This document shows, in pieces, positions 1 through 64,000 of a stretch of DNA of 64,000 nt. The position numbers and the translations under genes were made by a program. The stretch spans positions 23,581-87,580 of the forward strand of contig JAEUPP010000010.1 of assembly GCA_016790075.1 (NCBI GenBank), read 5' to 3'. Below the pieces are notes generated by a model. That model did no database searches. It saw only the letters and a list, made by a program, of their open reading frames with translations, and had not been told where the DNA came from. This DNA is from Rhodanobacteraceae bacterium (GTDB lineage Bacteria > Pseudomonadota > Gammaproteobacteria > Xanthomonadales > Rhodanobacteraceae). Position 1 is the first letter of the stretch. Every line of letters starts with the position of its first letter.

Positions 1-3000
1 GCGAGCGAGGGCGCTATGCCTGGCACGAACGAATGGCGCTTTCGGCAGCTGGGCAGCGAAATCAGCTTCAAGGGGCCCGGCACCTGTGACTACGGTAGCG
101 GAGGCCTGTGCTATTGCGAACGCGGGCCTGCTGTCGAATCCTTGGGGCCAAACCACAATGGCTGGGCGACCGGCATACGCAAGATCGCCTTTAGTCACGG
201 CACCTGGAACTCTACGTCGATCCAGTGTTACGGCGACGACAGGGACAAGGACACCTCGGGTGTTGATTTATGTCCGCGAGACCCGGGAGGCTCCGGGCCC
301 TGGGTCCCGAATATAGGGTCCGTCATCGCGCGCCTTGAGATCGATAGCGGATCGCCAATTCCGGTTTGCTGGCTCGGCAATCGCGATTTCGTCGCTAGCG
401 CTGGCGATCTTGAGGCCGGCAGCCGGCATGACGGGTTGCTCGACCGCACGGACCGCTTCGACCCCTCCGAGGTCGACGGAGCCTGGCACCGCCTTGGCGC
501 CATCCTTGGCGGATGCGACACGGCCCGAATTACCCAGCGATTCGCCCCTTCGTTCATTCCTATCCGCAGTGCCCTCGACACCGACACACCATTCAGCAAC
601 GGACCGTTCGACGCCACGCGTACGGCCGACCATCACAGCTTCCACGAGAAAGTTCCGGGCGAGATCCTCGACTGGCTACTCACCGAACTCGCGCAGGCGA
701 CCGGTGGTACACCTCCCGGTGGAGGCGGCGGCGGTAGCAGCGTTCGACCTGCCGCACCTTCGAGTCTGACCGCTGTGCCTGTTCGTTTCAAAACCAATCA
801 GGTCGAGCTGAAATTTCAGGACAACAGTTTTAACGAGCAAGGTTTTGTGATCTACCGCATGCGCGCCGGCGAAGGCATCTGGCGCCCGGTTGCTGACCTT
901 GATTCGGATGTCACTCGTTTTGTCGATGAGGTACCGGTACTTCCCGATCCGGCAAACACGACAACCTACTATTTTTACAAGGTGCAGGCCTACAACACCG
1001 CCGGCAGCTCGGCGTGGTCGAACCGCACCGAAGCACGCCTGTACAACATCGAGCCGCTACGCCCGATCACCGATGCACCAGATGGCTGCGCCGACTCGCT
1101 GCGCCCGCGCTTGCACTGGTTCGGTGCGAAGTACGCGTCGAGCTTCTACGTGCACGTCGCCGACGATGAGACGGGCGAGGATCTGTACGACAACCAGAAC
1201 CATCTCGGCAACGAACTCGTACTGCCGCAGGCGCTGGTTGCCGGACGGCGCTACAGCTACATCGTGCAAGGGCAGAACAACGTCGGTCGCAGTCCGTGGT
1301 CGGAACGCCGCTATTTCATCCCCCAGTGCACGCCGCTTACTGCACCGGTGCTCGAAGCCCCGCGTGGCTGCGTGGACAGCGTGCGGCCAACGCTGAATTG
1401 GGCTGCAGTACCAAACGCCGCGGGCTATACCGTCAAGCTGCGCGAAGTCAGCACGGTACCCGGAGTTGACGATCGCTGGGTCTACCCGCCCAACGCCTTA
1501 CCCTGGACCACGGACGATCAGTTTCCGCTTAGCATCGATCTCGTGCCGGGACGCGAGTACTGGTATCAGGTCAAGGCCGGTGACGGCGTCAATACCGGGC
1601 CGTGGTCAGGAATTCGTTACTTCAGCGTGCAATGCCCAGCGAATCCGCTGCCCGGCATCGCGTCCCCGATCTCGCCGTATGGCCAGGTTCTCACCAGCAC
1701 GCCGACTTATCGCTGGGAGACGGGGCACCATGCGAGCAGTTACCGCCTCACGGTGAGACGGCGCCCCGAGGACCAGCTCGTGTTCGAGAACATCTATGTG
1801 GCAGCAGCCGCTTGCAACGCAACCGATTGCGAGGTCACACCCTCGCAGTCGCTGCCCGCAGGCAGTTACTACTTCGAGGTGCAGAGCATGAATGCGGCCG
1901 GTAACGCTCCGCCCGGCCCATCAAGCAGCTTCGCTGTGCCGGCGCTACCGACGCTATCTGTCACCGACGTCAACGTGACCGAAGGCGATGGCGCAACGGT
2001 CGATGCAAACGTCGTGGTGACCCTCGCTGCAGCAGCACCGCATCCGGTGCGCCTGCGTCTGCGCACAGTGGACGACAGCGCTCATGCGCCGGCCGACTAC
2101 ACAGCACGCGACGAGAACATCACCATCGCCCCCGGAGTGTTGAGTTACCGCTTCACCGTGCGCGTACACGGCGATACCGTCCACGAAGGTACGCAACGCC
2201 TGCGCGTACTTCTCTCTAATCTGCAAGGCGCCGGCTCGTCGGATACCGAGGCTTTCGTCACCATCCGTGATGACGATCCTGCGCCGACCGTGCGTGCCGA
2301 CGATATGCTGCTCACCGAGCCCACTCAGGGCAATCATGCCGTCCACGCATTCAACGTGCAGCTCGCCGGCGCTACCGAGCTACCGGTGGATGTGCCCTAC
2401 ACCGTGCAGGCGTGCACTGCCACTGCTGGTAGCGACTACACCGCCAATCCCAGCGGCATGCTGCGCTTCGATCCCGGTATCAGCAGCCGCTCCGTGCCCT
2501 TCCAGCTGCTCGGCGACAACACCCTCGAAGGCGACGAGCTATTCACTCTCGCCCTCGGTACCCCCAACGCGGCTACACTCATCAAGGACTACGCCAACGC
2601 GACTGTCCTTGAGCATCAGGGACCGGTACTCGGCCTGCTGCGCGCCGACTTCGACGTCGACGGTCACAACGACCTCGTCTGGCACGATCCCACTGTCAAC
2701 CAGTACGGCATCTGGTCGCTGCGTGGCCCACAGCGCATGGCCACCACGACTTTCGATCCGCCTGCACCCGCCGATGTCAACTGGTCGCTGGCCGCGGTCG
2801 CCGACTTCAATCGCGACACCCAGCCCGACCTGCTCTGGCGCAATGCGACCAGTGGGCGTCTCAGCGTCTGGTTCATGAACGGCGTCAAGCGCGCCTCGGC
2901 GCAGCTTTTCGACGGCCGCACCGATGCGACTATTGCCGGTGTCGCCGATTTCGGTCTCGGCGCCTCACCCGACATCCTGTGGCGCGCCAACGATCGTGTC

Positions 3001-3429
3001 GGCAGCTTGAGCGTCTGGTTTATGGACGGCACTAGCCTGGTCTCCAACCAGGCTCTCGTCCCGAGCGCACCAGCCGATGCCAACTGGTCCTTGCAGGTCC
3101 TCGCTGACTACGACGCCGACGGCGAGGTCGATCTGCTCTGGCGCAACACCAGTTCCGGCGCGCTTGTCGCCTGGCTGATGGATGGCATTACGCGGGGTGA
3201 CCTCGGTTTTCGTGCAATTTGTGGCGACCTAGGCCGGCACAGTTCTCGCCTAGTCAAAACAAGTCCCGAACCCGTACAAAGCAGTTGCCGGTTTCCGCCG
3301 CCTTTCGAACTTTTCGCTCAAGCACCGTCGCGACCGGCAGCTGGCGATCCAGCATTTCCCACAGGTCGAGGCCGTCCATGCAGATCACCTTTCGCGCTCG
3401 GCCGAAGGCGTCCAGACCTTCCGGGGTAA
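1..3429 (+). CDS. Large secreted/surface protein with FN3, Calx-beta and VCBS repeats, 5'-partial and interrupted by the transposon
   Basis: The frame is open from base 1, so the ATG at 16 is probably internal and the gene begins outside the window. Counting from that ATG, about 230 residues come first; they end in a SFIP..SALD...HH pattern that weakly recalls the C-terminus of PGAP1-like esterases (low confidence). A Gly-rich linker follows (about 235-243), then three or four FN3-like domains (about 250-640), two Calx-beta domains (about 645-870, acidic DDD ends) and four VCBS/FG-GAP repeats with W-R/H-N..S.G...VWFMDG-type signatures (about 875-1058). Native coding ends at 3193, inside the fourth repeat. 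The last 78 codons up to the stop at 3427-3429 come from the transposon end. The true C-terminus is at 36125-36344. This is probably a secreted adhesin or enzyme; the truncated product may be nonfunctional. Confidence 0.85.
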   Translation, partial: ASEGAMPGTNEWRFRQLGSEISFKGPGTCDYGSGGLCYCERGPAVESLGPNHNGWATGIRKIAFSHGTWNSTSIQCYGDDRDKDTSGVDLCPRDPGGSGPWVPNIGSVIARLEIDSGSPIPVCWLGNRDFVASAGDLEAGSRHDGLLDRTDRFDPSEVDGAWHRLGAILGGCDTARITQRFAPSFIPIRSALDTDTPFSNGPFDATRTADHHSFHEKVPGEILDWLLTELAQATGGTPPGGGGGGSSVRPAAPSSLTAVPVRFKTNQVELKFQDNSFNEQGFVIYRMRAGEGIWRPVADLDSDVTRFVDEVPVLPDPANTTTYYFYKVQAYNTAGSSAWSNRTEARLYNIEPLRPITDAPDGCADSLRPRLHWFGAKYASSFYVHVADDETGEDLYDNQNHLGNELVLPQALVAGRRYSYIVQGQNNVGRSPWSERRYFIPQCTPLTAPVLEAPRGCVDSVRPTLNWAAVPNAAGYTVKLREVSTVPGVDDRWVYPPNALPWTTDDQFPLSIDLVPGREYWYQVKAGDGVNTGPWSGIRYFSVQCPANPLPGIASPISPYGQVLTSTPTYRWETGHHASSYRLTVRRRPEDQLVFENIYVAAAACNATDCEVTPSQSLPAGSYYFEVQSMNAAGNAPPGPSSSFAVPALPTLSVTDVNVTEGDGATVDANVVVTLAAAAPHPVRLRLRTVDDSAHAPADYTARDENITIAPGVLSYRFTVRVHGDTVHEGTQRLRVLLSNLQGAGSSDTEAFVTIRDDDPAPTVRADDMLLTEPTQGNHAVHAFNVQLAGATELPVDVPYTVQACTATAGSDYTANPSGMLRFDPGISSRSVPFQLLGDNTLEGDELFTLALGTPNAATLIKDYANATVLEHQGPVLGLLRADFDVDGHNDLVWHDPTVNQYGIWSLRGPQRMATTTFDPPAPADVNWSLAAVADFNRDTQPDLLWRNATSGRLSVWFMNGVKRASAQLFDGRTDATIAGVADFGLGASPDILWRANDRVGSLSVWFMDGTSLVSNQALVPSAPADANWSLQVLADYDADGEVDLLWRNTSSGALVAWLMDGITRGDLGFRAICGDLGRHSSRLVKTSPEPVQSSCRFPPPFELFAQAPSRPAAGDPAFPTGRGRPCRSPFALGRRRPDLPG
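3189..3193. repeat. Target-site duplication, left copy (TACGC)
   Basis: TACGC directly precedes the GGGG start of the left inverted repeat. The same five bases follow the right inverted repeat at 36125-36129. A 5-bp duplication is the standard Tn3-family signature. Removing the element plus one copy restores the host reading frame. Confidence 0.95.
3194..3232 (+). repeat. Left terminal inverted repeat of the Tn3-family element
   Basis: 39 bp starting GGGGTGA and ending GGCGACCTAG. Against the reverse complement of 36086-36124 there are four mismatches (positions 8, 11, 13 and 17). The inner 22 bp (GTGCAATTTGTGG... to CCTAG) are identical, as expected for the transposase-binding box. Confidence 0.95.
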
Positions 3430-4129
3430 AGCCGCTCATGCTCACGAACAGGCCGCGGGTCCACGATGCTTTTGTGTCGACCTTTCCGTGGAAGGCGTGC
3501 AGTGGTTCGACGCCGATCGCTGGCCCGGTCCACTTGGCTTCAAACAGGTAGGTTTCACCAGCGAGTACAAACGACCCATCGATCTGTTCGCCAGTGAGAC
3601 GAAACGAAGGGCGTGCCGACAAGCTTTCCTCGGTGAACAACCGGGCCAGGAACGGCTCGAGGGCGTAGCCGCGTGGTTGAGGGGCGAGCGAATGAATCCG
3701 TTCAAGCTCCTGTTTGAGCGCGAGGTACTTTGGAGCCTCGAACGCCGGCGCGGGTGTGCTGCCAGCGGGATGAGTGGTCGGCGCCCCCTCCAGTCGCCCC
3801 ATCAGCTCAATGAAGAGTCCTTCCGCGTTTGCCGGCGGCTGCCGAAACGTTGCGAGCTCCGGATTGGTGGCATACATCCGTTGGCGATAATTCCAGAGCG
3901 CGCGGAGCGTCCGTATCGCGGTGGCATCGTCGACGGTTTTGAGGAAGCAACGCAGGCGCTTCGCCTTGGACGTGCCTTCCTTGCGAAAGCGATCCTCATC
4001 GAAGTCGATGTTGAGTTCCTCGGCAAACCAGGTGTCGATCGTGCGGTCGCTGAAGTCGAGTACCCAGCCGGACCCCATTTCGAAGATGCGATCGATGAGC
4101 TGGATCTCGATCGTGCGAACTTTGGACAT
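3254..4129 (-). CDS. Mrr-like restriction endonuclease (PD-(D/E)XK fold)
   Basis: 291 aa. The C-terminal half is a restriction-endonuclease-like domain: E158 in a leading helix (GYALEPFLARLF), D184 (EQIDGSF), and the E197-A-K199 pair (YLFEAKW), a good PD-(D/E)XK set, followed by an Mrr-type HGKVDTKASWTRGLFVSMSGF stretch broken over two strands. The N-terminal ~85 residues (VLDFSDRT..WFAEELNID, SKAKRLRCFL) form a small helical domain often attached to defence effectors. ATG 4129 is preferred over the GTG at 4156 because GAGG lies 6 bp upstream of it. It is the last of three minus-strand genes after a 73-aa protein and nadE, and ends 21 bp from the left inverted repeat. A role in restricting foreign DNA is inferred; the substrate is unknown. 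Confidence 0.75.
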   Translation of the reverse strand: MSKVRTIEIQLIDRIFEMGSGWVLDFSDRTIDTWFAEELNIDFDEDRFRKEGTSKAKRLRCFLKTVDDATAIRTLRALWNYRQRMYATNPELATFRQPPANAEGLFIELMGRLEGAPTTHPAGSTPAPAFEAPKYLALKQELERIHSLAPQPRGYALEPFLARLFTEESLSARPSFRLTGEQIDGSFVLAGETYLFEAKWTGPAIGVEPLHAFHGKVDTKASWTRGLFVSMSGFTPEGLDAFGRARKVICMDGLDLWEMLDRQLPVATVLERKVRKAAETGNCFVRVRDLF

Positions 4130-4215
4130 GAAGAGCCTCGCAATATCCACACGCACCAGTGACCGGGAAAACGTTGTATACCGTCAAAATCTCTGAGCGC
4201 GTTTCGGCCGGACTG

Positions 4216-5064
4216 TCAGTTCGCTTCAGCGCGCTGCCGGGGCGTCACTGGGCCTGCTCGTTTATGCGCGGTGTTTCGGTATGCCGCGACGATTCGAGCG
4301 GCCGCTTCCGGATCCACGGCATGCCCTTCCAGGAAATCGTCGATCGCATCGTAGCGCACGCCCAAGGCCGTCTCGTCGGGGTGCAAGGGCCGTAGAATTT
4401 CGAGATCCGCGGTGGGTATTTTCTGCACCAGTTCCGCCGGTGCACCCAGGTGTGCGGCCAGCGCTCGGATCCGCCGCTTTGTTAGGCCCGTCAACGGTGC
4501 CACGTCGCAGGCACCGTCGCCGTGCTTGGTGAAGAAGCCCATCACGGCCTCGGCCGCGTGGTCGGTGCCGACCACGAGCCCTTCCAATGCGTTGGCAGCC
4601 GCGTACTGGACGATCATGCGCTGGCGCGCCCGGACGTTGCCGGCAATGAAGTCTGCTGCGTGCGCGTCGCCGAAGGAGGCTCCCGCATCGATCATCGACT
4701 GTAGGGTTGCGTCGACGGCAGCTTGAATGTTGACGCGCAGCACCTGGTCCGGCTGGATGAACGCAATAGCCGCTTCGGCTGCGTGCGCATCGCGCTGCTC
4801 GCCGTACGGCAACCGCATGGCCACGAACTGCGCGGCATACCCTTGAGCGCGTAGCTCGGCAGCGGCCAGCTGACAAAGCCGGCCGGCGGTCAACGAGTCC
4901 ACGCCGCCGCTGATGCCGAGCACCAACGCTCGGCGACCAGAGCGCCGAAGCTCGTCGGCAAGAAATCTCACTCGGTGCCGCCACTCGGTGTCGACGTCAA
5001 AGTGCGTGGCGACATCGAGCGCCGCAGCAATCTGCCGCTGGTCAGCGAACGGATCCGTGTCCAA
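4216..5064 (-). CDS. nadE: NH3-dependent NAD+ synthetase
   Basis: 282 aa, close to the 275 aa of E. coli NadE, with no glutaminase domain, so ammonia-dependent. It catalyses deamido-NAD + ATP + NH3 to NAD+ in the cytoplasm. The PP-loop ATP-pyrophosphatase signature SGGVDS is at residues 52-57. The later GTDHAAEAVMGFFTKHGDGACD segment and the PLTGLTKRRIRALA segment are family hallmarks. It lies 16 bp downstream of the 73-aa gene and upstream of the nuclease gene, in one minus-strand operon. A housekeeping enzyme on a transposon next to a nuclease is unusual. It may replenish NAD+ during an NAD-depleting defence response, but that is inference only. Confidence 0.92.
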   Translation of the reverse strand: MDTDPFADQRQIAAALDVATHFDVDTEWRHRVRFLADELRRSGRRALVLGISGGVDSLTAGRLCQLAAAELRAQGYAAQFVAMRLPYGEQRDAHAAEAAIAFIQPDQVLRVNIQAAVDATLQSMIDAGASFGDAHAADFIAGNVRARQRMIVQYAAANALEGLVVGTDHAAEAVMGFFTKHGDGACDVAPLTGLTKRRIRALAAHLGAPAELVQKIPTADLEILRPLHPDETALGVRYDAIDDFLEGHAVDPEAAARIVAAYRNTAHKRAGPVTPRQRAEAN

Positions 5065-5080
5065 GACGCCGGCGATGCGC

Positions 5081-5302
5081 TTAGCGCTTCTTGCCGACGT
5101 CGCTGCGAATGAGATCGTTCAGCGATTTGTGGCCGGTTTGGTCCAGCAGCGTGTCCAAGTGCATGTCGCTACGAACACCGAAGTCGCGGTCGTATTGCTT
5201 CTCGATCGTGCCGACGTTGGTGTCGCCGCGCTTTTGCCGCAGTGGGCCGCTGTCGTTTCGTGAGCGCTGTCCCCGCATGCCGGGGGCGTCTTTCTTCGCC
5301 AT
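5081..5302 (-). CDS. Conserved small hypothetical protein upstream of nadE
   Basis: 73 aa, very charged and polar with no membrane segment. The N-terminus is basic (MAKKDAPGMRGQRSRNDSG), the middle carries QKRGDTNVGTIEKQYDRDFG, and the C-terminus reads KSLNDLI. The strong Arg/Lys/Asp content with a periodic helical C-terminus suggests a soluble nucleic-acid- or protein-binding partner, but I cannot name a family. It is the first gene of the unit 73aa-nadE-nuclease, with only 16 bp to nadE, so joint expression is likely. Confidence 0.65.
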   Translation of the reverse strand: MAKKDAPGMRGQRSRNDSGPLRQKRGDTNVGTIEKQYDRDFGVRSDMHLDTLLDQTGHKSLNDLIRSDVGKKR

Positions 5303-5587
5303 GGGGTTGCTCCTCCAGAAGGCTCGGACGGCACCAGTTTAGGGGCGGCCGGTCTCGCTGCAAAGCCGCCCAGTACCGCGGCTAGTCGCTGGTCGGCACC
5401 GGCGTCTCATCCGGTGAGATCGACCTCGCGCGGCGGAGCAAATCCTGGGGTAACCGTGCCTTCCGTGCAGAAAGTGCCGTTTTGAAATCCGAGTAAAATC
5501 AGTGGCTTGTGCGATTTTTTTCGCAAAAGATCATTATAATCAATAGCCTATGGTGTTTCGCTGGCGTGCAACTTGATCTGTCGTGAG
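5303..5587. other. Intergenic region between merR and the 73-aa gene; likely promoter region
   Basis: 285 bp with no supported gene. It becomes AT-rich near 5485-5550, unlike the rest of the element. It holds a small inverted repeat TGCGA-T6-TCGCA around 5510-5525 and an ATTATAAT palindrome at 5533-5540, which could be a -10 box on the minus strand (5538-5533). No convincing -35 was found at 16-18 bp. The promoter of the 73aa-nadE-nuclease operon must lie here if the three genes are co-transcribed. Confidence 0.4.
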
Positions 5588-6010
5588 TCAAATCGGCATG
5601 CCAGCGTCTTCGCGCAAGGAAGCGACCAGCGGGCAAGACACTTTCCCGGTCCGCGTCGAACAGGCTTCGAGCAGGTCGGACAGTGCGGACTCCATGCGCT
5701 GCAGGTCATTCAGACGTGCGCGCACATCAGCAAGCCGCGCTGATGCCAGTGCGGCTGCCTCGCGGCAATGGGTACCATCTTCCAGCCTGAGCAACTGCGC
5801 GACTTCGTCCAGGCTGAAGCCCAATCGCTGCGCAGATTTCACGAATCTCACCCGGGCGACTTCCATCGGCCCGTAGTGGCGTATGCCGCCATGAGGCCGA
5901 TTCGGCTCCGCGAGCAAGCCCCTGCGCTGGTAGAAACGGATGGTTTCGACGTTGACGCCGGCCGACTTGGCCAACGCACCGATGGTTAACGGCTCGGAAC
6001 GGGTGTTCAC
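5588..6010 (-). CDS. merR: Mercuric resistance regulator MerR
   Basis: 140 aa starting at GTG 6010. This start aligns it residue for residue with Tn501/Tn21 MerR and places the three Hg(II) ligands at C82, C117 and C126 exactly as in those proteins. The N-terminal winged helix reads [26 protein letters not shown]. The long upstream extension of the open frame lacks MerR similarity and would run through the operator. It is divergent from merT over a shared operator. Family knowledge: it represses without Hg(II) and activates by DNA untwisting when Hg(II) binds. It should control merT, merP and the AhpD-like gene. Confidence 0.95.
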
Positions 6011-6015
6011 GGTGC

Positions 6016-6046
6016 TTGATTCCGTACATAAGTACGGTCGTAACGT
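6016..6046 (+). promoter_or_regulatory. PmerT promoter with MerR operator
   Basis: -35 TTGATT (6016-6021), a 19-bp spacer CCGTACATAAGTACGGTCG (6022-6040) and -10 TAACGT (6041-6046). The spacer contains the dyad CCGTAC-ATAA-GTACGG. The over-long 19-bp spacer and this dyad are the classic mer arrangement (Tn501 has TTGACT, a nearly identical dyad, and TAAGGT). Confidence 0.93.
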
Positions 6047-6077
6047 TAGCGCACGGATGCCGGAAAGGACAAAGCAC

Positions 6078-6428
6078 ATGACGGAGCGTGGACATGGCCG
6101 CGGCGCCTTGGCGATCGGCGGCGTGGCGGCGCTACTGGCTTCCACGTGCTGCCTGGGGCCACTCGTGCTCGTGACGTTGGGCGTCAGCGGCGCGTGGATC
6201 GGCAATCTCACGGCCCTGGAACCGTACCGCCCTTGGTTCATTGCCGCTGCGCTGATCGCCTTGTCGTTCGCGTGGCGGCGCATCTTCCGGCCAACGCAGG
6301 CCTGTGCTCCTGGCGAGATCTGTGCGGCGCCGCGAGTTCGCAGGGGCTACAAAGCGTTCTTCTGGATCGTCGCGTTGCTAGTGGTCGTCGCGATCGGATT
6401 TCCCTACGCCATACCGATCTTCTACTGA
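6078..6428 (+). CDS. merT: Mercuric ion transport protein MerT
   Basis: 116 aa, the usual MerT length, with three membrane segments (about 14-38, 48-67 and 92-113). The TM1 cysteine pair is in ASTCCLGP, and the cytoplasmic-loop pair is in [12 protein letters not shown]. It carries Hg(II) inward across the inner membrane, classically for delivery to MerA. The ATG at 6078 is preceded by AAGGA at about 8 bp; the in-frame ATG at 6057 has no such site. It is the first gene after PmerT and lies 15 bp upstream of merP. Confidence 0.94.
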
Positions 6429-6443
6429 TCGAGGATCATTCCG

Positions 6444-6722
6444 ATGAAAACGCTGTTCACCGCCTTGCTGCTGTTGGCGATCGGCATCGCCCCGGCGATC
6501 GCGGGCACCCGAACGGTCACGTTGTCGGTGCCGTCGATGACGTGCGCCACGTGCCCGATTACGGTCAAGAAGGCATTGCAAAAGGTCGACGGGGTCACCG
6601 AGGCGAAGGTCACCTGGGAACCCAAGGAAGCCGTTGTGACCTACGACGATGCCAAGACCGATGTGAGTGCGTTGACATCAGCCACACAGAATGCCGGCTA
6701 TCCGTCGAGCGTGAAGCCATGA
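6444..6722 (+). CDS. merP: Periplasmic mercuric-ion-binding protein MerP
   Basis: 92 aa with a typical Sec signal peptide (MKTLFTALLLLAIGIAPAIA) and a mature heavy-metal-associated domain of about 72 residues. The metal site is MTCATCP (GMTCxxC class). It binds Hg(II) in the periplasm and passes it to the cysteines of MerT. The stop overlaps the ATG of the following gene (ATGA). Confidence 0.95.
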   Translation: MKTLFTALLLLAIGIAPAIAGTRTVTLSVPSMTCATCPITVKKALQKVDGVTEAKVTWEPKEAVVTYDDAKTDVSALTSATQNAGYPSSVKP

Positions 6723-7057
6723 GCGCGACATCGAATCCTTTCCATGTGGCGGCGTCGCACGTTGAGCAGATGCGCCAGGCGGTGCTGTATACCGACGGGG
6801 TGCTGAGTGCTCGCACCAAGGTATTGGGCGCGTTGTTGTGGTCGGTCAGCGCGCGCTGCGAGCCTTGCCTGACGCATTACGCCCGCAAGGCGGTCGAGCT
6901 GGGGACCACCAAGGAGGAGCTGTCGGAGATGTTGGCGGTGGCCTCGGTGATGGGTGGTTGCGTCGGCGAAACCTGGGCGCTCAAGGCGCTTGCGGCGGCC
7001 AAACCCACCGTCACCGCCGACGGCCCACGCGAGGAGTCTTGCTGCGCCCATCCCTGA
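6719..7057 (+). CDS. AhpD-like/carboxymuconolactone decarboxylase-family protein in the mer operon
   Basis: 112 aa; the ATG overlaps the merP stop by 4 bp, so translation is coupled. The central segment (ARCEPCLTHYARKAVELG, TKEELSEMLAVASVMGG) is the CMD/AhpD fold. It has a redox-type CxxC (C47-E-P-C50) and H53 in the proton-relay position. The C-terminus ends ESCCAHP, a vicinal Cys pair that could bind Hg(II). It occupies the place where merA or merC would be expected. A thiol-based role in handling imported Hg(II) is an inference; the fold assignment is strong. Confidence 0.85.
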   Translation: MSATSNPFHVAASHVEQMRQAVLYTDGVLSARTKVLGALLWSVSARCEPCLTHYARKAVELGTTKEELSEMLAVASVMGGCVGETWALKALAAAKPTVTADGPREESCCAHP

Positions 7058-7087
7058 CACCGCCGACCGCGGCGACGCTTGCCGGTT

Positions 7088-8125
7088 CTACGCGCCGTTG
7101 AGTTCCGGCGGCAGTGTCTCGCCGGGTGAGATCGCACCACGCCGAGCGAGCAATTCGTCGAAGGCCTGGGCGCGTGCGGTGGCGTGCGCGGCGGTGGTCT
7201 CGGCGGCCTGACGCGCAACCTGTTCCCTTGCCAGCGCGTCGCGTGCGGCCGCCACGTCCGCGCGCAGGCCCTCATTGGCGAGTTGCTCCTGCGCCCAGCG
7301 GGTCTGCAGGTTGTCGCGTTCGCGGGCGACAGGTCGTAGCGCCTGGACTTCCTCGTCGAGCCGGCGCAGCTGCGCGCGCAGGTCGCGTGCCTCACGGTCG
7401 TGCTGGCCAGCCTGTTCGGTCAGCCGGACGTTGTCGCGATTGAGCTGCAGCAGCTCCTGGTTCTTGCCGGTGAGGCTGTCGCGGGCTTCGCGCAGATCCA
7501 CCTGCAGCTGCTGCACCTGGTGCTCGTGGCGTCGCTGTTCCTGGTCACGTTGGTCTTTGACGGCGGTCCGGTAGTGCTCCAGCGCCTCGCGGGCGTGCGC
7601 GTGCTTCTGCTCCAGGGACTGCACGTGCGTGTCGCGCTCGGCCAGGCGTGCGGTTACGCCGGCGACACGCTCTTCGAGCTGCCGCACCGTGGCGATCGCG
7701 TCGGCCACGCTAGCCTGGGCCGCCTTTTGTTCAGCCTGGACGGCCTGCAGCGTCTCTTCGGTGCGGCGCAGTTGGGCCGCCAGCCCGGTGTTTTCCTGGC
7801 TGGCCTGCTCCAGCGCGGCCGCGCGCTCGCGCAGCTGGGCGTCGCAGCGCACCTGGGCATCGGCGATGCGTGCATCGGCCTCGGCATTGAGTTGCCCGGC
7901 CAGACGGCTCACGAGATCCGCGAGCGCGTCGCTGATCGGATATTTCCCGCCGACGCCCTGCGCGTCCTCGGACTCGAGCTCTTTGAGGTAGCGATGGATC
8001 GTGGTTTTGGAACCGGTGTTGCCGAGCGCCACGCGCAGCGCATCCACGGAGGGGTGCTTGCCCTGGGCCAGCAGCGCGTTGCGCGCCTTTTCGACCTCGC
8101 TCTTATAGACGCCGCCGCGTGCCAT
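7088..8125 (-). CDS. KfrA-type coiled-coil DNA-binding protein, possible TnpT-like resolution accessory
   Basis: 345 aa. Residues 1 to about 70 (MARGGVYKSEVEKARNALLA, PSVDALRVALGNTGSKTTIHRYL) form the KfrA N-terminal winged-helix domain. Residues ~75-330 are almost continuous heptad-rich coiled coil (QLEERVAGVTARLAERDTHV and similar). The end is GETLPPELNGA. Start ATG 8125 has GAGGAG upstream. KfrA proteins are autoregulated plasmid nucleoid-type proteins. Similar coiled-coil proteins (TnpT of Tn4651, OrfQ of Tn5041) assist tyrosine-recombinase resolution. The inverted-repeat cluster just upstream supports such a role here, which is inferred. Confidence 0.75.
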   Translation of the reverse strand: MARGGVYKSEVEKARNALLAQGKHPSVDALRVALGNTGSKTTIHRYLKELESEDAQGVGGKYPISDALADLVSRLAGQLNAEADARIADAQVRCDAQLRERAAALEQASQENTGLAAQLRRTEETLQAVQAEQKAAQASVADAIATVRQLEERVAGVTARLAERDTHVQSLEQKHAHAREALEHYRTAVKDQRDQEQRRHEHQVQQLQVDLREARDSLTGKNQELLQLNRDNVRLTEQAGQHDREARDLRAQLRRLDEEVQALRPVARERDNLQTRWAQEQLANEGLRADVAAARDALAREQVARQAAETTAAHATARAQAFDELLARRGAISPGETLPPELNGA

Positions 8126-8381
8126 CGGAGACTCCTCGGTGTATTTCGTACTGAATTACATACCACGTAATTACGTAACACTCAAGGCGACAAGTTCAGC
8201 AGAACTGGACGAATGTCTAACACAGGATAATGTTGTCTTATCCCGCCTGAGGCCGCGAAAAAACGGCAAAACGCGGCCGACGCAGTACGAAATGCCCCCT
8301 CACGGGCGACGGGAATGGTACGCAGGACGAGCGCCGTCAACGCCGGCAGAATGCGGCCATCCGCCCGAGGAGGTCACGACC
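8126..8381. promoter_or_regulatory. Inverted-repeat cluster: candidate resolution site and KfrA-like operator
   Basis: This 256-bp divergent intergenic region holds four inverted repeats in 115 bp. They are ACGTAATTACGT (8165-8176, perfect 12-bp palindrome), AGTTC-AGCA-GAACT (8193-8206), GGATAA-TGTTGTC-TTATCC (8225-8243) and GGCCGCG-14 nt-CGCGGCC (8251-8278). The third, with ATAA/TTAT arms around a 7-bp centre, has the shape of a tyrosine-recombinase core. The first lies over the likely promoter of the KfrA-like gene. The upstream extension of the following gene's frame into this region is not treated as coding. Confidence 0.5.
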
Positions 8382-9065
8382 ATGCAGGTGAACTACGCAT
8401 CCCTGGTGCCGAACTCCGTGGCGTCGATCTACCACGACACCAAGCGCGCCAAGAGCTACGCGAGCTGGCTGAGTATCGGAATGGAGATCGAGGTCGTTCG
8501 CCAGATCGCGCTGCGGCTGGAGCGGATGCTCAATGCTCCGGGTCCGGTGGATCGCCTCGCCCAGGAAAGCTTCACGTGGCACCTGGTGCTGCGCTACGGC
8601 CGCTGCTTCGATTCCACCTCGGCGGGACGGTTCGCCGCCCTGGGGATCGAACACGTGCGCAAGCTCAATGACGCCGACTTCCTCACCATCCACCAAGGGT
8701 TGATCCATCGTCGCCACAATACCTTTGCCCATCCCGGCGGCGACTGCTCCTGTCGAGTCAACCTGCATCTGATCGAACAGGCCGGCAATACCACGCTGCA
8801 CGTCGGGCACGATGAAGAGGGTCCGGGCCCGATCAACGATCCCGAGCAGGCCGCCCTCATCGCGCGTCTATGCACCGCATTGCACGCCGTCGTCGAGGAC
8901 AAGGTTGAACGCGCCCGCGCGGCGCATGGCGAGGAACTGATGGCGGAATTCGATGCACTGGTGGCAACGCTACGCGCCAATGCCGGCAAGCACGCCAATC
9001 CCACACAGCAGGCGCTATCGATCTTCGCCCGACTGGGGCAGAACCCGGCGGAGCCCCGGTCGTGA
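8382..9065 (+). CDS. Hypothetical protein with a possible HEPN-like motif
   Basis: 227 aa; ATG 8382 has a strong GAGGAGGT site 7 bp upstream, so the longer open frame to 8139 is rejected. It looks fully helical and soluble. The segment HQGLIHRRHNTFAHPGG has R111...H117 (R-x5-H), which resembles the catalytic Rx4-6H of HEPN ribonucleases. It is followed by the Cys pair DCSC and an acidic, helical C-terminus. I recognise no named family. It sits between the KfrA-like gene and the convergent tcmP, inside a block of defence-like genes. A toxin-like or RNA-targeting role is only a possibility. Confidence 0.6.
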   Translation: MQVNYASLVPNSVASIYHDTKRAKSYASWLSIGMEIEVVRQIALRLERMLNAPGPVDRLAQESFTWHLVLRYGRCFDSTSAGRFAALGIEHVRKLNDADFLTIHQGLIHRRHNTFAHPGGDCSCRVNLHLIEQAGNTTLHVGHDEEGPGPINDPEQAALIARLCTALHAVVEDKVERARAAHGEELMAEFDALVATLRANAGKHANPTQQALSIFARLGQNPAEPRS

Positions 9066-9084
9066 AACTCGCCGCCTAGGGTGC

Positions 9085-10356
9085 TCAGAATCCGAATGTC
9101 TTCTGCGTGGCCGGGAGCAACTGATCCTTGTCGGTGATCGTCGTGGCCTTGAGGCGTCGAGCGCCATCCTGGCCGACAATGTCGATCTCTTTGTGCTGCA
9201 CCAGGCGCTCCAGCGCTTCCTTGTAGCGCACGCTGTCCGCCGGCGAGAGGTTGCAGGTTGTCGCGAACAATTCGCCGAACGACAGGCCATCGTCATGGGC
9301 GTAGATCAGCGGCGGCAATTGCTCCATCAGCGTCGTGACACTCGACTCGCCGGCGAGGTCATCGAAGCAGAAACCGAACGCGCCCTGGCCGGTAAACGCC
9401 CGATCGCGATCGGCGCTGTAGCCAAGACCGCGGAACATATCGATGCCGGCACCGCCGTAGTGGATGAAATAGTTGTTCTTGCTCCAGTGCACGCGTGCCA
9501 TGACGTCTCGGGCGCGCGGATGTTGGGACAAGTGCACGAGCCAGTAGTCGCCGTGGCCTTCGGTGCGAATGAAGAACAGTGTGTAGTACCGAGCGCCGCA
9601 GGCCTCGACGAGCTCGCGATACAGGCAGCTTTGGATGTAGAGCCGCCAGTCCTTTTCGCTGCGCTTGATGTCTTCGATCGAGCGGCCGCGCAGCGCGTCG
9701 GGGATGCCGATATCGGCCAGCGTTTTCTTCGTCGTCTCCGAGTCGCTGGCATAGGTCAGGAACGAATCGACGTTGAACGTGAGAATGACTTCGGCCGCGG
9801 GTAACGCCTGGAAGATCCCACGGATCTGCGCGGTGGGTACATCCGAATACCCGTACTGATCGAGCAGGAAGATCGAGCGGCCCGCCTTGGGGCTCTTCTT
9901 GGCGATGAACTGAAGGATCGGGTCGACCTGGCTTTCGAACGCGCTGTTGAACAGGCGGATGTCCTGGCCGATGCGCGGGCCGTATCCCTGTGCCACCAAC
10001 GTGCGCTGCAGCGACGCGTGGGCATTCGCATCGAGTTCCACGAAGAAGTAGTCGATGTTCATCACCAGCGGCTTCTGACGGCCGCGGTTCAAGAGCTCAG
10101 CCGCCGCTTCGGCCGACTGGAGGAACGCAAACGGCGAGCCGTAGACGGTTTGCCGCGTGGTGTCGTGGACGTAGATGCCGCCGCCGGCGAAGCCGTCGAC
10201 CACGGTCAGACGCAGTTGGTCCTGCTGGGGAGAAACGACCAGGGTCTGGATGTAATCGATCATGTAGGCGCGCAGGACGTCATGCTTGGCGACGCTGTGC
10301 TGCTGGATTACCGCAGGCTTGCCGTCCGCAGGCCATTGATACGGCTTTCGGGCCAC
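9085..10356 (-). CDS. tcmP: Three-Cys-motif partner protein TcmP
   Basis: 423 aa; GTG start at 10356 with GGGGGAGAG just upstream, overlapping the stop of the preceding gene's region. The N-terminal half looks like a Rossmann-type domain (LTVVDGFAGGGIY near 49-62, YFFVELD near 105). The middle reads SIFLLDQYGYSDVP and EVILTFNVDSFL. The C-terminal part looks like a winged helix. The protein always occurs with a three-Cys-motif protein, here the next gene upstream. The biochemical activity of the pair is not established. The pair is common on phages and mobile elements, and I infer a nucleic-acid-modifying or defence role. Confidence 0.82.
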   Translation of the reverse strand: MARKPYQWPADGKPAVIQQHSVAKHDVLRAYMIDYIQTLVVSPQQDQLRLTVVDGFAGGGIYVHDTTRQTVYGSPFAFLQSAEAAAELLNRGRQKPLVMNIDYFFVELDANAHASLQRTLVAQGYGPRIGQDIRLFNSAFESQVDPILQFIAKKSPKAGRSIFLLDQYGYSDVPTAQIRGIFQALPAAEVILTFNVDSFLTYASDSETTKKTLADIGIPDALRGRSIEDIKRSEKDWRLYIQSCLYRELVEACGARYYTLFFIRTEGHGDYWLVHLSQHPRARDVMARVHWSKNNYFIHYGGAGIDMFRGLGYSADRDRAFTGQGAFGFCFDDLAGESSVTTLMEQLPPLIYAHDDGLSFGELFATTCNLSPADSVRYKEALERLVQHKEIDIVGQDGARRLKATTITDKDQLLPATQKTFGF

Positions 10357-10370
10357 CGTGCGCTCTCCCC

Positions 10371-11111
10371 CTAGAAGGCGTGAGCGGGCATTTCATCCCA
10401 AGTGCGGCCGTTGAGCAATCGTCCATTTTTGGACTTGGCGCGACGCTTGCCGTCAGCGCCCCAGCCACCCCACTGCTTGAAGAAGAATGCGACCTCTTGC
10501 TCGGCACACTGGCGGCGGACGGATTCGGCCCATTCGGGTTTCATCGGACGGGCCTTGGGACCCGACTCGCCACCGACGATGACCCAGTGAATGTCGCGCA
10601 GATCCAACTCGCCGACATCATCGAGCAGCGGCTCGACGGAAAGGAATCGGATGCGCGCCGGTACGGTGCGCAGGTAGTCGATGCGCGGCACGCCGTGCTT
10701 GCGGTTTTCGACGGAAACGCCGAGCCAGACGTTGGGCGGCACCACGCGATCGCGGAAGTAGCGCGCCAGGCGTGCCGCGCGTTTGGTCAGGATTTGATAG
10801 CTGTGCTGCGGCGTGGCCGCGATCACATCGAACACCTGCTGGATGTAGCTCTCGGGCACTTTCTCGTGAAAGAGGTCCGACATTGAGTTCACGAAGTACA
10901 CGGTCGGCTTCTGGCGCTTGGCCGGGTCTGCCAGGCGCTCGGGCAGCAGGCGCAGCGCGAACCCGTTCTCGTAGCCAGGCGTCCCCATCGCCTGCAGGCG
11001 CTTGGCCATGGTCTCGGCGTAACAGTGTTTACAACCGGCAGAGATCTTGGTGCACCCGACGATTGGGTTCCAGGTCTGCTCGGTCCATTCGATTTTCGAG
11101 GTGGTCGTCAT
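10371..11111 (-). CDS. Phage Gp37/Gp68-family (DUF5131) three-Cys-motif protein
   Basis: 246 aa from ATG 11111 (GGAG 8 bp upstream; the longer frame to 11198 would cover the divergent promoter). The N-terminal KIEWTEQTWNPIVGC, then C20, C27 and C30 in GCTKISAGCKHCYAE, gives a CX6CX2C cluster typical of this radical-SAM-like family. Conserved later blocks are VNSMSDLFHEKVP, LTKRAARL, GVSVENRK and WVIVGGESGPKARP, with FFFKQWGGW near the end. It is cotranscribed with tcmP, 14 bp downstream. The chemistry is unknown; an Fe-S or nucleoside-modifying enzyme is plausible. Confidence 0.88.
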   Translation of the reverse strand: MTTTSKIEWTEQTWNPIVGCTKISAGCKHCYAETMAKRLQAMGTPGYENGFALRLLPERLADPAKRQKPTVYFVNSMSDLFHEKVPESYIQQVFDVIAATPQHSYQILTKRAARLARYFRDRVVPPNVWLGVSVENRKHGVPRIDYLRTVPARIRFLSVEPLLDDVGELDLRDIHWVIVGGESGPKARPMKPEWAESVRRQCAEQEVAFFFKQWGGWGADGKRRAKSKNGRLLNGRTWDEMPAHAF

Positions 11112-11190
11112 GACGGCCGCTCCAGGATACGCCCAACTACATCGCCTGCGTCTCAGTGGCTGCGACGACGGGTGGCGCCGGGTGAAAACT

Positions 11191-11220
11191 ATGCGCATAC
11201 TTATATCAGCTTATGCGCAT
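11191..11220 (+). promoter_or_regulatory. Twin ATGCGCAT palindromes, candidate operator of the XRE regulator
   Basis: Two identical 8-bp palindromes ATGCGCAT (11191-11198 and 11213-11220) lie 22 bp apart centre to centre, two helical turns on the same face. The second overlaps the ATG of the XRE gene. This geometry fits cooperative dimer binding and autorepression. It may also control the divergent three-Cys/tcmP genes. Confidence 0.6.
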
Positions 11221-11584
11221 GAAATCCTCTGACCTGAACACCCCCGTATCGCTACCCCAGGCACAGCGCCTGGGCCAAGCGATCGATCGTTGGCGACTCG
11301 CGCAGGGACTCACGCAAACGCAGTTGCTGCGCACCGCGCGGATATCTCAGGGGCAGCTCAGCCGCATCCTTTCGGGCCGATTCAGCCGTATCTCGGCGGC
11401 CGTGCAGCGGCTGTGTCGCGCCGCCGGTGTCGATGTGGCAAAGGAGATGGCGGGCGCGTCCTCGGATGACGGCTGGCGGTCCGTGTTGGCGCGCGCCGTT
11501 CATCGCAGTTGGGACGGCACGCCCGCGCATGCGCGTGAGTTGATTCGCCTTCTGCGCGTAGCCAAGGCACTGCGCACGCCGTAG
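11213..11584 (+). CDS. XRE-family HTH transcriptional regulator
   Basis: 123 aa. A Cro/C1-type helix-turn-helix spans about 18-72 (AQRLGQAIDRWRLAQGLTQT, then ISQGQLSRILSGRFSRIS). The C-terminal ~45 residues (VLARAVHRSWDGTPAHAREL) are helical and probably dimerise. ATGs at 11213 and 11219 both lie in the palindromic operator; neither has a clear Shine-Dalgarno site, so a leaderless or weakly translated message is possible. It is divergent from the three-Cys/tcmP operon and likely controls it and itself. Confidence 0.8.
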   Translation: MRMKSSDLNTPVSLPQAQRLGQAIDRWRLAQGLTQTQLLRTARISQGQLSRILSGRFSRISAAVQRLCRAAGVDVAKEMAGASSDDGWRSVLARAVHRSWDGTPAHARELIRLLRVAKALRTP

Positions 11585-11658
11585 GCTGGCCGTGTACCCT
11601 TTTTCTCGTTGTATGCCGGCGGCCGGCTGCCACGTCAGCTCACGCCGAACACGGATCG

Positions 11659-12465
11659 CTACTGGGGTGAACGCCCCCCGGCGGGCGCAACGAGGACGGC
11701 TGCCATGCGCCTGTCGAAGAACCGGAAATCGAGCGAGAAACCCGAGCGCGACAGTCCCTCCGCACCGGCGGGTATGCGGACGATGTCGAGGTTCACGGGA
11801 CCGTGGTAGGTATCGCGAATGACCAGGCCGCTATCACGCACGATCGGCTCGGGATCGCCGTCAATGTCCAAGCCCAGAAGCAACGACGCGTGGCTATCGT
11901 CATAGAGCCCCGTCACGGCGGCCAAATAGGCGGCGGTCACGCACGCGTGCTGACTGTAGAGCGTCGTCAGTGCGTCCAGCATGGCCACCGGCGGGTCGGC
12001 GACGCGGCGGAACGACAGCTCACGCTGCGATTCGCGCGTGAAGCGATCGGGCACGACCAGGGCTTTCTGCGTTAACAGCAACTCGACGTCGGACGGCATC
12101 AACTGCAGGTTGAATTCGCTGTACGGATTCACATGAAGGATGGCGCCACGCGTTAGTTCGAGAAGCTGTTGCACCTCGATCACCAGGCATTTCGCCCCGC
12201 TGGGCACTGCTTCGAAGAAGGTTCGTGCCGACGAAAAGACCGGGATAGCCGATGTCCCATCCAGGCGCATCCATTGCACAAAATGGAGGCGGTCAGGCCG
12301 TGCGACACCGCGGGTCTGTTCCTCATCCGGCACAATCACTAGGACGCGGGTTTGCACCAGCTGACGATAGAGAGCCGGACGCCACGCGGCATTTTCGCAA
12401 GCCTGTTGTAGGAGCCCTTCCAGTGCGACGCCGTCGGGCACCGTGGCGGCTGGGACGTTCATCAA
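11659..12465 (-). CDS. SseB-domain protein
   Basis: 268 aa. Residues ~40-135 match the SseB N-terminal domain: LVIVPDEEQ, LHFVQWMRLDGTSAIPVFSS, ARTFFEAVPSG, CLVIEVQQLLELT and LHVNPYSEFNLQL. The C-terminal half resembles the SseB C-terminal domain (PPVAMLDALTTLY, VTAAYLAAV, VNLDIVRIP). E. coli SseB is linked to serine sensitivity, but SseB-like modules are also accessory proteins of secretion and immunity loci. Start ATG 12465 has AGAGG 6 bp upstream. It lies 32 bp downstream of the 600-aa HEPN-like gene and probably shares its transcript, so the two products may act together. Confidence 0.75.
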   Translation of the reverse strand: MMNVPAATVPDGVALEGLLQQACENAAWRPALYRQLVQTRVLVIVPDEEQTRGVARPDRLHFVQWMRLDGTSAIPVFSSARTFFEAVPSGAKCLVIEVQQLLELTRGAILHVNPYSEFNLQLMPSDVELLLTQKALVVPDRFTRESQRELSFRRVADPPVAMLDALTTLYSQHACVTAAYLAAVTGLYDDSHASLLLGLDIDGDPEPIVRDSGLVIRDTYHGPVNLDIVRIPAGAEGLSRSGFSLDFRFFDRRMAAVLVAPAGGRSPQ

Positions 12466-12497
12466 GAACCTCTGGCGTGAGCCATCGTGGCGCAGGC

Positions 12498-14300
12498 CTA
12501 CAGGGAGAGCGCGGCGCGGATTCGCGCTTTGTCATTGCTGCCCAGCGCGCTCGTGAGCCCTTCATAGCGGAACGCCTCGCGATCGAAATACTCGTGCGGC
12601 CCGCTCAAGGTGGGCACGGAGCGCAGGGCGCCGAGCAGTCCGTGCAGGGTGGTCTTGAGGTAGTACTCAAGGTTGGAGCAAAGCAACAGGTGGTTGGCGC
12701 CGCGGCCCGCGCTGTGCACGATGTCGCAACGGGTGCGCCAGATGCGCTGGAGGTGCCACCGAACTCGCTTGTCGTGCTTCTTCAGGTGATCGAGTAGTAG
12801 CGCCGGTTCGCCGAGGTCCGCCAGGATCTGTTGAACTTGGACCTGTAGAAACGGTTCCGCCGCAAGCCCGTTCAAGACGGCGGCCTGCTGAAGCGGATCG
12901 TCAACGGCGTCCCACAGCACCGTCATCGCGCATGCGCGCACGTCGATGGGTGCACCATGGCTGTCGTTCAGGCCGATGCCCTGATCGCTCAGGACGCTAC
13001 GCAAGGTCAACAACAGCTTGGGCACATAGCTCAACCCGATGACCGGCGCGACACTCGTTTCGATGGACTTGCCAATGCCGGAACTGGCCTGGCTGCCTCG
13101 CACCAAGTATTCCAGTGCCGTCCACCAGTGCACGAGTTTGGTTTCGATCGTGTCCTGGTCTCGTCCCTGGCGGTAGAGGCGAAACGCGGAGGTGATGCGA
13201 TCACGACCTTCTTCCGCGAAATGCGCTCCGGCCAGCAGCTCATTGACGCTGGTGACGAAATTGGCGACATCGAGCCCGTTGAGCGAGGTCGCCGGATTGG
13301 GGACCACACGCGGCAGCGGGTAGACATGCCCGCCGGCAGGCCGGGCGACGTCCAGCACCGCGAAATGATCGGGAATGAGCAGGCGCGCTTGCTCGTACTC
13401 AAACCGCAGCAGGTTGATGACGTTGGCCACGCGCTCGTAAGCCTGTAGCCCAGCGGCACGGCGATCGGCGGCCACGATGCCGCGCACCGTCGCGAAGCGG
13501 CGCTTGGGTTGCGCGGTCAAATAGCTCGTCCGCGCGTGGCCGGCGTGGAGGCCGAACGGCGGTGCATCGGCAATCTCCAGGTTGCCCAGCGCGGCGGGCA
13601 GTTCTTCCGGCCGGGTGATCAGATCCAGGGCGAACGTCACATCGTAGAGCTGAGGGGGCCCTGTCAGGATTTGGCGGGTCAGTCCGAGCTTCCGATCGAA
13701 GTGGTATGCCGCCCCTGGGCGGCGCGGGACGAGGATTTCCGCGTAGATCCGGAACAGCGATTCCAGGGAAAAGTCCCGGTCGAGCAGCGTGCTCAGGAGC
13801 GCGGCCGTCGTCGCATGGATGCGGCTGAAGTCAGGCACAGCGATGGGCGCCGCCGCGTCCGGGTCGGCCGGGACCACCAGCAGGCGTTCGAGCGCTTCGA
13901 AGGCGCACGCGACGTAGTGCGCCTGGAGCAACGGCCCGAGCTCTTGCAGCGTGTACCTGAGCATCCGCTCTTCCGCTGACCCTTTCGTCGCTGCCTTGGT
14001 CTTGTCCCGGAAAAGGCCCAACAGGCGCGGCCGTACAGCCGCGAACGGCGCCTCCAGAAGCACGGGGTCGGCTGCCAACAATCCCTCGGCCTCGTCCAGG
14101 ATGCCCGTCTTCTCCTCCGGCTTGGCTTCGCTGAAGGCCAGCGCCTGCTGAATCTCGCGCACCATGGTGACCGGATTCATCACGCGAACCCGGAACGCGT
14201 CCAGGGAATAGGCGTGCACCAGGTTGAACCAGGCGCCCAGGAAATACCGCTGCGTGGGCGTCAGACCGACCAGTGCCGTGAGGTGTTTGTCCGTACGCAT
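12498..14300 (-). CDS. Large hypothetical protein with C-terminal HEPN-like (ApeA-type) domain
   Basis: 600 aa, soluble, with no signal peptide. The C-terminal part has the layout of ApeA-type HEPN proteins. A helix ETKLVHWWTALEYLV (near 400) is followed ~120 residues later by R524-C-D-I-V-H529 (WRTRCDIVHSAGR), a canonical Rx4H ribonuclease motif, and a final helix LLLCSNLEYYLKTTL. The N-terminal 350 residues are unassigned and may be the sensor. It is upstream of and cotranscribed with the SseB-domain gene. By analogy to ApeA-like effectors, an abortive-infection RNase is plausible; this is inferred from the motif only. Confidence 0.7.
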   Translation of the reverse strand: MRTDKHLTALVGLTPTQRYFLGAWFNLVHAYSLDAFRVRVMNPVTMVREIQQALAFSEAKPEEKTGILDEAEGLLAADPVLLEAPFAAVRPRLLGLFRDKTKAATKGSAEERMLRYTLQELGPLLQAHYVACAFEALERLLVVPADPDAAAPIAVPDFSRIHATTAALLSTLLDRDFSLESLFRIYAEILVPRRPGAAYHFDRKLGLTRQILTGPPQLYDVTFALDLITRPEELPAALGNLEIADAPPFGLHAGHARTSYLTAQPKRRFATVRGIVAADRRAAGLQAYERVANVINLLRFEYEQARLLIPDHFAVLDVARPAGGHVYPLPRVVPNPATSLNGLDVANFVTSVNELLAGAHFAEEGRDRITSAFRLYRQGRDQDTIETKLVHWWTALEYLVRGSQASSGIGKSIETSVAPVIGLSYVPKLLLTLRSVLSDQGIGLNDSHGAPIDVRACAMTVLWDAVDDPLQQAAVLNGLAAEPFLQVQVQQILADLGEPALLLDHLKKHDKRVRWHLQRIWRTRCDIVHSAGRGANHLLLCSNLEYYLKTTLHGLLGALRSVPTLSGPHEYFDREAFRYEGLTSALGSNDKARIRAALSL

Positions 14301-14683
14301 GGTTCAGCCTGGTGGTGGTGGGCGGGACCGGGGGGAGGTATACTGGCTTCCTGGCCCCAGCGCCACACACAAACTAAAGGGGAAAGGAGCGTAGGCCTGG
14401 GCGCAGCCCGCTACGAATTCCGCCCCGCCTCTTCCAAGGCCCGCGCAAGCGGGCCTTGTCACGTTAACCAGCCATTTCCCTTGCTTCGACGCCGACACGC
14501 GGTTCCTGACGCGCTCAGTCGTTAGGACGTCAGATCCATGCGCGCATCGCCTCGCCTCGGACGCTTGGGAACCTTCGCGACGTAGTGGAGTCTCGTGGGG
14601 TTCGACCGCCGAGAACAGCGCGTAAGCTGTTGCCATCCTCGCCGGTCTGCTTGCCGTTCTCTCTGGAAAGTCGTCGCCGACCC
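14301..14683. other. Divergent intergenic region with one strong hairpin
   Basis: 383 bp between the HEPN-like gene (minus) and the cus-type operon (plus); no supported gene. It holds a perfect 10-bp stem with a GCAA loop at 14435-14458 (CAAGGCCCGC/GCGGGCCTTG). It is not followed by a T-run on either strand, so it is not a clear intrinsic terminator. Promoters for both flanking operons should lie here, but none stands out. Confidence 0.45.
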
Positions 14684-15067
14684 ATGCCGTTCCGGTACCG
14701 CCGCCATCGTCGCTGGATCGCGCTACTCGCGCTGATCGGACTGCTGTTCCAGCAGTTCGCGATGGCGACATACCTGTGTCCACAGGAAATCGCCGTCGCG
14801 ACCGCCCAGGCGACCACCGACACACCGCCGTGCCATGCGCCTGACACGGCGGATCAGGCGCGCTGCCACGAGCACTGCCATCCCACCACGCCGTCGTCGG
14901 ATCATGCGCCGACGCTGACCGTCCCGCCCGCGCTACTGCCGGCAACCACCTGGTCGCGGGAATACGTGCGCCCGGCGTTGCCGGACGACGCCACGCAGGC
15001 GTACGCCCATCGAGCGCGTGGGCAACCGCCACCGCTGAGCATCCAGCACTGCACCTTCCAGATTTGA
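14684..15067 (+). CDS. Small exported Cys/His-rich protein heading the cus-type operon
   Basis: 127 aa from ATG 14684. A basic start (MPFRYRRHRRW) and a hydrophobic helix IALLALIGLLFQQFAMA give a signal peptide or anchor. The mature part has likely metal ligands: YLCPQE, CHAPDTADQARCHEHCHP and IQHC near the end. Such small CopL-like proteins commonly precede copper or multimetal efflux operons in Xanthomonads. It lies 67 bp upstream of the outer-membrane channel gene. A periplasmic metal-sequestering role is inferred. Confidence 0.65.
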   Translation: MPFRYRRHRRWIALLALIGLLFQQFAMATYLCPQEIAVATAQATTDTPPCHAPDTADQARCHEHCHPTTPSSDHAPTLTVPPALLPATTWSREYVRPALPDDATQAYAHRARGQPPPLSIQHCTFQI

Positions 15068-15134
15068 GCTCCCCTCGCGATTGATCGTGGCGCCGCGCTG
15101 TGCGCGGCCGTTTCGTCATTGCTGTGGAGTTCTC

Positions 15135-16436
15135 ATGCTGTCCCTTTATCGGTTTTCCCCGCGCGGCGCTCGCCAGGCGCGCGCGTCGTTGCGTTTTCTT
15201 CTGGCTGTGCTAACCGCCCTCGGCGCTGGCACGGCCGTGTCGGCGGATCTCTCGCCCTTGTCCTTGACGGACGCCATCCAGTCGGCCGAACGCCAAGCGC
15301 CTGAACTACGTGCGCGAGCGGCTGGCGTGACGGCCGCCGAGGCCGCCGTCGGCCCCGCCGGCCAGTTGCCCGATCCCGAGCTCGTCGTTGGCCTGCAGAA
15401 CCTGCCGGTGACCGGCGACGACGCCTTCAGCACGACGCGCGACTTCATGACCATGCGTACGGTCGGCATCGCGCAGCAATTTCCGCGGCGCGAGAAACGC
15501 CGCCTGCGCAGCGAGCGCGCCGCCACCGACGTGGACCGCGAACGGGCGCTGCTGACCAACGAGCAACTCGTCGTCCACGAATCTGTTGCGCGAGCCTGGA
15601 TTGCCGCGGCATCCACGGAGCGCCGTCTGGCGCTGCTGACAGCGCTGCAGCCGCGGGCGGAGGCGCAACTCGCCGCAGCCACCGCGGCGCTGACCGCCGG
15701 CCGCGCAACGGCCGCCGAGGGCATTGCCGCCCGGTCGGCGATTGCGACGTTGCAGGATCGTCTCGATGCGGCGAGAGCCGACCGCGACACGGCCCGCGCC
15801 GATCTGGCGCGCTGGCTGCCGGACCTGGGCGATCGCCCGCTCGGCGAGCCGCCGGACTGGCGCGATCTGGGCGGCGATCCCGAAGCGTTAGTGACGAATA
15901 TTGCGCACCACCGCGAACTGCTCGCCTACGACGCGGCTGAGCGCGCGGCGACCGCCGACGTGGCGCTCGCCCGGGCCGAGAAGCGGCCCGATTGGTCGCT
16001 CGAGCTCGCGTACGCCCAACGCGGACCGCAGTTTTCCAACATGGTGTCGGTGCAGTTCCGCGTACCGCTGGCGGTGTTCGCAGCACGCCGGCAAGACCCG
16101 CTCATCGCATCGAAGCAGGCGCTGGTCGAACGCATCGACGCCGAGCGCGAAGCAGCGCAGCGCATGCACGGCGCCGAGCTGCGCAAGACGCTGACGACCT
16201 GGCGCAGCGCGGTCGATCGTCTGGTGCGCTACGAGCGGGAATTGCTGCCGCTGAGCGAGGACCGCGCGGACGCGGCACTCGCGGCCTATCGCGGCGGTCG
16301 CGGCGAACTCACGGCATCGCTGCGCGCGCTGGACGAAGCCATCGAACAGCGACTGGCCTTCACCGACCTGCAGAACACCCTGGGCCAAGCCTGGGCGACG
16401 CTGTATTTCGCATTTCCGACGGAGCGCACGCCATGA
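15135..16436 (+). CDS. Outer-membrane efflux channel, CusC/CzcC type (TolC family)
   Basis: 433 aa; ATG 15135 is chosen because it gives a signal peptide (ASLRFLLAVLTALGAGTAVSA) right at the N-terminus. The mature protein shows TolC-family helical hairpin repeats (LSLTDAIQSAERQAPELRAR, GQLPDPELVVGLQNLP, GIAQQFPRREKRRLR). It forms the outer-membrane duct of a CBA metal pump. Its stop overlaps the ATG of the adaptor gene (ATGA). Confidence 0.9.
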   Translation: MLSLYRFSPRGARQARASLRFLLAVLTALGAGTAVSADLSPLSLTDAIQSAERQAPELRARAAGVTAAEAAVGPAGQLPDPELVVGLQNLPVTGDDAFSTTRDFMTMRTVGIAQQFPRREKRRLRSERAATDVDRERALLTNEQLVVHESVARAWIAAASTERRLALLTALQPRAEAQLAAATAALTAGRATAAEGIAARSAIATLQDRLDAARADRDTARADLARWLPDLGDRPLGEPPDWRDLGGDPEALVTNIAHHRELLAYDAAERAATADVALARAEKRPDWSLELAYAQRGPQFSNMVSVQFRVPLAVFAARRQDPLIASKQALVERIDAEREAAQRMHGAELRKTLTTWRSAVDRLVRYERELLPLSEDRADAALAAYRGGRGELTASLRALDEAIEQRLAFTDLQNTLGQAWATLYFAFPTERTP

Positions 16437-17929
16437 ACCGTCTCTCGCTACTTCTTGCGTTGCTCGTAGGCGTCGTCGTCGGCGTTGGCTCGACCTGGTG
16501 GCTCATCGATCGTGGACACCGCGACATGCCGGCAACGGCAGCGGCGCCGACCGAGAAAAAGGTGCTGTACTGGTACGACCCGATGGTGCCGGCCCAGCAC
16601 TTCGACCAGCCCGGCAAATCGCCGTTCATGGACATGCAGCTCGTCCCGAAGTACGCGGGCGATGCGCCGGAGGACGCGGGGACCGTGCGCATCGAGCCGC
16701 GGCTCGTGCAGAACCTCGGCGTGCGTACCGCACTCGCGACGCGCGGCGCGCCGACGACCTCGGTTCGCGCGACGGGGACGGTGACGTTCGACGAACGCGA
16801 TGTGGTGGTCGTGCAGGCCCGCGTCGCCGGCATCGTGGAGCACCTCGCCGTGCGTGCCCCGTTGACGACGGTCACCGCCGGCCAGCCCTTGCTGACGCTG
16901 ATCGCGCCGGAGTGGACCGCGGCGCAGGCCGAGTACCTGTCGCTGCGCGCGGCCCGTAGCGAAGGACTGGATACCGTGCGTGCGGCCGCACGCCAGCGGT
17001 TGCTGCTGCTCGGCATGAGCGAAGGCCAGATCCGCGCCGTCGAGCGCCTCGGACGCGCCGAGGATCGGATCACGATCGTCGCGCCGCGCGCCGGCGTCGT
17101 CAGCGAACTGCTCGTGCGCGACGGCGCGAGTGTGGCGGCCGGTACGCCGCTGCTGCGCATCAGCGGTCTCGACACCGTGTGGGTCAATGCCGCGATTCCC
17201 GAAGCGCAGATCGGCCGCGTCGGCCCGGGCAACGCCGTGACGCTGGATCTGCCGGCGTTCCCGGGCGACTCGCTCGCCGGCACCGTCGAAACGCTGCTGC
17301 CCGATCTCGACGTCACGACGCGCACGCAGACCGCCCGCATCGTCGTACCCAACCCGGCACGCCGCCTGGTGCCCGGCATGTTTGCGCGTGTCGCCATCAC
17401 CGGTCGTGCCGGGGACGCCGAGGTCGTGCGAGTACCAACCGAGGCCGTGATCGCTACCGGCGCCCGCCAGGTCGTCATCGTCGACGCCGGCGACGGCCGC
17501 TTTCGGGCGCAGGAGGTGCGCGTTGGTGACGAAAGCGAGGGCCGTACGAGCGTGCTCGAAGGTCTCGACGACGGCGATCGCGTGGTGCTGTCGGGACAAT
17601 TCCTGATCGATTCCGAAGCGAGTCTCGCCGGCACACTGGCCCGGCTCGATAGGCCGGATACGGGCGCATCGCCGGCGACGACCGCGCCGCCGCGGTACTC
17701 GGCCGACGGCACCGTCAAGCGCATCGACGGCAACGCCTGGTCCATCGCGACCGACGCCATCCCCGCGCTGGAGATGGGCGCGATGACCATGACGTTCGTG
17801 CGTCCCGACACGGTGCCGGTTGACGGCCTTCGGGTCGGACAACGCGTGCGTTTCACGTTCGTCCGCAACGCTGACGGCGACTTTGAAATCGCGACGATCG
17901 CCGCGCTGCCGGCCAGAGGCACGCCATGA
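16433..17929 (+). CDS. cusB: CusB-like membrane fusion protein with N-terminal metal-binding and C-terminal CusF-like domains
   Basis: 498 aa. There is an N-terminal membrane anchor (3-25) and a heavy-metal-binding domain at 44-75 ([20 protein letters not shown], then [12 protein letters not shown]). The HlyD-like lipoyl/barrel adaptor follows (~80-405). A fused CusF-like domain is at ~425-498. In the CusF module the MTM motif is kept (EMGAMTMTF), but the family His is Thr and the cation-pi Trp is Met. In Cus pumps this protein links CusA to CusC in the periplasm and accepts Cu(I)/Ag(I). It overlaps both neighbours by 4 bp, so the three pump genes are translated as a unit. Confidence 0.93.
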
Positions 17930-20900
17930 TCGCGCGCATCATCCGCGGCTCGATCGCGAATCGATTCCTCGTGTTGCTCGCGGCGGTATTCCTGGCCGCC
18001 TGGGGTGTGTACGCCGTGCGGCAAACGCCGGTCGATGCCTTGCCGGACCTGTCGGACGTGCAAGTGATCATCCGCACGAGCTGGCCCGGGCAGTCACCGC
18101 AATTGGTCGAGGACCAGATCACCTATCCGCTGACGACCACGATGCTTTCGGTGCCGGGCGCGAAGACAGTGCGTGGTTTCTCGTTCTTCGGCGACTCGTA
18201 TGTCTACGTGCTGTTCGAGGACGGCACCGACCTGTATTGGGCGCGATCGCGCGTGCTGGAGTACCTCAACCAGGTGCAGTCGCGGTTGCCGCGCGGTGCG
18301 AGCGCGGCGCTCGGGCCGGACGCCACCGGCGTCGGCTGGATCTACGAATACGCGCTGGTCGATCGCAGCGGCGCTCACGATCTGTCGGAACTGCGCGCAC
18401 TGCAGGACTGGTTCCTGCGCTACGAGCTTAAAAGCGTGCCGGGTGTCGCCGAGGTGGCCACCGTTGGCGGCATGGTGAAGCAGTACCAGATCGTGCTCGA
18501 TCCGGATCGCTTGCGCGCCTACGGCATCACGCAGGCCACGGTGACGCAGGCCGTGCAGCGCGCCAACGGCGAAGCCGGCGGCTCGGTGCTGGAACTGGCC
18601 GAAGCCGAGTACATGGTGCGAGCGAGCGGTTACCTGAAAACGCTCGACGATTTCCGCGCGATCCCGCTCTCCGTCGGCGCCGGCGGCGTACCGGTGCGGT
18701 TGGCCGACGTCGCGCGCATCCAGCTCGGTCCCGAGATGCGCCGCGGCGTGGCTGAACTCAATGGCGACGGCGAGGTTGTTGGCGGCGTGATCGTGATGCG
18801 CTCGGGCAAGAACGCGCAGGCGACCATCGCCGCGGTGAAAGCGAAGCTCGCGAGCGTGCGGGCGAGCCTTCCCGCCGGCGTGGAAATCGTCGAAACCTAC
18901 GATCGCTCGCAGCTCATCGGGCGCGCGATCGATAACCTCAGCGGCAAACTGCTCGAGGAGTTTCTGGTCGTCGCGCTGGTCTGCGCCGTGTTCCTGTTTC
19001 ATCTGCGCTCGGCGCTGGTCGCGATCGTTGCGTTGCCGCTGGGCGTGCTCGCTGCGTTCATCGTGATGCACTGGCAGGGCCTCAACGCGAACATCCTGTC
19101 GCTCGGCGGCATCGCGATCGCCATCGGAGCGATGGTCGATGCAGCGATCGTGATGATCGAGAACGCCCACAAGCACCTGGAAGTCTGGCAGCACGCGCAC
19201 CCCGACGAGACATTGACCGCCGACGCGCGCTGGCGACTGATCGGCGATGCGTCGGCCGAGGTGGGCCCAGCGCTGTTCTTCAGCCTCATCATCATCACGC
19301 TGTCGTTCGTGCCGGTGTTCACGCTCGAAGCGCAGGAGGGCCGTCTGTTCGCGCCGCTCGCGTTTACCAAGACCTACGCGATGGCCGCGGCCGCGGGCTT
19401 GTCGATCACGCTGATTCCGGTGCTGATGGGCTACTGGATCCGTGGACGCATCCCGGAGGAACGGGCCAATCCGCTGTCGCGCGTCCTGATCGCGCTCTAC
19501 CGCCCGATCCTTGAGGCGGTGTTGCGGTTTCCCAAAGTGACCTTGTTCACCGCGGCGCTCCTGCTCGCGGCGACGGCATGGCCGATCAGCCGGCTCGGTG
19601 GTGAATTCCTGCCGCCGCTCGACGAAGGCGATGTGCTCTACATGCCGAGCGCGTTGCCGGGGCTGTCCGCCGGCAAGGCCGCGCAGGTGCTGCAGCAGAC
19701 CGACAAGATGATCCGCTCGGTACCGGAAGTCGCCAGCGTGTTCGGCAAGATCGGCCGCGCCGAAACGGCGACCGATCCGGCGCCGATGGAGATGGTCGAA
19801 ACGACGGTGCGCTTCAAGCCGCGCGACCAATGGCGCGCCGGCATGACGCCGGAAAAGCTGATCAATGAGCTCGACGCGGCGGTGCGGTTGCCGGGCCTCA
19901 CAAACCTGTGGGTGCCGCCGATTCGCAATCGCTTGGACATGCTGGCGACCGGCATCAAGAGTCCGATCGGCATCAAGGTCAACGGCAGTGATCTCGCCGT
20001 CATCGACCAGGTGGCCACCGCGATCGAACAGGCGATCAAGACGGTGCCGGGCGTCACCTCGGCGCTGGCCGAGCGCCTGACCGGCGGCCGCTACGTCGAC
20101 GTCGATATCGACCGTGAAGCGGCGGCGCGCTACGGCCTCAACATCGCCGACGTGCAGAACGTGGTGAGTGCGGCGATCGGCGGTGAGACGATTGGCGAAA
20201 CGGTCGAAGGGCGCCGGCGGTTTCCGATCAGCGTGCGCTATCCACGCGAGCTGCGCGACAGCGTGCAGAAGCTGCGCGACCTGCCGCTGCTGACGGCGGC
20301 GGGTGCGCAAATCACACTGGGCAGCGTCTCGCGGATTGCGATCACGGACGGCCCGCCGATGATCAAGAGCGAGAATGCACGCCTGTCCGGCTGGATCTAT
20401 GTGGACGCGCGTGGCCGTGACTTGGCCTCGGTCGTGCACGACCTGCGTGAGCGTGTCGCGCGCGACGTCGTGTTGCCGGCCGGCACGTCGATCACCTGGT
20501 CGGGCCAGTTCGAGTACTTCGAGCACGCGATGGCCAAGCTGCGCGTCGTGATCCCGGCGACGCTGCTGATCATCTTCGTGCTGCTGTACGTGACGTTCGG
20601 GCGCGTCGACGAGGCAGTGTTGATTCTGGCCAGCGTGCCGTTCGCGCTGATCGGCGGGTTCTGGCTGATGTATGCGATGGGACACGCGTTCTCGATCGCG
20701 ACGGCCGTCGGCTTCATCGCGCTCGCGGGCGTGTCGGCCGAGTTCGGCGTGATCATGCTGCTGTACCTGAAGCAGGCCTGGGAACGGCGCCTGGCCGCCG
20801 GCGAGCCGACCACGTCGGACACGCTGCTCGCCGCGATCCGCGAAGGCGCCGTGCAGCGCGTGCGCCCGAAAGCGATGACCGTGGCGGTGATCCTGGCCGG

Positions 20901-21108
20901 CCTGCTGCCGATCCTCATCGGCACCGGCACGGGCTCGGAAATCATGCAGCGCATCGCCGCACCGATGGTCGGCGGAATGATCACCGCGCCGCTGCTGTCG
21001 ATGCTCGTCATCCCCGTCGTCTTTCGGCTGCTGCGCGAGCGTTCGCTGCGCGCTTCGCCCGGTCTCGATCGCACCAATTCTTCCCACGTACCGGCGACGC
21101 CGGCGTGA
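17926..21108 (+). CDS. cusA: CusA-type HME-RND copper/silver efflux pump
   Basis: 1060 aa, the normal size. Twelve membrane segments are arranged as TM1, a large periplasmic loop, TM2-7, a second loop and TM8-12. The TM4 signature [19 protein letters not shown] and the [15 protein letters not shown] block match the monovalent Cu/Ag group (HME4). It exports Cu(I)/Ag(I) by proton antiport in the inner membrane with CusB and CusC. The ATG overlaps the cusB stop (ATGA). The antisense strand has a nearly full-length open frame that is a GC-rich artefact. Confidence 0.95.
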
Positions 21109-21164
21109 CGGCGCTCGCGCGCTGGGCGTGCGAGTGCGTCGTTCCCAACACAGGAGAATTTCCC

Positions 21165-21572
21165 ATGAATCGTTCAACGCTCTCGTTCGTCATCGGTCTG
21201 GTGCTCGGTATGCTAGTCGCGACCGGGTCCGCGCAGGCGGAATCCTCGGCTCACTCCGGTGGCGGTTCGATCACGGCGATCGACGGTGACACGCTGACGC
21301 TGTGCTTTCGGCATGCGCCGGTGCCGGCGGGCGGCGACACGCTTTCGCTCGAGCGCGAGTGGATCCCGTTCTCGAAAGGCACGCCGGCAAGTCCGCGCTA
21401 TCACCACGTGGGGCATGCGCGCGTGGTCGCGGTCGGCGCGCCGCCCTGCGTGCAGGCCGAGCGACTTGACGGCAAGCCGCGTCGCTACGACCGCGCACGG
21501 CCTGACGCTGCGATCAGCGCGGCGCCGGCACCCGAGGCTGCGGAAGACCATCGGGCGGGCTTGACTCCGTAG
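21165..21572 (+). CDS. Small periplasmic protein after cusA
   Basis: 135 aa. ATG 21165 has AGGAGAA upstream and a clear signal peptide (MNRSTLSFVIGLVLGMLVATGSAQA). The mature part has a beta-like segment ITAIDGDTLTLCFRHAP, several His (RYHHVGHARV) and two Cys. The tail is Pro/Ala-rich. I recognise no family. Position at the end of the cus operon and the exported, His-containing nature suggest a periplasmic metal-related role. Confidence 0.65.
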   Translation: MNRSTLSFVIGLVLGMLVATGSAQAESSAHSGGGSITAIDGDTLTLCFRHAPVPAGGDTLSLEREWIPFSKGTPASPRYHHVGHARVVAVGAPPCVQAERLDGKPRRYDRARPDAAISAAPAPEAAEDHRAGLTP

Positions 21573-21619
21573 CGGCTACAGCCCCTAGGCTGGCCGCCGG
21601 CGAACTATGGAGCATCCCG

Positions 21620-21997
21620 ATGAGCCATGTCGGAACCGGGCCCAGCGCACGGTGGACGGGCGTAGCAGCCGGCCGTGTGCGGTGGCTTCTCATGCTGAGT
21701 GTCGTCGTGCTCACGGGGTGCGTTCATGCCGTGACACCGCCCACGACGGAACGTCTGGGTTGGGTCAACGCGGTCATTGATGGCACGGCCATCGTGGACC
21801 CTTCCGAGCACCGCTGTGCCGCGTTGCTGACGCCGCAGGAACGTGCCGCCCGGCGCTGGGTCATCGTGGGTGTTCCGCACGGGCGCTACCGACGCCTGCA
21901 TACCGTCGTGCTGCCGGACGGCCTGACCTTGCAGCGCGGTGACCGCGTGCGGATCGACCCTACCGACTGCCAGGTTGCGCTTCGGCGCGACGAGTAA
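21620..21997 (+). CDS. Putative small lipoprotein
   Basis: 125 aa with hydrophobic segment VRWLLMLSVVVLTGC; LTGC is a good lipobox, so it is likely lipid-anchored. The mature part (WVNAVIDGTAIVDPSEHRCA, then QRGDRVRIDPTDC) looks like a small beta-barrel with two conserved-looking Cys. It lies 47 bp after the previous gene and probably ends the cus operon; the next gene is convergent. Function unknown. Confidence 0.65.
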   Translation: MSHVGTGPSARWTGVAAGRVRWLLMLSVVVLTGCVHAVTPPTTERLGWVNAVIDGTAIVDPSEHRCAALLTPQERAARRWVIVGVPHGRYRRLHTVVLPDGLTLQRGDRVRIDPTDCQVALRRDE

Positions 21998-22036
21998 GAA
22001 GGCTCTTCGTCGCGCTGAAGCGATCCGTGTGGTCGC

Positions 22037-28242
<6,206 letters not shown>

Positions 28243-28246
<4 letters not shown>

Positions 28247-29565
28247 GGTGTCGCTTCCTTGTCGGGATCGGCGGTCAGGGGTTCGCCGGTGAGGCGTTGG
28301 ATTTCGATCAGGGCGCGCTGCGCGTCGATCGCGGCGCTGAGCTGCTGCTGGCGGGCCGCGGTGGTCTCGCTTTGCACCTGCGCCCATTCCAGGTAGCTCA
28401 AGGCGCCGGCGCGGTAGGCGCGCTCGGCCGCCACTTCCGCTCGCTGCAGGCGCGGCAGCAGATCATCGCGGCTGCGCTCGACCTCGGCCTTGCTCGCGGC
28501 GAACTGGCCGTAGGCCTGGGCGAGCGTGGCGTAGAGCGTGAGTTCGCTGGATTCGCGCTCGAGGGCGAGCGCTTCGCGTTCAGCGGTGGCCGCGCGAATG
28601 TCCGGTTCGGCGCGCCGCGCGCTACCGAGCGGCATCGACACGCTGCCGACCAGCCCCCAGTCGGCACCGTCCTGCAGACGACGGACACCCACCTGCCATT
28701 CCAGATCCGGTGTGCGTGCGCTGCGCGCCAACTGGAGTCGTGCCTCGCGGATACGGGTCTCGTCGGCGAAGCGCTGCAGTTCCGGCGTGCGCTCCAGTTG
28801 CGTGGCGATCGCGGCGAATGCGGGCAACGCCGGCAGCGCGCGCGGATCCCCGGTGACGTCGATCAAGCTGTCCTCGCGCTCGCCCCAGAGCAGCACCAGG
28901 CGACGGCGCGCCGCGGCGACATTCGCGCGGGCGCGATCCCGTTCCAGCTCGGCGCGTGCTTGCAACGCCTCAGCGGTGAGTCGCGCCGACTCCGGTGAGG
29001 CACCGGCTTTCAGGCGCTGCGCCGCGGCCGTAACGGTGCGCGCACGCTGGGCGACGTCGGCATCGCCGATGGCGACCTGCGCCTGCGCCGCGACGACATC
29101 GAGGTACCGCCGCGCCACCTCGGCCAGAAGATCCAGGCGCTTGGCTTCCCGTGTCAGCGCCAGCGCGTCGATGCGGCTGGCGGCCAACGCCTGGCGTGCC
29201 GCACGCTTGCCGCCACGTTCGAGCACGGACGCGAGTGTCAGCGTGAACTCAGCACCGTGAACACCCGAGGCGGTACCGGTTCCGAACGCGTTCTCCAGCG
29301 TCGCGCCGACCGTCAACGCGGGGCGCTGCGCCGCCGTGTCCGCCGCCGCACGAAGACCGGTTTCGGTGTAGCGGAAGATCGCGAGATCCGGGTGTACGGC
29401 AACGACGCGATCGATCGCCTGGTCGAGCGTCAGTACCGTCTTTTCGGACCGAGTGGACGCCGGCGCCGCTCCCACATCGGCCACAGCCGACGCCGATGCC
29501 AGCAGGAGCCAGGCGCCCATAACAACACGCCGGCAACGCCGGCGGCGAAGCCATGACGCATCCAT
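28243..29565 (-). CDS. czcC: CzcC-type outer-membrane efflux protein
   Basis: 440 aa from ATG 29565, which shares a base with the stop of the CDF gene (TGATG). Signal peptide VVMGAWLLLASASAVADVGA. Two TolC-family repeats are visible (LTLDQAIDRVVAVHPDLAIF, GGKRAARQALAASRIDALAL, GALSYLEWAQVQSET). It is the outer-membrane channel for the divalent-cation pump. The longer frame upstream lies inside the CDF gene and is rejected. Confidence 0.92.
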
Positions 29566-30188
29566 CAGGAACGCTCCTCGGGCACCGCACGCGTTCGACC
29601 GGCTTCTCGCGCCTCGGACAAGATTTCCAGCGCTTCCTTGCACACGTACAGGCCGATCAGCGCGCCGACGACGAGGTCCGGGTAACGCCACCCCGTCGCA
29701 AGAATCAACAGGCCGGAAACGACCACACCAATATTTGCCACGACGTCAGCGCGGGTAAAAATCCAGGTTGCGCGCAAATGCACTTCGCCGGTGCGGAACG
29801 GCCGCAGCAGGCGCAGCACGGTGAGATTGACGGCCAAGGAGACGAGCGCCGTTGCGACGATAGGCCAACCGATCGGCTCGCTGCCGAACCACGCCCGGCG
29901 GCCGACCTCGACCAGCACGCCAATACCCAGTAGCAGCAACAGGCTGCCGCTCACACCCGCGGCGCGTTGTTTGAACCGCGCGCTGCGGCCGATCGCGGCC
30001 AGACCAATCGCATAGGCCGTGGCATCCGAGAGCATGTCGAGCGCGTCGGCCAGCAGGCCCGTCGATTGCGCCCACCAACCGGCCAGTGAGCCGATGACGG
30101 CCATCGCGGCGTTGAGCGCCAGCGCTATCCACAACACGCGGCGCTCGGCGACCGTGTTCGCCTCGGCATGGCAGCCGCAATCACTCAT
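29565..30188 (-). CDS. Cation diffusion facilitator (CDF) family transporter, short form
   Basis: 207 aa, with four to six membrane helices and no cytoplasmic C-terminal domain, shorter than the usual ~300 aa. The N-terminus has Cys and His ligands (MSDCGCHAEA). The TM2 site reads LLADALDMLSDA, with Asp where Zn transporters have His (DxxxHxxxD type). The TM5 site reads TRADVVAN. The altered first-shell ligands suggest different metal preference. Exports divalent cations from the cytoplasm by proton antiport. ATG overlaps the stop of the preceding gene (ATGA). Confidence 0.85.
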   Translation of the reverse strand: MSDCGCHAEANTVAERRVLWIALALNAAMAVIGSLAGWWAQSTGLLADALDMLSDATAYAIGLAAIGRSARFKQRAAGVSGSLLLLLGIGVLVEVGRRAWFGSEPIGWPIVATALVSLAVNLTVLRLLRPFRTGEVHLRATWIFTRADVVANIGVVVSGLLILATGWRYPDLVVGALIGLYVCKEALEILSEAREAGRTRAVPEERS

Positions 30189-31378
30189 CGGGGATTTCCT
30201 TTCATCAGGTTCGAGATTTCAGTGGGAACGGGCATCGGTCGGAACGCGCTGACCTGGGCGCCGCCGGTGTTGCCGCGTGGCATCCACAGCCAGGTGAAGA
30301 GTGCGGCCGCGGCGATACGCAGCACCTGTCCGACGATTTCCCGCGCATCCCGTTGCTGGATGGCCCACCGCAGGAACGCCACATGGCTGCGGACATGCGT
30401 TCGTGTGCGCGGTTGTCCCAGCACGTGAGCGCGCTCGAACGCGGCATAGGCCGCCGCGGCATCGCCGGCGTCGAGCGCTGCGTCGCCCTGCGCCAACGCC
30501 GCCTGGAACGCGGCATCGCGTGGAAGGATCGGTGTGGGTGCCGCGCGGAACGGCCAGCGCAGCTGCGCGCCATAGGCCGCCGGGACGGTGTCCTCGCGCA
30601 ATCCCACGTCGCCGGCGCCGACGTGGCCGGGACGATCGAGAAACGTGCCGAAAAGGCGGTCCCAGACCAGCCAGAATTCCCCGAAATTGACCTGCGCGTC
30701 CTCGTACTCGCGCTTGTGGTGCCAGCGATGCAGTTCGGCCGTTCCGAGCCAGCGCCGCAGCGGCCCGACCGAGTAGTCGAGGTTGGCGTGCTGGAACGCC
30801 AGGTGCACGCTCAACAGCGCCAGCCACACGCTCACGACCAGCGCGGGCGCGCCCATCGCCACGACCACGATCAGGCCGGGGCCGGCCATGAGCAGGGCGC
30901 TCAGCGGATGCCGGCGTTCGCCGTTGAGCCAGTACAAGCGCTCGGCGCTGTGGTGGATTGCGTGCAGGCGCCAGGCCCACGCGAATCGGTGACTCACGCG
31001 GTGCATCGCATACAGACCCAGATCGACGATCGCGCCGGCCAGAAGGCACTGTATCCACGCCGGCCAGGTGGTGGGCCATGCCACGCCTGCCGGGATGACC
31101 GTACGCAACGCGTGCAGCGCGTAGGCGGCGCCGGCCAGGAGTGCGAAGTTGACCAGGCCGTGCAGCCGATCCGCGCGCGTGTCGCCATGGTCGCGCTGCC
31201 AGGCGCCCTCGAACGGCTGCAGGCGCTCCAGCAGCGCCACCGCGCCAATGCCCGCGGCCGCGACGACGAGCAGCGTCGGCCACGCCGGCAGGACGCCGAC
31301 GAACACGAGCGTGGCGGCCATCGCCATCGCGCCCATAACGAGGGGATAGGCGCCGTAGCGCATGGCAGTGACGAGCAT
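30185..31378 (-). CDS. Fatty acid hydroxylase/sterol desaturase-like protein fused to DUF3703
   Basis: 397 aa. ATG 31378 has CCGGAGG 8 bp upstream. Residues ~1-275 form a membrane di-iron hydroxylase: about five helices and His clusters HRVSH, HAIHH, NGERRHPL and ELHRWHHKRE. Residues ~285-397 match DUF3703 (DAAFQAALAQG, FERAHVLGQPRTRTHVRSH, GNTGGAQVSAFRPMPVP), a domain normally encoded as a separate small gene beside CDF/czc genes. The fusion supports a shared role of both parts in metal tolerance, perhaps membrane lipid change. First gene of the operon, read from the MerR-type promoter. Confidence 0.85.
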   Translation of the reverse strand: MLVTAMRYGAYPLVMGAMAMAATLVFVGVLPAWPTLLVVAAAGIGAVALLERLQPFEGAWQRDHGDTRADRLHGLVNFALLAGAAYALHALRTVIPAGVAWPTTWPAWIQCLLAGAIVDLGLYAMHRVSHRFAWAWRLHAIHHSAERLYWLNGERRHPLSALLMAGPGLIVVVAMGAPALVVSVWLALLSVHLAFQHANLDYSVGPLRRWLGTAELHRWHHKREYEDAQVNFGEFWLVWDRLFGTFLDRPGHVGAGDVGLREDTVPAAYGAQLRWPFRAAPTPILPRDAAFQAALAQGDAALDAGDAAAAYAAFERAHVLGQPRTRTHVRSHVAFLRWAIQQRDAREIVGQVLRIAAAALFTWLWMPRGNTGGAQVSAFRPMPVPTEISNLMKGNPR

Positions 31379-31423
31379 GGGGCGACCTCCGGACACCCCT
31401 GGTCAGGGGCTTCGAAGGGCGCT

Positions 31424-31454
31424 AGCCTAAAGTCCGTAGTGGCTCCGGAGTCAA
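31424..31454 (-). promoter_or_regulatory. MerR-family (CadR/ZntR/PbrR-type) promoter of the Zn/Cd/Pb operon
   Basis: On the minus strand: -35 TTGACT (31454-31449), a 19-bp spacer CCGGAGCCACTACGGACTT, and -10 TAGGCT (31429-31424). An imperfect dyad, ACTCCGGAG-CCA-CTACGGACT read on the minus strand (31451-31431), sits in the spacer. The over-long spacer and the ACTC...GAGT-type dyad are hallmarks of metal-responsive MerR-family control. The regulator gene starts 4 bp beyond it on the plus strand. Confidence 0.9.
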
Positions 31455-31458
31455 GTCG

Positions 31459-31929
31459 ATGAAGATCAGCGAAGCGGCCGCCGCCAGCGGCTGCCACCTC
31501 GAAACGATCCGCTACTACGAGCGCATCGGCCTCTTGTCCAAGGCCGCCCGTCGCGACAATGGCTACCGCGACTACACCCACGCCGAGGTCGAGCGGCTGC
31601 GTTTCATCACGCGCGGACGCGATCTCGGTTTCAGCCTCGAGGAAATCCAGAGCCTGCTGGCCCTGGCCGAACAGACCGATATGTCGTGCGCCGACGTTGA
31701 CCGGCTGGCACGCGAGCACCTGGCCGACATCCAGGGACGCATCCAGGCCCTGCAACGCATGGCCCAGGAACTCGCGCGCACCATCGAAGGCTGCGCTGGC
31801 GGGGCCCGGGCGCGCTGCGCGATCCTGAGTGACCTGCAGGCGCCGGCCGATCGCGCTGCGCCGAACGCAACACCGGCGCCGAAAGGCGGCCGCCGCCCGG
31901 CCGTGCACCGACCGGGTATCGATGCATGA
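31459..31929 (+). CDS. MerR-family divalent-metal-responsive regulator (CadR/ZntR/PbrR-like)
   Basis: 156 aa. The winged helix reads MKISEAAAASGCHLETIRYYERIGLL. Sensor residues: C77 (DMSCADV), which marks divalent-ion sensors as opposed to CueR with Ser, and C112 and C120 in the loop EGCAGGARARCAIL. After that is a ~30-residue Ala/Pro/Arg tail. It is divergent from the metal operon across a 19-bp-spaced operator, which it should repress or activate according to Zn(II), Cd(II) or Pb(II). The TGA overlaps the ATG of the recombinase gene, an unusual coupling. Confidence 0.92.
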   Translation: MKISEAAAASGCHLETIRYYERIGLLSKAARRDNGYRDYTHAEVERLRFITRGRDLGFSLEEIQSLLALAEQTDMSCADVDRLAREHLADIQGRIQALQRMAQELARTIEGCAGGARARCAILSDLQAPADRAAPNATPAPKGGRRPAVHRPGIDA

Positions 31930-32879
31930 ATCGCGTCGAGCAGTACCTGGAGGCCGCCACGCGTGCGAATACGCGTCGCAGCTACGAGGCCGCAACGCGG
32001 CATTTTGAAGTCGACTGGGGCGGCCATCTGCCGGCCACCGCCGACAGCGTCGCGCGTTATCTCGCCGACTACGCCGGAACGCTCGCCATCAACACGCTCA
32101 AGCACCGGCTCGCGGCGCTCGCGCAATGGCACACGACGCACGGCTTCGCCGATCCCACGCGCACCTCGCACGTGCGCCAGGTCATGAAGGGCATCCAGGC
32201 GCTGCACCCAGCCCTGGAGAAGCGCGCCACGCCGCTACAGCTCGAGCAACTCGCCGGCATCACCGATGGGCTCGAGCACGCGGCTGCGCTGGCCGATCGG
32301 ACCGCACGGCCGGCCGACGCGCTGCGCCATCGGCGAGACCGCGCCCTGATCCTGCTCGGGTTCTGGCGCGGCTTCCGGGGCGACGAACTGCTGCGTCTGC
32401 GCGTGGAGCACCTGCAGGTCGTTCCCGGCCAGGGCATGACGTGCTTTCTGGCGCGTTCCAAGGGCGATCGCCAGAACGCGGGCACGACCTACAAGGTGCC
32501 GGCGCTCACGCGCTGGTGTCCGGTCGCGGCCGTCACCACCTGGCTCGAGGTGTCCTCGCTCACGGCAGGGCCGGTGTTCCGGCGTATCGACCGCTGGGGA
32601 CACTTGGCCGACGACGGGCTACACCCCAACAGCCTGATTCGTGTGTTGCGCCACGTGTTCGCGGCCGCCGGCGTCGCCGACACCGCGACCTACAGCAGCC
32701 ATTCGCTGCGCCGCGGCTTCGCCGGCTGGGCCAACGACAACGGCTGGGACGTCAAGACGCTCATGGAGTACGTCGGTTGGCGCGACATCCACTCGGCCAT
32801 GCGCTACATCGACGGCGGCGACGGGTTCGCGCAGCGGCGCATCGAGACCGCTTTGCCGGCCATCGGCCAGGACCGGTAG
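31926..32879 (+). CDS. Tyrosine recombinase of the transposon (TnpS/TnpI-like)
   Basis: 317 aa. The N-terminal SAM-like arm-binding domain is at ~1-105. In the catalytic domain, Arg-I is in WRGFRGDELLRLR, the HxxR box in YSSHSLRRGFA, the His/Trp in VGWRDIHS, and the nucleophile Tyr in AMRYIDGGD. In Tn3-family elements without a serine resolvase such an enzyme resolves cointegrates. Length agrees with TnpS of Tn4651. The ATG overlaps the metal-regulator stop by 4 bp; it is convergent with tnpA, not next to the KfrA/TnpT-like gene as in Tn4651. Confidence 0.9.
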   Translation: MNRVEQYLEAATRANTRRSYEAATRHFEVDWGGHLPATADSVARYLADYAGTLAINTLKHRLAALAQWHTTHGFADPTRTSHVRQVMKGIQALHPALEKRATPLQLEQLAGITDGLEHAAALADRTARPADALRHRRDRALILLGFWRGFRGDELLRLRVEHLQVVPGQGMTCFLARSKGDRQNAGTTYKVPALTRWCPVAAVTTWLEVSSLTAGPVFRRIDRWGHLADDGLHPNSLIRVLRHVFAAAGVADTATYSSHSLRRGFAGWANDNGWDVKTLMEYVGWRDIHSAMRYIDGGDGFAQRRIETALPAIGQDR

Positions 32880-32962
32880 GCCACGAAATCGGCGCGAGCT
32901 GAACCTGTGATCGAATTTTGCCCTCATGTTGGCTCGCCGCGATGACGGCCCCTTCACATCGA

Positions 32963-35914
32963 CTACGCCGAGCGGCGCGTGCCCGAGCGCGCCTGGATCA
33001 GCATCTCGCGATACCGGTCGATGCCGAAGCGAAACAGACCACGAAAATTGATGTGGCTCGAGTGGGCCGGCCCCATCCGAGCCAGCCACGTGTCCTCGAC
33101 CGTCTGTCCGGCTTTACGCCACCGATCGACGACGGCCTGCATGCGATGCGTGTTCCACGCCACGACCACGTTCGTCAACAGCGTATGCGCGCCGGAGATC
33201 GCTACCAGCTCGTCTCGCCGCCGTCCGCGTTCGGGCGCGATCTTGCCGGTGTACACGGTCCGCTGCAGCTGGTGGACCGACTCACCGCGGTTGAGCACCG
33301 TGTGGATTTCACGGCGAAAGGCAGGATTGGAAAAGTAGTCGCACAAATAGGCCGTGCGCAGCAAGCGACCCAACTGGTCGGCTGCGCGGCGCACCGGATC
33401 ATCGTCGGCTGCGCTGCCCAGACGTTGCAGCATGACCGTGGCACTCACTCGGCCACTCAGGATGGACGCGGCCACACGCATCATCTCGTCCCAGCCCGTC
33501 CGAATCGCTTTGAGCGACACGTCGCGGATCACCACGCGCTCCAAACCTTCTGGCGTATCCATCCGACGCGGCAGGAACAGCTTGCGCTCGGCGAGGTTCT
33601 TCAGGCGCGGACACAGGTCAAAGCCGAGCAGCTTCGCGAAGGTCATGCCCGGGTACGTATAGCCGTGCGTGTCGACCGCGAGTCGCTGCAACCGAGTTCC
33701 TTCGTTCGTCGCGTTGTGCTGCACCACGCCTTCGATCGCAGGCCCCGCCTGGCGTTCGTTCAACACCACGGGCTGGTTGTACACAATGCCGTGGTGGTCG
33801 AGCAGGTGTGTGTAGACACCAACCGCGTACGTGCGCCGGCGCGGATCCACGCGCGCGTTCCACAGGTTGCGCGACGCATCGATGCTCATCATGTCGCTTG
33901 AGCCCAGGCTCCCGGTGCCCCACAGCGCCGCGATCGCGTGCTGGCGCTGGAACTCCACCACCCGTCGGTTCGCCCGCTGCAAGCGGCCTGGCGACTCCAG
34001 GGCCCGCATCGCTGCGGCGACATGGCCCGGGTCCAGTTGCGGAATCATCGCGGCCACGCTCTTGGCATCGATTTCGGTGCCGTGTGCGAAGAGCGCCGCA
34101 TAGACCGCCACAAGCTCGTGTTCGTCGACGGCGCGCCGGCCGAGCAGCACCTCGCTGAAATTCACCAACGCATCGATGTCCAGGATCAGATCCGGAAACT
34201 GGACGCTGCCGATCTGCCGGTACATCAGGTCGCGCAGCCGTTGCGGTTCGACTTCATCCGGCAGCGGATCCATCGCCGGCAGCCGGAGCATGCCCTGCGC
34301 ATCGATCGATACCGCGCCATCGTTTTTGGCCTCGACGACCGCTGCCAGTCCCGCTTCGATCAGCTTCAAAATCGGGTTGACATAGGCGTCGGGATCGGCC
34401 GGCAGTGATAGCGCGCTCAGATACTGCGACTTCTCGCGTTCCCATTGGTCGCGAGGAATCAGCATCTGCTCGCGCTCGCGGAAGGTAAGGCTGTGGTCGA
34501 TCCAGATCGAGCCGCGGCGCAGACCCTTGCGCAGCTCCAACGCGGTGCAGGCTTCCAGCGCCCGAAACGCGCGGCGGCGATCGCTGGCATTGACAAGCGG
34601 ATCCCAGACCTTGGAGACGGCCATCTTCTGGTCCGCCGGTATCGCGTTCACACCGGCCGCGTCCCATTGCCGAAGTTGCTGCAACTGGTTCAACGACCGG
34701 TCGTTGGGTCGTCCTCGAAATTCCAGGTTCGAGACTGCCGACAGCAACGAGTGCACGCGCACCGGATCATCCGACAGCGCCTCGCGGACGACTGCCGCAT
34801 GGCTGTTGGGGGACAGATCGCCGAGTGCGTCCAGCACCTCGGTGATCGCGGCCAGTCGCTGCTCCGGGGTCCGGGTCGCATCACTCACCAGGTCTTTGAT
34901 GCTGGCCAAGCCTGCGCGGTAGTCCCCGGAGCGCTGGGCTTGCCGCGACTGCGTCTTTCCAGAGGCCTGGCGCGAGAAATCGCCAATCCGCCGGCCGGTT
35001 TGGAACAATGCGCTGTCGGTGAGATCCAGCAGGGTCATTCGCAGGAAGCAGATCTCTTCCAGCAACTGGGTATTGTCCTTGCGACGACGGGACTCGGACG
35101 GTGGCCGGCCGGCAATCGCTTGCGCATAGGCGCGCTGCCGCGCCAGGGGGATAGCCAGCAAGTCCCACGCGTGGACGTGCAACGTCTTCAGAAAGTCGAT
35201 CTTGGCCAACGTCTCGTTGAGCGTCGAAGGACTATGCCGGCGCGGCGGCGTCTTCAACCACTCGAGCACCGTCATGCCCGCATCGCCCCGGGTGGCGAAG
35301 ATGGCTTTTCGACAGGCTTGACGCTGATCGGCCGGGACGACCGTCGTGATGGCGCGGACCGCAACACGTTCGATCCCGGCGAACGCGTCGCGCGCCAGAT
35401 CCCGCAGCGCACGGTCAGCAGGGATGAGCACCTTCTGGTCATACAGCCAGTGCGCGCCAGCCGTCACCAATTCATCGATCGACGCGACATCGCCGGCGTG
35501 CGTCGACAGGACGCTCGACAACTGCGCAAGCATGTCCTTTGAGGCGTCAGCGATACCCAGATGCCGACGTGCCCAACGTTGATGCTCGGAGGCGGTCTCG
35601 CGGCGCTTGTAGATCGAACGCAGGGAGGCGATCGATGGCGGCTGCACCTGCAGCGCGGCACCGAGCGCCCGAAGCAGTACCGGTGGAAGGAGTGGGGCGT
35701 TGTCGAGCGCCCGCCCGGTGGTGCGCAGGAAGACGATCTGCGCCGCCATCGCCACCATTCGATTCTCGACGCCGGGCAAGCGGTCGGCGTGAAATCGGTC
35801 GCGAATGGCCTGGATGGTGTCTGCCGGCAGGCGGAAGTACACATCGATGTCAAACGCCGGCAGATTGCGCGGCAAGCGATCCGCGCCGATGAATCGACTC
35901 AGGTAGCTCGACAT
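32963..35914 (-). CDS. tnpA: Tn3-family transposase TnpA
   Basis: 983 aa from ATG 35914 (GGAG at ~6 bp), the normal size of ~990. The longer frame to 36052 would encode the internal inverted-repeat copy and is rejected. The C-terminal DDE domain is present: SSDMMSIDASRNLW (first Asp), VDTHGYTYPGMTFAKLLGF (second Asp), PRLKNLAERKLFLPR, and DELVAISGAHTLLTNVVVAWNTH (Glu region). It binds the 39-bp ends and makes a replicative cointegrate. Transcription runs inward from the right end. No frameshift was seen, so the element may be active. Confidence 0.95.
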   Translation of the reverse strand: MSSYLSRFIGADRLPRNLPAFDIDVYFRLPADTIQAIRDRFHADRLPGVENRMVAMAAQIVFLRTTGRALDNAPLLPPVLLRALGAALQVQPPSIASLRSIYKRRETASEHQRWARRHLGIADASKDMLAQLSSVLSTHAGDVASIDELVTAGAHWLYDQKVLIPADRALRDLARDAFAGIERVAVRAITTVVPADQRQACRKAIFATRGDAGMTVLEWLKTPPRRHSPSTLNETLAKIDFLKTLHVHAWDLLAIPLARQRAYAQAIAGRPPSESRRRKDNTQLLEEICFLRMTLLDLTDSALFQTGRRIGDFSRQASGKTQSRQAQRSGDYRAGLASIKDLVSDATRTPEQRLAAITEVLDALGDLSPNSHAAVVREALSDDPVRVHSLLSAVSNLEFRGRPNDRSLNQLQQLRQWDAAGVNAIPADQKMAVSKVWDPLVNASDRRRAFRALEACTALELRKGLRRGSIWIDHSLTFREREQMLIPRDQWEREKSQYLSALSLPADPDAYVNPILKLIEAGLAAVVEAKNDGAVSIDAQGMLRLPAMDPLPDEVEPQRLRDLMYRQIGSVQFPDLILDIDALVNFSEVLLGRRAVDEHELVAVYAALFAHGTEIDAKSVAAMIPQLDPGHVAAAMRALESPGRLQRANRRVVEFQRQHAIAALWGTGSLGSSDMMSIDASRNLWNARVDPRRRTYAVGVYTHLLDHHGIVYNQPVVLNERQAGPAIEGVVQHNATNEGTRLQRLAVDTHGYTYPGMTFAKLLGFDLCPRLKNLAERKLFLPRRMDTPEGLERVVIRDVSLKAIRTGWDEMMRVAASILSGRVSATVMLQRLGSAADDDPVRRAADQLGRLLRTAYLCDYFSNPAFRREIHTVLNRGESVHQLQRTVYTGKIAPERGRRRDELVAISGAHTLLTNVVVAWNTHRMQAVVDRWRKAGQTVEDTWLARMGPAHSSHINFRGLFRFGIDRYREMLIQARSGTRRSA

Positions 35915-36001
35915 CTGTGTCTCCGACCAGATCCGAGCCGCCAGAATACGAGCGTAGCGGCTTGACAGGCAACGCGAGTTTGCCCGTGACAGCGACCGCT
36001 C

Positions 36002-36039
36002 CCAGGTCGCCACAAACTGCACGGAAAACAACGGACCTC
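36002..36039 (-). repeat. Subterminal copy of the inner part of the right inverted repeat
   Basis: Aligned to the terminal repeat 36086-36124, about 30 inner bases (from AGGTCGCCACAAA to CGGAAAACAA) match with only two changes, in the same orientation and 84 bp further inside. The outer ~8 bases, including the GGGG end, are not conserved. It looks like a second transposase-binding box or remnant end. It lies upstream of the tnpA start. Confidence 0.85.
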
Positions 36040-36085
36040 GGATCTCGCTCAAATCTAGTGAGCTGATTCGGCTAGCTTTTTTTGG

Positions 36086-36124
36086 CTAGGTCGCCACAAA
36101 TTGCACGGAAAACAAGATCACCCC
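36086..36124 (-). repeat. Right terminal inverted repeat of the Tn3-family element
   Basis: 39 bp, reverse complement beginning GGGGTGATCTTG. It has 35/39 identity to the left repeat and is followed directly by the TACGC target duplication. Confidence 0.95.
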
Positions 36125-36129
36125 TACGC
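36125..36129. repeat. Target-site duplication, right copy (TACGC)
   Basis: Identical to 3189-3193. Confidence 0.95.
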
Positions 36130-36344
36130 GGCGTACCGGCCAAGCGCTCGCTGCACCGTCCTTCACCGATCTCACTTGGCAGCTCAAAAGCAGTTTCGAT
36201 GTCGATGCCGATGGCAGCAACGATTTGCTGTGGCAGCACGCTACTAGCGGCCGCGTCTTCGTTAGCTTCATGAGCGGCCCCAATCTGCGCTGCGGTACCA
36301 CCTTGTTTATGGAACCCAGCTTGCGCGCAGTCGGCCCGCGTTGA
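36125..36344 (+). pseudogene. 3' remnant of the interrupted VCBS-repeat surface protein gene
   Basis: Joining base 3193 to 36130 keeps the frame and continues the broken VCBS repeat: DGIT is followed by RRTGQALAAPSFTDLTWQL, then a further repeat SSFDVDADGSNDLLWQHATS with GRVFVSFMSGP, and a final NLRCGTTLFMEP tail before TGA at 36342-36344. The fragment has no start of its own and should not be expressed as a functional product. Confidence 0.93.
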
Positions 36345-36354
36345 GCAACAGCCT

Positions 36355-36408
36355 TGTGCGGCGGACTTCAGGTCCGCCGCACACCGGAAAAATTCCATTC
36401 CGTTTTTT
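36355..36408 (+). terminator. Intrinsic terminator region after the interrupted surface-protein gene
   Basis: A perfect 12-bp stem (TGTGCGGCGGAC/GTCCGCCGCACA) with a 5-nt loop at 36355-36383, followed by a weaker stem CGGAA/TTCCG (36385-36402) and a run of six T (36403-36408). It lies between convergent genes, 11 bp after the stop of the remnant. The first, stronger stem lacks its own T-run. Confidence 0.7.
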
Positions 36409-36447
36409 CAACAGCCAGCCAGCATGAGCCTGCAGCGAGGGGAGCTG

Positions 36448-39201
36448 TCACCTCGCGCATGCGACTTGCAGCGCCCTGGCTTCGCCGACAAGGACGTGAG
36501 TTGCGCCGAACGCGGCAGTCAACACCGCTTCTGCACTCGCCACATGATGCGCCTGCGCTTCGCTGCAGGGTGCAGGCAAGGATTGGGCGAAACGAAGTTC
36601 CGCTTCGGCGGTGCGCCAGTCCTCGTGGCCGAAGCGTTCCAGCCGTTGCTGATAGATATGCTCGATCAACACCCGCCCACGTTTCGCTTCCTCGCCTTCT
36701 CGCAGGCTCCTTCCGAGAACTAGCTGCGCCTCCAATACGCGCGGGTGCCTGGGGCCGAATCTGGATGCCAGTGACTGAACTGCTTCGCCAGCCAACTCGC
36801 TTGCCTCGTGTGTGTTCTGCTGCAACAGACGGATTTCCGCCTGCACCAGCAGCATGGCGGCCACGTTGGGATGGGGGCGCGCCAGTGCCTCTTTTCCGGC
36901 ATCCAGCGCGCGGGTGGACAATTGCAGCGCCAGACCAAGGTCGTGTCTGGCCAAGGCGAGTTTTGACAGGTTGTGCCACGACACGGCCAATTGCGGCGAG
37001 CTCTGACCGTAAGTTGCCTGTTTGGCGCGCAGCGATTCCTGCAACATCGCCCCCGCTTCATCGTATCGGCCCATCGTTACCAGCAGCGCGCCCAGATTAT
37101 TCGTGCTGATCGCTGTCAGTGGATGATCAGCGTCAAGCGTTTTCCTGCGTATGGCGAGCGCCTCGCGATAGCACTGTTCGCTCTGTGCAAGCTGGCCGGA
37201 AGACTCTGCCAGTACGCCCAAATTCATCAATGTTTCCGCCACGCTGACATGCTCGGAGCCGAACGCCTGTTGGCGAAGCAACAGCGCCTGACGCAAGAAG
37301 GTCTCCGCCTCGGCATTGTTGTCCGCCAGCTGTGCGGCCCGGCCCAGCGTGGTCAGCGACATGGCAAGTTCTTGCGGGCTGCGTGGTTCGGCGGCCGACG
37401 CAAGGGAATAGGCATCGCGCGCCCGCTGTTTCGCATTCTCCAGTGCGCCCTGGTTAAGCTCAGCAAGAGCCAGCCGGTTCTGAATGCGCATCGACAATGC
37501 GCGATCAGGCGCTGACTCGTTCGCAACCAGCGCTTGCGCCTGATCAAGCGCCGTCTTGCTGTCCGCATAGCGCCCTTGCCACTGCATCACAATCGCGAGC
37601 TGGATTTGCGCTTTCGCGATGTCATTACCAGGAGCGCCGTGGCTGCGCAGATTTTCGATTGCCTTTTGCGCTAACGTTTGCGCGTGCGCGAACGATCCAT
37701 GCTGCTCCAGCATGGTCGCCAGGGTAAGCATCAGTTCGGATTGCACTCCGCCATCGGCGGCGAGTCCATCGCCAATATCCCGGGCACTGCGTTCAAGCAA
37801 TTCACGCACGCTGATGGGCCTGACGGCCGCGAATTCCGGGTCCGTTGCGGAAAAAACGCCGACAACGAAATCCTTGATGGCGCTCGCGCGCACTGCTTGC
37901 TGGCTAGCGATGTTTGCCGATCGGGTTATCAGCGCCGCGCTCGCCAGTGTGCTGACCACCGCAATAGCTCCCAATGTACAGGCCGACTTGTTGCGGCCCA
38001 CGAACCGGGCAAAGCGATAGCCCATTGACGGGCGTCTGGCTTGAACCGGGTGGCCGGAGAGAAGGCGTCTGATGTCGTCGGCGAATGTGGCCACAGTGCG
38101 GTAACGCTGCTCGGGCTGCTTGCTCAAGGCCTTGAGTACGACCGTGTCGAGCTCGCTGGCCTGGCTCGAAGAAAAAACAGACAGTACTTTTTCTATTAAC
38201 TTGTCGATACTGCTGATTCCAACAAGCCGTGCGGCTACTGCAGGCTTCAGCCGGGACGGTGCTTCGGGAATCTGTTCCAGTACGGCGTGCTCGATGTCTC
38301 GCAGAGAACGGCTACTGGGCAGTACCGGTGGCCTTCCGGTTAGCAAGCAGTACAGCACCGCTCCAAGCCCGTATACATCCGTGGCAACAGTAATCGGCGC
38401 ACCGCTTACTTGTTCCGGCGCCGCGTACTCAGGAGTAAGCGCACGCCCGGTATCGAGCTGTTGGGTCGAAAGTGCCGGGTCCAACTCATCGACTAATTTC
38501 GCTATGCCGAAATCGAGCAAGGCAGTCCTGCCATCATCGCGCACAACAATATTTGACGGTTTGAGATCGCGGTGCACGACCAGACGCTGATGCGCATACT
38601 CGACGGCATCTGCAACGCAAAGAAGCAACTGCAGCCGTTGCTGCAGGTCGAGCGAGTTTCGCTCCGACCATGTCGCGATGTCGGCCCCATCAACGTATTC
38701 CATCGCGATGTAGGGCCTGCCTTGGTGCGTAACGCCCGCATCGATGAGACGTGCGATGCCGGGGTGTTCGAGTCTGGACAACGCCGCTCGCTCGATCAGT
38801 GCTCGCCGCCGTATTTCCGTACTGTCCAGGCCAGTCTTTACGACCTTGACCGCAACACGCTGCTCTGCACCGCCGAGCTGCCTTGCAGCGAGATAAACCT
38901 CTCCCATGCCACCGCGACCAATCACGCGCTCCACGACGAAATCGCCCACGCTGTCGTTTGCGCGAAGCAGGCCATGCGGTGACCCGTACTCGCCGGTGAC
39001 TGAAAATATGTCGCTCGGCACCGGTATTTCGCGGTCAAGTAGCAAATCAGAGCTGCGGTCGATCGCCAGCAACGCCAGTAGCTGAATCCGCAAGGCTTGA
39101 TCGTTCGCACAGGTGCGCTCGACAAGCTGGACTGCCGCCACCGGGTCGAGCTCCAGAGCCTCCTCAAGCAGCACATGAAGGCGCTGAAAGTTGTCGATCA
39201 T
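36448..39201 (-). CDS. Membrane Ser/Thr protein kinase with TPR domain
   Basis: 917 aa. PknB-type kinase domain at about 88-385: Gly loop IGRGGMGEVY, Lys in VAVKVVK, catalytic loop VHRDLKPSNIVV, DFG in LLDFGIAKL, and APE in YAAPEQVSG. One membrane helix at about 412-433 (LGAIAVVSTLASAALI), then about ten TPR-like repeats (480-890) on the other side, several with the MxNLG/TxxNLGALL pattern. All catalytic residues are present. The upstream ECF sigma gene on the same strand forms a common regulatory pair with it in Xanthomonads. Targets are unknown. Confidence 0.92.
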   Translation of the reverse strand: MIDNFQRLHVLLEEALELDPVAAVQLVERTCANDQALRIQLLALLAIDRSSDLLLDREIPVPSDIFSVTGEYGSPHGLLRANDSVGDFVVERVIGRGGMGEVYLAARQLGGAEQRVAVKVVKTGLDSTEIRRRALIERAALSRLEHPGIARLIDAGVTHQGRPYIAMEYVDGADIATWSERNSLDLQQRLQLLLCVADAVEYAHQRLVVHRDLKPSNIVVRDDGRTALLDFGIAKLVDELDPALSTQQLDTGRALTPEYAAPEQVSGAPITVATDVYGLGAVLYCLLTGRPPVLPSSRSLRDIEHAVLEQIPEAPSRLKPAVAARLVGISSIDKLIEKVLSVFSSSQASELDTVVLKALSKQPEQRYRTVATFADDIRRLLSGHPVQARRPSMGYRFARFVGRNKSACTLGAIAVVSTLASAALITRSANIASQQAVRASAIKDFVVGVFSATDPEFAAVRPISVRELLERSARDIGDGLAADGGVQSELMLTLATMLEQHGSFAHAQTLAQKAIENLRSHGAPGNDIAKAQIQLAIVMQWQGRYADSKTALDQAQALVANESAPDRALSMRIQNRLALAELNQGALENAKQRARDAYSLASAAEPRSPQELAMSLTTLGRAAQLADNNAEAETFLRQALLLRQQAFGSEHVSVAETLMNLGVLAESSGQLAQSEQCYREALAIRRKTLDADHPLTAISTNNLGALLVTMGRYDEAGAMLQESLRAKQATYGQSSPQLAVSWHNLSKLALARHDLGLALQLSTRALDAGKEALARPHPNVAAMLLVQAEIRLLQQNTHEASELAGEAVQSLASRFGPRHPRVLEAQLVLGRSLREGEEAKRGRVLIEHIYQQRLERFGHEDWRTAEAELRFAQSLPAPCSEAQAHHVASAEAVLTAAFGATHVLVGEARALQVACAR

Positions 39202-39389
39202 TGCCAGCTCGACCGGCAGCCAGGCATTGCAGTAGCGCTAGCGCTGTACCTCACACGGGACGCGAAACAAGCATTAGGAGGTAAGGCTGAGTGTGCTAGA
39301 CAAACTAGCGACATCACGGCAATAGGGACTTGCGGCGTTTGGCAACGACACGCACTGGGATCTTTCAGTAACATAGGTCGGACACCACG

Positions 39390-39974
39390 CTAGCGAGACC
39401 GCGCCAACTCTATGCGTTGGATCAGCAATGCACGCGCAGCGCGCCAGTCGCGCTTGATAGTGCGATCGGTGACACCAAGAATCGACGCCGTTTCTTCGAC
39501 GGACTGTCCGCCGAAGAAGCGTAGTTCCACGACCTTGGCCAGCCTTTCGTGGATACGCTCGAGGTCATTCAATGCGGCGTCGAGTGCAACGATGTCCAGA
39601 GCCTGATCATCGTCGATGACGATTTGGCTGTCTTCAATCGACTTGATCGTCAAGCCCCCGCCACGCTTCTGCGCAGCGACGCGACGGGCGTGGTCGACAA
39701 CGACACCGCGCATGATGGTTGCCGCCAGAGCAAAAAAATGACTTTTGTCTTCCGGTAAAACTTTTTTTGGCTCGACCATGCGCAGATAGGTCTCGTGCAA
39801 CAGCGCCGTAGTATTCAGTATCGGCGAGCGATGCCCGCCCTGCTGCAGCGCGTTGTGCGCCTGTGCATGCAATTCGCTGTAAACCCGTGCAAACAGTACC
39901 CCGCGGGCCAGCGCATCACCACCACTTGAGGCGTGCAGTAACGTAGACACTTCGTCGTGATCGAGTGAGGTCAT
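39390..39974 (-). CDS. ECF sigma factor of the kinase-linked type (Sig-70_X6)
   Basis: 194 aa. Sigma region 2 is at about 20-100 (LFARVYSELHAQAHNAL, NTTALLHETYLRMV, FFALAATIMRGVVVDHARR). Region 4 is at about 135-190 (LDAALNDLERIHERLAKVVE, SVEETASILGVTDRTIKRDW). The HARRVAAQKRGGG stretch is typical for this subfamily, which is usually encoded next to a Ser/Thr kinase that controls it. No anti-sigma gene is adjacent. It likely directs transcription of a small regulon, including this locus. Confidence 0.9.
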   Translation of the reverse strand: MTSLDHDEVSTLLHASSGGDALARGVLFARVYSELHAQAHNALQQGGHRSPILNTTALLHETYLRMVEPKKVLPEDKSHFFALAATIMRGVVVDHARRVAAQKRGGGLTIKSIEDSQIVIDDDQALDIVALDAALNDLERIHERLAKVVELRFFGGQSVEETASILGVTDRTIKRDWRAARALLIQRIELARSR

Positions 39975-40031
39975 TCTCTTGCTTGAGGCTGAGTTGGCTT
40001 TGTTCAGTGCCGAAAATACTGCCGGCCCGGT

Positions 40032-40970
40032 TCAATTGGGTGCTGCTATCCTCCAACGTCGTGTATGGATGTCTTTCGACGTTGGGGCGGCACCGAGATC
40101 GATTGACGTTATGCCTCCCGCCTTGCGCACCAATCCTTGCGGTGTCCACTCCATCAGCCACACGGCGGCCTTGCCGGTTCCCTGATTGATCCACAACAGG
40201 TCTGGGCTGCCTGATCCGTCGAATTCTCCGACGCTCGCCAGATTCCACCCGGGATCAACCGGTTTAGCCGGCACGATAGCGTAGATCTCCGCTAGCGTCG
40301 GCACCGATGATGTCGTGCTTCCATCGACACTGAGTTTCCAGATCTGATATTGGCCATTGTGAATCTGTTGAACAACTAGATCGTCGATCCCGTCTCCGTT
40401 GAAATCAGCGACGCCGACAGGTCGTTCTGACGGCATCAGCATGATGGGTAACAGCGTCCTGCGGAAATTTGAGCTCAGTATCCAAAGTTGCTGTGAAATG
40501 GGCTCCTGAACCAGAAGCTCGGCATTCCTGTCGGAAAGTAGCAATTGCCCAGTCCCTACCATCACCTCCGGCATCGGGCTGGCTTCACCCGGCATGTCCG
40601 AACTCGGCGCGCGGAGCGTGTCCGGGTTTCGCCGTACAACAGCAAGCCCATTGTGGACATTCTTCCAGACGGATTCACACCCGGGCGAGTTGGTGTCGAG
40701 ATCATCGACTGCAAGCAATCGCCATTGATTCGACGGCGAGTAGTACTTCGGGCCAGGCTCGACCTGTGGCCCGTTGGTACCCCAGGTCTCGGTCTCGTTA
40801 GGGCTTCCAATGACACCCGGGTCACCAAATTCAGCGGACAGATTGTAGCGCTCGACCACTAGTGTATTTCGCGCCAACGCGCAGTCCCCAGCGCGAACTC
40901 CGTTTGACATGATAGCCATGAGGAACCAGGCCAGCCCTAAGAGTCGCTTCAGATGGCACCTGATCATCAC
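40032..40970 (-). CDS. Secreted VCBS/FG-GAP repeat protein
   Basis: 312 aa with signal peptide (LKRLLGLAWFLMAIMSNGVRA). The C-terminal 170 residues contain two to three VCBS repeats: VADFNGDGIDDLVVQQIHNG, QYQIWKLSVDG, VGEFDGSGSPDLLWINQGTG and KAAVWLMEWTPQG. The acidic loops are likely Ca(II) sites. Its repeats are like those of the interrupted gene at the other side of the transposon. It ends 57 bp before the ECF sigma start on the same strand. Function unknown, possibly cell-surface or matrix. Confidence 0.8.
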   Translation of the reverse strand: MMIRCHLKRLLGLAWFLMAIMSNGVRAGDCALARNTLVVERYNLSAEFGDPGVIGSPNETETWGTNGPQVEPGPKYYSPSNQWRLLAVDDLDTNSPGCESVWKNVHNGLAVVRRNPDTLRAPSSDMPGEASPMPEVMVGTGQLLLSDRNAELLVQEPISQQLWILSSNFRRTLLPIMLMPSERPVGVADFNGDGIDDLVVQQIHNGQYQIWKLSVDGSTTSSVPTLAEIYAIVPAKPVDPGWNLASVGEFDGSGSPDLLWINQGTGKAAVWLMEWTPQGLVRKAGGITSIDLGAAPTSKDIHTRRWRIAAPN

Positions 40971-41446
40971 AGCACCTGCTTGTCAGTGCAGCAGTCAATG
41001 AACGTACAGCGCATCGCATAGCCGGTCAATGCGCCAAGTGTCACTGCAATAACCCGTTCGACCCCCAGCGAAAAGTGTGTCGAGGTGCGATAACAATGTC
41101 CCATTCTGCGCGATAAATTCGGTAGGCAAGGAAGGGGGGCGAGTAGTGCGGTTACGACGTTGTGGGACGCCCGTGATCGCATGAGATAGCGTCCTCAGCA
41201 GTGAGCGCTGGCAGCGTTTCAAGCCTTCCGACAGCAGGGTTCCACAAGAGTTTCTCGTTGACGGATGGCTGATGTTTGGACGTAGGTGTTAACGCAGTAC
41301 CGTCCTTGGGCGGCCGTGACGATGCGCAGCTGAACGGGTTGCCTCATTGAAGCGCGGCGTGCGCAGCCGACTCCGTGTTTCGTTCGGCTGTTTGCCGCAG
41401 CGAACCGCTGCGGCATTACTGCAGCAATACTCGTTCGCTGGTGAAT
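40971..41446. other. Gene-free region with one hairpin
   Basis: 476 bp in which small open frames occur but none shows a plausible protein or ribosome site. A perfect 10-bp stem with a 3-nt loop lies at 41393-41415 (TGCCGCAGCG/CGCTGCGGCA), 32 bp beyond the stop of allA, so it may protect or end the ureide mRNA. It has no following T-run on the minus strand. The rest holds nothing I can identify. Confidence 0.5.
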
Positions 41447-41947
41447 CTACATGGCCAGGCTCAGTGAATAATATTGTGGCAATTCAACTTCGTCGCAATT
41501 GTCACCGGGGCCGGCGCGGTCTATGACGAGAAAGTCGCTGACCGCGTCCAGTGCGAGCAGGGGATGGTGCCAGGTGCCGGCGTGATAGTTCACGCCCTGG
41601 CCCTCGCGCGCGAGGAAGGCGCGCGGCGTTGCGGAGGGTGCCGTGGCGACGACGACAAGATAAGGGTGTGGACTCAGCGGCATGAAGGCCTGGCTGCCCA
41701 GCGGATGGCGTTCGAGCAGGCGCACGACAAACGGCAGCGTTCGCGGCTGCGCACGGAACAGGCTGAGTATGGTGCGGCCACCGTCGCGCGTCGTGTCTAT
41801 TGTGGCCAGATCATGAAAGCGCTGCGTGGTGCCGGCGTTGATCGCATAGGCGGTCGCGGCATCGCTGGCCTGGATCACGTCGCCGAAGGGCGCGAACGTG
41901 GAGCGCGTCAGCGGTTCTACGCTCAGCGTGCATACCTCTGCACTCAT
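41447..41947 (-). CDS. allA: Ureidoglycolate lyase
   Basis: 166 aa, matching AllA (about 160 aa). It splits (S)-ureidoglycolate to glyoxylate and urea, the last ureide step. Motifs are [34 protein letters not shown]-type ([17 protein letters not shown] here) and [15 protein letters not shown]. The ATG overlaps the alc stop by 4 bp; last gene of the operon. Confidence 0.93.
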
Positions 41948-42951
41948 GCGGGTTTTCCGCGCAGGCGCAGCCGCGACACGCCGCCGTCGGGGTGGATATT
42001 GAAGCGCACGTGCGTGATCGTTCCGTGTGGCAGGATCTCGCCGCGGAAATGGTGCTGATGATCCATCTGCAGTTTCTGTTCGGGTAGCAGCAGTGGCCAG
42101 AACATCGCCTGGGTGACCAGCGACTGTGGTGTGCCGGCTGCGACGGCGGCCCCCTGCAGGGAACAGCGGTCGGGATAGTTGCCTTTGAAATGCGCAGTGT
42201 CGATTTCAATCGCTTCGATGCTGCCGGGCAAGGCCAGCGCAACGATACACCAGTCGTTTCCGGGCTCGCGGCGGCGGCGCGTTTCCCAGCCGTCGCCCAT
42301 GTTCAGGCCACGGCCGGGCAGCAGCAGCCGGCTTGCAGGACCGAAATGTTCGTTGTTGGCAGCGACGATCTGCGCGCCGTTCAGCGCACTGGCGAGATCA
42401 ACCAGGCCATCGGCCTCCGCCTTACCGTCGAACTGCGGCGTGGCATAGACGCGCAAACGTGCAAGCCCACCGTCGGGGTAGAGGTTCACGCGCAGGTGAG
42501 TGCAGGGTGTTTCATCAGCGACGGGAAAATAGTGATGACTGTTGCCGCCGAGATTGGCCACCGGCAACAGCGGCTTCCATGCGGTATGTGGGTCCGGGTC
42601 GCCGCTGCGCAGATAGCAGGCCTCGATGGACGCGGCCGGTGGATAGTTGCCGGTGAAGTGGCTGGTATCGAGGTCGATGCCATGCACGCGGCCGGGGCGG
42701 GCCAGCCGCACGATGCACCAGTCGTGACCGGCGACGCGCTTGCGCCGGGACTCCCAGCCATCCATCCATTTGCCGTTCTGGTCGTACTTTCCGGGAATGA
42801 ATACCGCAGGCTCGGGGTTGAGCATGCGGGACTTGTCGGCGAAGAAATCGTCGCTGGCCGCCAGGGCGACCGCACCGAGGCGGGCATCGGCGAGATTGAC
42901 ATGGCGGCGGGTGAACTCGGGCGCATTCGGATCGGCGGCGGGAACAGCCAT
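41944..42951 (-). CDS. alc: Allantoicase
   Basis: 335 aa from ATG 42951. The protein has two repeated jelly-roll halves, each with a HVNLADA/LVDLASA start, an [18 protein letters not shown] or [18 protein letters not shown] block, and [12 protein letters not shown] or [12 protein letters not shown], the allantoicase signature. It hydrolyses allantoate to ureidoglycolate and urea. The longer upstream frame overlaps the antisense of uraD and is rejected. Confidence 0.95.
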
Positions 42952-43051
42952 GCGGCAGGACCTGGGTTTCGGTAGGGGAGTGCCGATCCTGCCTCGTAGA
43001 CCGGAAAACGTCGATAGTCGATGCCGGCCGCCTGGCGCGTGGCGAAACCGG

Positions 43052-43555
43052 CTAGGCCAGCAATGCCTCCAGCCGGAATCGTGCGATACGGTCGACTTGA
43101 TGCAGGGCTTCGGCGAACTCGTCCTCCCGCGTGTTGTCGATGCGCGCGGCCAGGCTGGCGAGGATGCTGGTACGCGTATGACCGCGCACCGCCAGGATGA
43201 AAGGAAAGCCAAAACGCTGTTCGTACTGCGCGTTCAGGGCGTGCAGCCGGGCGTATTCGTCGGGGCTGCACTGGTCGAGGCCGGCGCCTTGTTGTTCGCG
43301 GGTCGAGTCGACTGTGAGTTCACCCCGCAGCGCCGCCTTGCCGGCCAGTTGCGGATGTGCGCGCAGCAGCGTGAGCTGGGCGGCTTCGCCCGCGTCGACG
43401 ACACTCTTGCTCATCGCTGCATGCAGTTCGTCGAGGCTGGCAAAGGGGCGCAGCGGCCAGACTTCGGCGGCAACCCAGGGCGAGTGCTCGTAGATGGCGC
43501 CCAGCGTGGCGACGAAAGGCGCGTGATCCAGCGCATTAAGCTGTTCCAGGGTCAT
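43052..43555 (-). CDS. uraD: OHCU decarboxylase
   Basis: 167 aa, family size. It converts 2-oxo-4-hydroxy-4-carboxy-5-ureidoimidazoline to (S)-allantoin, a product upstream of the allantoinase reaction. Motifs: [10 protein letters not shown] (catalytic His), [28 protein letters not shown] and [14 protein letters not shown] overlaps the puuE stop. It sits in the ureide operon without a uricase in this window. Confidence 0.95.
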
Positions 43556-44490
43556 GAATTCGGCTCCTGATACGGATGACGTTCGCGCCAGTGCTGCGCG
43601 ATATCAATGCGGCGGCAGACCCAGACGCGGTCGTGCTGCTCGATATGATCGAGAAAACGCTGCAGCGCCTTGAAGCGCCCGGGCCGGCCCAGCAGACGGC
43701 AGTGCATGCCGACGGAGAGCATGCGTGGGGTCTCGTCACCTTCAGCGTAAAGCACGTCGAAGCTGTCGCGTAGATAGTCGTAAAACTGGGTGGCGGTATT
43801 GAAGCCTTGTGCGGTTGCAAAACGCATGTCGTTGGCATCAAGGGTGTAAGGCACGATCAGATGCGGCCGGTGGCTGCCGTCGCGCAGCTCCACACGTGTC
43901 CAGAACGGCAACTCGTCGCCGTAGTAATCCGAGTCGTAGACAAAGCCGCCGTGCTCAACGACGAGGCGTCGCGTGTTCGGGCTGTCCCGGCCCGTATACC
44001 AGCCCAGTGGCGCGGCACCGGTCAGCTCGCGCTGGATCGCGACGGCGCGCAGCAGGTGCTCGCGCTCCTCGGACTCGGCCATGTTCTGATAGTGGATCCA
44101 GCGCCAGCCGTGGCTGGCGATCTCGTGCCGCTGCGCAAGACAGGCCTGTACGAAGTCGGGATTGCGTTGCATGGCCATGGCGACGCCGAACACCGTCAGC
44201 GGCAGGCCACGCCGTTCAAACTCGCGCAGGATGCGCCAGGCGCCGACACGTGAGCCGTATTCGTAGATGGATTCCATGCTGAGATGGCGCGCGGGATAAG
44301 CCGCCGCGCCGATGATTTCCGACAGGAACTGTTCGCTGCCCGCATCACCGTGCAGTACGCAGTTCTCGCCGCCTTCCTCGTAATTGAGCACGAACTGGAC
44401 GGCGATGCGTGCTTTGCCAGGCCAGTCGGCATAGGGCGGCACGCGGCCGTAACCGATGAGATCGCGCGGGTAGTCGTTTGTGGCAGTCAT
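43552..44490 (-). CDS. puuE: PuuE-type allantoinase (polysaccharide deacetylase fold)
   Basis: 312 aa from ATG 44490. Metal-independent allantoinase of the NodB-like fold. Motifs [52 protein letters not shown] and [14 protein letters not shown] are diagnostic. It opens allantoin to allantoate. First gene of puuE-uraD-alc-allA, with uraD, alc and allA following by overlaps or a 100-bp gap (uraD-alc). Confidence 0.94.
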
Positions 44491-44633
44491 GCGCTGTGGC
44501 GGCAGAGCAGGGCGCTGCAGTGTCGGCGCTGAGCCGCGCTGCTGGCAAGCGGAGCTCTGCAGTGCCGGGCCGTTGTAGTAGACGCGCAAGGCTATGGCAC
44601 ACTCGCGGGCCGTCGCACTGCCCAGGAACACGG
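44491..44633. promoter_or_regulatory. Divergent promoter region of the ureide operon and pgm
   Basis: 143 bp between the divergent starts of puuE and pgm. No clear -35/-10 pair or dyad was recognised. Confidence 0.35.
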
Positions 44634-46286
44634 ATGCACCCGCCGAACCCCGCCCAGGCCGGCCAGATTGCCACGGCCGATCAGCTGATCGACGCAACTG
44701 CGCTGCAGCAGGCCTATTACCAGCTCAGACCGGACACCGAGCAAGCGTCGCAACGGGTTGCCTTCGGTACCTCGGGGCACCGCGGCTGCGCCCTGGATAC
44801 GACGTTCAATGAAGCCCATGTGCTGGCCATTACCCAGGCCATCTGTGAGTACCGCAATGCGCAGGGTATCGATGGGCCGCTGTTTGTCGGTATCGATACG
44901 CATGCGCTGTCGCAGCCCGCGTTTGAAACGGCGCTGGAAGTGCTGGCGGCCAACCGGGTCGAGACGCGTATCGCCGCCGGCGGTGAATTCACGCCGACAC
45001 CGGCGGTTTCCCACGCGATATTGGTGCACAACCGTAGCCGCAGCCGTGGGTTGGCTGACGGCATCGTGATTACGCCTTCGCATAATCCGCCGCAGGACGG
45101 TGGTTTCAAGTACAACCCTACACATGGCGGTCCAGCCGATACGGCCGTGACGGGTGCCATCGAGCAGCGCGCCAATGCCTTGCTGCAGGCCGGCCTGGCC
45201 GGTGTGCGCCGGCTGCCGTTCGCGCAGGCACGCCGGTCGGCGGGTATCCGCGAGCACGATTTCCTCGGTGCTTATGTGGCGGATCTCGCCAACGTCATCG
45301 ACATGGAGCTTATCCGCGCCAGCGGCCTGTGCCTCGGTGTCGATCCGCTGGGCGGGGCAGGGCTGCGCTACTGGCAGAGGATTGCAGCGGACTACGGCCT
45401 CGCGCTCGATATCGTGAATCCGCGCCTTGATCCGCAGTTCGGTTTCATGACCCTGGACTGGGACGGCAGGATCCGCATGGATCCATCTTCGCCGCCGGCG
45501 ATGCAAGGCCTGATCGCGTTGCGCGAGCGCTTTGATGTCGCCTTCGCCTGCGATCCGGATCACGATCGCCACGGCATCGTTACACGCAGTGGCGGGCTGA
45601 TGCAGCCGAACAATTACCTCGCGGTAATGGCGGATTATCTTTTTACACATAGGCCAAAGTGGGGCGAGGCTGCCGGCGTCGGCAAGACCCTGGTATCCAG
45701 TGCGCTGATCGATCGCGTGGCCGTGCGCCTCGGCCGACCGCTGGTCGAGACGCCGGTAGGTTTCAAGTGGTTCGTCGACGGGCTGGGCAACGGTTCGCTG
45801 GGCCTGGGTGTCGAGGAGAGTGCCGGGGCCTCGTTCCTGCGTCGTGACGGCAGCGTCTGGAGCACGGACAAGGACGGTCTGGTGCCGGCGCTGCTGGCGG
45901 CGGAGATCAGCGCCCGCCTGGGCAAGGATCCGTATCAGCGCTATCGCGAACTCTGCCGCGAGCTGGGCGAGCCGCATGGCAGCCGCAAGGACGCGCCGGC
46001 TACGCAGGAACAGAAGAAGAAACTGTCCAGGCTCACTCCAGCCCAGGTTGCTGCGCGGGAAGTCGCCGGCGAGCCCGTGCTGCAAGTACTGGACAAGGCG
46101 CCGGGCAACGGAGCGGGCATAGGCGGGATCAAAGTGGTCTGCGCCAACGGCTGGTTTGCGGCGCGGCCTTCGGGCACCGAGGCCATCTACAAGATCTACG
46201 CCGAGAGCTTCCACGGTGAAGCGCATCTGCAGCAGATCCTTGCCGAAGCGCAGGCGCTGGTCGACAGCACACTGGCGAATTCCTGA
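44634..46286 (+). CDS. pgm: Phosphoglucomutase (alpha-D-glucose phosphate-specific)
   Basis: 550 aa, E. coli Pgm being 546. It interconverts glucose-1-phosphate and glucose-6-phosphate. FGTSGHRG (sugar-binding), active-site serine loop TPSHNPP, metal loop DPDHDRHG and phosphate loop [12 protein letters not shown] are all present. ATG 44634 is the first start consistent with the family N-terminus ([14 protein letters not shown]). It is divergent from puuE. Confidence 0.95.
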
Positions 46287-46471
46287 GCGAGCCAGTCTTT
46301 AGTTTCCCCGGCTCGGTTGCGCCTGGTGTGAGGCCCGCCAGCGCGCCCCTTGATCAAAGGCTGTTACAGAACTTGCACCTGCCAGAGCTGACATCAATCC
46401 GTTCGAACTGGGCGTAACGTCAAGTGGTTGCCGCAGAAATTGCAGTGAGCTCGATGAGGGGTAAGTGAGCG

Positions 46472-47023
46472 ATGGGTAAACGATTTGATGCGATGAGCGA
46501 CAGTCACAAACAGCTTATCGCCGAGCAGAAACTGTTTTTCGTGGCAACCGCGCCTGATGAGGGGCGCATCAATCTATCCCCGAAAGGGATGGACAGCTTC
46601 AGGGTGATCGATAACAACACCGTTGCATGGTTGAATGTAACTGGCAGCGGCAATGAAACCGCGGCACATGTTGCGGAAAATGGTCGCATGACAGTGATGT
46701 TCTGCGCTTTTGCTGGAAAACCGGTGATTTTGCGTTTGTATGGCCATGCACAGGTTATCCATCAGCGTGACAGTGAATGGAAGCACTTGTTCGCACTATT
46801 TGAGCCGCTTGCTGGTGCGCGCCAGATTTTCGTTTTGAATGTTGAGCTGGTGCAATCATCATGTGGCATGGCCGTGCCTTATTTTGATTATGCTGGTGAG
46901 CGTGAATTGCTAAAGGACTGGGCGACTAAAAAAGGTGAAAGCGGAATCCAGGACTACTGGCGCGATCGCAATCAGCACAGTCTTGACGGCCGCGAGACGG
47001 GAATTTTGGTGCCGGTCAAGTGA
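46472..47023 (+). CDS. Pyridoxamine 5'-phosphate oxidase-family protein
   Basis: 183 aa with the split-barrel FMN-binding fold: FFVATAPDEGRINLSPKG, VAWLNVTGSGNETAAHVAENGRMTVMFCAF and VILRLYGHA are characteristic of PPOX-type flavin or F420-like proteins. The C-terminal QSSCGMAVPYFDY tail is also family-typical. Likely a cytoplasmic FMN-dependent oxidoreductase or binder. Codon use is noticeably more AT-rich than that of neighbours, suggesting a different origin. A gap of 185 bp before it has no clear signal. Confidence 0.88.
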   Translation: MGKRFDAMSDSHKQLIAEQKLFFVATAPDEGRINLSPKGMDSFRVIDNNTVAWLNVTGSGNETAAHVAENGRMTVMFCAFAGKPVILRLYGHAQVIHQRDSEWKHLFALFEPLAGARQIFVLNVELVQSSCGMAVPYFDYAGERELLKDWATKKGESGIQDYWRDRNQHSLDGRETGILVPVK

Positions 47024-47191
47024 TCAGGATCCACGGTGTGGTTCCACATCTTCCTAAAGAGTATTCGCCAAATCAGCTTGTGCTGAATGGTGGCCGCTAA
47101 TCACAACTGCACGCTTTCCCAGGACCACCCTGTCCTGGGACAATGCCTGCTTTGGTATCGCGCTGCCGGCGCTGCAGGGAGTTCCGCTATC

Positions 47192-48034
47192 GTGTCGCAC
47201 TATTCCGGCCCGCTGATTACCCAGGCCATAGCCCAGGCATTGCTGGACGCACGTGATGCCGGCGCGGCCAGCTGGAACGGTTCATTGGATCTGGAACGCT
47301 CGCGCGGTGAAGCGAGGCTGGCCGCGCAGGCTTGGCACTGGCAAGGCCAGTATTATCCCTATGCCGAAGCACTGAAGGCGCGCACGATCTATTACTGGAA
47401 TGGTGAAGCCTTTGCACCGGTAGCACGCTATTCCACGGCGCTTATCAAGCTGGTGCCGACGGAATGGGGTGTACCTACGTTCGAGATCGACGGCATCAAG
47501 ATGTTGCCGACGGCCAAGGAATCGCCGCTTGACGATGCGCGCCGTAAAGTCGGTCTGATCGAACCTCGCGGCAAGGCCGTGCTCGATACCTGCGGCGGTC
47601 TGGGTTATTTCGCCGCCTGCTGCCTCGAGGGGGGCGTCGCACACCTGCAGTCGTTCGAGAAGAACCCGGATGTGCTCTGGCTGCGTACCATCAACGCCTG
47701 GTCGCCAGATCCGGACTCCACTGCCGCCGCTGGCCGCCTCACGCTCACCCAGGCGGATGTCGCACAAGCTGTTCTGCAGATTGCCGAGGCGTCGGTGGAT
47801 GCGGTACTGCATGATCCGCCCCGTTTCGGCATCGCCGGAGAACTGTACTCGCAGGTCTTCTACGATCAGCTGGCGCGCGTATTGCGCCGCGGCGGGCGCC
47901 TGTTTCACTACACCGGCAGCCCGAACAAGCTCACCAGTGGCCGCGATGTGCCGCGGGAAGTGCAAAAGCGGCTGGAGAAGGCCGGCTTCAAGGCCTCGCT
48001 CGCGCTCGATGGCGTGCTTGCGCTGCGGCGCTGA
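47192..48034 (+). CDS. Class I SAM-dependent methyltransferase (MnmC/archaeal-like)
   Basis: 280 aa from GTG 47192, preceded by GGGAG; an ATG at 47087 would add 35 unlike residues. The Rossmann SAM site is VLDTCGGLGYFAACC (motif I), FEKNPDV (motif II acidic) and DAVLHDPPRFGIAGEL (DPPR motif IV, with VLHDPPRF suggesting RNA or amino-group substrate). The N-terminal ~120 residues are a family-specific domain (LDLERSRGE). GSPNKLTSGRDVPREV follows. Target unknown. Confidence 0.82.
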   Translation: MSHYSGPLITQAIAQALLDARDAGAASWNGSLDLERSRGEARLAAQAWHWQGQYYPYAEALKARTIYYWNGEAFAPVARYSTALIKLVPTEWGVPTFEIDGIKMLPTAKESPLDDARRKVGLIEPRGKAVLDTCGGLGYFAACCLEGGVAHLQSFEKNPDVLWLRTINAWSPDPDSTAAAGRLTLTQADVAQAVLQIAEASVDAVLHDPPRFGIAGELYSQVFYDQLARVLRRGGRLFHYTGSPNKLTSGRDVPREVQKRLEKAGFKASLALDGVLALRR

Positions 48035-48235
48035 TGGTGTACATGGACCACAGAGGGCTCGCGAGTCACGTGGTCGTTCTTCCACGCCGCGGGCATGGCG
48101 TAGCCGGCTTGAACTGAAGTGATACGCATTTGGTACTCCTGTATTTGCGCTCTTTGCGTTAGGGTCCGTGGGCAGGTTGCGCGGCGCGGCCCGGATCCCG
48201 CGCAAGGTCTGCATCATCGACTGGGGGAAATCGAC

Positions 48236-49774
48236 ATGAAGCAAATGTTCGACCGACATATATTGTCTGGCCTCGTGCTAATGGCGGCGGCTGCGCCTAT
48301 GCTTGCCTCGGCAGAGGAGACAGCATCAGCGGCTGCAGTGCAGAACTGTCCCTTGCTGGGCTGGCCGGAGTTTCTGCCGTCCTTTCTCAAGCCCAAGGCC
48401 GAGTTCCCGACCCAGGACACGCCGCTGGACGCGGTCGACTGCCGCTTCCATCAATGGTCCTGGGAAGCCTTTGTCTGGGCGACTGCGCTGGATGCCCGCG
48501 GCACGCCGCGGTTCCTGAGCCTGCCGACGATAGAAGATCTGTTTTCTGCGAAACCTGCTGCTGGTCCACGCACCCTTACCCTGGCCACGCGCGGGGTTCA
48601 TGCACACGGTGGCGTGATCGAGGGAGCGGGGGCCATCGTCGAAGCCGATGGCAATATGCTGGTCGCGCAAAACGGTTATCCGGTTTACGCCTCGGTGCAT
48701 ATGAGCGAGAGCTACCTTGGCACGGCCAAGCGCAATCTGGTGGTCAACGGCGGCTACCAGAAAAACCCGGACTCGGACTATTTCGACGTCGGCGCGGCGG
48801 TGTTCAAGGCGACCTGGCTGCGGCTCGATCCGGGACAGTCCGCACCGGCCGGCGCTTTTGTGACCCGTGCCAACGTGCCGGTTCTCACCACATTTCTGAC
48901 GCCGGACAATACGATCTACGTGGCGCCGGCTGGCGCGACCACGACGGTCGATGTCGCCCTGGTGGGGCTGCACGTGGTCGGCCAGACCATCAACCACCCG
49001 GAGTTTCTCTGGGCGACGTTCGAGCACAAGGACAATTCGCCGCGTTTCAAGGACGGCACCTTCAATCCCGCGTCGACGGCGAGTGATCCGCGCACCTATA
49101 CGCTGTATCAGGGAGGAACGCCGTTCAATCAGACCAATCAACCCAGCAGCCAGACCACGGCGAGCAGCACCAGCAGCCCCCTGTCGACGCCGAGCACGAC
49201 GATCACGACCACACTCACGGCGACGCCGACGTTCACCTTCAACCCGGCCACGCAAAAGTTCTCGCCGGTCAGCAACGTCGTTCTGGCCAACCGCACCGGT
49301 GGCGAGACCTTCTCACCCAATGGTCCGGCCAATATCGAAAGACTCAATCAGTCGGCACATACGGTGCTGAAGCAGCAGCCGGCCGCACAGCGAATCTTTG
49401 CGAACTACGACCTGATCGGAACCGTCTGGATGAACCCGGGCACCTTCTGCATGATCAGCAAACAGAACCCCAACTGCGAGAACGTCAACCAGGGCAATGC
49501 GGTCGGCTCGGTCAACCTGGCCAATGTCACGGCAGAGACATTCGTGCAGAATTTCACCGGTTCGACGGCGCCGGCCAATGTCGGTAACTGCTTCTCCTGC
49601 CACAATCCCAAGACCTTCACCGATGTGGCGCCGCTGCCCAACCTCACGCCGCGGCGCATCGCGATCAGCCATGTGACGGCGGCTGGTTCGCTGTACGCCG
49701 TGCCCAACATGCTTACGGTGAACCCGCCGCCACAGGCGGCAGCCAGCGGGGCAGACATGACGGGCGAAAAATAG
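48236..49774 (+). CDS. Exported protein with single CXXCH (mono-heme-like) site
   Basis: 512 aa from ATG 48236 with GGGGGAAA upstream and a signal peptide (GLVLMAAAAPMLASA). The first 300 residues include FHQWSWEAFVWAT and VVGQTINHPEFLWATFEHKDN. A Ser/Thr-rich linker (~335-380, dense Thr) follows. Near the C-terminus is NVGNCFSCHNP, a CXXCH heme c motif, followed by LTPRRIAISHV. One heme and a large new domain give no named family. It is probably periplasmic redox or heme-binding. Confidence 0.75.
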   Translation: MKQMFDRHILSGLVLMAAAAPMLASAEETASAAAVQNCPLLGWPEFLPSFLKPKAEFPTQDTPLDAVDCRFHQWSWEAFVWATALDARGTPRFLSLPTIEDLFSAKPAAGPRTLTLATRGVHAHGGVIEGAGAIVEADGNMLVAQNGYPVYASVHMSESYLGTAKRNLVVNGGYQKNPDSDYFDVGAAVFKATWLRLDPGQSAPAGAFVTRANVPVLTTFLTPDNTIYVAPAGATTTVDVALVGLHVVGQTINHPEFLWATFEHKDNSPRFKDGTFNPASTASDPRTYTLYQGGTPFNQTNQPSSQTTASSTSSPLSTPSTTITTTLTATPTFTFNPATQKFSPVSNVVLANRTGGETFSPNGPANIERLNQSAHTVLKQQPAAQRIFANYDLIGTVWMNPGTFCMISKQNPNCENVNQGNAVGSVNLANVTAETFVQNFTGSTAPANVGNCFSCHNPKTFTDVAPLPNLTPRRIAISHVTAAGSLYAVPNMLTVNPPPQAAASGADMTGEK

Positions 49775-49869
49775 TGGCAAAGTGTATGAAGTGAATTTTT
49801 TGATTGCGGGGCGCGCCGGCTGCCGGTGCGCCCATGGAGATTGATGCTCGGTGCGGGGCCGGCGCGGGC

Positions 49870-50790
49870 TCAGGCGCGGCGGTTTGCCAATGCGAAGTCG
49901 ATAGCGGCGCAGACGGCAGCAGCCTGTGCGGCATTGCATTGCTCTGGGTTGGTGCGTGGGCTGTCGGGGTAGACCTCGGTCGTGGTGCGATAACGCGCCG
50001 GTGTAATACCGGCGCAGAGGCCGAGTTTTCTGACCGGGTAATTGATCACGCCCGGTGCGACCAGGGGCGAACCTATGATTTCGTTGTTCGCGTCGGCCGG
50101 CGCGATAGGTGTGATCGCAGCGACGGCAGCAATCACCGCCTGCTGGAACTCGGGCTGCGGGTCTTCGCTGTCACCGACCAGGTAGAAGCCGTCGGGAATC
50201 TCGCCTGGGACGTAGTCCGCGCCGTCGCGGGCGGCCAGCGCAGGCCGGAATTCCGATTCATCGCTGTCCGTGGTTTCGTGCAGGTCGATGTGCACCAGTA
50301 CCTGTTCGCGCAGAGGCGCGACGAGCCGCATCAGCGCGGCGGATTCTTCTGCCTGGCTGTCGTCCCGGAACGAGCGGTTAGGGTCTATCGCCCGTGCATT
50401 CCAGCGATGAACCCGCTCGTAGGCCCAGGGACTGATACAGGGGGCGACGAGCAGGTTGATGCGCTGCGCATAGTCCGCCGCATGCTGTTCAACAAAACGC
50501 AGGGCGCCATGCACGCCACTGGTCTCATAGCCGTGCACACCGCCAGTGACGAGTGCACAGGGCAGATCATCACGCCAGTTGGGGCTCTTGAGCGCAAGCA
50601 GCGGATAGCTGTCGGGCGCGTAGTCGATACGGCCGTATTCGACGACTTCGAATCGTGTGCGCAGTGATTCGATGAAGCGAAGCACGTCATCGGCATAGCT
50701 GCGCTGACGGGTCTGTCGCGACAGCCACTGCAACTTTTCTGCTTCGCCCCAGGGTTGGCCGGGTGTGCCGATGGGATAGGGGGTCGTCAT
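49870..50790 (-). CDS. M14-family zinc carboxypeptidase-like protein
   Basis: 306 aa from ATG 50790. HxxE zinc motif in GGVHGYETSG; third ligand in VLVHIDLHETTDSDES; PYPIGTPGQPWGEAEK at the N-terminus. It lacks a signal peptide, so cytoplasmic. The fold resembles succinylglutamate desuccinylase/aspartoacylase and M14 proteins. Substrate unknown, probably a small amidated or peptide compound. Neighbours give no hint. Confidence 0.85.
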   Translation of the reverse strand: MTTPYPIGTPGQPWGEAEKLQWLSRQTRQRSYADDVLRFIESLRTRFEVVEYGRIDYAPDSYPLLALKSPNWRDDLPCALVTGGVHGYETSGVHGALRFVEQHAADYAQRINLLVAPCISPWAYERVHRWNARAIDPNRSFRDDSQAEESAALMRLVAPLREQVLVHIDLHETTDSDESEFRPALAARDGADYVPGEIPDGFYLVGDSEDPQPEFQQAVIAAVAAITPIAPADANNEIIGSPLVAPGVINYPVRKLGLCAGITPARYRTTTEVYPDSPRTNPEQCNAAQAAAVCAAIDFALANRRA

Positions 50791-50976
50791 GTCGCTCGCC
50801 TGCGTTGCCGTGACAAGGGCCGGCGACTCTAGCGAATTGCCGGATGGGCGGGAAGCCGACACCCTGCCTCCGGCGTCAATGCCGCCGTCATCGACGGCAT
50901 TGGCGTCCTGAGGTTCGCCCGGACTTTTCCTGGAGAGCCTTTGACAACGCAGACCATGGCGCCTGTACGGCTTTGA

Positions 50977-51720
50977 TCACTTCGCGACTTCACGCAATTC
51001 CCGGGCCTTTGCCCGGCTTACCGGCAGCAGGGTCTTGTCACGCAGTTCGGCTCTGACCTGGCCGGCCGCATCGCGGCGAAACGCGGCAACATGATCGAGG
51101 TTCACAAGGTGGGCCCGGTGGATGCGCAGGAACTGGTGTGGATCGACCCTGGCCTCCAGTTGATTCAGCGACAAATGCAGTAGATGCGGTGCGCCACCGG
51201 CATGTGCGGCGGTGTAGTCGCCCACGGCTTCAAAGCGGCTGATCTCGCTGATCAGCAGTGGCGTGATCGAGCGGCCCGTGCGCACGAACAGGCGTGTCAT
51301 GCGACGGTGGCTCATGGCTTCACCCAGGCGGTCCAGGGAGGTGTGCGGCTCACCGTAGGCGGCGCGTACACGCTCCAGGGCAGCGCCAAGGCGCGCTTCG
51401 CCAAAAGGTTTCAGCAAATAGTCCAACGCGCCGAGCTCGAACGCGGTGACGGCGTGTTGCGAATACGCCGTCGTGAATATGACCTGTGGTTTATGCCGGA
51501 CTTGCTGCAGCACGTCGGTTCCGATCAGGCCCGGCATCTGGATATCCAGCAGCACGAGCTCGGGTTTCAGGGCATCGATGGCCGCGACGGCTTCGATGCC
51601 GTTGGCTGCTTCACCGACCACGCGCATCCAGCTGAGTTCGGCCAGCATGCGCACAAGCCCGTTTCTCGCGATAGCTTCATCGTCGGCGATCAATACCGTG
51701 ATCGGTGCGCTGCGGCTCAT
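50977..51720 (-). CDS. LytTR-family response regulator
   Basis: 247 aa. Receiver domain ~8-122 with phospho-acceptor D59 (LVLLDIQMPG), T in FTTAYS and K in LLKPFGE. LytTR DNA-binding domain ~145-245 (IHRAHLVNLDHVAAFRRDA). It is translated with the upstream histidine kinase: the ATG overlaps its stop (ATGA). It should bind direct repeats upstream of targets, probably including the exported-protein/kinase operon. Confidence 0.95.
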   Translation of the reverse strand: MSRSAPITVLIADDEAIARNGLVRMLAELSWMRVVGEAANGIEAVAAIDALKPELVLLDIQMPGLIGTDVLQQVRHKPQVIFTTAYSQHAVTAFELGALDYLLKPFGEARLGAALERVRAAYGEPHTSLDRLGEAMSHRRMTRLFVRTGRSITPLLISEISRFEAVGDYTAAHAGGAPHLLHLSLNQLEARVDPHQFLRIHRAHLVNLDHVAAFRRDAAGQVRAELRDKTLLPVSRAKARELREVAK

Positions 51721-52757
51721 GCTTGCACCGCCTCGTCCAGCAGTGCGGGCAAATGCAGGGTCGCTGCAAACCCCGCACCTGGGCTGCTGTCGATATCAAG
51801 CCGCGAGTGCTCGCCGAACTCCCATTGCAGGCGCTCACGCAGGCGGCGCAGACCAGTGCTGCCGGCGCGCATGATCTCGTCCGACCGGGCTCCGACGCCA
51901 TCATCGTGTACCGAGAGCGTCAGCACACCGCCGGCAAGGCTTGCGCGGATGGCGATCGTTGTCGTTTCCAGCTTGGCGGCGGCACCGTGCCGCACCGCGT
52001 TCTCGATCAGGGTCTGCAGCGCAAACGAGGGCACCAGTGCCGGCAGTGCGGCGGCGTCCACCTGTCGTTCCACCCGCAGGCGCTCGCCGAAGCGCAGGCG
52101 CTCGATGGCGAGGTAGCGTTCGACGAAGGCAAGCTCCTCACTCAATGGCAGCAGGTCGCGGTCTTCCTCGATCACGCGGCGCAGCACGTCGGCGAGTTCC
52201 TCTGCGGCTTGCGAGGCCGCCTGCGGCGCGGTCGGAATGAGCTGCACTATCGTATGCAGCGTATTGAACAGAAAATGCGGATGCAGTTGCGCACGCAGTT
52301 GGGCCAGCTGCACCCGGGCGGCGTGTGCTTCGAGTGCCGCCGCGCGCTGGGCGGCCCGATTGGCATAGGCGACGCCGGCGACGACCAGATACAGCCACAT
52401 GCCGGTCACGAGGAAGGCGACGATGCCTGGTCCTTCGCGCACCACCATGCGGCGCGACACCAGGTAATCGATGGCCACGATCAGCGTGAGCCAGACGACG
52501 GCATAGATGGTGGCAGCGAACATGTGTACGACGACGAAGCGCAGGCGGAACGGATGTGGCCAGGGAGTACGGTTGGTAAAGGCGTATACCGCAAAGCCCA
52601 GCAATGCGCCGGGCACGACCATGCGCGCCGAGCCGATCATGGCGGGCAGAACGGAAATGTCATGCGCGCTGCTGATGAGCACCGTGAATACGGCCCACAT
52701 CGGCAGCCAGGCCAGCGCAATCTGCACCCAGACCCAGCCGCGCGGCATCTCGCTCAA
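51717..52757 (-). CDS. LytS/YehU-type sensor histidine kinase
   Basis: 346 aa. Four membrane helices in the first ~150 residues, then a coiled linker and the His_kinase domain with phospho-acceptor in QLHPHFLFNTLHTI. HATPase region ~260-340 has ENAVRHG (N-box), VHDDGVG (G1) and GLRRLRERL. No periplasmic sensor domain, so it probably senses via its membrane helices. The first codons overlap the end of the upstream exported-protein gene. Confidence 0.93.
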   Translation of the reverse strand: MSEMPRGWVWVQIALAWLPMWAVFTVLISSAHDISVLPAMIGSARMVVPGALLGFAVYAFTNRTPWPHPFRLRFVVVHMFAATIYAVVWLTLIVAIDYLVSRRMVVREGPGIVAFLVTGMWLYLVVAGVAYANRAAQRAAALEAHAARVQLAQLRAQLHPHFLFNTLHTIVQLIPTAPQAASQAAEELADVLRRVIEEDRDLLPLSEELAFVERYLAIERLRFGERLRVERQVDAAALPALVPSFALQTLIENAVRHGAAAKLETTTIAIRASLAGGVLTLSVHDDGVGARSDEIMRAGSTGLRRLRERLQWEFGEHSRLDIDSSPGAGFAATLHLPALLDEAVQA

Positions 52758-53308
52758 GGCTTGGCCGCCGCGATGCGCTTCGCGTCGTAGGCGAACGTGC
52801 CTTCGTCCCAGGTCACGCCGTTATCGCGCGAACGGTCCTGCGTGAAGCGAAATGCATCAGCGCTGATCGCGAAGTAGCGCGAACGCGTCAGCGTCTTCTC
52901 GTCGCCTTCCAGATAGCTGGCTTCCACGCGCATTTCATCGCCCTCCCGCCAGGCTTTCGCCGAACCCTTGCGCACATGATAGGTGTCGGTGTTGGTGATA
53001 CTCCAGCGTGCACTCGCCGCGTCAAAGGTGCGCTGCGAGCGAGTCGCGCCGCGCGGATTGCCAGAAGCGTCGACGATACTGAGTTCGTCCTCGATGCCTG
53101 CGGGCGTGCGGCGTGCTTTCAGCGTGCCCGAGAGCTTCGGCGTGCCATGGATCAGCGCGGCGAGACCCGACACTTTCACGTGTACATCGAGGCTCCATTC
53201 ACCGAGCAGGAAATCGAAACCGCTCTCGCCGGCGCTCGGTGTGGCGGTCTGCGCGAACCCGGCCAGGGGCAGGAGCAGAGTGAGGGCGATAAACAAACGA
53301 CGACGCAT
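52754..53308 (-). CDS. Exported DUF1579-like protein in the LytS/LytR operon
   Basis: 184 aa with a signal peptide (LFIALTLLLPLAGFAQ). The mature part is beta-rich (FDFLLGEWSLDVHVKV, ITNTDTYHV, RYFAISADAFRFTQDRS), like lipocalin-like DUF1579 proteins. First gene of a three-gene unit with kinase and regulator, all overlapping by 4 bp. It may signal to the kinase or be its target; the job is unknown. Confidence 0.75.
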   Translation of the reverse strand: MRRRLFIALTLLLPLAGFAQTATPSAGESGFDFLLGEWSLDVHVKVSGLAALIHGTPKLSGTLKARRTPAGIEDELSIVDASGNPRGATRSQRTFDAASARWSITNTDTYHVRKGSAKAWREGDEMRVEASYLEGDEKTLTRSRYFAISADAFRFTQDRSRDNGVTWDEGTFAYDAKRIAAAKP

Positions 53309-53482
53309 GACGGCGCTCCGTAGCGAGGGTGGGCGCAGCTTGCCAGTTGCGGCGCACTGCTCAATGCCCTGAGCACTGTCATTTCGTTGAATGGTCGGAT
53401 GACGCCCGTGAACGGCGCGCCGGTGTGGTGCGCGGCGCTTAGGCTGAGCCCTTGTCCCACTGCCGTGTGTATTGCCCTCGTT

Positions 53483-54193
53483 ATGAATGCCATTTCCGTA
53501 TCAGCGCCGCTGATTGCCCTCGACAAGGTCGCCAAGACCTATCCGGGGCCAGCCGCCGATTTCCACGCGCTTGCCGATATCGATCTCGACATCCAGCGCG
53601 GTGATTTTGTTGCCGTCGTCGGTGCATCAGGCAGCGGCAAGTCGACGCTACTGAACCTCCTGGGTGGTATCGACCGCGCGAGCAGCGGCCGCATCGTCAT
53701 CAATGGCCGTGACCTGGGTAGCGCGAGCGAACGCGAACTCACGGCCTGGCGTGGCCGCAACGTGGGCATTGTTTTCCAGTTTTTCCAATTGCTGCCAACC
53801 TTGACGGCGCTGGAGAATGTCATGCTGCCGATGGACTTCGCCCGCCTTGGCTCATCACGCGAACGCAAGCAACGTGCGCAGCTGCTGCTTGAACGCCTGC
53901 AGATCGCCGACCAGGCTGACAAGCTGCCGTCTTCACTGTCAGGCGGCCAGCAGCAGCGCGTTGCAGTGGCGCGGGCGCTGGCGAATGACCCACCCATCCT
54001 GCTTGCGGATGAACCAACCGGCAATCTCGATTCGCGCACGGCCGACTCGCTGCTGGACGGCCTGACCGAGCTTGTGCGCGACGGACTCACCCTGGTGATG
54101 GTGACCCACGAGCCGCGAGCCATGGCGCGTGCCTCGCGCGCGGTCTCCCTCGCTGACGGGCGCATCGTGCAGCCGGAGCGCAATCATGCTTAG
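53483..54193 (+). CDS. ABC transporter ATP-binding protein, LolD/MacB type
   Basis: 236 aa from ATG 53483. Walker A GASGSGKST, Q-loop VFQFFQLLP, signature LSGGQQQRVAVARAL and Walker B ILLADEPTGNLDS are intact. This LolD/MacB branch works with FtsX-type permeases that move lipoproteins, peptides or drugs by mechanotransmission. The stop lies 8 bp beyond the ATG of the permease gene. Confidence 0.95.
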   Translation: MNAISVSAPLIALDKVAKTYPGPAADFHALADIDLDIQRGDFVAVVGASGSGKSTLLNLLGGIDRASSGRIVINGRDLGSASERELTAWRGRNVGIVFQFFQLLPTLTALENVMLPMDFARLGSSRERKQRAQLLLERLQIADQADKLPSSLSGGQQQRVAVARALANDPPILLADEPTGNLDSRTADSLLDGLTELVRDGLTLVMVTHEPRAMARASRAVSLADGRIVQPERNHA

Positions 54194-56549
54194 CCCGCGG
54201 TGGCGCAAGATGCTGCGTGATGCCTCGCAGCACAAGTCGCGTACTGCGCTGGTCGTTGTTGCGCTCGTGGTCGGTCTGATCGGGGCCGGAGCCTTGCTGG
54301 CATCGTGGGCGCTGGTACGGCAAGTGACCGCGCAGACATTTATCGCGAGCCGGCCGGTGTCGGCGACGCTGCGTGTGGAGCGCGTCGACGACGCACTGCT
54401 CGCCAGCCTGCGGCAGATGCCGCAAGTGGCGGCGGTGCGCGCGCGCCGCGTCGTCTACGCAGGTCTTGATGCGAACGGCCGCCGCACGCGTGTGCAGCTG
54501 TTCGCGCTATCAGATTGGCAGGCGCGCGACATTGGGCAGTTGCGCCCGGAACGCGGTAGCTGGCCGCCGCAGGACGGCGAAATCGTGCTGGAGCCGTCCT
54601 CGCTCGAATTCGCCGGTGCCCAATTCGGCCAAAGCGTGCAGGTCACTATCGATCAGGGTGCCTCCGTCACACTGCCGGTCAGCGGCATCACCCGCGATGT
54701 GAGCCTGGCCCCGGGCTGGATGGACCATATCGCGACCGCTTTTGTCACCCCGGCCACCCTGGCCCGGCTGGGCGCGCCGGCCGACTTCAATGAGATCCAG
54801 TTCGTCGTGCGCGACACGACGCTTGATCGCGATGCGGTGCGCCGCATCGCCGATGAGGTCAGGGCGCGCATCGAGCAGGAGGGGGGGCGGGTGACGAATA
54901 TCGTGGTCCCGGTCCCCGGCGAGCACGTGCATGCGGCGCAGATGGATTCCTTGTCCTTGACCCAGGGCGCCTTCGCGCTGATGACGCTGGCGGTCTGTGC
55001 CTTGCTGGTCGTCAACCTTGTCGCGGGCATGCTCGCCTCGCAGACACGCGAAATCGGCGTCATGAAGGCGCTAGGGGCTTCCGCGCGCCAGATCGGCACA
55101 CTCTACGCCGGCTTCGCTCTCGCGCTGGGCCTGGCTTCGTCGCTGGTCGCCTTGCCGCTAGCCATCGCGATTGCGCGGCCGTACGCAGCGATGAAACTGG
55201 AAATGTTGAACTTTCCCATCGGCGGCGCAGCGGTGCCGTGGTGGGTGCTGCTCCTGCTGCTCGCGGCCGGTTGTGTATTGCCGGTTGCAGCAGCAGCCAT
55301 ACCCGTGGTGCGTGCCTGTCGATTGCGCGCAGCGGACGCGCTGCGCGACAGCGGCATCGTTGCTGACGGAGGCCATCTGCGGCGGCGCTTCGTACTGCCG
55401 GGCATCAGCCGGCCGCTGCAGCTGTCGATAGGCAATGCATTCCGCAAGCCGCAACGCATGCTGCTCACGGTGCTGGCACTCGCGGCCGGGGGCGCGGTTT
55501 ACCTGGGGGCGGACAGTTTGCGCAGCGGCGTGCGTGCATCGGTCACGCAACTGTTTGCCGGCAGCCGCTACGACGTTTCGCTGCACCTGAGCGACGGTGC
55601 CGAAGCGGCGCGTGCTGAACGGGCTGCGTTGACGGTCCCCGGAGTGATTGCGGCACAGGCTCTGGTCAGCGCGACCGGTACCGTACTGCACAAGGACGGC
55701 CTGGACGGCGAGCGGTTTGCACTGGTCGGTCTGCCGCCGTCATCGCCGTTGCTGGCGCCGCTGATCCAGCAGGGGCGCGGTGTCGCCGCGGGCGACGGCC
55801 AGGTGCTGGTCGTCAGCCGCTCTCTGCTCAAGGACGAACCGGCCCTGGTGCTGGGTGCCGACGTGGAGCTGCGCGTCAGCGACAGGCTTTCGCGCTGGCG
55901 TGTCATCGGTGTCGTCGATGTCGGCCCGCAACCGCTTGCTTATGTGCCCGCCGCAGCATTGAACGCTGCCCGCGGCAGCGAGCTTGCTTCGATACTGCTG
56001 CTCACACTGGGCACCGGCGACGTCGCGGTGCAGCGCGAAACCATACTGCGTACACGCGCCGTCCTGGCTACGGCAGGCATCGCTGTCGGCCGCAGCGAAC
56101 TCGTCAGCGAGGCGCGTCGCGTGTTCGAGGATCATCTGCTCATGGTCGTGCAGTTCCTCGGCGTCATGGGCTGGGCGATGATTGCCATTGGTGCTATCGG
56201 GCTTGCCTCGACAATGAGCCTGGGCGTTCTGGAGCGTACCCGCGAGATCGGTGTCATGCGCGCGCTGGGCGCGACGGATCGAGCGATCGCGTCCCTGGTA
56301 CAGTTCGAAGGGCTGGTCGTTGCCGGTCTTGCATGGATGGTCTCGCTGCTTTTGTCGCTGCCGATAGGTCAGCTGCTGGCCGATGCCTTTGGGCGTGTGA
56401 TGTTCACCGTGCCCATGCAGCCCCTGCCGCCGGCGCGCGCTGCACTCAGCTGGGGCCTGCTGCTTGTCCTGGTATCGGCAATCGCCTGCAGCTGGCCTGC
56501 ACGTCGCGCAGTGCGGTTGCCGGCGGCGCGTGTCCTGGCTTACGAGTAG
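54186..56549 (+). CDS. FtsX-like ABC permease, double-domain
   Basis: 787 aa. TM1 at ~15-37, a periplasmic domain, and two FtsX domains (~255-390 and ~660-785), each with the QTREIGVMKALGA/ERTREIGVMRALGA coupling motif at the cytoplasmic side. Ten membrane helices in all, as in DevC/MacB-related 'YbbP'-type permeases. It forms the inner-membrane part with the preceding ATPase. No membrane fusion protein gene is adjacent. Confidence 0.92.
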   Translation: MLSPRWRKMLRDASQHKSRTALVVVALVVGLIGAGALLASWALVRQVTAQTFIASRPVSATLRVERVDDALLASLRQMPQVAAVRARRVVYAGLDANGRRTRVQLFALSDWQARDIGQLRPERGSWPPQDGEIVLEPSSLEFAGAQFGQSVQVTIDQGASVTLPVSGITRDVSLAPGWMDHIATAFVTPATLARLGAPADFNEIQFVVRDTTLDRDAVRRIADEVRARIEQEGGRVTNIVVPVPGEHVHAAQMDSLSLTQGAFALMTLAVCALLVVNLVAGMLASQTREIGVMKALGASARQIGTLYAGFALALGLASSLVALPLAIAIARPYAAMKLEMLNFPIGGAAVPWWVLLLLLAAGCVLPVAAAAIPVVRACRLRAADALRDSGIVADGGHLRRRFVLPGISRPLQLSIGNAFRKPQRMLLTVLALAAGGAVYLGADSLRSGVRASVTQLFAGSRYDVSLHLSDGAEAARAERAALTVPGVIAAQALVSATGTVLHKDGLDGERFALVGLPPSSPLLAPLIQQGRGVAAGDGQVLVVSRSLLKDEPALVLGADVELRVSDRLSRWRVIGVVDVGPQPLAYVPAAALNAARGSELASILLLTLGTGDVAVQRETILRTRAVLATAGIAVGRSELVSEARRVFEDHLLMVVQFLGVMGWAMIAIGAIGLASTMSLGVLERTREIGVMRALGATDRAIASLVQFEGLVVAGLAWMVSLLLSLPIGQLLADAFGRVMFTVPMQPLPPARAALSWGLLLVLVSAIACSWPARRAVRLPAARVLAYE

Positions 56550-56643
56550 CAGGGACCAAACCGCATTTCCCTCTTTCTACGGTTGCGATGATTGCAGCGA
56601 AGCTGCAGCTCGGTGTGAATACCTGGTCGGCGGAGTCGTCTTG

Positions 56644-57378
56644 ATGTCAAACGGTTGGGAGCAGTCGGCAGCAGCCTGGATCGATACCGTCGGCACGTCC
56701 GGAGATTGGGGCCGGCGTGTCGTACTCGATGGGCCGATGATGGAAAGGGTGACGGGGCGCGGCTTTCGCACTGCTGTCGATGTCGGCTGTGGCGAGGGCC
56801 GCTTCTGCCGGATGATGCAAAGTTCAGGGCTGACTACGGTAGGCATCGATCCGACCGAAGCGCTGATCGCTGAAGCCCGCCGCCGCGACCCGGCCGGCGA
56901 CTACCGCGTGGCTGTCGCCGAAGCGCTTCCACTGGAAGACAGTTCGGTCGATCTGGCAGTGGCTTATCTCACGCTGATCGACATTTCCGACTTGCATCGG
57001 GCAGTGGCCGAGGTCGGCCGCGTGCTGCGTCCTGGTGGCAGGTTCCTGATCGCCAACCGGCAGAGCTTCAATAGCGCGGCTGATCCCGTCGGCTGGACGC
57101 AGGAAAGCGACGGTACACGCCGGTTCTGCATCGATCACTACCTGGATGAGCGCGCCCAGTGGGTTGAGTGGAACGGCATCCGCATTCAGAACTGGCATCG
57201 CCCGCTGCAGACGTATCTGACTACGCTGCTCGATGCGGGCTTTGAGCTACGCCATTTCGCCGAGCCGGAGCCTATGCCTGCCGAGGACGAGAAAGCGCGG
57301 CGTTATCGCCGGGTTCCGAACTTTCTGCTGATGGAATGGCAGAAGGCTGTGGCTGCAATGCCGGCACGCCAGGCCTGA
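56644..57378 (+). CDS. Class I SAM-dependent methyltransferase (UbiE-like)
   Basis: 244 aa from ATG 56644. Motif I VDVGCGEGRFCRM, motif II GIDPTEALIAEAR, motif III AVAEALPLEDSSVDLAV, and RVLRPGGRFLIAN. C-terminal helical substrate-lid region (YLTTLLDAGFELRHFAEPEP). Small-molecule methyltransferase; substrate unknown. It follows the ABC permease by 94 bp. Confidence 0.9.
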   Translation: MSNGWEQSAAAWIDTVGTSGDWGRRVVLDGPMMERVTGRGFRTAVDVGCGEGRFCRMMQSSGLTTVGIDPTEALIAEARRRDPAGDYRVAVAEALPLEDSSVDLAVAYLTLIDISDLHRAVAEVGRVLRPGGRFLIANRQSFNSAADPVGWTQESDGTRRFCIDHYLDERAQWVEWNGIRIQNWHRPLQTYLTTLLDAGFELRHFAEPEPMPAEDEKARRYRRVPNFLLMEWQKAVAAMPARQA

Positions 57379-57437
57379 CTTATCGGCGGGCCGACTCACA
57401 AGCAGTGTTCGTTCGGCAAACGGGCAATCGCCTCGCC

Positions 57438-58514
57438 TCACGGCTGGACCTGCCTGTGGCGCCACTCGTGTATGCGTGGATCAACGACGCGGCGCCATAG
57501 CGGCGGGATCAAGGCCAGCACGAACATGCTGGCATAACCTGCAGGCAGTTGCGGGCTGTCCTCGTAGTGGCGCAATGCCTGATAGCGCCGCCGCGGATGG
57601 GCGTGATGGTCAGCGTGACGCTGCAGCTGGAACAACATGCTGTTGGTCAGACGCTGGGCGGCATTCCAGGAATGATGGTGCGTAACCCGCTCGTAGTGCC
57701 CCGTCGCCAGCTGCCGACGCTGCAGGCCGTAGTGTTCGATGTAATTGATGATTTCCAGCGTGATGGCGGCAATGAATCCCTGCACCACGAAGGCAGCCAC
57801 TGCCTTCCAGCCCCAGGCAAGGCCGCAGCTCAGCGCGAGCAGCGCGCTCAGGCCATACCAGCCCATGAGTTCATTGCGCCAGAGCCAGGCCATCCGGCCG
57901 CGACCGCGCAGGCGCCCGGCCTCGAGCTGCCAGGCGTGCAGGGCATTGCCCAGTAACGCACGTGGCAGGAAATGGTAGAGCGACTGGCCGAGAAAGGCCG
58001 ATGAGGTGTCACGGGGCGTGGAGACGTGCACATGGTGGCCGCGCAGATGCTCGACCTTGAACCCTGCGTAGATCACGCTGGAAAGCAGCAGGCCGCCGAG
58101 CAGTGGCTCAAAACGAGTGGATTTGTGGATAAGTTCATGTGCGGTGTTGATCGCGGCGACGCCGCCGACCACGCCCAGGGAGACGATCCAGAGACCGGCG
58201 GTGATCCAGGTCATGGGCAGCGTCGCGACGTAATGAATCGACCACGCCAGATGCAGTAGCCATGCCGGAACCATTAGCCAGGTCAGCAGACGAAAGCTGA
58301 GCTGATTTTCCAGCGCGTCGTCGTCGGGGGCATTGTGGCAATCCCTGCCCAATGCCCAGTCGGCCAGGGGCACCAGGCCGAAGAGAAACGCCAGCGGGAA
58401 CAGCACGGCCAGCGCCGGTGCCATACCGGCAGCCATGGCCAGCGCGCTTGCCGGCAGTAGCGCCAGTGGCACAAAGGCCAACGCAAATCGGGATACGTGG
58501 CGAATCGGGCGCAT
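57438..58514 (-). CDS. AlkB-type membrane alkane/xylene monooxygenase-like
   Basis: 358 aa, six membrane helices. All His clusters of the di-iron family are present: HELIH, HLRGHHVHVSTPRD, NYIEHYGLQR, HHHSWN and LQRHADHHAHPRRRYQ. The closest layout is AlkB/XylM. It should hydroxylate alkanes, alkyl chains or related hydrophobic compounds using rubredoxin and NAD(P)H; no rubredoxin or reductase gene is adjacent. It is a little shorter than alkane hydroxylases (~400 aa). Confidence 0.92.
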   Translation of the reverse strand: MRPIRHVSRFALAFVPLALLPASALAMAAGMAPALAVLFPLAFLFGLVPLADWALGRDCHNAPDDDALENQLSFRLLTWLMVPAWLLHLAWSIHYVATLPMTWITAGLWIVSLGVVGGVAAINTAHELIHKSTRFEPLLGGLLLSSVIYAGFKVEHLRGHHVHVSTPRDTSSAFLGQSLYHFLPRALLGNALHAWQLEAGRLRGRGRMAWLWRNELMGWYGLSALLALSCGLAWGWKAVAAFVVQGFIAAITLEIINYIEHYGLQRRQLATGHYERVTHHHSWNAAQRLTNSMLFQLQRHADHHAHPRRRYQALRHYEDSPQLPAGYASMFVLALIPPLWRRVVDPRIHEWRHRQVQP

Positions 58515-58580
58515 GACACGCCTCCGGGCGGCGAGATCGCAGTGTAGCGCGCCGGTTTGGGAATGGAGCGGCAGATTTCA

Positions 58581-60479
58581 TCAGCGCGTGCCGGGTGCCG
58601 CGGCGATCTCACGTCGGGTCACTTCCAGCCAGCGTGTGTAACGCTCACCGGCGAGCGCGCGGGCCCGGTCAAACGCGGCCTGCGCATCTGCCCGCCGACC
58701 GCGATGAGCAAGGTAGCGCGCCTGAACGAGCTGGTAGAGATGGCCTTCCCGTGCGGGCAGGGCTGGCTCGCCCAGCAGCGTCTCCAGCGTGTTCAGATCG
58801 TTGCGGCGCAGCAGCACATCGGCGTAGTCGGCAAGCATCTGCTGATTCAGCGTGCCGCTTTCCCGCGCAGCAGCCCAGACCTGGGCGAAATGCGCGGCGG
58901 CCTGCGCATCGTCTCCCTTTGCATGTGCGAGCAGTGCCGCGGCGTGCTCGGCGGACTGCGTGAGTTCCGGCTGCCGCGCCGCCATTGCCCGCAACTGCTG
59001 ATATTGCGTCTGCGCCTGGGCCCGATCGCCCAGATTCAGGGCAGCATAGATAACGGCCAGGTGCAACCCGGCTGCCGTGGACGTGGACGAGCCCTCCGGA
59101 GTATGCGACAGGGCGGCTTCCCAGGCGGACAGCGCCTCCTGGAAACGTCCTCCGGCGGCATCGATAAATCCCAGCAGGGCATGCAGTGAGGGCGACTGTG
59201 CGGAATTGGTGTCGGCCACCGGTAGCGCCAGGGCAGCATGGACTGCTTCGCGTGCGTCGCTGAGACGGCCATTCTGGATCGACGCCCAGGCCAGTGCGCT
59301 CAGCGCTTCGCGCTGAAGATCCGGAGACGCGCCACCGTGGGCGCGCTGTTCGGCATCGCGTGCGGCTGTCAGGGCATCGGCGAAACGGCCCAGCTGGCTC
59401 AGGGTATAGGCCTTGCTCGCCAGGGTGCGTATGGCACCGGCCTCATTTTTCGTAGCGAGGTACATCTCCAGCGCCGAATCCAGCCAGGTCAATGCGCGGT
59501 CGAGCTCGCCCTGACGGCTGGCTGCGGTGCCCAGGCTTTGCAGCAGTTCTGCATGGGCATCGCTGGGTCCCTGCTGCCTGTAGATGGCCAGCGCACGCTG
59601 GGCAAAACCAAGTGCCTGGTCCGGATGTGAGCCCAGCACCGCTGCGCGGTGGCGCAGATACAGCATGCGGGCGGTGAGGGCAGGCGGTGTGGCCGCATCG
59701 AGCTGGCTGTCCAGAGTGTCGAGGTCGGCAGTCGCCGCGGCCAGGCCGCCGGTACGCAGGTATTCCTGGGCGCGCTGCAGCAACAGCGGAACACGCGACG
59801 CCGACGCCAGCGCAGGATCGGACAGGTGCGACGACAGGCGCTCAATGCAGCTGGCTGCGCTCATTTCTGCCGCGCAGGGCGGGGATGTCGCGGTTGCGCT
59901 GGCGTCTGCGGCCATGGGAATGCGGGCGACTGGCGACGCTGCTTTTTGCGTTGCCGCAGCGTTTCCGCGCGTGTCCCCGTTGTAAAGCCCCAGGCGCGCC
60001 AGGATTGCGCCGGCGAAAACGACGAGCCCTGCAAGAGCAGCTACTAACCAACGCGATTTGATGCCCGGGCTGGTTGCACGCTCGCGCGGCAGCGCGGCGG
60101 GGACAGCCGCGGCCTGAGCGCTCGCCCGCATCATTGGTTCGGCCCGCTGCTCCGGCGATGGCTCAGTCAGGAGCTGGGTCGGCGCGACCCATTGATAACC
60201 GTGACGCGGCACCGTGCGGACAAAAGGGACATCCGGCGTCTCACGCAGGACCCGGCGCAGGCGTGAAATCGCTTGCTGCAGCGTCGCATCGGCCACATCA
60301 ACACGCCCCCATACCGCAGCGATCAGTTCATCGCGACCGACGGCACGCTCCCGCTGCTCGACCAGATAGCTGAGTACGTCAAACACCTTGGGTTCAATCG
60401 CGACCGGCGCGCCAGCCAGGAGCAGGCTGCGCGAGGCGATATGGAGCTCAAAGCCGGCGAAACGAAAGTGGGAAGGCAT
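58581..60479 (-). CDS. CadC-like winged-helix transcription regulator with TPR-rich C-terminal part
   Basis: 632 aa from ATG 60479. Winged-helix (OmpR/PhoB fold) at ~5-105: FELHIASRSLLLAGAPVAIEP broken over helices, RDELIAAVWG, TLQQAISRLRRVLRE and GYQWVAP. A single membrane helix (~150-170, WLVAALAGLVVFAGAILARL) follows. A long TPR-like region is at ~215-620. Similar membrane-bound regulators couple extracytoplasmic sensing to transcription. The adjacent heptamer boxes at 60547-60575 are likely its sites. Confidence 0.88.
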   Translation of the reverse strand: MPSHFRFAGFELHIASRSLLLAGAPVAIEPKVFDVLSYLVEQRERAVGRDELIAAVWGRVDVADATLQQAISRLRRVLRETPDVPFVRTVPRHGYQWVAPTQLLTEPSPEQRAEPMMRASAQAAAVPAALPRERATSPGIKSRWLVAALAGLVVFAGAILARLGLYNGDTRGNAAATQKAASPVARIPMAADASATATSPPCAAEMSAASCIERLSSHLSDPALASASRVPLLLQRAQEYLRTGGLAAATADLDTLDSQLDAATPPALTARMLYLRHRAAVLGSHPDQALGFAQRALAIYRQQGPSDAHAELLQSLGTAASRQGELDRALTWLDSALEMYLATKNEAGAIRTLASKAYTLSQLGRFADALTAARDAEQRAHGGASPDLQREALSALAWASIQNGRLSDAREAVHAALALPVADTNSAQSPSLHALLGFIDAAGGRFQEALSAWEAALSHTPEGSSTSTAAGLHLAVIYAALNLGDRAQAQTQYQQLRAMAARQPELTQSAEHAAALLAHAKGDDAQAAAHFAQVWAAARESGTLNQQMLADYADVLLRRNDLNTLETLLGEPALPAREGHLYQLVQARYLAHRGRRADAQAAFDRARALAGERYTRWLEVTRREIAAAPGTR

Positions 60480-60522
60480 GCTGGATCCGGTAAACACGTG
60501 CTGACCGTCTCCTGGCGCCGGG

Positions 60523-60575
60523 CTGACGGGTCTGCAGTTTAGCCGGCCGTCAGCGCGCCATCAGCGTTCCGTCAA
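60523..60575 (+). promoter_or_regulatory. Heptamer direct repeats with 4-bp spacers, likely winged-helix regulator boxes
   Basis: CCGTCAG (60547-60553), CCATCAG (60558-60564) and CCGTCAA (60569-60575) follow at exact 11-bp periodicity. A further inverted CTGACGG lies at 60523-60529. OmpR/PhoB-fold regulators bind 7-bp direct repeats separated by 4 bp. The boxes lie in the region between the winged-helix regulator and the following secreted-protein gene, so both may be controlled. Confidence 0.6.
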
Positions 60576-60679
60576 GCCGTGACCTGGCGGTTCGCCCAGG
60601 CTGCCGAGATCTTGCCACGCCGCCGGAAGCACGGTGGCCATCGAATTGTCCGCGCGCCAGGCGCCTACAGGGGGAAGTC

Positions 60680-63538
60680 ATGATGCTGTCCAAGGGCGCG
60701 CGTGGCGCGCTATGGCTGTTGTTGGCCGGGGTTTTGCTGCTTTCGATGCCGGTCAGTGCCCAACTGCACGACAACTGGGCCGATGCCAGGGTCATCACTA
60801 GCCTGCCTTACAGCGATAGCGATTCGACAACTACGGCAACAACCGAAGCCAGCGATCCAGTCTCGGTATGCTTTATCGGCGCAGGGGATAGCCAGGGCCG
60901 TTCGTCGGTCTGGTACCGCTACGCGACCGCAGCGGCAACCGAATACCTCAACCTTTCTACCGCGGGTAGCAGCTACGACACGGTCATACAGGTCTATCGC
61001 GGCGCTCCGGGAAGCTTCGAGCAGGTAACCGGCGGCTGCAACGATGACGGTGTATTGCAAACGCAGTCGCGCATCGCTGGCTTGCGCCTGATGCCGAACA
61101 CGACTTACTGGATTGAAATTACCTCACACGGCAGCTTCAGCGGCGGTGGTAGTCTCGTCTTCAACGCCAGCGCCGCACCGGTTTACAGCGTAACCCGCAC
61201 CGACGATCCAAATCCGGCCCAGGCCGGCTGCACACCGGGCGACTGCAGTCTGCGCGCAGCGATCAAGTCCTCAAACAGCACGCCCGGCGCGGTGGTGATT
61301 CCGGCCGGCACCTATGCAATCAGCCTGGGCAGCACCGGCGATGATGCGAATGCCGGTGGTGACTTCGACGTCAAGGTCGGCATGGGTATTTACGGCGCTG
61401 GCATGGATGCAACGCTGATCGACGCGGCCAATCGCGATCGCGTATTTGATATCGACCCCTACGTGTCCGGCGGAGCAACCGGCAAGGTCACGGCGATTAT
61501 TGCCGATCTCGCCCTGATCAATGGCGGGGGATCTTCTCTGTTCGGTGATGGCGGCGGTATCCGCGCCTACAGCACCAACAGCAGTGCATTGCTGACCAAC
61601 GACTATCTCGCTCTGGAACGTGTGCGCGTGAGCCAGAGCCGCTCACAGCTGAACGGCGGCGGGCTCGCGCTGATCGGGCGCGGCACGCTGCGCGACTCGG
61701 AATTCATCGGCAACTATGCGGGCAGCACAGGCGGCGGTCTGACCCTGGGGCCTACGCTGGCCGGTGGTGATACGACGGTTGAAATCATTGGTACGACGAT
61801 AGCCAACAACCAGTCGCCGGGCGGCTTTTCCGGCGGTGGCGGTATCAAATCGACAGCGCGTCTGCGCATGGTGAACAGCACCGTAAGCGGGAATACCACG
61901 GGGTACCACGGTGGCGGCCTGTATCTGACAGGGACCGGCAATATCATGCTCCATAACGTCACCATAGCCGGCAATACCGCAGCCATGAGCAGCGGCAGCA
62001 CGGCCAACGGCGCTGGCCTGAGGATAGACAGCGGCAGCCGCGTCGTAGTGCGCAACAGTGTGATAGCCGACAACACGCGTACCGCCGCCGCCTTGGCCGA
62101 CGACTGCAGTGGCACAGGCACATTGACGACGATTGACTACAGCCTGCTGGAAACCGGTGGCGGCTGCGCTTTCACCGGCAGTGCCAACCTGAGTGGCATC
62201 GATCCGGAGCTGACTGCACCCCTGGCCAACAACGGCGGGGTTACCCGGACCTTGTTGCCGGCTACGACCAGCCCGGTGCGGGATGTGGCTGATCCCGCGG
62301 GCTGCTTTGACTATCGTGCACAGCTATTGACCACGGACCAGCGCGGCGCCGGGTTTCCCCGTGGCGCCGGAGTGCGCTGCGACATGGGCGCTCTGGAATT
62401 GCCGGCGTCCACACTCGCTGCTCCGGGCAGCCCGCGTATCGCTGCCGTCGACGACAGTGGCAGCAGCACCAGCGACGGCGTCACGCGCATCAATCAGCCG
62501 CGCTTTGAGGGGACTTGTGCCGACGGATCGTCGATCACGCTGCTGCTGGATGCCTTGCCCTCCGGAACGTCTGCCTGTGCCAGCGGTGTCTACATGATTG
62601 CCGCGAATGTGGTTCTGGCCGACGGTACGCATACAGCAACAGCACGCGCGCAACTGGGGTCTGCGATCTCGCCGGACTCCAGTACCAGCCAGGTCGTGAT
62701 CGATACGGTCGCCCCGGTGCAGGCGTTCACTTCAGCACCGCAAGCCTCGACGGTTGGCGGTGATGCGTCGTTCGTCTTTACCGGCGAGGCTTCACTGCCG
62801 ATTGAGTGTCGCCTCGATACGGCCGCGTTTTCGCCCTGCACCAGCCCTCTGTCATTCACCGGCCTGGCGCAAGGGGATCATAGTCTGCAGCTGCAGCAGT
62901 TCGACATTGCCGGCAATCGCGGCGGTGTGCAGCATGACTGGACAGCGCTAAGGCCGCCGGCGCCCAGTGCTCCGGTGCTCGCGCCCGGCAGTGATACCGG
63001 AAGTTCGCCCAGCGACGGCATTACGCGTGCTGAGCCCTTGCTTGTGCGCGGCAGCTGCAGCAACGGCGACCTGGTGCAGGTCGTGCTGGATGCAGCACCC
63101 CTGGGCGGCAGCCAGATTTGCATCGCCGAGGCCTATGAAGTGGTAGCCGCTGGTGTGGCGGAAGGGACGCACGTGTTTACGGTGCGGGCAAGTCGCGGCG
63201 GCCTGGACAGTACGCTCAGCGCTGCGCTCACGGTGCAGGTGGATCGCACGGTCCCGGCCGCGCCGTCCATCCTGACGCCTGACGGTTACGTCGGACCTTT
63301 ACTGCTGCTGCAGGGCACGGCCGAGGCCTCGGCTACGGTCGAGGTCCGGGTCGATGCCATGGTGGGCTGCACCACTGCCGCCGATGGAAGCGGCCAGTGG
63401 TCGTGCACGCTGGCCTTGAGTCCAGGCAGTCACAGCGTTACCGCGCGCCAGACCGATCTGGCCGGCAACGTAGGGTCTTTGGGAGTTGCCAGCCTGTTTA
63501 CCGTCGATCGCCTTTTTGCCGACGGGTTCGAGCCTTGA
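60680..63538 (+). CDS. Large secreted beta-helix/Ig-like repeat protein with C-terminal LFADGFEP motif
   Basis: 952 aa; ATG 60680 with GGGGGAAG upstream and a signal peptide (WLLLAGVLLLSMPVSAQ). A pre-peptidase-C-like domain comes first (~30-165). A CSLREA-type segment (TRTDDPNP, CTPGDCSLRAAIKSSNST) is followed by a parallel beta-helix (~200-580, GGGGIKSTARLRMVNSTVSG and similar) ending in MGALELP, as in choice-of-anchor Q domains. Three Ig-like domains come last (~590-940). The very last residues VDRLFADGFEP end in the short FADGFE-type motif seen on many Lysobacterales secreted proteins. Probably exported by a dedicated sorting route; no enzyme activity is visible. Confidence 0.88.
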   Translation: MMLSKGARGALWLLLAGVLLLSMPVSAQLHDNWADARVITSLPYSDSDSTTTATTEASDPVSVCFIGAGDSQGRSSVWYRYATAAATEYLNLSTAGSSYDTVIQVYRGAPGSFEQVTGGCNDDGVLQTQSRIAGLRLMPNTTYWIEITSHGSFSGGGSLVFNASAAPVYSVTRTDDPNPAQAGCTPGDCSLRAAIKSSNSTPGAVVIPAGTYAISLGSTGDDANAGGDFDVKVGMGIYGAGMDATLIDAANRDRVFDIDPYVSGGATGKVTAIIADLALINGGGSSLFGDGGGIRAYSTNSSALLTNDYLALERVRVSQSRSQLNGGGLALIGRGTLRDSEFIGNYAGSTGGGLTLGPTLAGGDTTVEIIGTTIANNQSPGGFSGGGGIKSTARLRMVNSTVSGNTTGYHGGGLYLTGTGNIMLHNVTIAGNTAAMSSGSTANGAGLRIDSGSRVVVRNSVIADNTRTAAALADDCSGTGTLTTIDYSLLETGGGCAFTGSANLSGIDPELTAPLANNGGVTRTLLPATTSPVRDVADPAGCFDYRAQLLTTDQRGAGFPRGAGVRCDMGALELPASTLAAPGSPRIAAVDDSGSSTSDGVTRINQPRFEGTCADGSSITLLLDALPSGTSACASGVYMIAANVVLADGTHTATARAQLGSAISPDSSTSQVVIDTVAPVQAFTSAPQASTVGGDASFVFTGEASLPIECRLDTAAFSPCTSPLSFTGLAQGDHSLQLQQFDIAGNRGGVQHDWTALRPPAPSAPVLAPGSDTGSSPSDGITRAEPLLVRGSCSNGDLVQVVLDAAPLGGSQICIAEAYEVVAAGVAEGTHVFTVRASRGGLDSTLSAALTVQVDRTVPAAPSILTPDGYVGPLLLLQGTAEASATVEVRVDAMVGCTTAADGSGQWSCTLALSPGSHSVTARQTDLAGNVGSLGVASLFTVDRLFADGFEP

Positions 63539-63545
63539 GTTGTCT

Positions 63546-63605
63546 GCGATTCCGGTAATCCGAGATCCCCACACCTCCCACTTGGGTGCCGGAATCGCCT
63601 TTTCT
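63546..63605 (+). terminator. Terminator-like hairpin after the beta-helix protein
   Basis: A 10-bp stem GCGATTCCGG (63546-63555) and CCGGAATCGC (63589-63598), followed by CTTTTCTTTC. The 33-nt loop is long and could fold further (a weak CACC/GGTG inner pairing). It sits 8 bp after the stop. Confidence 0.55.
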
Positions 63606-63618
63606 TTCGGAGCTATTC

Positions 63619-64000
63619 ATGTATCGAATCGTGCTGGCAGCACTGCTGTCCGTTGCTGTTCCGGCCACGCATGCGAGCGAGGTCGAACAGTTGGTACCGA
63701 ACCTTGCCAGTCGCCTGTCCGCAGCCGGCGCCAATGCGCAACTGGGCGCGGCGCTGGCCAATGCCGGTGATTTCAATGGCGACGGTTATGCGGACCTGTT
63801 GATCGGGGCGCCTGGTGCAGCGCGCGGTACTACGGCCAACGTCGGGGCGGTGTTTGTGATCTTCGGCACCTCAGTCGGGCTGCCCAGTGCAACCCTGTCG
63901 CCGCTAAGTCCTGCTACTGGCGTCGCGATGACGAGTGCAACCACTGCGCCCGGAAAAATGATCGGCACTGCTGTCGCCGGCGCCGGGGACTTCAATAATG
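63619..64000 (+). CDS. Secreted FG-GAP (integrin-alpha-like) repeat protein, 3'-partial
   Basis: The frame is open to the end of the window (127 codons seen). Signal peptide MYRIVLAALLSVAVPATHA. The first FG-GAP repeat is AGDFNGDGYADLLIGAPGA with the Ca-binding DxNxDxxxD loop, then VFVIFGTSVGLP, then the start of a second repeat (GAGDFNN). Likely a surface beta-propeller. It follows the beta-helix protein by 80 bp with a terminator-like hairpin between them. Confidence 0.9.
   Translation, partial: MYRIVLAALLSVAVPATHASEVEQLVPNLASRLSAAGANAQLGAALANAGDFNGDGYADLLIGAPGAARGTTANVGAVFVIFGTSVGLPSATLSPLSPATGVAMTSATTAPGKMIGTAVAGAGDFNN

Follow-up and report, generated by a model that had tools for sequence, protein, structure and literature searches.

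A modular Tn3-family transposon in a repeat-protein gene, with a resolution site that may double as a point of arm exchange

The DNA analysed here (the window, a stretch of 64,000 nt) carries a Tn3-family transposon of 32,931 bp, which spans positions 3194-36124 and lies within a gene whose product is a secreted or surface repeat protein. The element appears to be modular, and rst, its putative resolution site, may double as the point at which related elements swap arms. We give this overall reading a probability of roughly 80%.

Limits of the element and the interrupted gene

The left (3194..3232, plus strand) and right (36086..36124, minus strand) terminal inverted repeats are 39 bp long and identical at 35 of 39 positions, and their similarity is lost directly past position 39. 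In a random control of 60 Markov pairs, each of 3 kb by 3 kb, no 39-mers agreed at more than 28 positions. Both ends are flanked by the target-site duplication TACGC (3189..3193 and 36125..36129). The initial annotation had proposed these limits, repeats and flanks, and the comparison of the ends bears it out. Terminal inverted repeats of about 38 bp that start with GGGG and a 5-bp target duplication, here in agreement with the joined reading frame, are traits of the Tn3 family. No terminal repeat was found outside 3194-36124 within the window. The search for further copies of the ends that had been suggested was run on the genome: a 20-base piece of the ends has three sites at up to three mismatches, all inside this transposon, and TnpA occurs once in full, with a single further match of 64 residues elsewhere. 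The transposon thus holds the sole copy of these ends and the sole full-length tnpA in the genome. Of 72,556 plasmids compared with its left 24.8 kb, 128 records matched, none with a single place covering 80%, and the 15 matches listed all lie over the RND efflux genes and their neighbours. Rfam at the gathering threshold gave no match in 3000-36500.

The host gene, on the plus strand, is present as a 5' part at 16..3193 and a 3' part at 36130..36344; its ORF in fact begins at C46:22528, 1,053 bp upstream of the window. It encodes Calx-beta, fn3 and FG-GAP repeats, the last named FG-GAP or FG-GAP_3 by Pfam, and we take FG-GAP_3 to be the family formerly called VCBS. When 3193 is joined to 36130, the frame is open up to the stop codon at 36342-36344; read from 36130, the two alternative frames run into stops after 47 and 38 codons. 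The protein past the junction matches the preceding repeat without gaps at 19 of 50 residues, a value reached by four of 127,696 same-length stretches in the six frames of the window, one of the four being the repeat itself. The open joined frame and the register of the repeat confirm the earlier claims that the join restores the frame and completes a VCBS-type repeat. Homologues in two other genomes (L017, L021) align over residue 1060, in some alignments ungapped there.

Matches to the host protein at E ≤ 0.001 occur in 38 of 61 genomes, its own included. Among the matches listed, those outside its own gene are partial and at most 45% identical, and no orthologue was seen in the 60 relatives. 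The right flank, searched as DNA in all eight genomes of the genus, gave short matches only outside its own locus, nearly all under kinase and sigma-factor genes. Because no host-gene orthologue was found in the relatives searched, there is no natural empty site for comparison. The recent insertion proposed earlier would be consistent with these data.

The transposase and the right end

The tnpA gene (32963..35914, minus strand) encodes a DDE transposase of the Tn3 family, which settles the family assignment made earlier: it scores above both Tn3 cut-offs, that of Pfam (PF01526, E 8.5e-111) and that of NCBIfam (NF033527, 731 bits against a cut-off of 500). Its matches among solved structures comprise two distinct sequences, both Tn4430 TnpA. 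In the tree, TnpA falls in a clade with IS1071 and IS882 (support 100/100), apart from Tn4651 and from Tn21-like TnpA, and its grouping with Tn4651-type sequences is rejected (AU p 1e-45). This tree excluded the references Tn3, Tn163, Tn3000 and Tn4430, two loci split over two frames (L008, L026) and partial or distant sequences (L009, L010, L011, G507, G466, G001 C28). No sigma-70 promoter was detected in 35850-36200.

A degenerate copy of the right end, which the initial annotation had missed, lies between tnpA and the real end (36002..36040, minus strand; 27/29 in the inner part of the repeat). It may be the original end, the transposon having later been extended outward by a second one. 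The inner copy is 126 bp from the tnpA start and the present end 210 bp, and in six relatives (L008, L024-L028) the gap from end to tnpA is about 121-165 bp; these six lack an inner copy, with best matches of 14-16/29 against 27/29 here. However, an inward duplication of the real end would give the same picture, the GGGG tip is missing from the inner copy, and the tnpA start from which the distances are counted is itself predicted. The right end also differs little in its likeness to the inner copy (27/29) and to the left end (26/29). Outward extension is rather unlikely in our judgement. Far more improbable, to the point of being negligible, is that the TACGC-flanked repeats are a chance pair in a genomic island of another origin. 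The large and mixed cargo and the presence of a tyrosine recombinase gene would suit such an island, but an agreement of 35/39 greatly exceeds the best random value, the joined frame and repeat register are exact, tnpA adjoins one end, and the recombinase closely resembles TnpS of Tn4651, a known resolvase.

The TnpS/TnpT/rst system

Besides tnpA, the element encodes a predicted resolution system of three parts, whose split layout the initial annotation had overlooked. The tyrosine recombinase gene tnpS (31926..32879, plus strand) encodes a protein 58% identical over 301 aa to TnpS of Tn4651, with which it shares recombinase motifs read by eye. The putative resolution helper gene tnpT (7088..8125, minus strand) has a KfrA_N match, and its product is 45% identical over 281 aa to TnpT of Tn4651. 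Beside it lies the candidate rst (8143..8293), recognised by a TnpT-type palindrome (8155-8171, within 8144-8177), a core palindrome (8224-8244) and a third conserved motif (8283-8293). In the layout described in PMC7157771, divergent tnpS and tnpT have nothing but rst between them; here they are divergent yet 23.8 kb apart, with cargo filling the gap between tnpT-rst (7088-8293) and tnpS.

In all 16 tnpT genes scanned, a set without those of G374, G171, G537, G425 and C80 and the second W01 match, a core palindrome with a constant 5-bp spacer was found 94-106 bp from the start. Eleven match at 0-2 mismatches, and none of 320 shuffles reaches three or fewer. The other five (W01, G426, G428, G157, Tn4651) have 4-6 mismatches, and shuffled sequence reaches six or fewer in 217 of 320 cases and seven or fewer in 316-319; the only signs of a core in these five are its constant position and spacer. 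In the 250 bp before each of 16 tnpS starts scanned, the core match was never better than six mismatches.

The two genes are also apart in most of the pairs compared. Of 12 pairs on one contig, ten lie 2.9-60 kb apart and all ten are still divergent, whereas the genes are 180 bp apart in Tn4651 and adjacent on the same strand in G374. The pairs from G585, G588 and G057 have a common right arm and are not independent. The set leaves aside genomes with tnpT and tnpS on separate contigs (G157, G425, G428), those with tnpS only (G050) or tnpT only (G171, G452, G512, G537), a contig without tnpT (G001 C26), a remnant (G000 C80), an island with tnpT and a tnpS stub (G001 C12) and a second TnpT-like match in W01 (33%). 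Terminal repeats (38-mers starting with GGGG) enclose tnpA, tnpS and tnpT at two of 11 loci searched, the window and W01, the latter without matching 5-bp flanks. A looser search of nine loci gave pairs in L024 (which is W01), L025, L026 and L028; L006-L009 and L027 yielded no pair.

Upstream of tnpS lies merR2 (31459..31929, plus strand), encoding a MerR-family metal regulator whose best model, CueR, is matched below its cut-off. Its stop overlaps the tnpS start by 4 nt, and it is preceded by a putative divergent promoter/operator of the MerR type (31424..31454, minus strand), with hexamers resembling -35 and -10 boxes 19 bp apart.

Passenger genes

The left arm carries, all on the minus strand, genes for a protein with an Mrr-type restriction endonuclease domain (3254..4156; PF04471, E 4e-8) and for an NAD+ synthase of the nadE type (4216..5064; NF001979, above cut-off), a small ORF (5081..5302) that has no Pfam match and is conserved beside tnpT in the sister island G001 C12, and a mercury-type merR (5588..6283; TIGR02051, above cut-off) whose domain begins at about residue 96 of the ORF. 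On the plus strand follow merT (6078..6428; PF02411, E 2e-52) and genes for a merP-like heavy-metal-associated domain protein (6444..6722; PF00403) and an AhpD/CMD-family protein (6713..7057; PF02627). No merA was present among the ORFs scanned. The N-terminal part of ORF 6146-7057 was discarded as spurious, since merT and merP, read in other frames, account for its matches to mer genes.

Beyond rst, an ORF without a Pfam match (8382..9065, plus) is followed by genes for the three-Cys-motif partner protein TcmP (9085..10356, minus; TIGR04474, above cut-off; PDC-M30A) and an adjoining DUF5131 protein (10371..11198, minus; PF07505; PDC-M30B). According to profile matches, a helix-turn-helix regulator (11213..11584, plus) and an SseB-like protein (11659..12465, minus) come next, and then a 600-aa protein (12498..14300, minus) without a Pfam match and with a weak ApeA-like match at its C-terminus (PADLOC, E 6e-4). 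ORF 14304-15119 was rejected as spurious by its composition and is unmatched in Pfam, PADLOC and NCBIfam; the DNA over it is also present on contig C80. A Cus/Czc-type efflux system (15081..21108, plus) comprises an outer membrane factor, a CusB-type adaptor with a CusF domain and a CusA-type RND pump. Profile matches on the minus strand indicate an FTR1 permease fused to a cytochrome c domain (22037..24070), a second RND heavy-metal efflux system of pump, adaptor and outer membrane factor (24067..29691), a cation diffusion facilitator (29565..30188) and a fatty acid hydroxylase/DUF3703 protein (30185..31396).

The cargo had been described as combining metal handling with several defence-like genes. 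The metal part of this description holds, and the defence part is weaker than claimed: it amounts to the Mrr-type nuclease domain, the TcmP and DUF5131 pair and the one weak ApeA match. The pair is adjacent as the PDC-M30 model demands, and both proteins match PDC-M41 models too; PDC in PADLOC model names presumably denotes candidate systems. No complete known defence system was found among the genes of the element with PADLOC, NCBIfam and Pfam.

Transposition, resolution and exchange of arms

Judging from the protein families, the complete element would have entered the host gene by replicative (paste-and-copy) transposition, TnpA working on the 39-bp ends and leaving the 5-bp duplication. 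The cointegrate would then be resolved by TnpS with the help of TnpT, at rst beside tnpT. The left arm would consist of the left end, the mrr/nadE/mer cargo, tnpT and rst, and the right arm of the TcmP/DUF5131 genes, the metal efflux cargo, merR2-tnpS, tnpA and the right end. As the two arms meet at rst, where TnpS is expected to act, a crossover between the rst sites of related elements would swap arms. Such swaps would account for sister elements with one arm in common and the other different, and would help to account for the pairing of an IS1071/IS882-type TnpA with this tnpT.

Three sister elements (G585, G588, G057) bear on this step. Compared with one another, they are 64-71% identical on the tnpT side and 91-94% identical on the cargo side, and the steps between these levels lie inside the rst region: one of the three is at the edge of the core (+96), the other two are at +154 and +156, about 38 bp past it. 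The gain in lnL is 113-228, whereas 200 column shuffles for each step, a weak null, gave no more than 8.4. At the rst of the window there is no identity step into a common right arm; homology to the relatives just ends there. Trees of the recombination proteins add to the picture. A tree in which the window's TnpT joins the TnpTs of its TnpA kin is rejected (AU p 2e-12). For TnpS, which by itself is not decisive, the corresponding constraint yields AU p 0.097, falling to 0.01 only if the partial G022 row is included, and the backbone support of the TnpS tree is 45/11. The TnpS tree excluded G374, and the TnpT tree G374, G171, G537, G425 and C80.

The same mosaic could stem from homologous recombination, or from cargo having been inserted step by step between rst and tnpS, with rst serving for resolution only. 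Homologous recombination has to be reckoned with because two of the three steps lie about 38 bp outside the core. Moreover, the sister island G001 C12 shows rearranged cargo blocks and a tnpS stub, as ordinary recombination would leave, and it lacks the mer block of the window, which is about 1.7 kb long and lies between tnpT and ORF 5081, away from rst. Against this, none of the three steps lies outside the interval from tnpT to the first cargo gene or more than 40 bp from the core, and identity differs strongly from one side to the other. We regard this explanation as a serious one, though the less probable, and favour exchange of arms at rst.

If rst is an arm-exchange site, the merR2-tnpS overlap may have a further meaning. 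Cut off from rst, tnpS would have come under a MerR-type operator, following merR as second gene in a common operon, so that metal ions would set the speed of cointegrate resolution and arm swapping. TnpS would then shuffle cargo-tnpS-tnpA arms and tnpT arms between elements, in the manner of an integron but with whole arms. This extension is speculative, and we think it improbable.

Relation to known transposons

PMC7157771 describes the TnpS/TnpT/rst system in Tn4651 and in some Tn163 members. Tn4651 of pWW0 has homologous TnpS, TnpT and rst, but its tnpS and tnpT are far closer together than those of the window, and its TnpA is just 22% identical to that of the window in the matched part. 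The clade mates IS1071 and IS882 have TnpAs about 37% and 50% identical to it, respectively. No TnpS or TnpT homologue was found within 0.8 kb on either side of the IS1071 match or 3 kb on either side of the IS882 match, and IS1071 is not known to have a resolvase. An integrase gene annotated near IS882 looks unrelated.

The closest description is that of TnXocp1 and its kin TnXop1, TnSml1 and TnPsd1 (Niu et al. 2015, PMC4619425). In these, tnpA and tnpS are linked and tnpT lies apart, metal-resistance and other passengers lie between tnpS and tnpT as they do here, rst is in the tnpS-tnpT region, and some have 5-bp duplications. The notion that a split resolvase is unprecedented was accordingly dropped. 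By comparison with that description, TnpA here is of the IS1071/IS882 type and its gene is convergent with tnpS. Niu et al. give an identity of 41.1% between the TnpAs of TnXocp1 and TnXax1, the latter being placed under Tn4651 (PMC7157771). An element on the Burkholderia aenigmatica plasmid NZ_CP091649 (166818-187793) resembles the present one in its TnpA type, in tnpS convergent with tnpA, and in tnpT and rst near the other end, with 15.4 kb of cargo including mer genes in between; its cargo and ends are different, and its 5-bp flanks do not match.

In the literature searched, no report was found of an IS1071/IS882-type TnpA with TnpS/TnpT/rst, of an identity step within the rst region among three sister elements, or of a tnpS that overlaps a merR gene and lies downstream of a MerR-type operator. 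The predicted TnpS/TnpT/rst system is now extended to IS1071/IS882-type transposases, for which the present transposon is an example with clean bounds. The sister elements offer a direct test of arm exchange at the resolution site, and the merR-tnpS overlap puts the possible control of a resolvase by metals within reach of a simple reporter test.

The insertion and its host gene

The transposon is bordered by TACGC on either side, and its ends are 39-bp inverted repeats (3194–3232 and 36086–36124) that match at 35 of 39 positions; in random sequence of the same make-up, the best match in 60 trials was 28/39. Joining position 3193 to 36130 gives a single open frame reaching 36344, and the residues past the junction are identical to the preceding repeat at 19 of 50 positions, without gaps. 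The insertion is confirmed, and the main reading of the initial annotation, namely its ends, its TACGC duplication and its restorable host frame, holds. The start of the host gene lies outside the window, 1,053 bp further upstream (C46:22528 on the contig), and the N-terminal part of its protein has no Pfam match above the cut-off. Next to the host gene (36448–39974) are genes for a TPR-repeat Ser/Thr kinase and an ECF sigma factor, a region with many short paralogous matches within the genus. Close by is a second FG-GAP-type repeat ORF (40107–40409, reverse strand), which matches the host protein.

Transposase and inner end copy

The tnpA gene (32963–35914) encodes a full Tn3 DDE transposase. 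Its start was set at 35914 on the basis of the first in-frame ATG and of where the matches of relatives begin: those of nine relatives start at residues 44–53 of the long ORF, while the IS1071 records instead align from residues 5–19. In an 18-row tree, TnpA falls in a clade (100/100) that also contains IS1071, IS882 and kindred elements from plasmids and genomes, with Tn4651 far off. As the references comprised IS1071, IS882, Tn4651 and a Tn21-like TnpA, without Tn3, Tn163, Tn3000 and Tn4430, the subgroup is stated relative to the former four only. In a two-contig genome (G022, contig C2, 2405761–2454201), a tnpA whose product is sister to IS1071 (100/99) faces an interrupted tnpS in convergent orientation, and tnpT lies 42 kb off.

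A third, degenerate copy of the right end is located at 36002–36040, 84 bp inward of the real end and 126 bp from tnpA. The true ends of six relatives lie at about 121–165 bp from tnpA, and none of the six has a comparable inner copy. The inner copy may represent a former end no longer in use, or else an additional site for TnpA.

Resolution genes, rst and their split layout

The tyrosine recombinase gene tnpS (31926–32879) and the gene of the KfrA_N protein TnpT (7088–8125) encode products with 58% identity to Tn4651 TnpS and 45% identity, over 281 residues, to Tn4651 TnpT. Upstream of tnpT, rst contains a palindrome (8155–8171), the core palindrome (8224–8244) and a third conserved motif (8283–8293). 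We infer which protein each palindrome serves from the sizes stated in PMC4619425 (17 bp for TnpT, 23 bp for TnpS). The core geometry, 94–106 bp from tnpT and with a 5-bp spacer, was present at all 16 tnpT genes scanned. Eleven cores had 0–2 mismatches, a level reached by none of 320 shuffles; the 4–6-mismatch matches of the other five (Tn4651, the Burkholderia aenigmatica plasmid element W01 and genomes G426, G428 and G157) could, on score alone, be chance. Within 600 bp before tnpS, 15 of 16 regions had no core match at ≤4 mismatches and G157 had two at 4; within 250 bp, the best match over all 16 regions had 6.

According to PMC7157771, tnpS and tnpT are divergent, with rst in between. The element retains the divergence, but its two genes are 23,800 bp apart, and the gap holds TcmP/DUF5131, SseB-like and metal genes. 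TnpS was found in 5/369 class genomes and 9/200 order genomes (both E ≤ 1e-60), and TnpT in 6/369 (E ≤ 1e-15) and 11/200 (E ≤ 1e-25), the own genome being included in each count. Among 12 same-contig pairs, drawn from these searches, from loci followed up and from pWW0, ten are split by 2.9–60 kb, all of them divergent; the unsplit pairs are those of Tn4651 and G374. The split layout is already known: for TnXocp1 and three of its kin, PMC4619425 describes passengers lying between tnpS and tnpT, a stretch that it terms highly variable. In Acidovorax soli (G426, contig C2, 484677–556736), tnpA, tnpT and tnpS are spread across 72 kb with a large metal cargo. A search for element ends at this locus found none, and it is possibly a very large element.

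Possible arm exchange at rst

The element may be viewed as two arms meeting at rst (mer cargo and tnpT on the left; metal efflux, merR2–tnpS and tnpA on the right). In genomes G585, G588 and G057, TnpA and TnpS are near-identical, while the TnpTs are plainly different. In alignments running away from tnpT, identity climbs from 64% to 91% for G585/G057, from 71% to 91% for G585/G588 and from 65% to 94% for G588/G057. For G585/G057 the best-fitting breakpoint lies at +96, the core edge; for G585/G588 and G588/G057 it lies at +156 and +154, by the third rst motif. The window TnpT clusters with its counterpart from another genome of the genus (100/99), unlike the window TnpA, which is placed in the IS1071/IS882 clade; forcing this TnpT together with the TnpTs of its TnpA kin was rejected (AU p 2e-12). 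TnpS could go either way: holding it with the TnpA kin gave p 0.097, and 0.01 once G022 was added. Judging from these sequences, recombination at rst would be the simplest account of the mosaic, and homologous recombination is a possible one. Transposons recombining at TnpR-type res sites are described in PMC7157771.

Cargo and related islands

Metal efflux is the chief theme of the cargo, which includes two RND systems, a CDF exporter, an FTR1-cytochrome protein and MerR regulators. A mer unit left of tnpT comprises merR, merT, merP and an AhpD-like gene, and no merA was found among the ORFs scanned. Of the cargo initially proposed, metal handling stands; defence-like genes are present (an Mrr domain, TcmP plus DUF5131 and a weak ApeA match), but they form no complete known system.

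Elsewhere in the genome (contig C80, 20771–28346), a decayed tnpT with two TAG codons in the matched stretch lies beside a cus-type cluster with 86.9% identity over 6,960 bp to window positions 14541–21499; this locus is perhaps an older relative of the element. A same-genus island (G001, contig C12, 351462–372945) carries TcmP/DUF5131, a 12498-like gene, merR2, CDF, FTR1 and tnpT in rearranged order, at 77–85% DNA identity to the window.

The merR2–tnpS junction

The merR2 stop and the tnpS start overlap by 4 nt, as they do in G585, G588 and G057. In a second, partial copy in G001 (contig C26), a merR-type gene ends about 2 nt before tnpS, and the distance is about 19 nt in G507 and 133 nt in G425; in the C12 island of G001, merR2 is followed by a stub similar to the tnpS start. 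A merR-type gene thus overlaps or precedes tnpS at 7 of 17 loci, one of the 17 having just 199 bp of upstream sequence; the remainder have other genes or none. At six of seven loci, the sequence ahead of the merR2 homologue fits the pattern of a MerR-type divergent promoter whose spacer is 19 bp. This layout suggests the hypothesis that tnpS may be under metal control.

In the available parts of the literature searched (PMC7157771, PMC5755412, PMC10667641, PMC8453159, PMC4619425, PMC3606827, PMC6304161, PMC8012812 and PMC6399125), we found no report that pairs TnpS/TnpT with an IS1071/IS882-type transposase, and none of arms being exchanged at rst. What is noteworthy in the element is this combination of transposase and resolution genes, the mosaic linked to rst and the merR–tnpS overlap.
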